DNA of 48,700 nt from Bacteroidales bacterium (GTDB lineage Bacteria; Bacteroidota; Bacteroidia; Bacteroidales; UBA932), in NCBI GenBank assembly GCA_028690215.1, contig JAQVBQ010000011.1:1-48700 (forward strand), in the 5' to 3' direction. Shown here piece after piece: positions 1-48,700 of the stretch (its first letter is position 1; the number at the start of each line of letters is the position of its first letter). The position numbers were made by a program, and so were the translations under genes. The notes beneath the pieces are model-generated. The model was given only the letters and a program-made list of their open reading frames with translations, was not told where the DNA came from and did no database searches.

Positions 1-182
<182 letters not shown>

Positions 183-196
183 TCCTGAATAATAAG

Positions 197-233
197 AAAA
201 AGCTCTGTCTGAATGTTCAGACAGAGCTTTTTT
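197..233 (+). terminator. Rho-independent terminator after rpoC
   Basis: A perfect 12-bp stem (AGCTCTGTCTGA at 201-212 with TCAGACAGAGCT at 217-228) closes a 4-base loop. A-rich sequence precedes it and a T-rich run follows. It lies 15 bases after the rpoC stop codon. Confidence 0.93.
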
Positions 234-240
234 ATTTTTA

Positions 241-265
241 GTGGCACTGTTTTTTCTATTTACCT
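241..265 (+). repeat. Solo arm of the GTGGCAC inverted-repeat family
   Basis: This 25-base stretch (GTGGCAC, a T-rich tract, then CTATTTACCT) matches the left arm of the complete element at 331-422 with one mismatch, in the same orientation. It has no partner arm of its own nearby. It could pair with the right arm at 393-416, giving two alternative hairpins. It looks like a remnant or partial duplication of the neighbouring element. Confidence 0.75.
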
Positions 266-330
266 CTAATGCTTTTGTGTTGTATGTTTCTGTTTATCAT
301 GCACATAGAAAGGTGGTTCTGATTGATTAA

Positions 331-422
331 TATTAGTGGCACTTTTTTTTCTATTTACCTGATTCATTAGCACTTATAAAGAACTGATTGTAAGGTAAAT
401 AGAAAAAATAGTGCCACTAATA
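331..422. repeat. GTGGCAC inverted-repeat element A
   Basis: Left arm 331-360 and right arm 393-422 are inverted copies with a single mismatch in 30 bases: TATTAGTGGCAC, a T-rich tract, then CTATTTACCT. The spacer is 32 bases. It lies between rpoC and the convergent M64 peptidase gene. Three further elements at 15101, 40637 and 44348 share the GTGGCAC terminus followed by a T-rich tract but have different inner arm bases. Nothing inside it is coding. Confidence 0.88.
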
Positions 423-603
423 ATTAAAAGACAAACTCCGCCACAGCCACGTTTGATTTTTAGCTTATTTTCTGAAGTGATTTTCGGAAAAGGCTGAGGA
501 CCGTTCAACGACCAAAGGGAGGCGTTCCGGAAGCCCCGAAAATCACAAGGAAAATAGCGTTAAGAAAAACAACAGTGGCTGTGGCGGAGTTTGTCTTTAA
601 TTA
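421..603. repeat. Large GC-rich palindromic element (class 2, copy 1)
   Basis: The outer arms at 421-450 and 575-603 (core AAACTCCGCCACAGCCAC and its complement) pair over about 29 bases with one bulged A. An inner stem pairs GTGATTTTCGG (477-487) with CCGAAAATCAC (536-546), next to a TATTTTC/GAAAATA pairing. The centre is GC-rich (GGCTGAGGACCG and GGGAGGCG). The right arm runs into the stop codon of the M64 peptidase gene (601-603) and the left end abuts element A. With the terminator and element A this accounts for most of the gene-free stretch 183-600. It could be a REP/MITE-like repeat or a complex terminator. Confidence 0.8.
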
Positions 604-2484
604 TTTCATCAGCACCGGAGCCCCGAGCGGTTTGAATGTAACAGGATTGAAGCCCTTTGTGTAAATCGCAGCGGCTGCAGCTGAAGGAGCTTTTTCTACA
701 TCATTGGCCTTAAATGATTCCAGTGTATAGTACTTGCTCGCTCTTGAGAGGATTCTTTTTACCATAGCCTCTCTTGAAGGAGCGCTGAAGTAGAGTATGT
801 TATTTATCATACAGCTTGTGCTCTCCGCTCTCCATACTCCGTAAGTGAAGCCGTATCCACCTTCATAGGCTCCGACTCTCGAGTAACCCTCTGCTCCCAC
901 AAAATAGTTCCATTTAATATTTGTCAGATTTGAGGTCAGATCTATGTTTGCAAAAAAGCCAAGAGAACTCCACTGGTTGTACTCAGATATCGATGTCGAA
1001 TTAATTGTCTGGCCCTGATTTGTAATATATTCATCTGCTAATCCGCCGAGACCATGACCGACTGCCTCATGGAGAAGCACATTTTTATAGAGGCTTCCGG
1101 AAGTGTTTGTCCTGACTACAGGAGTCAAAGCCAAAGCTCTTCCGTCCGTCCACATGTAAGTTGTACCGGCATATCTGTCCTGATTGAGTAATACTATAAC
1201 CAATGTTTTGGTAAGTGATTCATTTGTCACTCCGGGTATTACCCTACAGTATTCGAATGCTTTATCGTAGTTGGTAGAGATATTTGATCCTCCGTCAAAG
1301 CGTGAGGAAAATACTGTGTTTTTGACAATGCTCTTATCTGACTGCGACACTCCGTTTTCTACAGAATATGAGCCCACCTTATATATTCTGAAGTGTTTCT
1401 TGTATGTTTTTAGCGGCTCTACGTTGAACAGCTCATTTATACCCTCTGCCACCTCAAGATTGAACTTACCTCCCTCTTGATAATCCGCGGCTGTATATCC
1501 GTCACCAAGGAATATTACTTCAACTGCCTGTCCGCTTCCCCCTGGATCAGTTGGATTTAGAACCAATTGGTACTCTTTTTCTGCCAACCCCTTTTTGGTT
1601 CCTGTTGTAAATGTATAAATAGGAGTTGAAACTCCCTCAATCCCATCATTTGCACTTACTTTCCAGCTGTAAGTAGTGTTTTCGTCAAGATGTCTTGGAA
1701 TATAAACCGATGTTGCGGTCACGACACTGTCCTTCCAATTAACATTGTCTTTGGTATAAGAAAGTGTATATGTTATGTTATCCCCGTCTGCGTCGGTGGA
1801 TGGTGTCCATGCAAAGTTTGTAAGAGTTCCCACATTTGTTGCATTTGCTACCGGTGAGGTAATCTGAGGTACGGTTGGAAGTGTGTTGGTGGATCTTGCC
1901 TGAGTTATCGTTATAACTTTACTCTCATTAGCATATCTGATTGTAATAAATGAGGTACGGAGAGGACCCGATGTGTTTTCTGGAACTGCAATATTTACAG
2001 TGGCATTGCCCTCACCGGACAAAGTGGCTATTGACGCCCATGTAAGTGTCAAAGGCATCTCAATAAGCCATTTTGTGTTTGATGTAATAACCAGTTGTTG
2101 TACAGATGCCGTTTTAGGATAGTTTAACTCAAGGCTGCTTGTGCTTAATTGCGCGTAATCCTGTGTGATGACAACCTCTTTTACAAGATCTTTGCTTACA
2201 ATCTTTAAAGTGGCGGTCCTTGACTGAGAGGAGTAGTTATTCCCTGCTGATACAGTGATTGTTGCATCGCCATCTCCGTTGGAAGGTGATATTGTACACC
2301 ATGTTCCGCTAATGGTTGCTGTCCAGTTTGTATTTGCTGTAAAAGCTACCTCCGCAGTTGACTCATTGGTAGGCAAAGAAACATCTGACTGAGAAAGTTC
2401 TATTTGAGGGACTATATCTTTTTCACATGCCATCACAGAGACAGCAGCTGTGATAAATATTATTGTTTTTAATTTGAGTTTCAT
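601..2484 (-). CDS. BACON/FnIII-domain lipoprotein with M64 (IgA-peptidase type) metalloprotease domain
   Basis: Predicted surface or periplasm-facing lipoprotein, 627 residues. It starts with a short signal peptide and a lipobox ending at Cys20 (SVMAC). Two BACON-type beta-sandwich repeats follow (about 27-112 and 113-198), each with the S.W..I.P..G.G...V.V pattern, then a fibronectin-III-like domain (about 203-295). The C-terminal half resembles peptidase family M64. It carries the zinc motif HEAVGHGLGGLADEY near residue 470, with two His as metal ligands and Glu as catalytic base. M64 is named for Clostridium ramosum IgA protease, but many Bacteroidota members have unknown substrates, so IgA cleavage is not implied. 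It follows the TlpA-like gene after a terminator and has its own -7 box (2504-2511). The 3' end coincides with the arm of a palindrome. Confidence 0.9.
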   Translation of the reverse strand: MKLKLKTIIFITAAVSVMACEKDIVPQIELSQSDVSLPTNESTAEVAFTANTNWTATISGTWCTISPSNGDGDATITVSAGNNYSSQSRTATLKIVSKDLVKEVVITQDYAQLSTSSLELNYPKTASVQQLVITSNTKWLIEMPLTLTWASIATLSGEGNATVNIAVPENTSGPLRTSFITIRYANESKVITITQARSTNTLPTVPQITSPVANATNVGTLTNFAWTPSTDADGDNITYTLSYTKDNVNWKDSVVTATSVYIPRHLDENTTYSWKVSANDGIEGVSTPIYTFTTGTKKGLAEKEYQLVLNPTDPGGSGQAVEVIFLGDGYTAADYQEGGKFNLEVAEGINELFNVEPLKTYKKHFRIYKVGSYSVENGVSQSDKSIVKNTVFSSRFDGGSNISTNYDKAFEYCRVIPGVTNESLTKTLVIVLLNQDRYAGTTYMWTDGRALALTPVVRTNTSGSLYKNVLLHEAVGHGLGGLADEYITNQGQTINSTSISEYNQWSSLGFFANIDLTSNLTNIKWNYFVGAEGYSRVGAYEGGYGFTYGVWRAESTSCMINNILYFSAPSREAMVKRILSRASKYYTLESFKANDVEKAPSAAAAAIYTKGFNPVTFKPLGAPVLMK

Positions 2485-2503
2485 ACTTATGATTTCATTT
2501 ATA

Positions 2504-2511
2504 CAAAATTA
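2504..2511 (-). promoter_or_regulatory. Bacteroidota -7 promoter box for the M64 peptidase gene
   Basis: Read on the minus strand this is TAATTTTG, a full match to the TAnnTTTG consensus. It lies about 20 bases upstream of the ATG. No clear -33 TTG was seen at the usual spacing. Confidence 0.55.
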
Positions 2512-2536
2512 ATAATAATACCGCAATCATCAGGCC

Positions 2537-2576
2537 AGAAAAAGAGAGGGTGCAAAAACTATTTTTGCACCCTCTT
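2537..2576 (-). terminator. Rho-independent terminator between the TlpA-like and M64 genes
   Basis: A perfect 13-bp stem (GAGGGTGCAAAAA at 2546-2558 with its complement at 2562-2574) has a 3-base loop. On the minus strand it is followed by a CTTTTTC tract. It ends the transcript that carries the carbonic-anhydrase-like and TlpA-like genes. Confidence 0.9.
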
Positions 2577-2596
2577 CATACAACAACTCAATGATG

Positions 2597-3733
2597 CTAT
2601 TGTTTAACCTCCGCACTCTTGAGTGAATCAATGTAACCTTTAACAAATCCAAGAATCTCATCTGTTGACACCTGTCTTCTAATAATGTTTCCGTTCTGGT
2701 CAACAAAGATGTTTTGTGGGATGTACCTTACATGGTATTTCTTTGCAACTTCGCTCTCCCAATACTTCAGTTCAGAAACCTGTGCCCATTCCAGTTTGTC
2801 ATCTGCAATGGCTTTATTCCATAATTCTGCATCCTTGTCCAATGAGACTCCGATAACGCCGAATCCGGTCTTGTTCAACTCCTTGTAAATTTTCACAAGT
2901 GTAGGGTTGAATTGACGGCATGGACTGCACCATCCTGCCCAGAAATCAATCATTGTTATCTTATTCTGTGTGTATACGCTTGATAAAGATATCTGATTGC
3001 CCTTAGGATCATTCAATGTAAATTCAGGAGCTTTCATTCCCGGAACCAAGCTCTTGAGTGTTGCTATGTCTGATTCTAATTCAGCTACATATGTATTAGA
3101 GGTGAACTCAGGTAAAGCTTTGAATGAGGCAAGTTTAGCCTCTGCATCCTCTATTTTGAAGCTCTCAAGATTCCTGACATACTGAATAAGGGTGTAAGGA
3201 GAAGCAGGATTATTCACATAAAACAGGGAATCGTATGCGGCCATCTCTTTTTGCATTTTTTCATAGAGTGAATCTATGACCATCCTACGCTCAGGAGTTG
3301 TTGCAGGATTTTCGTACTCTGCAAAAAGTTCTCCCATATTATAGGTTTTTGACAATGAATCCTTCTTTGCATTCAGTGCATTTACAAGTTCATTGGTAAC
3401 GCCTCCTTTTACTACAGCTTTGCTGAAATCTTCCTTAGCTGCTTCAATGGTATAGTTTGCATTTTCCAGGAAAAGCATGATTCTTCCCTTTATACCATCT
3501 ATTGTTATAGCATAGGTATCTGGAGTTTCGATGCTTCCTTCAAACACAAACTTTCCTTCTACCAGGTCGGCAGTATCCTTGACAGGATTTGTACGGGAGA
3601 AATTCTGCAGATATACTTTTGCATCAGTAATACTATCCCCGGTAACTGTTCCCTCGATCTTGTAGGAGTTTTCCTTTTGTCCTGTACAGGCAAATAAACC
3701 CATTACAGCGACCAATAATAATAGTTTTCTCAT
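2597..3733 (-). CDS. TlpA-family thiol-disulfide oxidoreductase lipoprotein (DUF4369-type N-terminus)
   Basis: 378 residues. The signal peptide ends in a lipobox with Cys16 (MGLFACTGQ), so the protein is probably anchored in the outer membrane facing the periplasm. Residues about 25-130 resemble the DUF4369 beta-sandwich that precedes thioredoxin domains in Bacteroidota. A helical linker follows, then an AhpC/TSA-TlpA-like thioredoxin fold from about 232. Its redox motif is WAGWCSPCRQFNP near residue 268, a CxxC pair with the usual cis-Pro region later (RYIPQNIFVD). The family reduces or oxidises periplasmic disulfides, but the target here is unknown. It lies 21 bases downstream of the carbonic-anhydrase-like gene and is probably cotranscribed with it. 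Confidence 0.92.
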   Translation of the reverse strand: MRKLLLLVAVMGLFACTGQKENSYKIEGTVTGDSITDAKVYLQNFSRTNPVKDTADLVEGKFVFEGSIETPDTYAITIDGIKGRIMLFLENANYTIEAAKEDFSKAVVKGGVTNELVNALNAKKDSLSKTYNMGELFAEYENPATTPERRMVIDSLYEKMQKEMAAYDSLFYVNNPASPYTLIQYVRNLESFKIEDAEAKLASFKALPEFTSNTYVAELESDIATLKSLVPGMKAPEFTLNDPKGNQISLSSVYTQNKITMIDFWAGWCSPCRQFNPTLVKIYKELNKTGFGVIGVSLDKDAELWNKAIADDKLEWAQVSELKYWESEVAKKYHVRYIPQNIFVDQNGNIIRRQVSTDEILGFVKGYIDSLKSAEVKQ

Positions 3734-3754
3734 GGCTTTGAATATTGGTTAGTT

Positions 3755-4273
3755 TTATTTTTCATCCTCTTTATACCACTCCTTGTACATCATGTAGCCC
3801 TGGGCATTCTTGTGAGCTGCCTTGCCTATATCCTCTGACCCCTCTTTAACTTTTTTTGCAGGTACACCTGCATAGACTCCGGGTTCGAGGGTTGCATTAC
3901 TGAGAACCACAGCTCCGGCAGCAATAATTGTGTTATCCGGTATGATTGCATTATCCATAAGAATTGCTCCCATACCTACTAGAACATTACTTCCCACCTT
4001 AGCTCCGTGAATTATTGCATTATGCCCTACTGACACATCGTTTCCAACTTCTACTACAGACCTTTTATATAAGGTATGTAAAACTGCCCCATCCTGGATG
4101 TTGACCCTGTCACCGATTCTTATAGGGTTCACATCACCTCTTAGAACCGCACCGTACCAAATACTGCAATCGTTTCCAATAACAACATCTCCAATGATGG
4201 CAGCATTTTCTGCAATAAAGCATCTCTCTCCTATCTTCGGTTCTACTCCGTTTAATTTCCTGATAATTGCCAT
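3755..4273 (-). CDS. Gamma-carbonic-anhydrase family protein (left-handed beta-helix, YrdA/PaaY-like)
   Basis: 172 residues with continuous hexapeptide repeats (for example IGDVVIGNDCSIWYGAVLRG and VGSNVLVGMGAILMDNA) that fold as a trimeric left-handed beta-helix. The conserved metal-site pattern is present: DRVNIQDGAVLH followed by VGHNAIIHGA supplies the three His ligands. The family includes zinc or iron carbonic anhydrases and proteins without proven activity, so the reaction is inferred. Start ATG at 4273; an upstream extension in another frame has no support. A good promoter (4295-4326) makes this the first gene of the unit with the TlpA-like gene. Confidence 0.92.
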   Translation of the reverse strand: MAIIRKLNGVEPKIGERCFIAENAAIIGDVVIGNDCSIWYGAVLRGDVNPIRIGDRVNIQDGAVLHTLYKRSVVEVGNDVSVGHNAIIHGAKVGSNVLVGMGAILMDNAIIPDNTIIAAGAVVLSNATLEPGVYAGVPAKKVKEGSEDIGKAAHKNAQGYMMYKEWYKEDEK

Positions 4274-4294
4274 ATAATCTGTTTATATAAAACA

Positions 4295-4326
4295 CAAAGG
4301 TACAATTTTTTAAAATAAGGTTACAA
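4295..4326 (-). promoter_or_regulatory. Promoter of the carbonic-anhydrase-like/TlpA-like unit
   Basis: On the minus strand a TTG (complement of 4324-4326) is followed after 21 bases by TACCTTTG (complement of 4295-4302). This fits the Bacteroidota -33/-7 promoter pattern. The predicted 5' leader is about 17-20 bases. Confidence 0.7.
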
Positions 4327-4471
4327 CCTAATACAAAACTTAAGGAAATCATTTTTGGAAATTAGCAAAATAGTGGCTAAAATTGCAAAATTATAAGGAA
4401 GGGGTCTGAAATATCTTATGATATCAAACTCATTATTTACAATTTGGTGTCAAATTTATATTTGACATTAG

Positions 4472-4503
4472 TTGTTTCCGAATAATAATAATAGCTACAT
4501 TTG
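4472..4503 (+). promoter_or_regulatory. Promoter of korAB(-gdhA)
   Basis: TTG at 4472-4474 is followed after 21 bases by TACATTTG at 4496-4503, matching the -33/-7 consensus. The ATG lies 25 bases further on. A second -7-like TATATTTG occurs at 4457-4464 and could be an upstream alternative promoter. Confidence 0.7.
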
Positions 4504-4528
4504 TAGATAATTTCATATAAAATTATTT

Positions 4529-6364
4529 ATGCAACACAAAGTTATTGACACAAAAGAAGTCGTAATCAGGTTCACAGGAGATTCCGGAGATGGCATGCAA
4601 CTGACCGGGACACTGTTTGCCGATGCCTCAGCATTGTATGGGAATGACATCTCCACTTTCCCTGACTACCCTGCAGAAATTCGTGCTCCTCAAGGCACTG
4701 TATCGGGCGTTTCCGGTTTTCAAGTAAATATAGGAAGTGGGGAGATCAAGACTCCGGGTGATTTCTGCGATGTACTCGTAGCGATGAATCCCGCTGCCCT
4801 CAAAGCAAATGCAAAATGGGCAAAACCGACAGCAACCATAATTTTAGATTCTGACACCTTTGATGAAAAGGGTATCCTTAAAGCAGGATTCAGGACTATG
4901 GAACCTGTCAAAGAGCTGAACATAGATGACAGAAACATAATATACGCTGCAATAACATCTCTTACAAAAGAGAGTCTTAAAGACAGCGGTCTTGATCCGA
5001 AAGCAATCATACGTTGCAAGAATATGTTCACACTTGGTATGTGCTACTTCATGTTCAACAGACCAACAGAAACAACATTTGCCTATATTGACAGGAAGTT
5101 CCGCAAGAAACCGGAAATTGCAGCAGCCAACAAGAAGGTGCTGATGGATGGTTTCAACTATGCAGGCAACATACATGCGATTCCAAATACATATACCATT
5201 AAGCCTGCCAAACTTGAAAAAGGTATTTACAGAAATATTAGCGGTAACCAAGCTACAGCCTGGGGATTGGTAGCAGCATCTGAAAAGTCCGGAAGACCTT
5301 TATTCTGCGGCTCTTATCCGATCACCCCTGCAACAAACATACTGGAAGAACTTGCTCTACGCAAAGACCTAGGCGTAAAAACCCTTCAGTGCGAAGACGA
5401 AATTTCAGGTATCTGTACTGCAATAGGAGCATCTTATGCCGGCAACTTTGCCGTAACTACAACTTCAGGCCCCGGACTTTCATTGAAAATAGAGGCCCTC
5501 GGTCTTGCAATGATAACAGAACTTCCTCTCGTTCTTGTTGATGTACAGAGAGGCGGTCCATCAACCGGTATTCCTACAAAGACAGAACAGACAGACCTTA
5601 ATCAGGCTCTCTACGGAAGAAACGGCGAGTGCCCTATCGCAGTCATTGCTGCTCACTCACCTTCACACTGTTTCGAAGCTGCATTCTATGCCGGCAAGTA
5701 TGCCATGGAGCACATGATGCCTGTTATATTGCTTACAGAAGGATTTATAGGAAATGGTTCTGAACCATGGAAAATTCCTTCAATGAAGGATTTTCCTGAA
5801 ATCAACCCTCCTATTATCAAAACACCTGAAGAGACACCGTTCTGGCCATACAAGAGAGACGAGAAAACCCTGGCACGCCGCTGGGCTTTCCCTGGAACTG
5901 TTGGTCTCGAACATCGTGTAGGCGGTCTTGAGAAGAACAACAACGGAGCAATATCCTCAGATCCTCTTGTCCATGAAAGAATGGTTGCCGAAAGGGCAGA
6001 AAAGGTACAGCGTCTTGCCAATTATATTCCTGAACAAAAAGTTATCGGAGAAGAGAGCGGAGAAGTACTCATCGTAGGATGGGGCGGAACCTTCGGCCAC
6101 CTGTACACTGCAGTAAAAGAGCTGCACGAACAGGGCAAAAGTGTCTCCCTGGCTCATTTTGATTATATATTCCCTCTACCTAAGAACACTGAGAAGATAT
6201 TCTCCAAATTCAAGAAGATTATCGTTTGCGAGCTGAACAGCGGACAATTTGCAAACTATCTCAGGACTCAGTATCAACAATTCAACTACCACCAGTTCAA
6301 CAAGGTACAAGGTCAACCTTTTATCGTAAAGGAGATAGTTGATGCAGTAAACGCTTTATTATAA
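4529..6364 (+). CDS. korA: 2-oxoacid:ferredoxin oxidoreductase subunit alpha (gamma-alpha fusion, 2-oxoglutarate type)
   Basis: 611 residues. Residues about 1-200 form the gamma-like domain (starts VVIRFTGDSGDGMQLTG). From about 215 comes the alpha pyrimidine-binding domain (FCGSYPITPATNILEEL, TTTSGPGLSLKIEALGLA). Together with the beta subunit encoded 20 bases downstream it oxidatively decarboxylates a 2-oxoacid with CoA and ferredoxin, or runs in reverse as a CO2-fixing carboxylase. The fused gamma-alpha layout and the 340-residue beta partner are typical of 2-oxoglutarate oxidoreductases of Bacteroidota. Substrate is inferred from architecture and from the following glutamate dehydrogenase gene. 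The enzyme is cytoplasmic and oxygen-sensitive, consistent with an anaerobe. Confidence 0.93.
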   Translation: MQHKVIDTKEVVIRFTGDSGDGMQLTGTLFADASALYGNDISTFPDYPAEIRAPQGTVSGVSGFQVNIGSGEIKTPGDFCDVLVAMNPAALKANAKWAKPTATIILDSDTFDEKGILKAGFRTMEPVKELNIDDRNIIYAAITSLTKESLKDSGLDPKAIIRCKNMFTLGMCYFMFNRPTETTFAYIDRKFRKKPEIAAANKKVLMDGFNYAGNIHAIPNTYTIKPAKLEKGIYRNISGNQATAWGLVAASEKSGRPLFCGSYPITPATNILEELALRKDLGVKTLQCEDEISGICTAIGASYAGNFAVTTTSGPGLSLKIEALGLAMITELPLVLVDVQRGGPSTGIPTKTEQTDLNQALYGRNGECPIAVIAAHSPSHCFEAAFYAGKYAMEHMMPVILLTEGFIGNGSEPWKIPSMKDFPEINPPIIKTPEETPFWPYKRDEKTLARRWAFPGTVGLEHRVGGLEKNNNGAISSDPLVHERMVAERAEKVQRLANYIPEQKVIGEESGEVLIVGWGGTFGHLYTAVKELHEQGKSVSLAHFDYIFPLPKNTEKIFSKFKKIIVCELNSGQFANYLRTQYQQFNYHQFNKVQGQPFIVKEIVDAVNALL

Positions 6365-6384
6365 TCTCAATAACCAGAAACATC

Positions 6385-7407
6385 ATGGAATTAAAATATA
6401 CACCACAGGATTTTAAAAGCAATCAAGAGGTAAAATGGTGCCCTGGTTGCGGTGACCACGCCATTCTGGCATCGGTTCAGAGAGCAATGCCGGACATATG
6501 CGAGGCTCTTAAATATACAAGAGAGCGTTTTGTATTTGTTTCCGGAATCGGCTGTTCATCACGTTTTCCTTATTACATGAACACATACGGATTCCACGGA
6601 ATCCACGGCAGGGCCTCTGCCATATCAACCGGAGTCAAGGTTGCCAATCCAACCCTCACAGTATGGCAGATAACCGGAGACGGTGATGCCCTTGCAATCG
6701 GAGGTAACCATTTCATACACGCTATCAGAAGAAATATTGATATCAATATCATACTTTTCAACAATCAGATTTACGGTCTTACAAAAGGACAATACTCCCC
6801 TACTTCAAAACTTGGAATGGTGACAAAGACATCTCCGTTCGGAACTGTTGAGCACCCTTTCAATCCAGGCGCATTGGTACTGGGAGCAAGGGGAACATTC
6901 TTCGCAAGAAGCCTTGACATTGAACTCAAGCTGACACAAGACATCATGCTGGCTTCTGCAAAGCACGACGGCACAGCAGTTACCGAAGTCCTTGTAAACT
7001 GCGTTATTTTTAACGACAAGACTCATGCAACTATTTCCGACAAGGAGAACAGAGCCGACAGGACAATAGTACTGAAACATGGTGAGCCAATGATATTCGG
7101 TAAAAACCGTGACAAAGGACTTATCTTGGTTGGCAGGACACTGAAAGTTGTCAAGATTGGAGAGGGTGGCATAACCGAGAAAGATATTCTTATACACGAT
7201 GCTGAAGAGGAGAACCCAGGACTTCACTCTATGCTTATAGACATGAAGTATCCTGAATTACCTATAGCACTTGGTGTTATCCGGGCCGTAAAGGATAAAA
7301 CATACGACGACAATGTCCGAGATCAGGTTATTGATGTGAAGGAACATGCACAGATTCACAACATGGATGAACTTCTAAGGAGTGGATCAACATGGGAAGT
7401 CAAATAA
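6385..7407 (+). CDS. korB: 2-oxoacid:ferredoxin oxidoreductase subunit beta
   Basis: 340 residues; the thiamine-diphosphate-binding partner of the preceding subunit. Visible motifs are WCPGCGDHAIL near residue 17 and the ThDP motif GDGDALAIGGNHFIHA, followed by NNQIYGLTKGQYSPTS. The four-cysteine iron-sulfur site expected in the beta chain is partly visible (CPGC and a later Cys in GIGCSSRF). It lies 20 bases after korA in the same operon. The next gene, gdhA, is on the same strand 49 bases away with no terminator between, so read-through is likely. Confidence 0.93.
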   Translation: MELKYTPQDFKSNQEVKWCPGCGDHAILASVQRAMPDICEALKYTRERFVFVSGIGCSSRFPYYMNTYGFHGIHGRASAISTGVKVANPTLTVWQITGDGDALAIGGNHFIHAIRRNIDINIILFNNQIYGLTKGQYSPTSKLGMVTKTSPFGTVEHPFNPGALVLGARGTFFARSLDIELKLTQDIMLASAKHDGTAVTEVLVNCVIFNDKTHATISDKENRADRTIVLKHGEPMIFGKNRDKGLILVGRTLKVVKIGEGGITEKDILIHDAEEENPGLHSMLIDMKYPELPIALGVIRAVKDKTYDDNVRDQVIDVKEHAQIHNMDELLRSGSTWEVK

Positions 7408-7456
7408 TAAAACCTTGATTAAAACATAAAATCACCAAACATTAATAAAAAACATT

Positions 7457-8794
7457 ATGAAAGTAACAGACATTATGGCCGAACTTGAAAAGAAACATGG
7501 CCATGAGAAAGAGTACTTGCAAGCAGTTCACGAAGTCCTTGAATCAATCGAGGAAATTTACAACCAACACCCAGAATTCGAAAAAGCAAAGATCATTGAA
7601 AGACTGGTTGAACCAGACCGTATCTTTACTTTCCGTATTTCATGGGTTGACGATAAGGGAGATGTACAGAACAACCTCGCTTACCGTGTTCAGTTCAACA
7701 ATGCAATAGGTCCATACAAGGGAGGTATCCGTTTCCATCCTTCAGTGAACCTTTCAATTCTCAAATTCCTGGGTTTCGAGCAGACATACAAGAATGCACT
7801 TACAACTCTCCCTATGGGTGGTGGTAAAGGTGGTTCAGATTTCAACCCGAAAGGAAAATCTGACAACGAAATCATGCGTTTCTGCCAGGCTTACATCACT
7901 GAGCTTTGGCGTCACATCGGCCCTGACACAGATGTACCAGCAGGTGACATAGGAGTTGGCGGACGTGAGGTTGGCTATATGTATGGTATGTACAAGAAGC
8001 TTGCACGCGAGAACACAGGCGTTCTTACAGGAAAAGGTGCTACTTTCGGCGGTTCACTTATCCGTCCTGAGGCTACAGGTTTCGGTGCTGTTTACTTTGT
8101 AAAACATATGCTTGAGACAAAAGGTATTGACATTAAAGGCAAGAGAGTGTCAGTTTCAGGTTTCGGTAACGTTGCCTGGGGTGCTGCCCTTAAGGCAACT
8201 CAGCTTGGTGCCAAAGTTGTTGCATTATCAGGTCCTGATGGTGTAATTGTCGATGAGGCCGGTATGAATGAGGAGAAAATAGCTTATATGCTTGAGCTTC
8301 GCGCTTCAAACAATGACGTTGTTGCTCCTTATGCAACAAAATTCCCCGGATCGAAATTCATCCCTGGCAAGAAATCTTTCAGTGTTAAGGTTGACATTGC
8401 AATGCCTTGCGCATTCCAGAATGAGCTTAATGGTGACGATGCAAGAGAGCTCATTAAAAACGGCGTAACTTGTGTTGCTGAAGTTTCAAATATGGGATGT
8501 ACTCCTGAAGCTATCGAGGAGTTTATCAAAGCTAAGATCCTATTTGCCCCAGGTAAGGCTGTTAATGCCGGTGGTGTTGCAGTTTCAGGTCTCGAAATGA
8601 CTCAGAACGCTATGCACATAAGCTGGACAGCAGAAGAGGTTGATTCCAAACTGAAACAGATTATGAATAGTATTCATGATGCATGTATCAAATACGGCAC
8701 ACAGGCTGACGGATATGTTAATTATGTAAAGGGTGCTAACATTGCAGGCTTTATGAAGGTTGCACAAGCCACTCTTGAGCAAGGCGTTATCTAG
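7457..8794 (+). CDS. gdhA: NADP-type glutamate dehydrogenase
   Basis: 445 residues, the usual length of hexameric bacterial glutamate dehydrogenases. It interconverts 2-oxoglutarate plus ammonium and glutamate. The dimerisation domain carries the catalytic-lysine region LPMGGGKGGSDFNPKGKSD and the substrate motif PAGDIGVGGREVGYMYG. The C-terminal Rossmann domain shows VSGFGNVAWGAA. The overall pattern fits the NADPH-dependent biosynthetic class. Its position behind korAB couples 2-oxoglutarate production or use to nitrogen assimilation. A strong terminator follows at 8828-8864. Confidence 0.95.
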   Translation: MKVTDIMAELEKKHGHEKEYLQAVHEVLESIEEIYNQHPEFEKAKIIERLVEPDRIFTFRISWVDDKGDVQNNLAYRVQFNNAIGPYKGGIRFHPSVNLSILKFLGFEQTYKNALTTLPMGGGKGGSDFNPKGKSDNEIMRFCQAYITELWRHIGPDTDVPAGDIGVGGREVGYMYGMYKKLARENTGVLTGKGATFGGSLIRPEATGFGAVYFVKHMLETKGIDIKGKRVSVSGFGNVAWGAALKATQLGAKVVALSGPDGVIVDEAGMNEEKIAYMLELRASNNDVVAPYATKFPGSKFIPGKKSFSVKVDIAMPCAFQNELNGDDARELIKNGVTCVAEVSNMGCTPEAIEEFIKAKILFAPGKAVNAGGVAVSGLEMTQNAMHISWTAEEVDSKLKQIMNSIHDACIKYGTQADGYVNYVKGANIAGFMKVAQATLEQGVI

Positions 8795-8827
8795 AAACTT
8801 TCGTAAATATATTACGATTTAATACTT

Positions 8828-8864
8828 AAAAAGGCTGACTTTAACAAGTCGGCCTTTTTTTTGT
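8828..8864 (+). terminator. Rho-independent terminator after gdhA
   Basis: A 12-bp stem (AAAGGCTGACTT at 8830-8841 with AAGTCGGCCTTT at 8846-8857, one G-U pair) has a 4-base loop and is followed by eight or more T. It ends the korAB-gdhA transcript. Confidence 0.92.
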
Positions 8865-8884
8865 TTTGCAGAGCAAAAGAAAGA

Positions 8885-8970
8885 GGCAACTTTCATTTTG
8901 TAACCATTCTTTTGCAATGTAAAACCAACAAGGGTCTACAGAAGGTGCTACTTTCATTTTAATACCATTT
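8885..8970 (+). repeat. Pair of direct repeats upstream of the susCD operon
   Basis: Two near-identical sequences, ACTTTCATTTTGTAACCATT (from 8889) and ACTTTCATTTTAATACCATT (from 8950), are 61 bases apart in the same orientation. That is close to six helical turns. They lie 120-200 bases upstream of the predicted -7 box of the SusC gene. They are candidate binding sites for a regulator. The rest of the gap 8795-9157 holds the gdhA terminator and the SusC promoter. Confidence 0.55.
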
Positions 8971-9091
8971 ATTGATTTTTTTGGACATTTTAATAGCTAT
9001 ATTTTATTATTGGTTAAAATTCGACAGAATATAATTTCAAATAATCAATCACTTTTTTTCATTTCTTGTTTTTTTTTGTGGATAAAAATTT

Positions 9092-9099
9092 TAACTTTG
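9092..9099 (+). promoter_or_regulatory. Bacteroidota -7 promoter box for the susCD operon
   Basis: TAACTTTG matches TAnnTTTG and lies 58 bases before the SusC ATG. T-rich sequence occupies the -33 region, with TTG at 9066-9068 slightly too far upstream. The 5' leader would be about 54 bases. Confidence 0.6.
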
Positions 9100-9157
9100 T
9101 CTTTACTAAGATTATTTTACTTAACTAGACTAAAATTATTAACTAAAACTTTCGTAC

Positions 9158-12100
9158 ATGAAAAAATTTAGACTATTCTTAACAGGTCTACTACTTGTGT
9201 TGACTGCTGGGTTAACTTATGCTCAGAATAAACAAGTAACAGGAACTGTTACTGATGCAGGTACAGGGGAACCAGTCGCCTATGCATCTGTCCAACTGAA
9301 AGGTACAATGACAGGAACTACGACTGATGAATCCGGTAAGTATACCATCAATGCCCCGGGCAATGGTACACTTATTTTTAGTTTCATTGGCTACACCACT
9401 GTTGAGGTTGCTATCAACAACCAGGAAGTAGTGAACGTAACTATTTCGCCTGATGCTGTCAATCTGGAGGACGTTGTTGTCGTTGCCTTTGGTACTGCAA
9501 AGAAATCGGCTTTCACCGGTTCTGCATCAACCGTAAAGGGAACCAAACTTGCAGAACGTGCAGTTTCCAACGTAACCAACGCCCTTGCAGGTCAAGTTGC
9601 CGGTGTACAGATTACCAGCAACAACGGTCAGCCGGGTTCTGCAGCAACTATCAGAATCCGTGGTGTGGGTTCAATGAGTGCAAGTAACGCACCTCTTTAT
9701 GTTGTGGATGGTGTTCCATATGACGGAACAATCTCTGCAATCAACCCTCAGGATATCGAGAGTATTACAGTTTTGAAGGATGCTGCTTCAAGTGCACTTT
9801 ACGGAGCACGTGGTGCCAATGGTATTATCCTCCTGACAACAAAGAAAGCTACTTCAAAAGACGCAATCGTGACTTTTGAGGCTAAGTGGGGTAACAACTC
9901 GCGCGCTATTCCTAACTACAGTACAATGACAGACCCTGCAATGTACTATGAAACTTTGTACAGGTCCCTTTACAACGCCAAAGCTTACAACGGATCATCG
10001 GCAGCAGCTTCTTATGCTTATGCTGACGCAGCTCTTCTTGACGACAAGAATGGTGGTGTAGGTTATATGGTTTACACTGTACCTAATGGTGAGAAATTCA
10101 TCGGAACAAACTTCAAGATGAACCCTAAGGCTTCTCTTGGCTACTCTGACGGTGATTTCTATTACACTCCGGACGATTGGTACGCTGAGATTTTCAATAA
10201 AGGAAACCTCCGTTCTGAGTACAACTTCTCAGTTGCAGGTTCAACAGAGAAACTTAATGCATACATGTCTGCCGGTTATCTGGATGATTCAGGTCTGGTA
10301 TCAGGTTCTGGTTTCCAACGTTTCACCAGCCGTGTAAAACTCGACTATCAGGCAAAAGAGTGGTTGAAGATAGGTGTTAACTCTGCTTATACATATTATG
10401 ACTCACAGGCTCCGGGCAGCCAGACTTCATGGGGATCTTCAGGAAACTTGTTCTATGTAACAAACATGATCGCTCCTATCTATCCTATGTACGTTCGCAA
10501 TGCTGACGGAACCATCAAGGTTGACAACCGCGGTATCACAGTATACGATTTCGGAGGATCATCTACAAACTTCACTCGTTCATTCATGGCTCTGTCAAAT
10601 CCTGCTATCACGCTGAAACTTGACAAGCACCATGCATATACAGATGTTGTAAATACAAAATGGTATGCTACAGCTAACCTCCTGGAAGGACTCCAATTCA
10701 CAGCTACTCTCAGCGCAAACGTTCGTAATCAACGTCAAAATGACTTGTACAACCAATTCTATGGTGGATCAGTTGGTAGTGAAGGTGCAGTATCTGTAAG
10801 CCACTACCGTGAATTCGGCGTTAACCAACAGTATATGTTGACATACAAGAAGAAGATTGCAACTAACCACAATATCGACCTCTTTGCAGGTTATGAGAGC
10901 TACAATCTTAAACTCCAGAATCTTGGCGGTTCAAACACAAAACTCTACAATCCATTTATCGGTGAGTTGAACAATGCTATCCAGACTCCTCCATCTGTTT
11001 ATTCATACACAAATGAGTACTCTTTGGTAGGTCTTCTTGCAAGAGCACAGTACGATTACAAAGAGAAGTACTTCTTGAGTGCATCTTATCGTAGGGACGG
11101 TTCTTCACGTTTCCATCCGGACAGCCGCTGGGGTAACTTCGGTAGTGTCGGTGGTGCATGGCTTATCAGCAAGGAAAACTTCATGAGCAGCGTTAACTGG
11201 ATTGACCTGTTGAAACTTAAAGCAAGCTACGGTTCTGTAGGTAATGACAATATCGGTAACTACTATGCATACCTTGACCAGTTCAATGTAAGCAATAGTA
11301 GTGGTCAATATTCAGTTGCATTCGCTTATAAAGGCAACAAGGATATCACTTGGGAGACTTCATACGCTTTGAATGCAGGTGTGGAATTCGAACTCTTCGG
11401 GAGCAAACTCAACGGTTCGGTAGAATACTTCCACCGCAACACTGTTGACCAGCTATATAACCAACCAGTTCCAGTTTCTCTTGGTTATTCTTCAATACCT
11501 ATGAACATCGGTTCTATCGTTAACAAGGGTGTCGAACTCGAATTAAACGGCACACTCCTCAAAACTGATAAAATCCTCTGGACAGCAAACTTCAATGCCA
11601 CTCACTACAAAAATGAGATTACCGACCTTGCTGAGACTCCAAAAGCAGCCGGTGGAATCAAGGGTACAAACTTTATTTACAGAATCGGCGGATCACTCTA
11701 TAACTCATATCTGCGCAAATGGGCAGGTGTAGATCCTCAAACCGGTAAATCACTCTATTATATCGATCCTGATAAGGGTGACATGAATACTACTGATGAC
11801 TACTCAAAAGCAGCTCAGTCTGACCTCGGATCTACCCTTGCTAAGGTATATGGTGGTTTCGGAACTACAATCAATGCATACGGTTTTGATTTGTCAATCC
11901 AGCTTTCTTATCAGTTAGGTGGTAAATTATATGATGGTTCATACGAGCAGTTGATGCACCAGGGAGATGACCCGGGAAATAACTGGTCAATGGACATATT
12001 AAAGGCATGGACTCCTGAAAAACCTTCAACTAAATACCCAAGACTTGACGCATCGATTGATACATACCAGAAACAATCATCACGGTTCCTTACTAGTTCA

Positions 12101-12337
12101 GACTACTTAAGCTTCAACAGCGTAATGTTAGGCTACACTCTACCTAAAAACCTCATCAAGTCACTCAAGCTTTCCAATGCACGTATTTACGTTTCTGGTG
12201 ACAATCTTGGTGTAATCTCAGCTCGTAAAGGTCTTGACCCACGCCAGTCATTAGGTCTAGGTAGTTCAACAACTTCCGGTAACTATAGTTACTCAGCAAT
12301 GCGTACAATTTCTGCCGGTATAACTTTATCATTCTAG
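9158..12337 (+). CDS. SusC/RagA-family TonB-linked outer membrane transporter
   Basis: 1059 residues with a signal peptide ending near AQN (about residue 23). A carboxypeptidase-D-like regulatory beta-sandwich (about 25-105, VTGTVTDAGTGEPVAYASVQ) precedes the TonB plug. The plug contains the SusC signature region (SNVTNALAGQVAGVQI, TIRIRGVGSM, PLYVVDGVPYDG, LKDAASSALYGARGANG). A 22-strand-type beta-barrel follows, ending in an aromatic residue (SAGITLSF). It should import an oligosaccharide or oligopeptide across the outer membrane using TonB energy, with the SusD partner as lid. No glycosidase or protease gene lies next to it, so the substrate cannot be told. First gene of a three-gene operon. 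Confidence 0.94.
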   Translation: MKKFRLFLTGLLLVLTAGLTYAQNKQVTGTVTDAGTGEPVAYASVQLKGTMTGTTTDESGKYTINAPGNGTLIFSFIGYTTVEVAINNQEVVNVTISPDAVNLEDVVVVAFGTAKKSAFTGSASTVKGTKLAERAVSNVTNALAGQVAGVQITSNNGQPGSAATIRIRGVGSMSASNAPLYVVDGVPYDGTISAINPQDIESITVLKDAASSALYGARGANGIILLTTKKATSKDAIVTFEAKWGNNSRAIPNYSTMTDPAMYYETLYRSLYNAKAYNGSSAAASYAYADAALLDDKNGGVGYMVYTVPNGEKFIGTNFKMNPKASLGYSDGDFYYTPDDWYAEIFNKGNLRSEYNFSVAGSTEKLNAYMSAGYLDDSGLVSGSGFQRFTSRVKLDYQAKEWLKIGVNSAYTYYDSQAPGSQTSWGSSGNLFYVTNMIAPIYPMYVRNADGTIKVDNRGITVYDFGGSSTNFTRSFMALSNPAITLKLDKHHAYTDVVNTKWYATANLLEGLQFTATLSANVRNQRQNDLYNQFYGGSVGSEGAVSVSHYREFGVNQQYMLTYKKKIATNHNIDLFAGYESYNLKLQNLGGSNTKLYNPFIGELNNAIQTPPSVYSYTNEYSLVGLLARAQYDYKEKYFLSASYRRDGSSRFHPDSRWGNFGSVGGAWLISKENFMSSVNWIDLLKLKASYGSVGNDNIGNYYAYLDQFNVSNSSGQYSVAFAYKGNKDITWETSYALNAGVEFELFGSKLNGSVEYFHRNTVDQLYNQPVPVSLGYSSIPMNIGSIVNKGVELELNGTLLKTDKILWTANFNATHYKNEITDLAETPKAAGGIKGTNFIYRIGGSLYNSYLRKWAGVDPQTGKSLYYIDPDKGDMNTTDDYSKAAQSDLGSTLAKVYGGFGTTINAYGFDLSIQLSYQLGGKLYDGSYEQLMHQGDDPGNNWSMDILKAWTPEKPSTKYPRLDASIDTYQKQSSRFLTSSDYLSFNSVMLGYTLPKNLIKSLKLSNARIYVSGDNLGVISARKGLDPRQSLGLGSSTTSGNYSYSAMRTISAGITLSF

Positions 12338-12363
12338 TTTGATCTAATCTAATAATAATCATT

Positions 12364-14013
12364 ATGAAATTAAATAAGAAATTATATATTATTGCCTTAG
12401 GAGGTCTATTGTTTACATCATGTGTAGACCTTGATACAGCACCAGAAGGCGGTACATTCACATCTGACCAGAAGAGTGAGGTTGTACTTGCAATACCAGA
12501 GAGACTTGCTGCCGATGTTAATGGTATGTTCGCCATTATTGGTAAACAGTACTGCATATTTGGTTCAACTACATCAAGAGACGATGACGCAGGATATCCT
12601 ACAGTATGTCTTTCACAGGATCTAAATGGTCCGGATATGGTTGGTGACAACAGTAACTACAACTGGTTCTCTGTAAGCAGCAGCTATGAAGACCGTACCG
12701 ATACATACGCAAACCCATACGAAAGATGGGCTGTCTTTTACAATCAGCTTAAGTTGGCTAACGATATTCTTGCAACTATCCCTGCCGAGACTACTGATCC
12801 TACTTTGAAGATTTATCAGGCACAGGCAAGGGCCATCCGCGCTTTTGACTACCTTTCACTTGTGCCTTACTATCAGTTCAAGTACAAAGGGAATGAGGAC
12901 AAACCTTCAGTTCCAATCATTACAGAGAACATGGAAGGTGACCCTTCTGACAACCCTCGCGCATCTCTGTCAGCTGTATACGAACTCATTATGTCTGACC
13001 TTGATGCAGCTATCACAGCTCTTGAAGGTTATACCAGAGTAAACAAGGCTGAGATTGACCAGAAGGTTGCTTACGGTCTTCGCGCACGTGCAAACCTTTA
13101 TATGGAAAATTGGTCTGCTGCTGCATCTGATGCAACAAATGCAATGGCCGGCTACTCTCCATACACAAGGGCTCAGGTTTCAAAACCAACCTTTATCGAT
13201 GCTAATGACCAGAACTGGATGTGGGCTATCATTCTTACCCCAACCAATATTCCTGATCCTTATCCATCATGGCCATCTGTTCTCGGTTCATTCTCAGGTG
13301 ACTCTTACTCAGCTGCTGTAGGTTGCTACAAATCAATCAACAGGCTTCTGTTTGATAAGATCCCTACAACTGACGTTCGTAAAGGATGGTGGGTTGACGA
13401 GAACCTGGATTCACCTAACCTTGCCACAGTTACTTGGGGTGGTGTTACAGGTAATGCTGTAGCTGATCTTGCTATTACAGATGTTAAGTTACCTTTCCTT
13501 CCATACACTAATGTGAAATTTGGCCAATATGGCTTTATCGGTAACAGTATCAACGCAGGTGACTGGTGCATCATGAGGGTTGAAGAGATGATCCTTATCA
13601 AAGCTGAAGCTACTGCAATGGGTGGAAATCTTTCCGGTGGCAAACAGATTCTTGAGGACTTCGTAAAGACTTATCGTGATCCTGCTTTTGCAAGCACTGC
13701 TGCAAATAATGAAGATTTCCAGAATGAAGTATGGCTACAACGCCGTATTGAGCTCTGGGGCGAGGGCTTCTCTATGTCAGACATCATGCGTCTTGGTAAG
13801 AATATCGTAAGATATACTCCATCAATTACTACAAACTTCCCTGATGCATTCAAATTCAACATTGCTGCTAATGACGGTTGGTTACTTCTCCGCATTCCTC
13901 AGAGAGAGACCAACAATAACAGGGGTATTCCACTCTCTGCTAACAATAACGAAGGAACTCTCCCTATATCAGGAGATGGTGCAGGCTTAACTGACGGAGT
14001 TATTGTTCACTAG
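12364..14013 (+). CDS. SusD/RagB-family nutrient-binding outer membrane lipoprotein
   Basis: 549 residues. The signal peptide ends in a lipobox (LLFTSCVDL, Cys20), so it is expected to be exported to the cell surface. The SusD fold is shown by the helical TPR-like region (YERWAVFYNQLKLANDILA, AQARAIRAFDYLSLVPYYQF) and the C-terminal part with WLQRRIELWGEGFSMSDIMR. It binds the ligand and caps the SusC barrel. It lies 26 bases after the SusC gene and 32 bases before the lipoprotein gene, so all three are cotranscribed. It belongs to the RagB/SusD superfamily rather than being a starch-specific SusD. Confidence 0.93.
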   Translation: MKLNKKLYIIALGGLLFTSCVDLDTAPEGGTFTSDQKSEVVLAIPERLAADVNGMFAIIGKQYCIFGSTTSRDDDAGYPTVCLSQDLNGPDMVGDNSNYNWFSVSSSYEDRTDTYANPYERWAVFYNQLKLANDILATIPAETTDPTLKIYQAQARAIRAFDYLSLVPYYQFKYKGNEDKPSVPIITENMEGDPSDNPRASLSAVYELIMSDLDAAITALEGYTRVNKAEIDQKVAYGLRARANLYMENWSAAASDATNAMAGYSPYTRAQVSKPTFIDANDQNWMWAIILTPTNIPDPYPSWPSVLGSFSGDSYSAAVGCYKSINRLLFDKIPTTDVRKGWWVDENLDSPNLATVTWGGVTGNAVADLAITDVKLPFLPYTNVKFGQYGFIGNSINAGDWCIMRVEEMILIKAEATAMGGNLSGGKQILEDFVKTYRDPAFASTAANNEDFQNEVWLQRRIELWGEGFSMSDIMRLGKNIVRYTPSITTNFPDAFKFNIAANDGWLLLRIPQRETNNNRGIPLSANNNEGTLPISGDGAGLTDGVIVH

Positions 14014-14045
14014 TAATTTTATTAAATGTTAGAAAAAGAAAAAAT

Positions 14046-14879
14046 ATGAAACTACTAAATAAATTCAGATTTGGCATATTGTTGACTTCGATGTCAGTAC
14101 TGCTTATGGCTACTGCTTGCGAAGACGAAATCACTCGTGACCCCTCTCCGGAATACAATACAAGCAGTGCAAACGTTTACTTTGCATCAACAAATGCAGC
14201 TTCTATTGTAATGGGCGTCGAGGCCACTAATTTTGAGGTTACAATAGCTCGTGAAAATACTACTGCAGCTCAAACAGTAAAACTTAAAACTGAAACTTCT
14301 TTCAAAGATTTGTTTACTGCACCTGAGAGTGTTACTTTTGCTGCCGGTGAGGCTCAGAAGGTTATTACAATAACTTGCGGTGAAATGGAGTTGATGACTT
14401 CGTATCATTTGTCAATTGAAATTGATGGCAATGAGACTAAACCTTATGTTGCACAGAATGTATACCCACGTATAGAGCTGAATGTTCTTAAAGAGGACTT
14501 TGAGCCTTACGCAAACGGTCTATAGTGGGATTATTTCTTCGCTCCTGGCGACGATTATGTCAGCTGGCCTCTTACACTCGAATATTCTGCAATTTCTGAG
14601 ACTTATCGTTTGAAAGATACTTGGGGATATAGCGGATATAACATCACATTCCAATGGGATGGTGGATCAAGTGTTACAATGGGCGGAACAGTCAGTGGCT
14701 CATACAAAGTATTCAAAACAGGTTATGTACACAGAACTTACGGTATGGTATCAGCTTACTTTGGAACTTGTACATACAATGCAGCTAATAAAGAGTTCAC
14801 TTTCCCTATTACATGGAGAGTATCTGCAGGTAGCTTCGGTACATTTGCTGACTACTATGAAATCACTGCTCTTCTCTAG
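14046..14879 (+). pseudogene. SusCD-associated lipoprotein gene interrupted by an in-frame amber codon
   Basis: The first part (14046-14525, 159 residues) has a signal peptide and lipobox (LLMATACEDE, Cys25). A beta-sandwich-like domain with Calx-beta/DUF1735-like pattern follows (SANVYFAST..., VTFAAGEAQKVITITC). The frame then hits TAG at 14523-14525. The same frame continues open for 117 more codons, starting WDYFFAPGDDYVSWPLTLEY and ending at TAG 14877-14879, directly before a terminator. The second half has no ATG and no obvious ribosome-binding site, so the two parts almost certainly were one gene of about 277 codons. The partner would be a surface lipoprotein of the SusE/F-like position. 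Nonsense mutation is most likely; sequencing error or read-through are alternatives. Confidence 0.75.
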
Positions 14880-14903
14880 AATTGTCTGAGATATAGTATA
14901 CGA

Positions 14904-14935
14904 TAAAAGGCGGACCAAATGGTTCGCCTTTTTTC
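14904..14935 (+). terminator. Rho-independent terminator after the susCD operon
   Basis: A 12-bp stem (AAAAGGCGGACC at 14905-14916 with GGTTCGCCTTTT at 14921-14932, one G-U pair) has loop AAAT and a T run. It lies 25 bases after the last stop codon of the operon. Confidence 0.9.
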
Positions 14936-14937
14936 AT

Positions 14938-15031
14938 ACTCGTCTGTGTCCGCTCGGAAAAGCCTCCCCACCTAACTGTGGGTCCCCTCCCTCCTCGGGA
15001 GCCGAGTTTTCCTTAGCGGACACAGACGAGT
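14938..15031. repeat. Large GC-rich palindromic element (class 2, copy 2)
   Basis: The outer arms ACTCGTCTGTGTCCGCT (14938-14954) and its exact complement (15015-15031) pair over 17 bases. An inner GGAAAA/TTTTCC pairing (14956-14961 with 15007-15012) extends the stem. The centre is rich in C and G (CCTCCCC and CCCCTCCCTCC). The layout resembles 421-603: long matched outer arms, a GGAAAA inner stem and a GGGAGGC-like core. The outer arm sequence is different. It lies between convergent genes. Confidence 0.75.
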
Positions 15032-15061
15032 TGAAAATTTATCTTGTTCTGGATATATATG

Positions 15062-15100
15062 AAAAAAGAGTTCGGTGAATACCGAACTCTTCTATTTTTT
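15062..15100. terminator. Bidirectional terminator between the susCD operon and hppA
   Basis: An 11-bp perfect stem (AAGAGTTCGGT at 15066-15076 with ACCGAACTCTT at 15081-15091) has loop GAAT. It has A6 on the left and TCTATTTTTT on the right, so it can act on both strands. It is well placed to end the long minus-strand envelope operon that finishes with hppA. Confidence 0.85.
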
Positions 15101-15220
15101 GTGGCACTGATTTTTCTATTTCTCTGTATGTCTGAGTTTTTTGAAATGAATCAGTTAGCCGTTATTATTAATAAATTTATATGTCGTTAAATATGTGAGA
15201 AATAGAAAAATCAGTGCCAC
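15101..15220. repeat. GTGGCAC inverted-repeat element B
   Basis: The arms are exact inverted copies over 24 bases: 15101-15124 begins GTGGCACTGATTTTT and continues CTATTTCTC; the complement is at 15197-15220. The spacer is 72 bases, AT-rich and non-coding. The right end lies three bases from the hppA stop codon (15224-15226), and the left end follows the bidirectional terminator directly. It shares termini with the elements at 331, 40637 and 44348. Confidence 0.9.
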
Positions 15221-15223
15221 ACA

Positions 15224-17431
15224 CTACATCATATGAAATGCGACGGTGAGGCCTGCCATTACTATTGAGACCATACTCATTAGTTTGATGAGTATATTCA
15301 ATGATGGGCCTGATGTATCTTTAAACGGATCTCCTACTGTATCTCCAACGACTGTCGCCTTATGTGTTTCCGAGCCTTTTCCGCCGAAATTTCCATCTTC
15401 AACATACTTCTTTGCATTGTCCCACGCTCCACCGGCATTGGCCATAAAAACGGCCAGAACAAAGCCTGATGCGAGTCCGCCTACCAAGAGACCCATAACA
15501 CCCGGAACACCGAAAATAAGGCCTACAAGGATAGGAACTGCAATTGCCAATAAAGATGGGAACAACATCTCACTTTGTGCCCCTTTTGTTGAGATTTCAA
15601 CGCATCTTGCATAGTCAGGAGTTGCTTTGCCTTCAAGGATACCAACTATCTCTCGGAACTGTCTTCTCACCTCCTCTACCATTTTCTGTGCAGCACGTCC
15701 AACTGCATTCATTGTAAGACCGCAGAAAAGGAATGACATCATCGCTCCTATAAAAGCTCCTATTAAAACCTTAGGGTTCATCAGGTTTACCTGATAATAC
15801 TCCATCATATCCGGAATTGTTGCCTCTGCAACATTTACCACCCTTCCGGCAATATCCAGCGTTGTCTGTCCTATGTGTGTCAATCCTATTTTTATCTCTT
15901 CAAGATATGATGCCAATAGAGCAAGTGCTGTAAGAGCTGCTGATCCTATTGCAAATCCCTTGCCTGTTGCTGCAGTTGTGTTGCCAAGAGCATCAAGGAC
16001 GTCTGTTCTCTTTCTAACTTCAGGGTCGAGTTCACTCATCTGTGCATTACCTCCGGCATTGTCGGCTATCGGACCGTATGCATCGGTTGCAAGAGTGATA
16101 CCCAGAGTAGAGAGCATACCTACGGCAGCAATACCGATTCCATAAAGACCCATTCCGATATTCTTAGCTGTCATCATGTTTGCTATGTCAAAATTTATTG
16201 CTGAACAATATGCGATAATAATAGCAATACCAATTGTAATTACAGGAATAGCTGTAGAAATCATTCCCAGACCTATACCAGAAATAATTACTGTAGCAGG
16301 GCCTGTCTGACCACTCTCTGAGATTTTTTGTGTCGGTTTATATGAATGAGACGTGTAATATTCTGTCGATTGTCCTATTATCACACCTGCTACCAGACCT
16401 GCTATTACAGAGAAAGATATTCCCAGCCAATTTTCAATGCCCAATGTGTAAAGAATAACGAAAGCCAGTACACCTATCAATAAGGCACTGAAATTAACAC
16501 CTCTTCCTAGTGATTTGAGAAGTTGTGACATTCCCGCTCCCTCTTTTGTCCTTACAAGGAAAATACCGGCTATTGAAAGAACTATACCTACGGCAGCTAT
16601 AAGCATTGGTGCAAACACTGCTTTCAGCTGCATATCAGGATTAATGTAGAATGCAGAGGCTCCCAACGCTGCTGTTGCCAATATAGAGCCGCAATATGAC
16701 TCATATAGGTCTGCACCCATACCTGCCACGTCACCTACGTTGTCACCGACATTATCTGCAATTGTTGCCGGGTTGCGGGGATCATCTTCAGGGATACCGG
16801 CCTCTACCTTTCCAACCAGGTCTGCTCCTACGTCAGCAGCTTTTGTATAAATACCACCGCCTACTCTGGCAAAAAGAGCCTGTGTAGATGCTCCCATACC
16901 GAAAGTCAGCATTGTTGTAGTGATAATAACCAGCTTCTGTGCCCCTGTCGTATCTATGAAATTATCCAGGATAATGTACCAGATTGAGATGTCCAGAAGG
17001 CCAAGTCCTACAACTACAAGTCCCATGACTGCACCTGAGCGGAAAGCAATACGGAGTCCGCTGTTGAGTGACCTCATCGATGCATTGGCTGTCCTTGCAG
17101 ATGCATATGTGGCCGACTTCATTCCAATAAAACCTGCAAGTCCCGAGAAGAAACCTCCTGTAAGGAATGCAAATGGCACCCATGGGTTCTGAACACCAAA
17201 GCCATATGCAAGGACTGCAAAAAAGGCACTAAGTATAAGGAATACAATTGTAACTACTTTGTACTGTTGCTTAAGATATGCCATGGCTCCCTTCCTGACA
17301 TATAAGGCAATATCTTTCATTTTTTGGGATCCCTCGCTCTCTTTCATCATCTGCCTGAAGAAATAGAAAGCAAAAAACAGTGCTATGGCTGAAGCCATTG
17401 GCACGAAATAGAACATACTCTCTGTTGTCAT
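15224..17431 (-). CDS. hppA: Membrane-bound ion-translocating pyrophosphatase (K+-dependent type)
   Basis: 735 residues with about 16 membrane helices. It hydrolyses cytoplasmic pyrophosphate and pumps H+ and/or Na+ outward. Signature motifs are DVGADLVGKVEAGIPEDDPR (near residue 200), the metal-binding DNVGDNVGDVAGMGADLYE and the C-terminal KATVVGDTVGDPFKDTSGP. The motif GNTTAATGKG near residue 485 has Ala at the position that is Lys in K+-independent enzymes, which points to the K+-dependent subfamily. H+ versus Na+ specificity cannot be settled by eye; some Bacteroides members pump both. It is the last gene of the run from nadK, 26 bases after murI. Confidence 0.95.
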   Translation of the reverse strand: MTTESMFYFVPMASAIALFFAFYFFRQMMKESEGSQKMKDIALYVRKGAMAYLKQQYKVVTIVFLILSAFFAVLAYGFGVQNPWVPFAFLTGGFFSGLAGFIGMKSATYASARTANASMRSLNSGLRIAFRSGAVMGLVVVGLGLLDISIWYIILDNFIDTTGAQKLVIITTTMLTFGMGASTQALFARVGGGIYTKAADVGADLVGKVEAGIPEDDPRNPATIADNVGDNVGDVAGMGADLYESYCGSILATAALGASAFYINPDMQLKAVFAPMLIAAVGIVLSIAGIFLVRTKEGAGMSQLLKSLGRGVNFSALLIGVLAFVILYTLGIENWLGISFSVIAGLVAGVIIGQSTEYYTSHSYKPTQKISESGQTGPATVIISGIGLGMISTAIPVITIGIAIIIAYCSAINFDIANMMTAKNIGMGLYGIGIAAVGMLSTLGITLATDAYGPIADNAGGNAQMSELDPEVRKRTDVLDALGNTTAATGKGFAIGSAALTALALLASYLEEIKIGLTHIGQTTLDIAGRVVNVAEATIPDMMEYYQVNLMNPKVLIGAFIGAMMSFLFCGLTMNAVGRAAQKMVEEVRRQFREIVGILEGKATPDYARCVEISTKGAQSEMLFPSLLAIAVPILVGLIFGVPGVMGLLVGGLASGFVLAVFMANAGGAWDNAKKYVEDGNFGGKGSETHKATVVGDTVGDPFKDTSGPSLNILIKLMSMVSIVMAGLTVAFHMM

Positions 17432-17457
17432 AGTCTTTGTGTTAAGTTATTGTTTGG

Positions 17458-18255
17458 TTAAATTTCAATTTTTTTGAAGTTTTGCTCAGGTATTTCAGAG
17501 TCTATTCTGCGGGCCATCATCATCAACGCTCCGGTCGATGCTGTGGTATAGAATGTCGTAGGGTAACCATCTTTTGCAACCATTTCAGAAACCAGAATAT
17601 TGTTTTCTCTGATCACATTCAATGTCCTTAATGCAATGGCAGGAGCCGGATCAACAATAACGACACTGTCACCTGCAACCTCTTTTATACTCTCAAGAAG
17701 GAACGGATAGTGTGTACAGCCAAGGACAATATGGTCTGCACCCTGTTCCAGCATAGGGTTTATATAACTCTTAAGCAGCTCTTTCACCTTACTTCCGGAT
17801 GTCTCACCTGACTCTACAAGCTCTACTAAACCCTCACCTACCTTTGCAACAACATTGACATCGGAGGCAAATCTCTCGACAGATGCATGAAAATGGTTGC
17901 CGTTTAGTGTTCCTCTGGTTGCAAGGACACCTATTGTACCGCTTTTTGAGTGAAGGGCTGCTGGTTTGACTGCAGGCTCCATACCGATGAAAGGTATCCT
18001 GTATTTTTCTCTCAGAGCCTTTATTGCCGCAGCTGTCGCTGTATTACAGGCAACGACGATTATTCCTGCACCTTTTGAAAGCAGAAAGTCTGTAATAAGG
18101 TATGCCCTATCGATTATCTCCTTCTGCGACCTGTTCCCGTAGGGACAGTATGCACCATCCGAAAAATAGGTTACTGAAGTTCCCGGCAAAACCTTAATTA
18201 TCTCTCTCCATACAGAGAGTCCGCCTACGCCTGAGTCAAAAACGCCTATACACAT
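17458..18255 (-). CDS. murI: Glutamate racemase
   Basis: 265 residues. It makes D-glutamate for peptidoglycan. The N-terminal IGVFDSGVGGLSVW and the two catalytic cysteines, in VVACNTATAAAI and LGCTHYPFL, are all present with normal family length. It lies between the Skp-like genes and hppA on the minus strand. A hairpin with a T tract (18263-18293) precedes it, so its expression may be partly uncoupled from the upstream envelope genes. Confidence 0.95.
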   Translation of the reverse strand: MCIGVFDSGVGGLSVWREIIKVLPGTSVTYFSDGAYCPYGNRSQKEIIDRAYLITDFLLSKGAGIIVVACNTATAAAIKALREKYRIPFIGMEPAVKPAALHSKSGTIGVLATRGTLNGNHFHASVERFASDVNVVAKVGEGLVELVESGETSGSKVKELLKSYINPMLEQGADHIVLGCTHYPFLLESIKEVAGDSVVIVDPAPAIALRTLNVIRENNILVSEMVAKDGYPTTFYTTASTGALMMMARRIDSEIPEQNFKKIEI

Positions 18256-18262
18256 ATTTTAT

Positions 18263-18293
18263 AAAAAAACAGTCGCCCTGTATGAACGACTGT
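18263..18293 (-). terminator. Possible terminator/attenuator between the second Skp-like gene and murI
   Basis: On the minus strand a 7-bp stem (ACAGTCG with CGACTGT, 18287-18293 and 18269-18275) has an 11-base loop and is followed by seven T. The stem is short and the loop large, so termination is probably partial. It lies in the only gap above 30 bases between bamA and hppA. Confidence 0.5.
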
Positions 18294-18317
18294 AAAGTTA
18301 AAAAAATTTCCTCATGC

Positions 18318-18902
18318 TTATTTAGCAGTTGCTGCCTGTTCAGCAGGTTGTTGACTTATCTGCATCGGGACTTTATCTGCAGGAATACCGAGTTTCGTTC
18401 TGGCAAGTGGAAGCAGGTCTAAGCTCTGAGCCTCGTCAAAATATGGGATTGAGCCTGTTGACAAATCGAATACAAATGCACAACCGTTCTCCTTTCCTAA
18501 AGCCTTGATAGTCTCATTTGCCTTCTGATATACAGGAGTGAGCAGTTTTTGCTGTTCTGCCTGGAAATCCTGAGGAGCAGATTGCCTTAGCTGGTCATAT
18601 CTGTTCTGTAAATCCTGAAGCTCTCTTTGTTTAGTCTCCAGTAGCGCAGCTGTCCAAGTAGCTTGCTTTTGCTGATAAGTGGCGTATTTTGTCTGGAATT
18701 CGTTCTGCAGTGCCTCCATATTTTCCTGAAGCTCCTTTGAAAGCTTGTCAAGCTTTATAATAGCACTGTCTCTCTCCGGCATAAGTGCGATCAACTCTTC
18801 AGAGTTTATGCGTCCGAACTTGATCGTTGTCTGTGCAAAGGAAGTTGTGCCTGCCAATACAAAAAGAAGCAGCAGAAATTTCGATAGATGTTTCATATTC
18901 AA
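18318..18902 (-). CDS. OmpH/Skp-family periplasmic chaperone (second copy)
   Basis: 194 residues with a cleavable signal peptide (cleavage after SFA, near residue 23). Residues about 50-125 are charged and helical with Gln/Glu-rich heptads, as in the Skp tentacles that hold unfolded outer membrane proteins. The C-terminal part (NGCAFVFDLSTGSIPYFDE) matches the OmpH body domain. A Gln/Ala-rich tail follows. It lies 19 bases after another Skp-like gene and downstream of bamA, the usual Bacteroidota order, so it should work in outer membrane protein assembly. Confidence 0.88.
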   Translation of the reverse strand: MNMKHLSKFLLLLFVLAGTTSFAQTTIKFGRINSEELIALMPERDSAIIKLDKLSKELQENMEALQNEFQTKYATYQQKQATWTAALLETKQRELQDLQNRYDQLRQSAPQDFQAEQQKLLTPVYQKANETIKALGKENGCAFVFDLSTGSIPYFDEAQSLDLLPLARTKLGIPADKVPMQISQQPAEQAATAK

Positions 18903-18921
18903 ATAATTATTTAGTTTTCTT

Positions 18922-19428
18922 TTAATTCAACAATTTTATCACCTTCTGTGACATATCGTTTTCAGGGTTGTTATAAACTACACCCTGAGCAGTTGCAATA
19001 TCAAAAATAATAATAAATCCTTCATTTTGCGCAACTTTTTCGATTGCTCCCTTCAATTTTGTCATAATAGGCTCCATAATCTCTTTCGATTTCGCAGCCA
19101 TTACCCCATCTTGACCAAAATACTTTTTTTGAAGATCTTTTACGGTTCTCTCTTTAGTAATAATCTCATTTTCCCTCAGGCTTCTCTCATTCTGTGAAAG
19201 ATTTGCCTTTTGAGACTGATATGTATTGTAGAGTTGTTCCACTTTTTTAAGCTCACCCTCTATTTCAGCATCATACTGAGCCTTGATACGCTGTATCTGC
19301 TGCTGGGCAGTTGCATACTCAGGGACGGCCTTGAGTATTGTCTCGGTATTGATATACCCGAAAGATTGCGCCTTGATAATTGTTGATGAGGCCAATATCA
19401 CCAGTGACAGTAAAAATATCCTTCTCAT
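18922..19428 (-). CDS. OmpH/Skp-family periplasmic chaperone (first copy)
   Basis: 168 residues with a signal peptide ending near KAQSFGYIN. The N-terminal SFGYINTETILKAVPEY is the typical OmpH start of the mature protein. A long coiled-coil stretch (about 40-110) and a C-terminal EGFIIIFDIATAQGVVY strand region follow. It lies 25 bases after bamA and 19 before its paralogue. A third relative is encoded at 24459-25064. It presumably delivers outer membrane proteins to BamA. Confidence 0.88.
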   Translation of the reverse strand: MRRIFLLSLVILASSTIIKAQSFGYINTETILKAVPEYATAQQQIQRIKAQYDAEIEGELKKVEQLYNTYQSQKANLSQNERSLRENEIITKERTVKDLQKKYFGQDGVMAAKSKEIMEPIMTKLKGAIEKVAQNEGFIIIFDIATAQGVVYNNPENDMSQKVIKLLN

Positions 19429-19453
19429 AATTATTCAATATTTGGAGCGTTAA

Positions 19454-22015
19454 TTAAAATTGCTGACCTATTACGAAGTGGAAGTTGCTGCCTCCCTTTT
19501 TCTCTGAACCTACAGGGTCAAATCCGTAACCCCAGTCTATTCCCAACATTCCCACAATCGGGAGCAGTACTCTTACACCTACTCCTGCAGATCTTTTGAT
19601 AGAGAATGGATTAAAATCGCGGATATCAGACCATGAGTTACCTCCCTCCAGGAAAGCAAGGGCATAGATAGTTGATTGAGCCTGTAATACTACAGGATAT
19701 CTCAACTCTACTGAGAATTTATCGTACACATTACCTGCATATGCATTGTTTACCAACGGGGTGAGTGATGAGTTAGAGTAACCTCTCAGACCGATAACCT
19801 CAGTTCCATAGGTGCTGTAACCGGACATGCCGTCACCGCCCACAACATACCCTTCAAAAGGAGAATAACCGAGTTTTCTACTGTAAAATCCAAGATATCC
19901 GAAGTGGGCCCTGGTCATGAGAACTAAATCTTTTGTAAGAGCTGTATATTGCGTGCCTTTAAGTGTCCACTTGTGATACTCGATCCATTTATATCTTTCC
20001 GAGTCTTCCATGCTCTGATAATCAGTATCTTTGTCTCTGAAAAGCGAGTATGGAGGCGTCAACTGTAATCCGATCTGGTAATCGGAACCACTTCTAGGAT
20101 ATACAGGCTGGTCAACGGAATTTCTTTGAAGAGAAACCTTATAGCTGAAATTGTGTGATGTACCATTTGAGAAAATGAAGTAGTAATCCCAATCATGCAG
20201 TCTGTATGACTGAAGGCTGAGCTCGTTGTACAGTACGAACCAGTTGTCCGGCCATTTCAGTCTTTTTCCTATACCTATGGCTGCCCCATAGACCTCCATT
20301 GTCTCATTCGAATTCTGATAGAAATAGTATGAGTTGGTCTGTCTTGTGTAGTATGCAGATATGCTCAAAGAGGTCGGCTTATTTCCAAAGAGCCATGGTT
20401 CAACAAAACTTGCTGTTAAAGCGGTATAATATGTGCCATTGGTCTGGAATTTCAGAGCAAGCTGCTGGCCGTCTCCCAGCGGAACCGGTCTCCACGCTCT
20501 TTTATCGAATATCCTTTTTACAGAGAAATTATTGAAACTCACACCTAGTGTCCCGACAAATGTATTTCCACCCCAACCTCCGGCAATTTCAAACTGGCTG
20601 TTTGATTTCTCTACTACGTTGTATGCTATGTCTACGGTGTTGTTCTGTTGGTTTGGAATGATGTTTATTGCATCTGCCGACTGAAGCTTCTCCGGCTCAA
20701 AGTGTCCCATATTGGAAAGTTCTCTCAGGGAACGTTCAATGTCCGACTGACTGTATAGATAACCTGGTTTTGTATAGAGCTCTCTTCTGGCTATTCTTTC
20801 ATTTGTAACACTGTTGCCGTTTATAGTTACCCTATTGAATGTCGCCGGCTTGCCCTCGTATATTCTCATCTCTACATCCACAGAGTCTTTGTCGACACAG
20901 ACCTCGACAGGGGAAACATTAAAGAAAAGGTATCCGTTATCGGTATATAGTTTAGACACATTTCCCTTCTCGTCTCTGGTAAGCCTCTCCTCCATCGATA
21001 CTACATCGTAGATATCGCCTTTCTTGATTCTCAGAATACTGTTAAGAGCATCTCCCGAGTATTTGGAATTTCCTGTCCATGTTATTTTCCTGAAGTAATA
21101 CTTTTGTCCCTCATCTATAAGGAACTTGATACCCATCCTTCCCTCACTTATATAATATATGCTGTCCTTGACAATACGTGCATCACGATATCCGCGCTCA
21201 TTATATGTCTCAATAAGGGACCTCTTGTCATTCTCATACTCTTTCTCATTGAATTTCTTACTTGAGAAGAAGTTCAGAATATTACTCTTCGCCTTTGTCT
21301 TTTTCATTGAACCGGCAAGTTTGGAGGCTTTTATATTTTCGTTTCCCTCAAAAATGATGTCCTGAATCTTCACCTTGCTCTTTCTGTCAACGACAAATGT
21401 GACTCTGACCGTATTCCTGATTGTTGTGTCCTGAACTATTTTGGTGGTTACCTCTGTCTGGAGGAATCCCTTCTCAACATAGTATTTTCTTATAATTTCG
21501 CAGGAAGATCTCTCAATGTAGTCGGACAACTCACTTGCCCTTTTGAACTTAAGTCTGTCTTGCAACTCCGATCTCTCTGTAGATTTAACTCCTTCGAAAT
21601 CCCATTTTAAAACACGCGGCCTCTCTTGCAGGTAAAGGTTAAGATAGACCTTACCGTTTGAAATCGAGTCAACATAAAAAGAAATCTCAGAGAACCAGCG
21701 TTGTAGCCATATTCTCTTGATTACTGACGAGAGATCCTCGCTGGGTATCTCAATTTTATCACCGACCTGTATACCTGTCAGGGAAAGTATCGTCTCAATG
21801 TTGTTGTATTTTACTCCGGAAACAACTATACCACCGACCTCATATTTCTGAGGCTTATTGTAATCCACCTGAGTGGTTCTTATTATGGTAGAATCCTGGG
21901 CCTTGGCCTGGTTTGTAAAAGGAGTTAAGAAAATTAATAGCGAAATAAGGGCTAATGACTTCATCTGCAATCTCTGGCTGTGAAAGCGCAAATATAAGCT
22001 TTTATTTGTATTCAA
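19454..22015 (-). CDS. bamA: Outer membrane protein assembly factor BamA
   Basis: 853 residues from this start. POTRA repeats occupy roughly residues 55-480 (GGIVVSGVKYNNIETILSL, RKITWTGNSKYSGDALNSIL, FNRVTINGNSVTNERIARRE). An Omp85 16-strand barrel follows, with the conserved loop-6 motif GLRGYSNSSLTP, and a C-terminal FVIGQQF. It inserts beta-barrel proteins in the outer membrane with BamD (encoded at 33156-33959). The signal peptide begins at MKSLALISLLIF, so the true start may be the internal ATG at 21964 (836 residues); the ATG at 22015 lies only 11 bases from uppS. Operon with uppS, two Skp-like genes and murI. Confidence 0.93.
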   Translation of the reverse strand: MNTNKSLYLRFHSQRLQMKSLALISLLIFLTPFTNQAKAQDSTIIRTTQVDYNKPQKYEVGGIVVSGVKYNNIETILSLTGIQVGDKIEIPSEDLSSVIKRIWLQRWFSEISFYVDSISNGKVYLNLYLQERPRVLKWDFEGVKSTERSELQDRLKFKRASELSDYIERSSCEIIRKYYVEKGFLQTEVTTKIVQDTTIRNTVRVTFVVDRKSKVKIQDIIFEGNENIKASKLAGSMKKTKAKSNILNFFSSKKFNEKEYENDKRSLIETYNERGYRDARIVKDSIYYISEGRMGIKFLIDEGQKYYFRKITWTGNSKYSGDALNSILRIKKGDIYDVVSMEERLTRDEKGNVSKLYTDNGYLFFNVSPVEVCVDKDSVDVEMRIYEGKPATFNRVTINGNSVTNERIARRELYTKPGYLYSQSDIERSLRELSNMGHFEPEKLQSADAINIIPNQQNNTVDIAYNVVEKSNSQFEIAGGWGGNTFVGTLGVSFNNFSVKRIFDKRAWRPVPLGDGQQLALKFQTNGTYYTALTASFVEPWLFGNKPTSLSISAYYTRQTNSYYFYQNSNETMEVYGAAIGIGKRLKWPDNWFVLYNELSLQSYRLHDWDYYFIFSNGTSHNFSYKVSLQRNSVDQPVYPRSGSDYQIGLQLTPPYSLFRDKDTDYQSMEDSERYKWIEYHKWTLKGTQYTALTKDLVLMTRAHFGYLGFYSRKLGYSPFEGYVVGGDGMSGYSTYGTEVIGLRGYSNSSLTPLVNNAYAGNVYDKFSVELRYPVVLQAQSTIYALAFLEGGNSWSDIRDFNPFSIKRSAGVGVRVLLPIVGMLGIDWGYGFDPVGSEKKGGSNFHFVIGQQF

Positions 22016-22026
22016 AGTTTGTTTGA

Positions 22027-22758
22027 TTAAGAATTATTTAACTGGTCTCCTGTTTTTCCAAACCTCCGTTCTCTTTGCGCGAAGATGTCCAGAGCTTGTT
22101 GAAAGTGGGTTTTGCGAAAATCGGGCCAAAGCACTTCCGGGAAATAAAATTCACTGTAAGCACTTTGCCAGAGTAAATAATTACTTATGCGCTGTTCACC
22201 GCTTGTCCTGATAATAAGATCGGGATCCGGAATCCCTTTTGTGCTCAATAATGTGTCGAAATGGTCCGCAGTCAGTTTTGGTAATTTCCTGCCCTCCTGA
22301 TGTGCCTTGAGCACCTCCTCGCCATATTTCTCGGCAGCCTGAAGTATATCCCATTTTCCGGCATAACTTAAAAAAATAATCAGATTGAGCCCGGTATTAT
22401 GGCTTGACATCTCTTCAGCCTCGTATATCTTCTTTGCAATATCTTCAGATAGTTTTGAAAGATCTCCTATAGCCCTGAATTTTATGTTATTCTTCATAAT
22501 TGTAGCGGTCTCGTTAGCTATCGCATCAACCATCAGCTGCATTAGTCCGTTAACCTCATCCTCGGGTCGGTTCCAGTTCTCCTCTGAGAATGCAAAAAGG
22601 CTCAGGTATTCAATTCTGTTCTCTGCGGCAAATTCGATTGTTGCCCTTACAGATTCAGAACCCTCCTTGTGGCCGTACAGCCTCTCCATACCCCTGGCCT
22701 TGGCCCATCTGCCGTTTCCATCCATTATAATAGATACATGTCTTGGGATTCTATTCAT
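22027..22758 (-). CDS. uppS: Undecaprenyl (isoprenyl) diphosphate synthase
   Basis: 243 residues, a cis-prenyltransferase that builds the C55 lipid carrier for peptidoglycan and surface glycans. Family motifs are present in order: HVSIIMDGNGRWAKARG (catalytic Asp), SLFAFSEENWNRPEDEV, and DLIIRTSGEQRISNYLLW followed by YSEFYFPEVLWPDF. It lies 15 bases after nadK and just before bamA. The uppS-bamA pairing is common in Bacteroidota and places lipid-carrier supply with outer membrane assembly. Confidence 0.96.
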   Translation of the reverse strand: MNRIPRHVSIIMDGNGRWAKARGMERLYGHKEGSESVRATIEFAAENRIEYLSLFAFSEENWNRPEDEVNGLMQLMVDAIANETATIMKNNIKFRAIGDLSKLSEDIAKKIYEAEEMSSHNTGLNLIIFLSYAGKWDILQAAEKYGEEVLKAHQEGRKLPKLTADHFDTLLSTKGIPDPDLIIRTSGEQRISNYLLWQSAYSEFYFPEVLWPDFRKTHFQQALDIFAQRERRFGKTGDQLNNS

Positions 22759-22773
22759 ATCACTGTTTTTATT

Positions 22774-23664
22774 CTATAGTATATTGCTGTTTCTCTTGTC
22801 CTCTCCCCATCTTAATTTGTCCTTGAGTGCATTAATGAAGCTCTCCTCTTGAAGAGATATATAATTTAATGTAAATGGAGCCTTTGTAATTTTCACCGAA
22901 CTTCCTGAAGGAATCATCACCTCACGGCTGTCAAGGCATAAAATGGCCTTCCCTACCCTTGCAGTGACAAACATCTCCAGGGTAACACCATCCGGAACCA
23001 CCAAAGGTCTCACATTTAAGTTGTGAGGGGCAATAGGCGCTACTATCCATACTTCAGAAACAGGCAGCACTATTGGTCCGCCTATGCTGAGAGAGTATGC
23101 CGTTGAACCTGTTGGTGTTGCAACAACAAGTCCGTCAGACCAGTATGCCGGCATCTCAATTCCATCAATTTTAAGGTTGACCGATATCATTGTTGAATCA
23201 CACTTCTGCAGAGAGACCTCATTGGCTGAATATGGGAAAAGTCCTTCCGGAAGACAACTGCTCTCTATCCGGAGCATCGTCCTTTTCTCAATTCTGTAGT
23301 TTCCCTCTATCAGATCGTCTATCCATTTGTCGGCTGAATTCAGATCCGCACTTGTCAAGAAACCTAGCCGGCCAAAATTGACACCTGCAATCGGAATCGA
23401 TTTTTCGCGGATATGTGTTATTGACTCGAGAAATGTGCCGTCGCCTCCGAAACAGAGGAAGATATCAGTGTCAGCAGGCAGGTCATTGTAGTCATTATAT
23501 GTTGCCGATTCAGGAAATGTATAGCCCGGAATGGCAGTCAGTCTTTCATAAAATGGCTTATAGTAACATAGCGTAACACCTTTGTCAATTAAAGCCCTTA
23601 TTATCTGACAAAGTCCGGAACACCATGCTCTCTCAAAATCTCTTGCAAATAAAGCAATCTTCAT
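22774..23664 (-). CDS. nadK: NAD kinase
   Basis: 296 residues from the ATG at 23664 (MKIALFARDFERAW). A longer in-frame reading up to 23826 exists but would run through the divergent promoter and into pdxJ, so it is rejected. The enzyme phosphorylates NAD to NADP. The GGDGT motif is seen in LCFGGDGTFLESI, followed by PIAGVNFGRLGFLTS and the substrate region TPTGSTAYSLSIGGPI. It is the first gene of the minus-strand envelope operon and is divergent from pdxJ with only 43 bases between start codons. Confidence 0.95.
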   Translation of the reverse strand: MKIALFARDFERAWCSGLCQIIRALIDKGVTLCYYKPFYERLTAIPGYTFPESATYNDYNDLPADTDIFLCFGGDGTFLESITHIREKSIPIAGVNFGRLGFLTSADLNSADKWIDDLIEGNYRIEKRTMLRIESSCLPEGLFPYSANEVSLQKCDSTMISVNLKIDGIEMPAYWSDGLVVATPTGSTAYSLSIGGPIVLPVSEVWIVAPIAPHNLNVRPLVVPDGVTLEMFVTARVGKAILCLDSREVMIPSGSSVKITKAPFTLNYISLQEESFINALKDKLRWGEDKRNSNIL

Positions 23665-23681
23665 TTTAGTGTTATAATTGC

Positions 23682-23689
23682 CAAAAATA
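23682..23689 (-). promoter_or_regulatory. -7 promoter box of the nadK operon
   Basis: On the minus strand this reads TATTTTTG, a full TAnnTTTG match, 17 bases upstream of the nadK ATG. Any -33 element would lie inside the start of pdxJ. Only two bases separate it from the oppositely oriented pdxJ box. Confidence 0.55.
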
Positions 23690-23691
23690 GA

Positions 23692-23699
23692 TAAATTTG
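23692..23699 (+). promoter_or_regulatory. -7 promoter box of the pdxJ operon
   Basis: TAAATTTG matches TAnnTTTG. Its last base is 9 bases before the pdxJ ATG (23708), so the transcript would have a leader of only a few bases or none. Confidence 0.55.
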
Positions 23700-23707
23700 C
23701 ACCTATC

Positions 23708-24427
23708 ATGATAAAATTAAGTGTAAATATAAACAAATTCGCAACACTTAGAAACTCCAGAGGGGGTAATCTGCCTGATGTTATAAAAGCGGCAGTTGAT
23801 TGCGAAAAATTTGGCGCTGAAGGCATTACTGTACATCCCAGACCTGATGAAAGACATATTCGCTACCAGGATGCGAGAGATCTTAAACATGTGGTTACTA
23901 CCGAGTTCAATATAGAAGGAAATCCTATAGACTCGTTTGTCAAACTTGTACTCGAGATACATCCAGCCCAAGTGACTCTTGTCCCTGATTCTCACGATGT
24001 ACTTACTTCCAACTGCGGATGGGACACAAAGAAGAACGCATCATTCCTGAAACAGATCTGCAAGATTTTCAATGATGAGAATATTCGTACATCTATTTTT
24101 GTGAACCCGGATGTTGAGATGATCAAATATGCAACAGACACCGGCTGCAAGAGAGTTGAACTCTATACCGAATCTTATGCTGCAAACTACTTTAATGGCA
24201 GGGAAGTTGCTATAGAGAAATATGTAAAGGCTGCAGAAGAGGCGGTTAAACAGGGATTAGGAATCAATGCAGGTCACGATCTCAATCTTGACAATCTGAA
24301 TTTCTTCTATAAAAACATTCCGGGGCTGCTTGAAGTCTCCATAGGGCATGCATTGGTCTGCGATGCCCTATATTTAGGTCTTGAAAATACTATACAGTCC
24401 TACTTGAGAGAGTTAAAAAATTATTAA
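23708..24427 (+). CDS. pdxJ: Pyridoxine 5'-phosphate synthase
   Basis: 239 residues from the ATG at 23708 ([16 protein letters not shown]); a longer frame from 23678 lacks support and would overlap the promoter. PdxJ condenses 1-deoxyxylulose 5-phosphate with 3-amino-1-hydroxyacetone 1-phosphate in the DXP-dependent vitamin B6 pathway. It is a TIM barrel with the family motifs [34 protein letters not shown] and [15 protein letters not shown], then EVSIGHAL. It heads the plus-strand operon that continues with a Skp-like gene, a glycosyltransferase and purC. Confidence 0.96.
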
Positions 24428-24458
24428 TATATTTGTTCACTAAATAGATTTTAAAAAA

Positions 24459-25064
24459 ATGAAAAAAGCCTCTTTAATCACCAACGTTGTGTTGGCTATA
24501 GCAGTTATTGTACTGTTTGTCCTCCACTTTATATCTAACTCAAACTCATTAAAGAATGACTTCGGATCAGGATCAGCGCCCGCTGCAGGAAGCGTTGTAT
24601 ATATCCAGATGGATTCGCTTGTCAACCAATATGACATGTTCAATGATCTTAAATCAGAGCTTGAATCCAAAGCTCAGGTAATGCAGGATGACCTGAACAA
24701 GAAAAGTATGGCATTTGAGAGAGATGTCAAGGATTTCCGTCAAAAAGTAGAAAAGGGGCTGATAACCCGTGCTCAGGCTGAAGCTCAGAATGCTCAGCTT
24801 CAGAACAGGGAGAGAGAGCTTCAGGAGTACTCTCAGCAGAGGCAGATGGAGATGAATGAGGAGCAGGCTGTACTTGTAAGAAAGATTATGGATGCACTGG
24901 ACAAATACCTTGTTAAGTTCAATGCAGACAAGAAATACTCAATGATTATCAACACTTCCACAACACTTAACACTGTTCTTCAGGCTGATTCGACTCTTAA
25001 TATTACCAATATGGTTGTTGCAGGGCTCAATGATGAGTATGTAGCAACTAAAGGAAAAAAATAA
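24459..25064 (+). CDS. OmpH/Skp-like protein with N-terminal membrane anchor
   Basis: 201 residues. Residues about 7-28 form a hydrophobic helix (TNVVLAIAVIVLFVLHFI) without a clear cleavage site, so it may be a signal anchor. The mature part starts like OmpH (SVVYIQMDSLVNQYDMF). A highly charged helical coiled coil spans about 60-140, with EKGLITRAQAEAQNAQLQ in its middle. It is related to the two Skp-like proteins at 18318 and 18922 but is not in the bamA operon. Its role in envelope protein handling is inferred. It lies 31 bases after pdxJ and 9 before the glycosyltransferase gene. Confidence 0.82.
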   Translation: MKKASLITNVVLAIAVIVLFVLHFISNSNSLKNDFGSGSAPAAGSVVYIQMDSLVNQYDMFNDLKSELESKAQVMQDDLNKKSMAFERDVKDFRQKVEKGLITRAQAEAQNAQLQNRERELQEYSQQRQMEMNEEQAVLVRKIMDALDKYLVKFNADKKYSMIINTSTTLNTVLQADSTLNITNMVVAGLNDEYVATKGKK

Positions 25065-25073
25065 AACACCCCT

Positions 25074-26192
25074 GTGAAGATTGCAATTCTTTCATGCTTT
25101 TACCCTTACAGAGGCGGTATTGCGCAGTTCAACGCAAATATATACAAGGAGCTGAGCAAGTCACACGAGGTTAAGGCATTTAATTTCAAACGGCAATATC
25201 CTAATCTGCTGTTCCCCGGCAAGACACAGTTTGTCGAGAAAGGGGACACAGCTCTGAAAATAGAGAGTACTGCAATACTTGACACAGCAAATCCATTAAG
25301 TTATATTTCAACAGCCCGGGCCATACGAAAGTGGGGCCCGGATTTGTTGATAATGCGTTACTGGATGTCATATTTCGCCCCTTCACAAGGCTACGTGGGG
25401 AGGCACCAATTACCCGGCACCAAGGTTATCTCGATATGTGACAATGTAATTCCACACGAACCAAAATTCTTTGATACCCCCTTCACAAAGTATTATCTCG
25501 GCTCAAATGACGGATTTGTGGTTCTTTCGGATGCCGTCGGACAAGATCTTACTTCATTGAAGCCCGATGCAAGATTTGTCAGCATTCCACATCCACTATA
25601 CAACCATTTCGGAGAGAGAGTAGAGCGTGAAAAGGCAGTGGAGAGGCTTGGGCTTGATAAAGGGAAAAGGAATATCCTCTTTTTTGGCCTGATAAGGGAT
25701 TATAAAGGGCTTGACATATTACTGGAGGCTTTTGCCGGGCTGGATGACAAATATCAGTTGATCATAGCCGGAGAACCTTATGGAAGTTTTGACAAATACA
25801 GTGAGATAATCAATTCAATTCCCGATAACGGGCGTATAAAACTGTTCACCCGCTACATAGCCGATGAGGAGGTCCCTCTGTTTTTCTCTGCAAGTGATGT
25901 ATGCGTACTGCCATATCGCTCTGCCACTCAAAGTGGTATAAGTGCAATCTCATATCATTTCGGGCTTCCTATGATAACGACTGATGTCGGTGGACTTAAA
26001 GAGGCAATTGAGGGACCTGGCACCGGTATTGTAGTCGATAGAGTCGACCCGGTATTGGTCCGGGATGCCATAGTGGAGTATTTCGAAAAAGAGCTTGGCG
26101 GCAGGCTCAGAGAAAACATCGCCGCTCAAAGAGAGCAGCTGTCCTGGAACAGCTTTGCGGACAAATTATTAGAATTTCACACAACACTTTAA
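25074..26192 (+). CDS. GT4-family glycosyltransferase
   Basis: 372 residues; the start codon is GTG at 25074, nine bases after the previous stop. GT-B fold: the N-terminal domain begins MKIAILSCFYPYRGGIAQFN, typical of GT4 acceptor-side domains. The C-terminal domain has ILFFGLIRDYKGLDILLEAF, then FFSASDVCVLPYRSATQSG and DVGGLKEAIEGPGTGIVV. This region holds the E-x7-E-like nucleotide-sugar site. It probably adds a sugar to a surface glycan or glycolipid in the cytoplasm; donor and acceptor are unknown. It is embedded between a Skp-like gene and purC, so no polysaccharide cluster helps. Confidence 0.88.
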   Translation: MKIAILSCFYPYRGGIAQFNANIYKELSKSHEVKAFNFKRQYPNLLFPGKTQFVEKGDTALKIESTAILDTANPLSYISTARAIRKWGPDLLIMRYWMSYFAPSQGYVGRHQLPGTKVISICDNVIPHEPKFFDTPFTKYYLGSNDGFVVLSDAVGQDLTSLKPDARFVSIPHPLYNHFGERVEREKAVERLGLDKGKRNILFFGLIRDYKGLDILLEAFAGLDDKYQLIIAGEPYGSFDKYSEIINSIPDNGRIKLFTRYIADEEVPLFFSASDVCVLPYRSATQSGISAISYHFGLPMITTDVGGLKEAIEGPGTGIVVDRVDPVLVRDAIVEYFEKELGGRLRENIAAQREQLSWNSFADKLLEFHTTL

Positions 26193-26204
26193 CAACCTTT
26201 TTAT

Positions 26205-27155
26205 ATGAAAGCAATAACCCGTACAGAATTCAATTTTCCTAATCAAAGCAGCAAGTATGTTGGTAAAGTAAGAGATGTATATACAATCGGAGAGGACTAT
26301 CTTGTGATGATAGCTACTGACAGGATCTCTGCATTTGACGTGGTTCTCCCCAAAGGTATCCCATATAAAGGACAGGTATTGAATCAAATAGCATCCAAAT
26401 TCCTTGATAGTACAAGCGATATAGTTCCGAACTGGAAAATTGCCTCTCCCGACCCTGTAGTGACTGTCGGTCACAAATGCACAGGTTTCCCTGTAGAGAT
26501 GATTGTCAGGGCATATCTGACAGGAAGCTCATGGAGGGCATATAAAGCCGGGGCACGTGAGATCTGCGGTGTTAAAATTCCTGACGGCATGAAGGAGCAC
26601 CAACGATTTGAGCAGCCGATTGTGACACCTACAACAAAAGCAGAAATCGGACTTCATGACCAGGATATTTCAAAAGAGGAGATAATAACAAAAGGCATTG
26701 TGAAAGAGGATGATTATCTGATGCTCGAGAAATATGCCCTCGATCTTTTCAACCGCGGCTCTGAGATAGCATCGGAAAGAGGGTTGATACTCGTGGATAC
26801 CAAATACGAATTCGGCAAGAAGGGTGATAAGATATATCTGATTGACGAGATTCACACTCCAGACTCTTCGAGATACTTCTATAAAGAGAGTTATGAGGAA
26901 CTTTTTGCAAAAGGTTTACAACAGAGGCAACTCTCGAAGGAGTTTGTCAGAGAGTGGCTTATGGAGAACAACTTCTCGGGACAAGCCGGACAGAAGGTTC
27001 CCGAGATGACTGACGAGATTGTCCGTTCAATATCTGACAGATACATTGAGTTGTATGAGAATATAACCGGCAGCAAATTTGAAAGAGCTGAGTACACTGA
27101 TGATATATACGAGAGAATTGAGACAAATATTCTAAATATGCTGGCAAGATTATGA
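26205..27155 (+). CDS. purC: Phosphoribosylaminoimidazole-succinocarboxamide synthase (SAICAR synthetase)
   Basis: 316 residues, the longer form of the enzyme. It joins CAIR and aspartate with ATP in de novo purine synthesis. Motifs: [20 protein letters not shown] then [33 protein letters not shown]; and [20 protein letters not shown] followed by DSSRYF. It overlaps the next gene by four bases (ATGA), indicating translational coupling. It lies 12 bases after the glycosyltransferase gene. Confidence 0.96.
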
Positions 27156-28801
27156 GATTCAACGCTGCCATATTGATATTGCTCCTGACTGTCGTCTTTA
27201 ATGTGACGTTCGGGCAGGAAACCCATTTTGCAGTTACAATATCCCGGGAGACTATAACGAAGGAGGGGATAAGCTATTTTGTACACAAAGTAGAAAAGGG
27301 ACAGACTGTATACTCAATATGTAAGGTCTACGAGGTTACTCCTGAGATTTTGCTTGAGGACAACCCCTCTCTGATAAGCGGGCTGAAGGAGGGAAGCACT
27401 ATCCTAATAAGGCAGGGCGGGAAAAAACAGGTTACATATTTAAAACATATTGTAAGGTGGTATGACTCCGTCTCTTCAATTGCAAAAAAGTATGGTGTTT
27501 CAGAGGCTGATATTCGAAAAGCCAACTCTATGTCAGACGAAAGGTTGGTTGTCAGGCAGATGCTTCTTATACCTGACTCTACCACAACATTTTCACAACC
27601 GGAAAACCCGGAAATGGTAATTATCGACACAGTCATAGCCAAACCAAATCAGACTAACAATGACCAATCTCCACAGACTGTTACTGAATACAAACCATCT
27701 GTGCCTGATTATAAACCGTCTGTTTCTGATTACAGCAACTATAACTTTAGAGTATCACTGGTTTTACCGCTTGGAAGCACTAAAGCTGAAACTTCAGAGA
27801 TGGATGCAAACTTTCTTGACTTTTACGAAGGATTCCTTCTTGCTGTAGAGGATATGAAATCTGCAGGCATGAATATCAATCTCCAAGTGATCGATATGCA
27901 CGACTATCCTTCTGCTAACATATTAGCTCAGTCAGGCAAACTGGACAACAGCAATCTTATAATAGGCCCTATATTCGAGAAGAATGTCACACCGGTGCTC
28001 ACACATGCACACAATCTGGGCATACCTGTTGTCTCTCCGATGGATTCCAAGACAGAGTCTCTTGTTGCCAACCATGAGGGCTTCTTTCAGGTAAACACCA
28101 GTAATTATCATGTTCAGTCAACCCTTCTTTCCAGCATTCCAAAAGGTAGCCATGTAACTGTCATTTATGAGGAATCGGGAAAAGATAAAGAGTTGGTGGA
28201 CCTCACAAGGTACATTTTGTCCGAAATGGGGATTACATACAACACAATCTCTTACAATGTACTTTCAGGCAGAGGAATGACTCCTAAAATAGGTGCAAAG
28301 CTTCTCTCCAGCCAGATGAATGCTGTTGTAGTTCCGTCTAATCAAGAGGCATTTGTATCTGATGTGCTGAGAAACCTCAATCTTCTCCAGACAATGAATG
28401 GATTCAACATAACCATATACGGTACATCAAAATGGCGCACTTTTGAAAGTATGGATATAAACAGCTACCATGCAATGAATCTGCATATCGCGCTACAGCA
28501 TTATATAGATTTCAACGACATGGAGGTAAAGAAATTTATATACAGATACAGGGCTCTCTATGGATGCGAACCAAATCCATACTCATACCAGGCATACGAT
28601 GTTGCAAAGTATTTTCTTGAAGAGCTATACTCTAAAGGCCCCAAATTTTACAAAAAGGGAAAAGGAACTACTCGACGACTATTGCAGTCAGACTTGAGAT
28701 TTGAGAGAAAGAGTAAGTCTGACGGGTATATCAACACGGCTTCACGCGTTGTTACATACAATCCTGATTACTCAATCAATATCAGCAGTCTTGAGTTTTA
28801 A
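27152..28801 (+). CDS. LysM-repeat protein with periplasmic-binding-protein-like domain
   Basis: 549 residues with a signal peptide (cleavage near TFGQ, residue 22). Two LysM peptidoglycan-binding motifs follow (about 42-90, [19 protein letters not shown], and about 97-142, [17 protein letters not shown]). A short repeat linker comes next ([15 protein letters not shown]). From about 200 there is a type-1 periplasmic-binding fold resembling amino-acid ABC receptors ([27 protein letters not shown]). It probably sits on peptidoglycan in the periplasm; ligand unknown. Its start overlaps purC by four bases. Its 3' end overlaps the convergent M24 peptidase gene by 30 bases. Confidence 0.88.
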
Positions 28802-30562
28802 CCACTCTCTGTCGTCACTCTTTAGATATGGTGAAAGTTCTCTGAAAACGCGTCTATGATACTCGTTGAGCCAGTTTATTTTCTCTTTTCCAAACAACTC
28901 TTTAATGATAGGTTTTGTATCAAAAGGGACCAAGGTTAGTGTCTCAAACTCGTAGAAAGTGGCAAATTTGTTTTTACACCACTCTCTGCAAAGAATAAGG
29001 TTCTCACACCTTATGCCATAGCGCCCCTCCTCATAAATTGCAGGTTCGTCAGATGTAATCATTCCTGGCTTCAACACAACAGGGTTCTCCTCCATCCTAA
29101 TGCTCTGTGGTCCCTCGTGAACGCACAGGTAGTGCCCCACTCCGTGACCTGTGCCGTGCATGTACATCTTGGCAGCAGAGAATACTGGTCCTCTTGCAAG
29201 GATGTCAAGTTGTGCTCCTCTGGTTCCTGATGGGAATTTTGCCATTGCAAGGTTTATCATACCGGAAAGGACAAGTGTGTAATCTCTCTTCTGTTCTTCG
29301 GTAATCTCTCCTATCGCAATTGTTCTAGTGGTGTCAGTGGTGCCGCAGATATATTGTCCTCCGGTATCGGTCAGGAGAAAATTATCGCTCCCGACAACTG
29401 AGTGTACAGCTTCAGATGGCTCATAGTGAGGCAGGGCTGCATTCGCCCCGAAAGCAACAATTGGAGCAAAACTCTCTCCCATATACAAATCTGACTCTGC
29501 TCGAAGTAATGCTATTTTTGCAGCAGCCTCCCACTCTCCGAGAGGATTACCCCTCTCCTTGATTCTCTCCTCGACAAAACGAAGATATTTAACCCATGCA
29601 ACACCATCAAGAATCATGGCTTTTCTGAAACCGGAAATCTCTGTCTCATTCTTGACAGCCTTTAAGTGGGCTATAGCACCTCCCCTTTTTGTATCCGGTC
29701 TGAATGATGCGCCGCCTGAGAGTGATATATTGTATTTATTGAGGGATATCTTCTCCTTTGATGCAATCCTTATTGCACCGGCCTGATAAGTAGAGATAAA
29801 TGTATCAAACTCTTCATAATCCATTATCCTCACCTTCTCCTTCGAAAGGTGGATGTTCAGCTCCTCGCTGAGTGTCCCGTTCTTGATAAAGAGTGTCATT
29901 GAGCTCCTTGTAATTGCTGCGTATGCAAGTGGAACCGGATTGAACTCTATGTCTGTGCCCCGGATGTTAAAGAGCCACGCTATGTCATCACACGATGATA
30001 TTATATAGAGAAAATCACCCTCCTCACCAATCTCGGTCACTAATCTGGCATGCTTTGATCTTACAGATTCCCCGGCATAGACATCATCAAGTACATTTAT
30101 ATTGTAGGATTCAACGACAGGTCTGCTTTTCCAGACTGTCTGGAATATGTCGTCTATCTCAACAAGTTCTAGCGGAATAAGATCCTGCTGCAGAACGGTG
30201 AAATCTGACAGAGAAAGAAGTTCCTTGACAACTCCTACCTTTTCGCCGTTTTTCAATCTTTTTTTAACCCAGGTATCAATTCCCTCGGTCCCCGGAATCT
30301 TCATCTTCATCAGTTCTATACCTGAACCCGCCAGTTGTGCCTCAGCCTGTACGAAGTAACGTGAATCTGTCCAAAGGGCAGCATCTTTCGTGGTAACGGC
30401 TATTGTTCCGGCGGAACCGTTAAAGCCTGAAAGCCACTCAACACACTTATAATGAGCTTGAATATATTCACCAAAATGAGGATCACCCGAAGGAACTATA
30501 AGGGCGCTTATCTCCCTCTCTATCATAGCCTTGCGCAAAAGCTCCAATTTGTATACTGCCAT
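28772..30562 (-). CDS. Xaa-Pro aminopeptidase, M24B family
   Basis: 596 residues, the long aminopeptidase-P type with two creatinase-like N-terminal domains and a pita-bread catalytic domain. The five metal ligands are visible in order: Asp in LLTDTGGQYICGTTDTTRT (two Asp), His in HGTGHGVGHYLCVHEGP, Glu in TSDEPAIYEEGRYGIRCEN (two Glu). It removes the N-terminal residue in front of proline, probably in the cytoplasm since there is no signal peptide. It is monocistronic and divergent from rubrerythrin; its last 30 bases overlap the LysM gene. Confidence 0.95.
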   Translation of the reverse strand: MAVYKLELLRKAMIEREISALIVPSGDPHFGEYIQAHYKCVEWLSGFNGSAGTIAVTTKDAALWTDSRYFVQAEAQLAGSGIELMKMKIPGTEGIDTWVKKRLKNGEKVGVVKELLSLSDFTVLQQDLIPLELVEIDDIFQTVWKSRPVVESYNINVLDDVYAGESVRSKHARLVTEIGEEGDFLYIISSCDDIAWLFNIRGTDIEFNPVPLAYAAITRSSMTLFIKNGTLSEELNIHLSKEKVRIMDYEEFDTFISTYQAGAIRIASKEKISLNKYNISLSGGASFRPDTKRGGAIAHLKAVKNETEISGFRKAMILDGVAWVKYLRFVEERIKERGNPLGEWEAAAKIALLRAESDLYMGESFAPIVAFGANAALPHYEPSEAVHSVVGSDNFLLTDTGGQYICGTTDTTRTIAIGEITEEQKRDYTLVLSGMINLAMAKFPSGTRGAQLDILARGPVFSAAKMYMHGTGHGVGHYLCVHEGPQSIRMEENPVVLKPGMITSDEPAIYEEGRYGIRCENLILCREWCKNKFATFYEFETLTLVPFDTKPIIKELFGKEKINWLNEYHRRVFRELSPYLKSDDREWLKLKTADID

Positions 30563-30618
30563 TTTTCAGATGTTTTTTAGTACGTAATGCGAATATACGA
30601 ATTCACGAAGGATTTTGT

Positions 30619-30626
30619 TATATTTG
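30619..30626 (+). promoter_or_regulatory. -7 promoter box for the rubrerythrin operon
   Basis: TATATTTG matches TAnnTTTG and ends 36 bases before the rubrerythrin ATG. No clear -33 TTG was seen. On the other strand, 30590-30597 reads TATATTCG, a weaker candidate for the M24 peptidase gene. Confidence 0.55.
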
Positions 30627-30662
30627 CAGCAAAAGGAGTATTAACTTTTTAAAATAAAACTT

Positions 30663-31241
30663 ATGGAAAAGAGCGTTAAGGGGACAAAAACCGAACAGAA
30701 TCTTTTAAAGGCATTTGCAGGCGAATCGCAAGCAAGAAGCAGGTATGTCTACTTTGCCAGTGTAGCTAAGAAAGAGGGTTTCGAGAAAATTGCCGATGTT
30801 TTTCAAGAGACAGCCGAACAGGAGAAAGAACACGCCAAAAGGTTTTTTAAATTCCTTGAAGGTGGAATGGTTGAGATTACAGCCACATATCCTGCCGGAA
30901 TAATTGGTACTACAAAAGACAATCTTGCTGCTGCAGCTGCAGGTGAAAACGAAGAGTGGACCGAACTCTACCCTGAATTTGCTGAAGTTGCCATGGCCGA
31001 AGGCTTCCCACAGATAGCAACCGCTTTCAAGATGATTGCAAAGGTTGAGGCTGAGCACGAAAAACGTTATAGGACACTTCTTGGAAGATTAGAAGAGGAT
31101 AAATTCTTCGAAAGAGAAGAGGAGATTGAATGGCAATGCCGTAATTGCGGCTATGTTCACAAAGGGAAGAAAGCCCTCGAGAACTGCCCTGCATGCAACC
31201 ATCCTAAAGCATATTTCGAACCAAAGAAAAACAACTACTAG
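30663..31241 (+). CDS. Rubrerythrin
   Basis: 192 residues. A ferritin-like four-helix domain with a di-iron site (ESQARSRYVYFA, then ETAEQEKEHAKRFF and KVEAEHEKRYRTLL) is followed by a C-terminal rubredoxin-like Fe(Cys)4 domain (CRNCGYVHKGKKALENCPAC). It reduces hydrogen peroxide with electrons from rubredoxin or NADH-linked partners, a defence typical of anaerobes. The length is normal. It has its own promoter box, and its stop codon lies 3 bases before the TTG start of the next gene. Confidence 0.96.
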   Translation: MEKSVKGTKTEQNLLKAFAGESQARSRYVYFASVAKKEGFEKIADVFQETAEQEKEHAKRFFKFLEGGMVEITATYPAGIIGTTKDNLAAAAAGENEEWTELYPEFAEVAMAEGFPQIATAFKMIAKVEAEHEKRYRTLLGRLEEDKFFEREEEIEWQCRNCGYVHKGKKALENCPACNHPKAYFEPKKNNY

Positions 31242-31244
31242 CAG

Positions 31245-32189
31245 TTGAAAGGCACCACTTACGAAAGGGTTATCAGAGCAGCCAAAGACGTTCTTCCTAC
31301 AACAATAAAGACCTGTGTCTGGTTAGTTAAAATAACAGTATTGATCTCTTTCGGGATTCTTATACTCAGATATTTTAACATTTTACCATGGTTTTCCGGT
31401 CTTATCAGTCCGGTTTTCAACATTTTCGGACTTCCGGGAGAGGCTGCCCTGGTATATGTGACAGGGTACTTTGTAAATGTGTATTCTGCTATAGCCGTTA
31501 TATCGACCCTTGACCTTGATATAAGAGCCATTACCATACTTTCGGTAATGGTTCTTTGTTCTCACAATATTATAATTGAGACAGCCGTTCAGAAAAAGAC
31601 GGGTTCTTCTGCGGTAAGGATGGTTGTAATAAGAACTCTGTCGGCATTCATCCTCGCATTTGTATTGAACAGGATAATGCCGGGAGAGGTGGTGAGCAAT
31701 GTGCTCAACTCTGCCATAGAGAAGGCCTCCCTGAAAGAGATGCTGACTGATTGGCTTTACTCTACAATAAGGGTTGTGATTACTATGACTATCCTTATAT
31801 TCACCCTCTCGATACTACAAAAGATTCTCTCTGAGTTCGGCGTTATCAGATGGATTTCAAAGTTTCTGAGACCTTTGCTTGCAATTTTCGGGTTACCTGC
31901 AAAGACCTCCTTCCTCTGGATAATTGCCAATACATTAGGGCTGGCTTATGGAGCCGCTGTTATGATTGAGGAGTATGAGGGCGGTAAGGTGAACAAGAGT
32001 GACATAGACCTGCTCAACCACCATATTGCAATATCTCACAGCAATCTTGAGGATGTTATTCTGCTGACTTCGGTCGGGGGTATATTCTGGTGGCTGCTTC
32101 TGTCCAGATGGGCCATGTCCTTGCTACTTGTCTGGGAGCTAAAAGCCGAGATGGCAATAAGAAAAAAAATACTTACCTTTGTCGGTTAG
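31245..32189 (+). CDS. Nucleoside-recognition (Gate) domain membrane protein
   Basis: 314 residues, start codon TTG at 31245, three bases after the rubrerythrin stop; no ATG upstream fits. About seven to eight hydrophobic helices are present. The Gate-domain pattern occurs twice: FNIFGLPGEAALVYVTGYFV in the first half and LAIFGLPAKTSFLWIIANTL in the second. This indicates an internal duplication similar to spore-maturation SpmA/SpmB and nucleoside-transporter gates. Substrate unknown. In this organism a sporulation role is unlikely; transport or channel gating is the fair guess. It is cotranscribed with rubrerythrin and trxB. Confidence 0.83.
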   Translation: MKGTTYERVIRAAKDVLPTTIKTCVWLVKITVLISFGILILRYFNILPWFSGLISPVFNIFGLPGEAALVYVTGYFVNVYSAIAVISTLDLDIRAITILSVMVLCSHNIIIETAVQKKTGSSAVRMVVIRTLSAFILAFVLNRIMPGEVVSNVLNSAIEKASLKEMLTDWLYSTIRVVITMTILIFTLSILQKILSEFGVIRWISKFLRPLLAIFGLPAKTSFLWIIANTLGLAYGAAVMIEEYEGGKVNKSDIDLLNHHIAISHSNLEDVILLTSVGGIFWWLLLSRWAMSLLLVWELKAEMAIRKKILTFVG

Positions 32190-32211
32190 AAATCATTAAT
32201 CTACTAATTAA

Positions 32212-33147
32212 ATGAGTACAGAAAGAGTCAAATGCCTTATCATTGGCAGCGGCCCTGCAGGCTATACTGCATCAATATATGCTTCAAGAGCAAATCTATC
32301 TCCTGTTTTATATGAGGGAATACAACCCGGAGGTCAACTGACAACAACAACAGAAGTGGAAAACTTTCCCGGTTATCCTCAAGCGATTACAGGCTCAGAG
32401 CTCATGGAGGATCTTAGAAATCAGGCACTAAAATTCAACACCGATATCCGTTCCGGTCTGGTTACATCGGCTGACCTTTCTGAACGTCCATTTAAGATTA
32501 CGATTGATGAGGAGAAGGAGATTCTTGCAGACGCCATTATTATTGCAACCGGGGCAACAGCAAAGTACCTTGGTATAGAATCTGAGGAAAAATTTAGAGG
32601 ACAGGGGGTATCCGCATGCGCCACTTGTGACGGCTTTTTCTATAGGGGAAAGGATGTTGCTGTAGTAGGCGGTGGCGACACAGCTTGCGAAGAGGCATCA
32701 TATCTTGCAAATCTTTGCAACAAAGTATACCTGATAGTAAGAAGAGATGTGCTTAGGGCCTCAAAGGCAATGCAGGAGCGGGTTAAGAATACTTCAAACA
32801 TAGAAATTCTCTGGCAATATAATACAAAAGAGATCACCGGAACACCTATTGGAGGTGTGAATGGTGCGATTCTTGTTCATAAGGATGGTTCAGAAAGACG
32901 AATCGACATCCACGGTTTTTTCCTGGCTATCGGACACCACCCAAATTCTGAAATTTTCAGCAAATGGGTAAGGACAAACGAAGAGGGTTATATCATTACC
33001 GAGGGTAAAAGCAGCAGGACAAATGTTCCCGGAGTTTTTGCCGCAGGTGACGTTCAGGACAACACTTACCGTCAGGCAATCACTGCAGCCGGTTCAGGCT
33101 GCGTGGCAGCTTTGGATGTAGAAAGGTTCTTGTGTGAAAACAAATAA
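32212..33147 (+). CDS. trxB: Thioredoxin-disulfide reductase
   Basis: 311 residues, low-molecular-weight flavoprotein. FAD motif IIGSGPAGYTASIYASRA, redox-active CATCDG near residue 136, NADPH motif VVGGGDTACEEASYLA and C-terminal FAAGDVQDNTYRQAITAAG are all present. It passes electrons from NADPH to thioredoxin. Its neighbour rubrerythrin suggests a shared oxidative-stress role. It lies 22 bases after the Gate-domain gene and 8 before bamD. Confidence 0.96.
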   Translation: MSTERVKCLIIGSGPAGYTASIYASRANLSPVLYEGIQPGGQLTTTTEVENFPGYPQAITGSELMEDLRNQALKFNTDIRSGLVTSADLSERPFKITIDEEKEILADAIIIATGATAKYLGIESEEKFRGQGVSACATCDGFFYRGKDVAVVGGGDTACEEASYLANLCNKVYLIVRRDVLRASKAMQERVKNTSNIEILWQYNTKEITGTPIGGVNGAILVHKDGSERRIDIHGFFLAIGHHPNSEIFSKWVRTNEEGYIITEGKSSRTNVPGVFAAGDVQDNTYRQAITAAGSGCVAALDVERFLCENK

Positions 33148-33155
33148 TTTAATTT

Positions 33156-33959
33156 ATGAAACAAGGTAAAACCATCTTCTTAATTATCATTGCCGGGATT
33201 TTGCTTGCAACTTCCTGCAAATCTCCCTATGAAGCCCTGCTGAATTCTACTGACTCCTTTCAAAAATATAAGGGAGCCATGATGTATTTCGACAAAGGGA
33301 GATATTACAAAGCATCTCAGTTGTTCGAACAGTTGATTACGTATGTAAAGAACACCGAACAGGATGACACGGTACAATTTTACCTTGGTTTGAGCAATTA
33401 CAAATACGGGGATATGATTAATGCCGAGGCCAATTTTCAGGAGTTTGTGAATTCGTTTCCCAGAAGTCCTTTTACAGAAGAGGCAAAATTCCTCAGAATT
33501 GAGTGTCTGTACAATAGCACATACAGGTATGAACTTGATCAGATACCGACCTATAAAACGATGGCTGCCATCAATGAGTACCTGTATGAGTATCCCAACT
33601 CTACAAACCTGAGAAGGTGCAGAGACATGCTTGTTGACCTGCAGGAGAGGCTGGACAGAAAGAGCTATGAGGCTGCAAAGATCTACTACACACTCGAAGA
33701 TTATAAATCTGCCTCTTTTGCTCTTAAGAACACGCTCAAAGAGAATGCCGACAACCAATACCGCGAGCAGATAATGTACTACATCGTATGTTCAAATTAT
33801 AAATATGCCGTAAACAGTATCCCACAAAGGCAGAAGGAGCGTTTCCTGGTATTGATTGATGAATATTATAACTTTATAAGTGAATTCCCTGAGTCCAAAT
33901 ACAAGAAGGAACTTGACGGGATGTTCGCTGAAGCTCAGAAAATAACAAATAACAAATAG
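33156..33959 (+). CDS. bamD: Outer membrane assembly lipoprotein BamD
   Basis: 267 residues. The signal peptide ends in a lipobox (LLATSCKSPYEALLNS, Cys21). TPR-like helical repeats fill the rest (YKGAMMYFDKGRYYKASQLF, YLGLSNYKYGDMINAEANFQ, FPRSPFTEEAKFLRIECLY). BamD is the essential partner of BamA, encoded elsewhere in this window. It forms a tight cluster with rpoZ (2-base gap) and coaBC, an order seen in many Bacteroidales. Confidence 0.93.
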   Translation: MKQGKTIFLIIIAGILLATSCKSPYEALLNSTDSFQKYKGAMMYFDKGRYYKASQLFEQLITYVKNTEQDDTVQFYLGLSNYKYGDMINAEANFQEFVNSFPRSPFTEEAKFLRIECLYNSTYRYELDQIPTYKTMAAINEYLYEYPNSTNLRRCRDMLVDLQERLDRKSYEAAKIYYTLEDYKSASFALKNTLKENADNQYREQIMYYIVCSNYKYAVNSIPQRQKERFLVLIDEYYNFISEFPESKYKKELDGMFAEAQKITNNK

Positions 33960-33961
33960 AT

Positions 33962-34276
33962 ATGGAAATTAAGAAGAGTGTTCCTACAAACACCATTACA
34001 AGGGATGTTTCAAAACTCTGTGAACCTACAGGCAACGTGTATGAGACAACAATGATTATTGCCAAGAGGTCCAATCAGATTGCCGCAACACTTAAACAGG
34101 AGCTGGACCAGAAGCTTAAGGAGTTTTCAAATTTCGCCGACACACTCGAGGAGACATTTGAGAACAGGGAGCAGATTGAAATTTCACGTTATTACGAGAA
34201 ACTCCCTAAACCAACCCTTCTTGCCATTGCTGAGTTTGAAGAGGGCAACATCAACACAAGGGTAGCTGAAGGCTAA
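33962..34276 (+). CDS. rpoZ: DNA-directed RNA polymerase subunit omega (Bacteroidota form)
   Basis: 104 residues. The region TGNVYETTMIIAKRSNQIAA is the omega/Rpb6 signature that contacts the beta' C-terminal tail. The N-terminal extension and acidic C-terminal half are typical of the divergent Bacteroidota omega. It starts 2 bases after bamD and ends 4 bases before coaBC, so it is translated from the same message. Confidence 0.9.
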   Translation: MEIKKSVPTNTITRDVSKLCEPTGNVYETTMIIAKRSNQIAATLKQELDQKLKEFSNFADTLEETFENREQIEISRYYEKLPKPTLLAIAEFEEGNINTRVAEG

Positions 34277-34280
34277 CCAA

Positions 34281-35486
34281 ATGCTTAAGGGGAAACATAT
34301 CTTACTGGGGATTACGGGAAGTATTGCTGCCTATAAGGCAGCCTTCCTGATAAGATCTCTTGTGAAGGAGGGAGCTGAAGTGAAGGTAGTCATGACTGAT
34401 ATGGCTAAACGGTTCATCACTCCACTCACTATTGCCACCCTTTCCAAAAATCCTGTACTTACCGAATTTTACAATCCCGAGAACGGGGACTGGAACAGCC
34501 ATGTCTCTCTCGGTATCTGGGCAGATTTATATATCATAGCCCCTGCATCAGCAAACACCATAGCCAAAATGGCAACCGGCGTGGCTGACAATCTTCTGCT
34601 CACATCCTACCTCTCTGCCAGATGTCCGGTAATGGTTGCTCCGGCAATGGATCTTGACATGTACAGACATCCTTCAACTACTGAAAATCTAGAAACACTC
34701 TCAAAAAGGGGTGTAATGGTTGTAGAGCCTTCATCGGGAGAACTGGCAAGCGGGCTGGACGGAAAAGGGAGAATGGAGGAGCCGGAGATAATTGTAGAGC
34801 GTATCAAAAAGGTTTTCAACACATCCCCTACCCTGTCAGGAAAAAAGATTCTTATAACAGCGGGACCGACACGTGAGGAGATTGATCCTGTAAGGTATAT
34901 CACCAACCACTCTTCAGGTAAAATGGGCTATGCAATAGCTCAGGAGTGTGCCGAAAGAGGAGCTCTGGTGACTTTGATCAGTGGCCCTACTAGTATAGAG
35001 ATCTCGTCACCTTTAATCAATAAAATCGATGTTGTCTCTGCCGCCGAAATGTACCAAAATACCGTTGCCGCATACGAAAGCGGAACGGATGTTGTCATCC
35101 TCAGCGCTGCGGTCGCTGACTTCACTCCTGTTGACACAGCCTCAAAAAAGATAAAGAGGGGTAAAGAGAATTACTCTCTTGAACTAAAACCCACAAAAGA
35201 CATTGCTGCAGAATTGGGCAAGCATAAGAGAGAGAATACAATCCACATAGGATTTGCCCTTGAGACAGACAATGAATTGGCTAATGCCAATGATAAGCTT
35301 CACAGAAAAAACCTTGATGCAATCGTATTGAACTCATTGAAGGACGAGGGGGCCGGCTTTGGAACAGATACTAATAAAGTGAGCATTATAGGAGGTGACG
35401 GCTCAAAATATGACTATAACCTAAAATCGAAGAGGCAGGTGGCCTCTGATATCGTTGACTATATAGAAAAACTGCTTTCATGCTAA
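34281..35486 (+). CDS. coaBC: Bifunctional phosphopantothenoylcysteine decarboxylase/phosphopantothenate-cysteine ligase
   Basis: 401 residues. The N-terminal CoaC flavodoxin-like domain has GITGSIAAYKAAFLIRSL, the PASANT motif (APASANTIAKMATGVADNLL) and PAMDLDMY, the local variant of PAMN. The C-terminal CoaB ligase domain starts near residue 187 (ITAGPTREEIDPVRYITNHS). Together they carry out two steps of coenzyme A synthesis from 4'-phosphopantothenate. The gene overlaps recN by seven bases (ATGCTAA), a sign of coupled translation. Confidence 0.96.
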   Translation: MLKGKHILLGITGSIAAYKAAFLIRSLVKEGAEVKVVMTDMAKRFITPLTIATLSKNPVLTEFYNPENGDWNSHVSLGIWADLYIIAPASANTIAKMATGVADNLLLTSYLSARCPVMVAPAMDLDMYRHPSTTENLETLSKRGVMVVEPSSGELASGLDGKGRMEEPEIIVERIKKVFNTSPTLSGKKILITAGPTREEIDPVRYITNHSSGKMGYAIAQECAERGALVTLISGPTSIEISSPLINKIDVVSAAEMYQNTVAAYESGTDVVILSAAVADFTPVDTASKKIKRGKENYSLELKPTKDIAAELGKHKRENTIHIGFALETDNELANANDKLHRKNLDAIVLNSLKDEGAGFGTDTNKVSIIGGDGSKYDYNLKSKRQVASDIVDYIEKLLSC

Positions 35487-37111
35487 AATCGTTGGCAGTA
35501 TCAAATTATGCTCTTATTGAGAATCTGGAGATAGATTTCCCGGAGGGTTTTATCATTATTACAGGTGAAACAGGTGCAGGAAAGTCAATCCTTATGGGAG
35601 CCATTGCTCTTCTTTTTGGAGGTAGGGCAGACCTCTCCGTTATAAAGAACAAGGATAAGAATTGTGTCGTTGAGGCTCTTTTTGAGTTGGAGGCCGGTAA
35701 GGAGATAACACTCCGGCGGGTTCTCTCTCCAAACGGTAAATCGAGATCCTTCGTTGATGATGAACCTGTCTCCGCTGCCACCTTGAAAGAGTTATCTGAA
35801 AACCTTGTAGACATACATGCACAACACCAGCATCTGTTACTTGCAGACTCGGGCTTTCAGCTGTCTGTACTGGATTCGTTTGCAGGGAATGGTGAACTTC
35901 TTCAGAGATATGCAGCCGAATATGGCTTACTCTCCGAGCTGACAACAAAATATAACTCTTTATCCTCAAAAATAGCCAAGGAGGAGGCGGAATCGGACTA
36001 TATCAAATTCCAGCTTTCACAGCTTAAAGAGGCAAAACTTCAGTCAGGGGAACTTGAGGAGCTTGAAGAGGAGCTCAGAATATTGAGTAATGCCGAATCT
36101 ATCAAGAACTCCCTTTTCAATATCAGCAATCTTATCTCTCCTGAAGGTGCAGAGATCTCTTTGCTTCAGAATCTTAAAGAGGCCATTTCAATCTGTTCGA
36201 GAATATCTTCCGAATATAAGGCTGCAGTTGCTTTGCAAAAGAGAATTGAGTCATGCAGGGTGGAGCTGAAAGATATAGAGCAAGAGGTCCGGGCTAAGGC
36301 TGAGAGTGTGAATGTAGACCCACAGAGGGCAACATTGGTGGAGGATAGGCTCTCTCTTCTATATACTCTTCTTAAGAAGCACCACGTCGATAAAGTTGAT
36401 GACTTGATTGGCATAATGGAGGATTTAGAGCAAAAGTCCGGAATAACAACAGAGCATCGTATAGAACTTGAGAAGCTGGAAGAGGAGATCAAGAGTTGTA
36501 CAGAGCGGAGAAATAGTTTAGCCTCAGATCTTCATGCAAAACGCATTGAGGCCTCTGAGAGATTTATAGAGAAAATGACCTCATCGGTTAGAGAGCTGGA
36601 GATGCCACACGCTATATTTAAAATAGAGATCTCCGGGTTACAGCAATATAACATTACCGGAAGTGACAGTGTCACATATTTCTTCTCAGCAAACAAAAAC
36701 ATTGCACCAAGAGAACTGGCAAAGGTTGCCTCCGGCGGAGAGCTTTCGAGAATCATGTTGTGTCTTAAAGCGCTGATGGCCACAGGAAAAGGAATGCCTT
36801 CCATGATTTTTGACGAGATAGACAGCGGGGTTTCGGGAAGCATCGCTGACAAGATGGGAAATCTTTTAGATGAACTTTCAAAAAAGATGCAGATATTTGC
36901 AATAACGCATCTTCCACAAATTGCATGCAAAGGAAATTGTCATTTACTTGTTTTTAAGGAGATTGACAACACTGGAACGACCAAAACCAATATAAAAGAG
37001 ATACGCGGGGAGGATAAAGTTCTGGAGATTGCAAGAATGTTGAGCGGTGCAAAACTGACAGAGGCTTCCATTGCAAACGCCAGAGTGTTGCTTGGGAAAA
37101 ACATAACTTAA
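35480..37111 (+). CDS. recN: DNA repair ATPase RecN
   Basis: 543 residues. SMC-like ATPase: Walker A FIIITGETGAGKSILMG near residue 33, a coiled-coil middle (about 150-380), signature KVASGGELSRIMLCLKAL and Walker B SMIFDEIDSGVSGSIADKMG near the C-terminus. RecN acts early in recombinational repair of double-strand breaks. It overlaps coaBC by seven bases and is followed by nagB after 21 bases. Confidence 0.95.
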   Translation: MLKSLAVSNYALIENLEIDFPEGFIIITGETGAGKSILMGAIALLFGGRADLSVIKNKDKNCVVEALFELEAGKEITLRRVLSPNGKSRSFVDDEPVSAATLKELSENLVDIHAQHQHLLLADSGFQLSVLDSFAGNGELLQRYAAEYGLLSELTTKYNSLSSKIAKEEAESDYIKFQLSQLKEAKLQSGELEELEEELRILSNAESIKNSLFNISNLISPEGAEISLLQNLKEAISICSRISSEYKAAVALQKRIESCRVELKDIEQEVRAKAESVNVDPQRATLVEDRLSLLYTLLKKHHVDKVDDLIGIMEDLEQKSGITTEHRIELEKLEEEIKSCTERRNSLASDLHAKRIEASERFIEKMTSSVRELEMPHAIFKIEISGLQQYNITGSDSVTYFFSANKNIAPRELAKVASGGELSRIMLCLKALMATGKGMPSMIFDEIDSGVSGSIADKMGNLLDELSKKMQIFAITHLPQIACKGNCHLLVFKEIDNTGTTKTNIKEIRGEDKVLEIARMLSGAKLTEASIANARVLLGKNIT

Positions 37112-37132
37112 CTAGAACACAACTATAATAAT

Positions 37133-37954
37133 ATGCGAGTAATTATTCAAAACACTTACGAGGAGATTTCTCAATGGGCAGCAGCCTATATAGTAAAGAG
37201 GATAAACGAGTTTGCGCCTACAAAGGCAAAACCTTTTGTTCTTGGTCTTCCTACAGGGTCAACACCTAATGGTACATATAAAGAGTTAATAAGACTACAC
37301 AGAGAGGGACTCGTATCATTCAAGAATGTAGTTACCTTCAATATGGATGAATATATCGGTATTCCGCGCGAGCATCCACAATCATACTTCACATTCATGT
37401 GGGATCATTTTTTCCAGTATATCGATATTGAAAGAGAGAATGCCAACATACTTGATGGTAATGCCCCTGATATCGAAGCTGAATGTGAGAATTATGAGAA
37501 AAAGATGGCTTCATATGGTGGCATCAAACTCTTCATGGGTGGTATCGGTCCTGACGGTCATATAGCATTCAACGAGCCAGGTTCATCTCTGGTGTCCCGC
37601 ACTCGCGTCAAGAGTCTTACCACTGACACCATCATTGCAAACTCAAGATTCTTCAACAACGATATTCATCAGGTGCCTAAAACTGCCCTGACTGTTGGTG
37701 TCGGAACCATCATGGATGCTGAAGAGGTTATGATTCTGGTTAACGGTCATCACAAAGCAAGAGCATTGTATGAGGCTATTGAGGGATCAATCAACCATAT
37801 GTACACAGTGAGCGTACTGCAGATGCACAGAAAAGGCATCATCGTGTGTGATGACGCCTCAACTGTTGAACTTAAAGTAGGTACTGTAAACTACTTTAAG
37901 GATATTGAAAGAAATAACCTAGACCCTAAATCTCTTTTGAAGGGTCTTAAATAA
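37133..37954 (+). CDS. nagB: Glucosamine-6-phosphate deaminase
   Basis: 273 residues. It converts glucosamine 6-phosphate to fructose 6-phosphate and ammonia. Family motifs: [38 protein letters not shown] (catalytic Asp), and [20 protein letters not shown] with the ring-opening His. The length matches the short allosteric hexamer type. It is the last gene of the long plus-strand run; the convergent hydrolase-like gene begins its stop codon only 4 bases away. Confidence 0.96.
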
Positions 37955-37958
37955 TATA

Positions 37959-39044
37959 CTAACTCAAAAATTCCGAAGCTTTTGAGAAGACCCTGTCAAA
38001 CCAGTAGCTCCTCTCTTCGGCATTGACCTTCGGCCCTGCTTCAGGGAAAGGTATTTCGTGAGAATAGTTAAATGGAAAATCAAGTTCCTCCAGGCATCGA
38101 AGTTGTTCGATACCCAGAGCGGACTTGATTCCGTTTGTAGGTATTACGGTGTCTTTCTTTAATGAGAGTGCCTGTATACGGTAAGCATTCTCATTGTAAA
38201 AATACTCTCTCTGTGTCCTGTTCAGGGACTTATCAATATGACAAATAAAGGCGTGCTCTATCGAATCACCCTTTAGTCTTTTCTCATTCTTAAAATAGAT
38301 AAAGTTTTCAGTGTAATATTTTAACATTACATCAAATGATGACTTATCCATAATCATCCTTGAATCGCCGTTCATTTCGTTGAAGACGGAACCTCCGCAA
38401 AACATGAAGAGTTTGCTGTTAGTGAAATAGTATTCAGGGTTTGCAAACAGAAGTACTTGTGAAAGAAGTGCGCCTATTGAGTATGCAAAAATATCAACCT
38501 TTGCATTTTTGTCAATCATTGGGTGTCTCCCCTTTCTTATCTGGTTCATTATCTGACATACATTGTAAACGCTTTCCCTGCCTGAAAGATAGAATCTGTA
38601 TGGGTCTGCAATTATCCTTTTGCTCAGTGCATAATTTAGGAAGGTCAGATGGCTGCTCTTTAGAGTTTCTCTGTCCTCATCGGCCAGAAAAGGCTGCATT
38701 GAACGCGGTGTCGCCCACTCCATCGGAGATCTGTTTATGTGAAATGCTATAGGGAAAAGAAGGACCGGTTTGCGTGTCTTCTCTGCAATATATTTTGCCC
38801 AGGGATAGTACTTATCCCAACTTCTCTCATTGAGACCATGGAATAGAAATATTAAAGAGTCAGCTTTTCCGCTTGCCGATCTTCTCATTCCTTCCGGCTC
38901 CACTATCTGATATTCGAAATCCTGATTCTCTTTTATCTCGTCATCAGGTTTCATATAAAAAGCAGGAGAGGCGGTTCTCTTCATATCTTCGACAATCTCC
39001 TCCTTACCGAAGATTTCTTGAAATAAAAATTTATGAAACTTCAT
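37959..39044 (-). CDS. Alpha/beta-hydrolase-like protein (DUF6051-type)
   Basis: 361 residues without a signal peptide. It resembles the uncharacterised Bacteroidota family DUF6051. Alpha/beta-hydrolase features: an oxyanion-hole-like SLIFLFHGLNERSWDKYYPW near residue 67, and a nucleophile-elbow-like DIFAYSIGALLSQVLLF near residue 187, where the pattern is A-Y-S-I-G instead of G-x-S-x-G. A late His is available in FNYSHEIPFPEAGP. Hydrolase activity is plausible but not shown, and the substrate is unknown. It is monocistronic and divergent from the LytTR gene. Confidence 0.7.
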   Translation of the reverse strand: MKFHKFLFQEIFGKEEIVEDMKRTASPAFYMKPDDEIKENQDFEYQIVEPEGMRRSASGKADSLIFLFHGLNERSWDKYYPWAKYIAEKTRKPVLLFPIAFHINRSPMEWATPRSMQPFLADEDRETLKSSHLTFLNYALSKRIIADPYRFYLSGRESVYNVCQIMNQIRKGRHPMIDKNAKVDIFAYSIGALLSQVLLFANPEYYFTNSKLFMFCGGSVFNEMNGDSRMIMDKSSFDVMLKYYTENFIYFKNEKRLKGDSIEHAFICHIDKSLNRTQREYFYNENAYRIQALSLKKDTVIPTNGIKSALGIEQLRCLEELDFPFNYSHEIPFPEAGPKVNAEERSYWFDRVFSKASEFLS

Positions 39045-39117
39045 AACTCTGATTTTTTATGCAAATGAAAGCTTATGCAGGGCAGATGTCAAAAAAATGG
39101 TGAATAGCAACCTGTTT

Positions 39118-39169
39118 TGGGACGAAATTCTCAAATATGGGACGAAAATATTATATGTGTTGCGAAATA
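39118..39169 (+). promoter_or_regulatory. Three 20-bp-phased direct repeats (TGnnnCGAAA) upstream of the LytTR gene
   Basis: TGGGACGAAATT starts at 39118, TGGGACGAAAAT at 39138 and the degenerate TGTTGCGAAATA at 39158. The spacing is exactly 20 bases, two helical turns, so all three lie on one face of the DNA. The -7 box begins at 39178, again 20 bases on. LytTR domains are known to bind short direct repeats, so autoregulation is likely. Confidence 0.7.
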
Positions 39170-39177
39170 ATTTTAAC

Positions 39178-39185
39178 TATTTTTG
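39178..39185 (+). promoter_or_regulatory. -7 promoter box for the LytTR gene
   Basis: TATTTTTG fits TAnnTTTG. It ends 11 bases before the ATG at 39197, giving a very short leader. No -33 TTG stands at the normal distance, consistent with an activator-dependent promoter. Confidence 0.55.
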
Positions 39186-39196
39186 TATAGAAGATT

Positions 39197-40036
39197 ATGA
39201 ACATCCCAAAATATATTAACGAAAAGAACAATATTGTGCGTCTGGTTTCACTGACAGCACTGTTTGCTTTGGTATTTATCAATATCTACAAGCCGTTCAG
39301 TTCTGAAAACTGGTACCAGATAAGTGACTTTATGTTCTTTGTCTACTCAAGTCTTATAATTCTGACCGGAGTACTGGTGGTGATTATCAGTAGGATAATA
39401 ATGTATTTCTACAGTAGAAAGCATGATATCTCGTACCGTTTATATGTTATATGGGTACTTCTCGAGATTCTGTTCATGTCTCTCTTTTATACAGTTTACA
39501 CCATTTGTGTAAGACACGGAGTGGATGTTATGGAGACATTCAAGAACTCTACAATCAACACATCACTTGTTCTGCTTTTACCATACGTGACTCTCTGGAT
39601 ATATATGGGATGGCGAGAGACCCAGAAGAAGCTGGAGAAAATTGAGAATGACGAGGAGCTCGACATGAATCCGCTTAAAAGTATCGCTTTCAAAGATGAG
39701 AAAGGAGTCCTGATGCTATCAATACAGATGCAGGATCTTCTTTACATTGAGTCTGACAATAATTATGTCGAGATTCACTATACCTCAAACGGAAAAAACA
39801 AGACATATCTTTTGAGAAATAGTCTCAAAAATATGGAGACCATGCTTTCGGACACCTCTGTGGGTCGATGTCACAGGTCATATCTTGTAAACTTCGGACG
39901 CGTTAAGGTTATGCGTCGGGAAAAGGATGGGCTCTATCTGGAGCTTGATGCTCAGGGTGTGATAGATATACCCGTCTCAAAGACCTTCCAGGAAAAGGTT
40001 GGAGAGAAATTTGTCACCCACTCTTTCAAGAACTAA
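39197..40036 (+). CDS. Membrane-anchored LytTR-domain transcription regulator (4TM-LytTR)
   Basis: 279 residues. Four hydrophobic segments (about 13-32, 43-67, 83-105, 123-140) are followed by a charged linker and a C-terminal LytTR DNA-binding domain (about 170-270). The domain shows LLYIESDNNYVEIHYTSNG, SVGRCHRSYLVNFGRV and the final DIPVSKTFQEKV. There is no receiver domain. The layout means DNA binding from a membrane-held protein that may sense a signal in or near the membrane. Phased repeats stand directly in front of its promoter. The GPx-like gene converges on it, 4 bases away. Confidence 0.9.
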   Translation: MNIPKYINEKNNIVRLVSLTALFALVFINIYKPFSSENWYQISDFMFFVYSSLIILTGVLVVIISRIIMYFYSRKHDISYRLYVIWVLLEILFMSLFYTVYTICVRHGVDVMETFKNSTINTSLVLLLPYVTLWIYMGWRETQKKLEKIENDEELDMNPLKSIAFKDEKGVLMLSIQMQDLLYIESDNNYVEIHYTSNGKNKTYLLRNSLKNMETMLSDTSVGRCHRSYLVNFGRVKVMRREKDGLYLELDAQGVIDIPVSKTFQEKVGEKFVTHSFKN

Positions 40037-40040
40037 TCCT

Positions 40041-40595
40041 CTACAACAAAGAAATAATCTCTTCTGAGAGAGGTTTTACCTTTGAACCGAAGTGTTCGAG
40101 AAGGTTACCATTTTCATCTATGAGGTACTTGTTGAAGTTCCAACTTGGCTCACTTTTGCACCAACCATTCTTTGAAGGCTGGGTAAGCCATTGATAAACT
40201 GCGTTTTTATTCTTCCCCTTTACAGATGATTTCTCCATCATCTGAAATGTCACTCCATAATTTATTTCACAGAATGATTGGATTTCTGAATTTGTTCCGG
40301 GATCCTGATTCAGGAAGTCATTGGAAGGGAATCCCAATACTACGAGTTGATTGCCATACTTTTTATGAAGCTCCTCCAAATCCTTGAACTGAGGTGTGAA
40401 ACCACATTTTGATGCGGTGTTTACTATCAAGACCTTTTTGCCCTTCAGCTGGCTGAAGTCAAATTTTTTACCCGATATTGTATTGAATGAGAGGGCATAA
40501 AAATCCTCTTTTGCAGGTGCCTTCTTCTCCTGTGCTCTCGATGTAAAACTACTGAACAGAGCCAGTATTGATATTAATAGTGCTGATTTTTTCAT
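40041..40595 (-). CDS. Glutathione-peroxidase-family thiol peroxidase, exported
   Basis: 184 residues with a signal peptide (cleavage near SRAQE, residue 21), so it acts in the periplasm. GPx motifs: VNTASKCGFTPQF with the peroxidatic Cys (not selenocysteine) near residue 62, VLGFPSNDF, and SWNFNKYLIDENG with the catalytic Trp and Asn. Bacterial members usually work as thioredoxin-dependent peroxidases. It is separated from the divergent TonB receptor gene by inverted-repeat element C. Confidence 0.93.
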   Translation of the reverse strand: MKKSALLISILALFSSFTSRAQEKKAPAKEDFYALSFNTISGKKFDFSQLKGKKVLIVNTASKCGFTPQFKDLEELHKKYGNQLVVLGFPSNDFLNQDPGTNSEIQSFCEINYGVTFQMMEKSSVKGKNKNAVYQWLTQPSKNGWCKSEPSWNFNKYLIDENGNLLEHFGSKVKPLSEEIISLL

Positions 40596-40636
40596 TGTAT
40601 TTTGTTTTGAATATAAACAGAGAAGAGAGATGAATG

Positions 40637-40765
40637 TTTAGTGGCACAGATTTTTGTAATACCATGACATATAACACATTGTTTTATTACAAGCGTACTA
40701 TTCAGATATTTAACACATTATACACACATGACTATTTGATGATTACAAAAATCTGTGCCACTAAA
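40637..40765. repeat. GTGGCAC inverted-repeat element C
   Basis: The arms match exactly over 24 bases: 40637-40660 (TTTAGTGGCACAGATTTTTG and TAAT) and 40742-40765. The spacer is 81 bases and holds two copies of TAACACATT. It occupies most of the gap between the divergent GPx-like and TonB receptor genes. The right arm ends 16 bases before the first possible receptor start (40782). The inner arm bases differ from elements A, B and D. Confidence 0.9.
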
Positions 40766-40781
40766 ATAAAAATCATAATAA

Positions 40782-43193
40782 ATGAGTATGCACAGGAGAG
40801 ATGATTGGGATATCTTTGCGGCCGTTATGAATTATCCTATAAGAGCCATTATTCTTACATTTCTGACATACGTCAGTTTTTTTAATACCGCTTTTGCACA
40901 AAAATCTCCTACTGACCAGCACTTTTTCCCTATACGGGCAGAGAGCGCAGCTGAGATTGCGAGTGATGATACCACCGGAAGGGCATCGAGACGGCAGGCA
41001 AGGGCTGAAGAGCGGAAAATAGTTATTAATCCGGCAATAATCACCGGCTACCTAAAAGGCGGAGCAGTAGATGAGCAGGTGGCATCGATAACCAGAGTAT
41101 TCATGCAGAGGCTAGAGACAGAGAGCGTCACTGCTCTCAAGGATCTCTCTGCAACTGTTCCCAATTTTTACATCCCGGATTACGGGTCAAAAATGACCTC
41201 TTCTGTCTATGTAAGGGGGCTGGGTGCCAGGATCGACAATCCTGTTGTGGGAATGTATGTTGACGGAGTCTCGTATCTTAATAAGAACAATTTCGATTTT
41301 GATTTTTTTGATATCCGTTCTGTCGATGTACTGAGGGGACCACAGAGCACTCTTTTCGGAAGAAACACAATTGGCGGGCTGGTAAACATAACTACAATCT
41401 CCCCTCTGGCTTATCAGGGTACCCGTGCTTCGATAGGATATGGCAACGGAAACACCTTTTCGGCACAGGCATCGCACTACAGGAGGATTAACGGAAGTTC
41501 CGGGATCTCTTTCAGTGGTTATTACAAAAGTTCGGATGGCTTTTATAAAAACGAGTTTTCTGGTGAGAATTCTGATTGGTACAAGGGGGCCGGATTACGA
41601 ATCCGGGGGCAGTGGGTAAAATCTGAAAACCTAAGCTTTGACAATAGTTTCAGTATATCCTGGGTCGATCAGGGAGGGTTTCCTTACGGTAAGGTTGACA
41701 CCTTGACCGGTAATATTCAGGATGTCAATTATAATGATATAAGCGGTTATTCACGGTTTACATTGAGTGAAGGGTTATCTTACAAACGTATGTTGGAGAG
41801 ATATGTGCTGACCGGCGTTACATCGTACCAGTATACCGATGATTGTATGGATATGGATCAGGACTTCACCCCCGACTCATATTTCACATTGAGGCAAAGC
41901 CAGAATGAACACGCTCTTTCGCAGGATGTTGTTATTAAACCTAAAGATGAGAATGGAAACTGGAGATGGCTTAGCGGTGCATCTGCATTCTTTAAGTACC
42001 AGAAGATGGATGCTCCGGTGACATTCAAGAGGGACGGAATTGAGAGGCTTATTCTGGCCGGGGCAAATAAGGGGCTTAGCAGTGTATTCCCGGGAGAGGA
42101 GATTTTAATTGAAGAGGAGAGCTTTGTAATAGGCAGTCTGTTTAAGACATCTACTTATGGTGCGGCAATATATCATCAGTCTTATCTCAAGAGAGGCAAG
42201 TGGCTGTTTGAGGCCGGGGCGAGGCTGGATTACGAAGGGTCGGGACTTGACTATAACAGCAACTCAGTCATCCATTATCTCTTTACGATGACTATGTCTC
42301 AATACAGAGAGATCAAATCAATCCTGAAAGGCAACGAACGGCTGAACTATTTTGAAATTCTGCCAAGATTGGCAGCTTCATACAACTCCGGGAATATGAG
42401 GCTCTCTGCCTCCGTTGCCCGAGGGTACAAAGCCGGAGGCTATAATACTCAACTCTTCTCGGATATTCTGCAAAATCAGATGAGGCTGGATATGATGAAC
42501 GACCTAGGTGTTCATTTTACAAACTCTGAATACTCATCATACAGCGTAGCCGATGTGATTACCTACAGACCGGAGTATTGCTGGAATATGGAGGCCGGAG
42601 TAAATTACAGCCCGGAAAATTTCAATCTTGAGCTCACACTGTTTGACATTCTCTGCAATGACCAGCAACTCACCGTCTTCCCTGCCGGAAGCAGTACCGG
42701 TAGGATGATGACAAACGCCGGAAAAACAAGGAGTTTTGGTGCTGAAGGGACTATTTCCTACAGAAAAGGAAATCTCCGTTTATCTGGTGAATACGGATAT
42801 ACAAATGCCCGTTTCATAAAATATGACAACGGCCATAATGACTATTCGGGAAAGTATGTGCCATATGTGCCACAACACACAGTATCCGCAGGATCTGACT
42901 ATACTATAATGGCCAAAAGGTCTTCCAGGATTTTTGACAAAGTGGTCTTACACCTCGATGTTAAAGGCTTCGGAAAGATCTACTGGAATGAGTCCAATAC
43001 TCTTCACCAGCCATTCTATGCTCTTCTGAACGGATCCGTATCAATACAGAAACAAAAGGTATCTATGGAAGTATGGGGAAAGAATATAACCTCTTCAAAA
43101 TACAATACATTCTATTTTCTCTCAATGGGCAACTCCTTTCTGCAAAAAGGGAAACCTGTTCAATTCGGGGTCTCACTGAAAACAAATTTTTAA
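40782..43193 (+). CDS. TonB-dependent outer membrane receptor
   Basis: 803 residues from this ATG. The signal peptide is MNYPIRAIILTFLTYVSFF, so the internal ATG at 40827 may be the true start (788 residues). After a basic stretch (RASRRQARAEERK) comes the plug: LKDLSATVPNFYIPDYGSK, SSVYVRGLGARIDNPVVGMY, VDVLRGPQSTLFGRNTIGGL. A 22-strand barrel follows, ending in FGVSLKTNF. It lacks the carboxypeptidase-D-like domain and SusD partner, so it belongs to the siderophore/metal/vitamin class rather than the glycan class. Substrate unknown. A small lipoprotein gene follows after 9 bases and a LuxR-type regulator converges behind it. Confidence 0.9.
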   Translation: MSMHRRDDWDIFAAVMNYPIRAIILTFLTYVSFFNTAFAQKSPTDQHFFPIRAESAAEIASDDTTGRASRRQARAEERKIVINPAIITGYLKGGAVDEQVASITRVFMQRLETESVTALKDLSATVPNFYIPDYGSKMTSSVYVRGLGARIDNPVVGMYVDGVSYLNKNNFDFDFFDIRSVDVLRGPQSTLFGRNTIGGLVNITTISPLAYQGTRASIGYGNGNTFSAQASHYRRINGSSGISFSGYYKSSDGFYKNEFSGENSDWYKGAGLRIRGQWVKSENLSFDNSFSISWVDQGGFPYGKVDTLTGNIQDVNYNDISGYSRFTLSEGLSYKRMLERYVLTGVTSYQYTDDCMDMDQDFTPDSYFTLRQSQNEHALSQDVVIKPKDENGNWRWLSGASAFFKYQKMDAPVTFKRDGIERLILAGANKGLSSVFPGEEILIEEESFVIGSLFKTSTYGAAIYHQSYLKRGKWLFEAGARLDYEGSGLDYNSNSVIHYLFTMTMSQYREIKSILKGNERLNYFEILPRLAASYNSGNMRLSASVARGYKAGGYNTQLFSDILQNQMRLDMMNDLGVHFTNSEYSSYSVADVITYRPEYCWNMEAGVNYSPENFNLELTLFDILCNDQQLTVFPAGSSTGRMMTNAGKTRSFGAEGTISYRKGNLRLSGEYGYTNARFIKYDNGHNDYSGKYVPYVPQHTVSAGSDYTIMAKRSSRIFDKVVLHLDVKGFGKIYWNESNTLHQPFYALLNGSVSIQKQKVSMEVWGKNITSSKYNTFYFLSMGNSFLQKGKPVQFGVSLKTNF

Positions 43194-43202
43194 ATATATA
43201 AT

Positions 43203-43679
43203 ATGAAGAATCTATTTTCTCTTAAAAACAAATCTCTATTTATTGCTCTGTTAATGACCACATTTTTTGTGGCTAGCTGCGAAAAGGAAGAAGAACCTCT
43301 GAAGTTAACAGAAGACGGTACCTATTCAGGACAACTTGCAGTCGACCAGCTGAACGGCACCAATTATACCAGCAGCAATGTTCAGGTAAAGGTTACACCT
43401 TCGGCAACTGCCGGTTATATCACAATAGATATGCTTCAGGTTTCCTTCTCCCCCAGAATGCCTGTCAAACTTGACATGAAGATTCAAAATGTAGTGTATA
43501 CAAGCACAAGCGAGAAGATTACCCTATCAGGCAACAATATAATACCAATTGCAATGGGTGGTGAGTTCCCTGCTTATACAATTACAAATCTTACCGGTGA
43601 GATTCAGAATGGGATACTCAGTCTATCTATGATGTGCGGAAGTTTTCCTCTCACATATACCGGGACACTTCTTCTATAA
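43203..43679 (+). CDS. Small lipoprotein, possibly calycin-like
   Basis: 158 residues with signal peptide and lipobox (FFVASCEKEEEP, Cys26). The mature part is all-beta in pattern (GTYSGQLAVDQLNG, NVQVKVTPSATAGYITIDML, TGEIQNGILSLSM). It resembles calycin-like domains of Bacteroidota lipoproteins, but the match is weak by eye. It lies 9 bases after the TonB receptor gene and is almost surely cotranscribed, so it is a likely surface or periplasmic partner in uptake. Its last 6 bases overlap the convergent LuxR-type gene. Confidence 0.75.
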   Translation: MKNLFSLKNKSLFIALLMTTFFVASCEKEEEPLKLTEDGTYSGQLAVDQLNGTNYTSSNVQVKVTPSATAGYITIDMLQVSFSPRMPVKLDMKIQNVVYTSTSEKITLSGNNIIPIAMGGEFPAYTITNLTGEIQNGILSLSMMCGSFPLTYTGTLLL

Positions 43680-44270
43680 TTTGTCAATATCGACATAACC
43701 ATGGGTTACGGCATAGATAGTGAGGCCTGATACAGATTTGATGGCAAGTTTCTCGGTTATATTCCTTCTATGAGTAATGACAGTCGTTACACTGATATTT
43801 AACCGATCCGCTATCTCCTTGTTGATAAACCCTTTTACAATAAGAGTAAGCACCTCGATCTCTCTTGCAGAGAGCAATCGGGGTGTTTCTGTTTGCACTG
43901 GGGCTTCCGGAGTGTGGTAGCCATGATGGTGTGCTCCCTGGTGAATACTTAGTATCGATTTGACAAGTTCCTCCTCCGGTTGTGAAAGGTCCAGTATCCT
44001 GAAACCCTTAGTGGCATTGTTTGCCTCATTGTGCGATGTAAACACGATTGTCTTTTTCTCTCTGGGGACAAAAAAGTTACTGTTGAGGAACAGGACTGAG
44101 GATGAGATAAAGTAATGGAAGCACTCTTCAGGATTGTCTTTGAGAAACTCATCAAAATTGCCATAGATGCACAGCTCTGCAAAAGGAACGACCTCACTTA
44201 ACAGAGACCTGAGCCCGATGCAAGTGGCAGTGTTTTCATCTATGATCGCTATTCGTAGTTTCCCGTGCAT
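43674..44270 (-). CDS. LuxR/NarL-type regulator with degenerate receiver domain and His-rich linker
   Basis: 198 residues. The N-terminal part has a receiver-like fold start (LRIAIIDENTATCIGLRSLL). At the place of the phospho-acceptor Asp it reads HYFISSSVLFLNS, without Asp, so normal phosphorylation is unlikely. A linker follows with a His cluster (SIHQGAHHHGYHTPE, about 107-121). The C-terminal HTH (about 133-198, LLSAREIEVLTLIVKGFINK and EIADRLNISVTTVITHRRN) is a standard LuxR/GerE domain. The His cluster suggests metal or heme sensing, which is an inference. It converges on the TonB receptor operon, its probable target. Confidence 0.85.
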   Translation of the reverse strand: MHGKLRIAIIDENTATCIGLRSLLSEVVPFAELCIYGNFDEFLKDNPEECFHYFISSSVLFLNSNFFVPREKKTIVFTSHNEANNATKGFRILDLSQPEEELVKSILSIHQGAHHHGYHTPEAPVQTETPRLLSAREIEVLTLIVKGFINKEIADRLNISVTTVITHRRNITEKLAIKSVSGLTIYAVTHGYVDIDKL

Positions 44271-44309
44271 ATTTTATTCTCAATAGATTGTAATAACAAG
44301 ATTCAAATC

Positions 44310-44317
44310 CAAAGATA
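44310..44317 (-). promoter_or_regulatory. -7 promoter box for the LuxR-type regulator
   Basis: On the minus strand this is TATCTTTG, matching TAnnTTTG, 39 bases upstream of the ATG. Element D begins 31 bases further upstream, so it covers the -33 and activator region. Confidence 0.55.
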
Positions 44318-44347
44318 AATGTATGGGTAATTCTTGTTTTGAGCAAA

Positions 44348-44466
44348 ATTTGTGGCACTGATTTTTGCATCTTGCTGATTTATTGGCACATGAGATTTTG
44401 GAAATAATAATTTCAATTTCTTAAAGCACAAAATATGTGGAAGATGCAAAAATCAGTGCCACAAAT
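44348..44466. repeat. GTGGCAC inverted-repeat element D
   Basis: The arms are exact inverted copies over 26 bases: 44348-44373 (ATTTGTGGCACTGATTTTTG then CATCTT) and 44441-44466. The spacer is 67 bases. It lies between the divergent LuxR-type gene and the 201-residue protein gene. The right arm ends 13 bases before the latter's ATG. An open frame that starts at 44435 inside the right arm is an artefact of the repeat. Confidence 0.9.
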
Positions 44467-44479
44467 ATTAATTTTGAGC

Positions 44480-45085
44480 ATGACAAATCAGGAGATTATA
44501 TCACTGCTGACTGCAGATTTTTACGAAAGGTTTGCTGAGCAGAGTGCGGGTATTATAACCGGCAGCGAGTCTATGGAGGCACTTTTTGAACTGCTACAAG
44601 ATACAGTCCTATATTCCTGTTTAAAAAAAAGAGGTACGGATATTGACTCCACAAACAATTACTTAATGTCAATCAGTAGGGAGGAGTTAAGAAAAACAGA
44701 GTTTAGAGCTGCGTATGTTATGGAATACATCTATTTCTCGGACATCAGACAATTTGAGCCATATTACGGTCGCTTTTTCAGGATTTTTCCACTTATTACA
44801 AATGAGAGCGTAAAGAGACACTTCACAAAAATCATGGCGCACATTCTCAGTGGTGATAAATATCATGCAACTGATGTTGATTGTGACGCAGTAGCAACCG
44901 CATGTGTGGATTGGATTATAAATAAAAAGGTAAAGGTTGCCGTCCAGATATGGGCAATCGAGTGTCTGTTCATTTTACAACATCGAGTAGTATGGGTAAA
45001 GGAGATTCTTGACGATATACTGCAGAACCTGAGTGTAAATCCCTCACCGGCAATGATTGTAAGACTCAGGAGATGGCGAGTTTGA
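44480..45085 (+). CDS. Helical-repeat (HEAT-like) protein of unknown function
   Basis: 201 residues from the ATG at 44480 (MTNQEIISLLTADFYERFAE). A longer frame from 44435 would translate the arm of an inverted repeat and is not supported. No signal peptide or membrane segment is seen. The sequence is all-alpha; EFRAAYVMEYIYFSDIRQFE and VKRHFTKIMAHILSG followed by WAIECLFILQHRVVWVKEIL look like consecutive HEAT-type helices. A basic tail ends the protein (RLRRWRV). No catalytic motif is visible. It is divergent from the LuxR-type regulator and ends at a terminator. Confidence 0.8.
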   Translation: MTNQEIISLLTADFYERFAEQSAGIITGSESMEALFELLQDTVLYSCLKKRGTDIDSTNNYLMSISREELRKTEFRAAYVMEYIYFSDIRQFEPYYGRFFRIFPLITNESVKRHFTKIMAHILSGDKYHATDVDCDAVATACVDWIINKKVKVAVQIWAIECLFILQHRVVWVKEILDDILQNLSVNPSPAMIVRLRRWRV

Positions 45086-45097
45086 ATTTCTGATAAC

Positions 45098-45133
45098 AAA
45101 AAAAGCAGCGACATTTCTGTTGCTGCTTTTTTT
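45098..45133. terminator. Rho-independent terminator after the helical-repeat gene
   Basis: A stem pairs AAAAAAGCAGCGACA with TGTTGCTGCTTTTTT (about 45099-45113 and 45118-45132, one G-U pair) around a short TTTC loop. A7 on the left and T7 on the right allow action on both strands. It marks the last native-looking feature before the AT-rich mobile segment. Confidence 0.9.
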
Positions 45134-45274
45134 GATGTGGTGTCACCAGGAATCATTAAAATAATACAACATAATACACTTTTTCTATTATTATACCTGT
45201 ATTTCTGCTCTTTACATATGCAATAAGACAAAATAGGACATATAAAAAATACTGATTTACTCATATTGTATCAT

Positions 45275-45298
45275 AAATATAGTTCCAAATATAGTACC
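45275..45298 (+). repeat. Tandem 12-bp repeat upstream of the recombinase gene
   Basis: AAATATAGTTCC (45275-45286) is followed directly by AAATATAGTACC (45287-45298), with one difference. It ends 13 bases before the -7 box of the recombinase gene, where an operator or recombinase arm-binding site would be expected. Confidence 0.6.
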
Positions 45299-45311
45299 AT
45301 CACTTTTTTTG

Positions 45312-45319
45312 TATATTTG
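45312..45319 (+). promoter_or_regulatory. -7 promoter box of the tyrosine recombinase gene
   Basis: TATATTTG matches TAnnTTTG and ends 4 bases before the ATG at 45324. The transcript is therefore predicted to begin at or near the start codon (leaderless). Confidence 0.55.
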
Positions 45320-45323
45320 TAAT

Positions 45324-46682
45324 ATGTCAAAATTTGATATAAAAATCAATCTTAAAAGACCTAATACAGATAAAACTACAGAGGTTTTATTTCGGGTAAA
45401 TTGTGGCAATTGTGAAACATTTAGTTATCCATTGAAAAGCAAGACCTTAGACAAAGTCCTACGTATACCCCCGAACCTATGGGATAAAAATAAACAACAA
45501 CCTATTCCAATTTCAAAAATTCCCACAAAATACATTAAATACAAATTCATTGTAGAGGAATTAACTTCAATCATAACGAGAATACAACATGAACATCCAG
45601 AAATTCTCACAAAAGCCAGAATTCACAATATCCAGGTTAATAAAGCATATTTGAAAAAATCGTACGATGAAGTATTTGGATATAAGAAGAATACCAAACT
45701 CCTTGTCACTGACTTTTTAACTTCTTTCATAAAAGACATTACGAATGGTGATATACTAACGGAAAAGAAAACCAAGTATGCGGAAGGCACTATAAAACCT
45801 TATCGTACACTAAAAAACAACCTGCACATGTTCGATTGCATCAATGGGTTTCAAACTAGTTTTGACGATATTGATGAAGAATGGTACAATAAGTTCATTA
45901 AATTTTTGTTCGATGATGCAGAATGTATTGAATTAGAATTGGAAAAAGATGAATACACTCCAAAGTCAGTCGGAAAATATATTAGATGTTTAAAACACAT
46001 CATGAAAATGGCATATACCAAGAAGGTTAGCAATAATATTGACTATCAACAAAATTATTTTACTGCTCCAAACAAGGAAAGCTATGCTGTTGTCTTGAAT
46101 GTTGAAGAAATCAAAAAATTGGCTATTCTTAACCTTGAAGGCGAAGAATTGGAGTGCCGAGATATTTTTTTAGTTGGTTGTTACAGTGGTCTTAGACAAT
46201 CAGATTTTAACAGGATTAAGCCAAACAATTTCTCTATCAAAAAAAATAGTATAGGTAAGGATATAACTATTTTAACAATTACAACAAAAAAAACTGAAAC
46301 TACAGTCACAATTCCTGTCATAGACAGTTTTTTAGAATTAGTCAAAAAGTACAATTACAATTTACCATCTGTACCATCAAACAAGCTTAATAAAAAAATT
46401 AAGATCATCGCCCAAAAAGCTGGCATCTGTCAAGATATCACATATAATACATACAAAGGGGGAGAGTTGAAGGAAATTACAGTGCCGAAGTGGAAGTTGA
46501 TAGCTAGCCACACAGGAAGGCGATCAGCCATTACAAATCTTTATTTTCACTACAAGGTTGAAGAAGAACGTATCATGAGAATTTCTGGACATAAAGACAT
46601 AAAATCATTTAGAAACTATATTAAGTTTGGTAATACAGAAAATGCTCTCGCAGTTGCCGAAAAAATGTCAAATAAAAAATAA
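45324..46682 (+). CDS. Tyrosine recombinase/integrase of a mobile element
   Basis: 452 residues from the ATG at 45324 (MSKFDIKINLKRPNTDKTTE); an upstream TTG at 45309 lies inside the -7 box and is rejected. The N-terminal arm-type DNA-binding domain and a SAM-like core-binding domain (about 125-250) precede the catalytic domain. The catalytic residues are visible: Arg in CYSGLRQSDF near 288, His and Arg in SHTGRRSAI near 395, His in ISGHKDIKSF near 420 and the Tyr nucleophile in NYIKFGN near 431. This is the Bacteroidota mobile-element integrase type. Codon use is much more AT-rich than in the genes to the left. The next gene begins one base after its stop codon. Confidence 0.92.
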   Translation: MSKFDIKINLKRPNTDKTTEVLFRVNCGNCETFSYPLKSKTLDKVLRIPPNLWDKNKQQPIPISKIPTKYIKYKFIVEELTSIITRIQHEHPEILTKARIHNIQVNKAYLKKSYDEVFGYKKNTKLLVTDFLTSFIKDITNGDILTEKKTKYAEGTIKPYRTLKNNLHMFDCINGFQTSFDDIDEEWYNKFIKFLFDDAECIELELEKDEYTPKSVGKYIRCLKHIMKMAYTKKVSNNIDYQQNYFTAPNKESYAVVLNVEEIKKLAILNLEGEELECRDIFLVGCYSGLRQSDFNRIKPNNFSIKKNSIGKDITILTITTKKTETTVTIPVIDSFLELVKKYNYNLPSVPSNKLNKKIKIIAQKAGICQDITYNTYKGGELKEITVPKWKLIASHTGRRSAITNLYFHYKVEEERIMRISGHKDIKSFRNYIKFGNTENALAVAEKMSNKK

Positions 46683-46683
46683 A

Positions 46684-47355
46684 ATGGACAATTTACAAAG
46701 TAGCCTTCAAAACGCGCTTGAGTTAGCAAATATAGATTTCGAAGTTATTTTTGACTTTATTAACAATGATAGGGCGATTGAGGAGTATAGAAATAATGCA
46801 AAAAAATTAGGAACCGATTTTGAACGAGAATTATCTTTAATGGTCCTGCAATCAACACCTGAACAAATTAAAACCTTTGCAAACTTAAACATTTGCAAAA
46901 TAGATTTAGCAATAAAGCAAATTAATATAACTAAGGAGTATTATTCAAAATCTAAAAGCCAAATCAATAATGATCTTTATAGCAAAGAAATGTTTGATGA
47001 TATTATTAATCCTATTTTAGAAATACACTTTGCTGAATTGACTTATATTAAAAGACTATTATTATTCACATTTGACAACCCTAATAAAACCCCCACCAAA
47101 GATGTCGAACCAACAATCTCTATTAAAGAAACTAAATGTGATGAGGAAGAAAGCACTAATCCAAATGATAGCTTATTAAGTGAATTTGGAGAATTTCTTA
47201 GCATGAAAGACATGGAAAAAATATTTAACGTAAAACGAAATAGCATTTATCGTTGGGAAAAAGAAGGGCGAATTAAACGTTTCACTCGCTCCAAAAAAAA
47301 AGTACTATTCAAGAAGGAAGAAATATTAACTCTTTTTAGAGACAATAAAAATTAG
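46684..47355 (+). CDS. Mobile-element HTH protein (excisionase-like C-terminus)
   Basis: 223 residues from the ATG at 46684, right behind the recombinase stop; a longer frame from 46627 overlaps the recombinase and is not needed. The N-terminal two thirds are charged and helical, without a recognised domain. The C-terminal 50 residues form a winged-helix HTH of the excisionase/MerR-like type (LSMKDMEKIFNVKRNSIYRW, then EKEGRIKRF). Coupling to the integrase suggests control of integration or excision. Very AT-rich like its partner. Confidence 0.8.
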   Translation: MDNLQSSLQNALELANIDFEVIFDFINNDRAIEEYRNNAKKLGTDFERELSLMVLQSTPEQIKTFANLNICKIDLAIKQINITKEYYSKSKSQINNDLYSKEMFDDIINPILEIHFAELTYIKRLLLFTFDNPNKTPTKDVEPTISIKETKCDEEESTNPNDSLLSEFGEFLSMKDMEKIFNVKRNSIYRWEKEGRIKRFTRSKKKVLFKKEEILTLFRDNKN

Positions 47356-47764
47356 TTCTAAACTTTCATAAGTTACATATACCCCCCTCCCAGAATCCTC
47401 CACCTCTCCCCTTGTATATTCGAAGCTCTATATGTGAATTCGGTTTGCCGTAGAAATTTTTTTACAATTTTTTGGCTTTTCTCAACTAGATGAGAGATTT
47501 CCTCCGGATTGCATCTCGCCTCGCCCAGATGGCTTGTTTTAGGCTATTATTGGGTTTTAATGCGTGATTATACACTCTTTCCTTATGAGTAGAGCCAAGT
47601 CTGGGAGCTGAGCTATTTAATCGTCACATATCTTCCTTAAATCTCATGTATCCCTTATGGATAATGCATTTCATAAGATCACCAAAGATATGTAACAAGA
47701 CAGTTACGCCGCACAGAACGGTTGCGCATGTGAATTGCAGAAGATTTTTTATTTTCTAGACTCT
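47356..47764. other. Gene-free stretch in the mobile segment
   Basis: I see no gene with support here. The left end is C-rich on the plus strand (ACCCCCCTCCCAG near 47383). No promoter, terminator or tRNA was recognised. CTATATGTG occurs both near 47430 and near 47909 in similar contexts (CTCTATATGTGAATT and GTCTATATGTGCATT). It may be the debris of earlier insertions. Confidence 0.4.
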
Positions 47765-47894
47765 CTTTTTCAAGGTCTTCAAATGTCCAATTTGTATCTT
47801 CCACCAAATCGTGTAATATGCCGCAGATTCTCTCTTTTTCGTTTTTCACCCTTTCCATTACTCTAATCAAATGCAGAATATAAGGTGCCCCACT
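47765..47894 (-). pseudogene. Fragment of an HD-domain phosphohydrolase gene
   Basis: On the minus strand a frame encodes GAPYILHLIRVMERVKNEKE, then RICGILHDLVEDTNWTFEDL and EKES. This matches the central part of HD-domain (SpoT/MESH1-like) hydrolases, including the metal motif HDLVEDT. A stop codon lies two codons before GAPY. The region that should precede it (the HKGQTDKAG-type helix) is absent. After EKES the similarity ends although the frame stays open to 47679. Both ends are therefore missing and no function is expected. It lies next to the IS21-type end. Confidence 0.75.
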
Positions 47895-47923
47895 TTATCT
47901 TTTTAGTCTATATGTGCATTTAT

Positions 47924-47998
47924 TGTATATTCCGGAGCATCGTGACCCCCATTCCGTTTTCATCTTGACCCCCCATTCCGGACGATCGTGACCCCTTA
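47924..47998. repeat. Left terminal repeats of an IS21-family element
   Basis: Starting at TGTATATTCCGG (47924) there are three imperfect copies of one motif: ATTCCGGAGCATCGTGACCC, ATTCCGTTTTCATCTTGACC and ATTCCGGACGATCGTGACCC, each followed by more C. IS21-family ends begin with TG and carry multiple internal repeats that bind IstA. The istA gene begins 48 bases after the last copy. Confidence 0.85.
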
Positions 47999-48045
47999 GT
48001 TAACCTGTTTTGATTAAGTTTGAGTAACACTCAAATCGATCAGAC

Positions 48046-48700
48046 ATGGCAGGAAAAACTTTGGAAATGAATACAGTTCAACAGGTAGGGTTAATGTATC
48101 GGCAAGGAGTCGGAATCAAGGCCATTGCAAGGAATTTATCATTAAGCAAGAATACTGTAAAGAAGTACCTTCGTGAGATGGAGCTAATCAACTCCACACA
48201 AGAAGAAGGAGATTGCCGTACAGATATTGATCTCGCATCAAATGAAGAGCACCCGGATGAATGTAAGAGCCGTTTAGATATACTGCAGGAATATTTTCCT
48301 GATTACGGTAACTTATTGAAACAGCCAGGCATGACACTTCAAGTGCTGTGGCAGAGATACAAAGAGATTCATAAAGACGGATATGAATACTCTCAGTTCT
48401 GTTATCATTATCAAAAATATAATGACACCCGTCAGGCAGTGATGCACTTTGAGCATGAGTATGGAGACCGTTTGTACCTGGATTTTGCCGGCAAAAAAGT
48501 CTCTTATGTCGAACAAGGAACAGGAGAGATCATTGATTGTGAGTTTTTTGTTGCCGTACAGGGTGGTAGTCAGGAGACATATGCCCAAGCCTGCCTAAGC
48601 CAACAGAAAGCTGATTTTATCGAGTGTGTTCAGGATGCCTTGTTTTATTACGGAGGGGTTCCCAAGGTATTGATCCCGGATAATTTGAAGAGTGCTGTAA
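48046..48700 (+). mobile_element. istA: IS21-family transposase IstA gene (5' part, runs off the window)
   Basis: The frame is open from ATG 48046 to the window end (218 codons seen; full IstA proteins have about 400-520). The N-terminal HTH is seen in VGIKAIARNLSLSKNTVKKY. The integrase core begins near residue 145 with GDRLYLDFAGKKVSYVEQ, which gives the first catalytic Asp. The second is in VPKVLIPDNLKSAV. Between them lies the FFVAVQGGSQETYAQA strand. IstA cuts and joins DNA together with the IstB ATPase, which should lie just beyond the window. No frameshift was found, so the copy may be intact. Confidence 0.93.

Follow-up and report, generated by a model that had tools for sequence, protein, structure and literature searches.

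Matched-arm hairpin elements in two Bacteroidales genomes: a probable REPIN-like family associated with a RAYT gene

Which process keeps the two arms of a small inverted repeat alike while the arms of its relatives differ? The question is raised by four elements in the window, a stretch of 48,700 nucleotides from the genome of a Bacteroidales bacterium (GCA_028690215.1; 2.65 Mb in 153 contigs; hereafter G000). A preliminary description had reported them as dispersed inverted repeats with a common GTGGCAC terminus and with arms that match within each element and differ between elements. All four are present where reported, and their inverted arms could be confirmed. Element A (331..422) carries its feet—the term used here for the terminal, near-palindromic GTGSCAC—at 336-342 and 411-417, i.e., 82 bp from foot to foot, and has 30-base arms with one mismatch (97% complementary). 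An additional left end, GTGGCACTGTTTTTT (241..255, plus strand), had been overlooked; it pairs within arms located at 229-265 and 393-429 (92%), so that A is an array of which it constitutes the outer arm. Element B (15100..15221) spans 120 bp foot to foot (15101-15220), has 25-base arms of 100% complementarity, and comes on its right side within 3 bp of the 3′ end of an ORF. Elements C (40637..40765; 121 bp foot to foot, 40641-40761; 24-base arms, 100%) and D (44348..44466; 111 bp foot to foot, 44352-44462; 25-base arms, perfect by eye) both have divergent ORFs on either side; the arms of D are placed inside a longer, weaker pairing by an inverted-repeat scan. Folded as DNA, A–D reach z scores of -7.1 to -10.2, none of 200 shuffles being equally stable, and Rfam yields no match within the window at the gathering score.

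The whole-genome search suggested earlier, extended to relatives, reveals many more than four copies. Exact GTGGCACWGATTTTT ends occur 57 times in G000 and 93 times in its congener Bacteroidales bacterium CF (CP006772.1, a single-contig genome; hereafter G009), while the pattern read backwards as a control gives none; the proposed distinct, dispersed family is thereby borne out in two species. Among the 60 genomes searched, G000 included, the only other match to the end pattern is a single one in G055, a genome of another family, and the 23 further same-genus genomes have none. A looser pattern, GTGGCACNNNTTTTT, identifies 64 sites in G000 and 96 in G009, 71 of the latter falling within 1.686-2.172 Mb. 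In the window, GTGGCACNNNTTTTT with at most two mismatches is found 14 times (nine exact) as compared with a shuffle mean of 5.07, and 1 of 100 shuffles reaches 14; since the copies are related to one another, this and the other shuffle results are not formal probabilities. Pairing a left end with a neighboring right end at a distance of 60-250 bp defines the set of 59 elements (27 in G000, 32 in G009) analyzed below; copies that are nested, have degenerate feet, or span longer gaps fall outside this set.

The consensus end reads T-N-W-GTGGCAC-W-GATTTTT-CTAAT, position -3 being T in 114 of the 118 flanks, and the feet present 5′ GTGG and 3′ CCAC at the two element ends. Element lengths range from 81 to 190 bp and are mostly 81/82, 111, or 119-122 bp; the series 81/82, 111, 119-122, 131/132 brings helical phasing to mind, in copies that are not independent. 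Tested for covariation, the 59 elements display the arm-matched divergence reported earlier, clearly to base 20 beyond the family consensus and weakly to base 25. Agreement of left and right arms exceeds that of shuffled partners over bases 1-15 (z 4.5 in G000 and 5.2 in G009) and bases 16-20 (0.78 vs 0.62, z 4.7, in G000; 0.83 vs 0.67, z 6.3, in G009), is weak over bases 21-25 (z 0.8 and 2.3, respectively), and does not rise above shuffling from base 26 on. A match over 24-30 bases thus holds for A–D and not as a general rule. Base 8 is T/T in 42 elements, A/A in 13, and mixed in four; bases 16-20 fall into ten matched arm types, with an exact left-right match in 34 of the 59. The earlier statement that the spacers have no sequence in common proved too strong, a weak consensus being detectable at arm positions 24-45 (C24 in 83, A27 in 81, T40 in 97, and A43 in 85 of 118 arms). 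Six single arms of 40 nt, folded on their own, are no more stable than shuffles (z -0.79 to 1.63).

A plausible agent for the spread of these elements is encoded in G009 between two of them. A 267-residue ORF (1714009-1714809) matches PF01797 (E 6e-10), features NHFH and YILNNP, and represents a RAYT; its 3′ end runs into one family member and another lies upstream. The family most likely consists of REPIN-like non-autonomous hairpins, the inverted ends of which would be recognized, in folded single-stranded form, by a cognate RAYT (PF01797), an HUH/Y1 transposase that copies or moves them; the family has probably been spread by such a single-strand DNA transposase. Existence of a family, the hairpin, coordinated arms, arms that are conserved at orthologous sites with drifting loops, polymorphic sites and shared feet, the lack of a target duplication, a RAYT located between members in G009, and RAYT-linked families in relatives all argue for this reading. 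The absence of a detected cognate RAYT from G000, single arms that do not fold, the lack of the W-Q positions, a second family with little or no arm coordination, and the RAYT loci at which the scan detects no inverted repeat count against it. We infer both the action of the G009 RAYT on the family and its manner of action. In G000, with its 57 ends, no cognate RAYT was found, the sole RAYT match being 37% identical and of another type. A comparison of the G009 RAYT segment with G000 yields matches resembling elements plus one of 95 bp (84%) adjoining an element (40 of 55 candidates scored), and the 12 kb surrounding this RAYT in G009 yield no match (40 of 60 candidates scored, without a positive control). 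The cognate gene may have been lost from G000, or it may be unassembled; the G000 copies are perhaps orphans.

RAYT-like matches occur in 33 of the 60 genomes. The best RAYT locus was inspected in 20 genomes; inverted repeats flank 14 of these loci (ten on both sides, four on one), and the scan finds none at the remaining six. Three RAYT-linked families were tested; all are dispersed and each is absent from 3 to 5 of six genomes searched, the copies per family pattern amounting to four in G000 plus 13 in G009; ten in G027; and 27 in G010, 11 in G006, and two in G012. Exact pairs account for 26 of the 27 copies in G010, 8 of the 13 in G009, and 6 of the 10 in G027. These RAYTs do not conserve the W-Q positions that PMC6006769 links to the recognition of GTAG—the G009 protein has HGKQFTKPFES instead—and a PDB sequence search with the latter returned no match. 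The second RAYT-linked family, CAGAGGAAAAGTGTC, comprises 15 elements, all 98 bp core to core. Its inner arm is uncoordinated within G010 (z 0.0 to -1.6); outside the inner arm, coordination is marginal at -10..-6 (z 2.8, or 2.3 with G006 added), and at +1..5 it appears only when G010 and G006 are mixed (z 2.6). Because this family displays little or no arm coordination, the latter is not general across RAYT families.

Orthologous sites in the two species indicate what is maintained in these elements. The window is collinear with 1817-1863 kb of G009 at ~88-92% identity, and 18 orthologous element pairs could be established, nine with both flanks alignable and nine with one. Nine of the 18 show no change within bases 1-20 of either arm, loop identity there ranging from 0.65 to 1.00. 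Within the window, the orthologue of B (L065) has unchanged arms and a loop identity of 0.76, that of C (L066) unchanged arm bases 1-20 and a loop identity of 0.70, and that of D (L067) a loop identity of 0.95, with ~1.47 kb extra in G009 at the left edge. Both arms have changed together in L006/L072, where CTAATTCGC in both arms corresponds to CTAACTCAC in both, and at base 8 in L004/L071 and L042/L044; one-sided arm changes are present as well (L034, L036, L006, L004, L042, and L030). Of the explanations offered in the preliminary description, selection on a structure is the best supported, given fixed arms in half of the pairs and drifting loops. A requirement for the hairpin would preserve arm complementarity while the loop drifts; hairpin-templated correction, also offered there, may be the origin of the arm matching.

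The same comparison uncovers polymorphic sites. At L007:1501/L074:845, different elements occupy one place in the two species, and the G000 element resembles the one ~1.1 kb further on. G009 has a single foot at two sites, that of window element A and L035/L051, and at L040 just a shortened hairpin is retained in G000. Two elements share one foot at three places (L058:966, L061:981, and L044:1012), the second arm being imperfect in two of them, and L020/L063 are arrays of ~75-bp units whose number differs between the species. Directly past the stop codon of the L051-site gene, no GTGSCAC is found in the congeners G021, G022, G017, G020, and G006, and in G010 a member of another family occupies this position; judged from these sequences, at congener identities of just 45-57%, the comparison favors loss of an element over an empty target.

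Most elements lie at gene borders. With ORFs of at least 80 codons called mechanically, 30 of the 59 elements are located between tandem, 14 between convergent, and 10 between divergent ORFs, four at an edge, and one inside an ORF. Ends of these mechanical ORFs fall -44 to +14 bp from an element edge for 41 of 63 3′ ends vs 12 of 51 5′ ends; many elements overlap ORF ends, and stop codons often reside in an arm (C-termini, e.g., SGTDFSN and WH). Such a distribution would be expected of resident regulatory hairpins at transcript ends, acting as terminators or mRNA stabilizers, under selection and no longer mobile. Conserved arms with drifting loops agree with this idea, as does the other-family element at the end of the G010 orthologue of the L035 gene. 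However, the ten elements between divergent ORFs, the lack of any in the 23 other congeners searched, and the arrays, shared feet, and site polymorphism, which point to mobility, render it very unlikely as the main explanation; a transcript-end function could exist as a secondary role.

Comparably improbable are ordinary MITEs mobilized by a DDE transposase with a GTGGCAC terminal repeat, whose arms would match by common ancestry alone. Dispersal, near-constant size classes, and inverted ends would all be accounted for, and a DDE IS indeed adjoins elements in G009. This IS, however, terminates differently (TGATGCGTTAA / TTAACGCATCA, as judged by eye) and sits within an element. Moreover, direct target duplication does not rise above shuffling in the 59 elements (z -1.5 to 1.8 for 2-10 bp), and ten distinct matched arm types exist at bases 16-20; the earlier view that this is not a simple MITE family was well founded.

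Invertible switch segments, in which a site-specific recombinase would act on the arms, had been considered from the outset. At L008:2500/L074:3032 the loop does match inverted (score 30, as against -2.5 in the forward orientation and at most 2.5 in 1000 shuffles; the two are mutual best matches), with a few hundred bases rightward unalignable before collinearity resumes, and L004/L071 provides a weak second case (7 vs -5; best shuffle 4). These two cases speak for the suggestion, yet the forward loop score is higher in the other 16 of the 18 pairs, all judged from assemblies. Both inverted cases have one alignable flank only and might thus represent rearrangement, and a search that was not systematic identified no shared promoter or dedicated recombinase; a switch is therefore very improbable. 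Two further readings were dropped: a sigma-54 promoter for TGGCAC...TTGC, which by eye is one base too long with an unconserved second element, and an integron attC site—the arms of which match within each site—which was abandoned once the RAYT link emerged.

How a RAYT acting on REPIN-like hairpins might generate such sites can be outlined tentatively. In the Marinomonas Mb system, replacing GTAG by GTGG gave cleavage at CC and also at CA, according to the results given in PMC8266576. Both dinucleotides are contained in GTGCCAC; by analogy, the RAYT would cut at CC or CA within this 3′ foot, with GTGG in the 5′ foot serving as the guide that sets the position. Cutting inside the foot would leave one foot behind, and the element could re-enter, in either orientation, where a foot is already present. 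It is conceivable, if rather doubtful, that the near-palindromic GTGSCAC is element end and docking site at once. Position 606 of the window, where an element of G009 corresponds to G000 sequence without a foot, counts against a foot always staying, and single feet and inversion could instead stem from slippage during replication or from template switching at palindromes. If the proposal is true, gene ends chromosome-wide would bear docking feet, and hairpin cassettes would be swapped between these feet, inverted, and stacked. Movement of REP/REPIN repeats has so far largely been inferred. Orthologous sites of the G000/G009 pair comprise filled, inverted, replaced, and single-foot states, and the G009 RAYT resides in a single-contig genome, so that cut position and re-entry become testable.

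Drawn from the window sequence alone, the preliminary description was blind to the RAYT association, on account of which the elements are placed here beside REPINs. As REPINs are presented by Bertels and Rainey (2011; PMC3116915), compensatory arm changes, RAYT-specific families, whole-element hairpins, and excision leaving some end bases are already known, and an inverted doublet with preferred spacing, a nearby RAYT, and tandem arrays are likewise shared with the present family. Two inverted ends and a spacer form one hairpin here as well; the many dispersed copies are mainly intergenic (one of 59 inside an ORF), and a RAYT flanked by repeats in the same genome is seen in G009, though not found in G000. 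The GTAG-type foot is represented by its GTGG variant, which the search pattern itself required. In contrast to the REPINs of that account, which carry a palindromic REP (a hairpin of 20-40 nt) at each end, the single arm does not fold here, the foot is GTGGCAC, lengths vary from 81 to 190 bp, and loops are long. Because the single arm lacks a hairpin, the family is filed as a variant that functions like a REPIN and not as classical REP.

Among the TnpA-Y1 groups described by Quentin (2018; PMC6006769), the double-foot REPs of subclass 2.4 have 5′ GT[AG]G / 3′ C[TC]AC feet, matched here by GTGG...CCAC, and NHFH and YILNNP of the G009 RAYT fit their NH[IFV]H and YIxNNP motifs. They differ in the 2-5 nt loop used there for REP prediction, which is far longer here, and in a conserved W-Q in the guide-recognition region, which these RAYTs lack. 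Subclass 2.6 with its atypical repeats, mostly from Bacteroidetes, resembles the present case in its Bacteroidales host, in unusual structures that flank the RAYT genes and recur elsewhere, and in an unconserved guide-recognition region; as characterized there, its repeats are devoid of GT[AG]G and its Y motif is YIH[QN]NP, in contrast to GTGG and YILNNP here. TIRYT genes, as portrayed in PMC3733652, are tyrosine transposase genes with flanking terminal inverted repeats too, but their conserved motif is GGGGWSAS rather than GTGGCAC. The survey also reveals, within a single Bacteroidales genus, hairpin families with long loops that are linked to individual RAYTs and would escape searches designed around short hairpins. 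The present family differs from known REP/REPIN systems in the length of its loops, in arms that form no hairpin by themselves, in a foot that is nearly palindromic, and in indications that exchange takes place at the feet.

Breakpoints of rearrangement may coincide with copies of the dispersed, REPIN-like GTGGCAC hairpin family, since one element in the collinear congener Bacteroidales bacterium CF (CP006772.1; G009) has a left flank that matches one contig of the window's own genome (G000) and a right flank that matches a different one (loci L034, L028 and L048). A 796-codon open reading frame lies between two elements in G000 (L038:2089-4635) and is absent from the collinear place in G009 (L068:1139-1910). 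Next to element D, on its left side (window position ~44350), G009 is longer by ~1.47 kb (G009 1861485-1862956). An insertion sequence encoding a DDE transposase is located inside a GTGGCAC element of G009 (L058:2030-3430, its ends having been read by eye).

Further repeats occur in the vicinity of these elements. Element A (331-422) is adjoined by a second inverted repeat (427-598) with 34-nt arms at 427-460 and 565-598 that are 91% complementary, and element B (15100-15221) is immediately preceded by another (14938-15031) with arms of 24 nt and 88% complementarity, the conservation of which in G009 is partial. An additional dispersed repeat, GGCAGTGG.GGCAGGGCTGTTGCTTGCCTAAGCATTTC or a close variant thereof, recurs near elements of both genomes (L018, L039, L044, L045 and L077).

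Other repeat families linked to RAYT (HUH/Y1) transposases are found as well. A gene with a GTGGCAC element at its 3′ end in G000 (L035) has a counterpart in the same-genus genome G010 (L133) whose 3′ end instead carries a member of another RAYT-linked family. The RAYT-linked CAGAGGAAAAGTGTC family has a core-to-core length of 98 bp in all 15 elements fetched (L138-L152), whereas the GTGGCAC family is variable in length.
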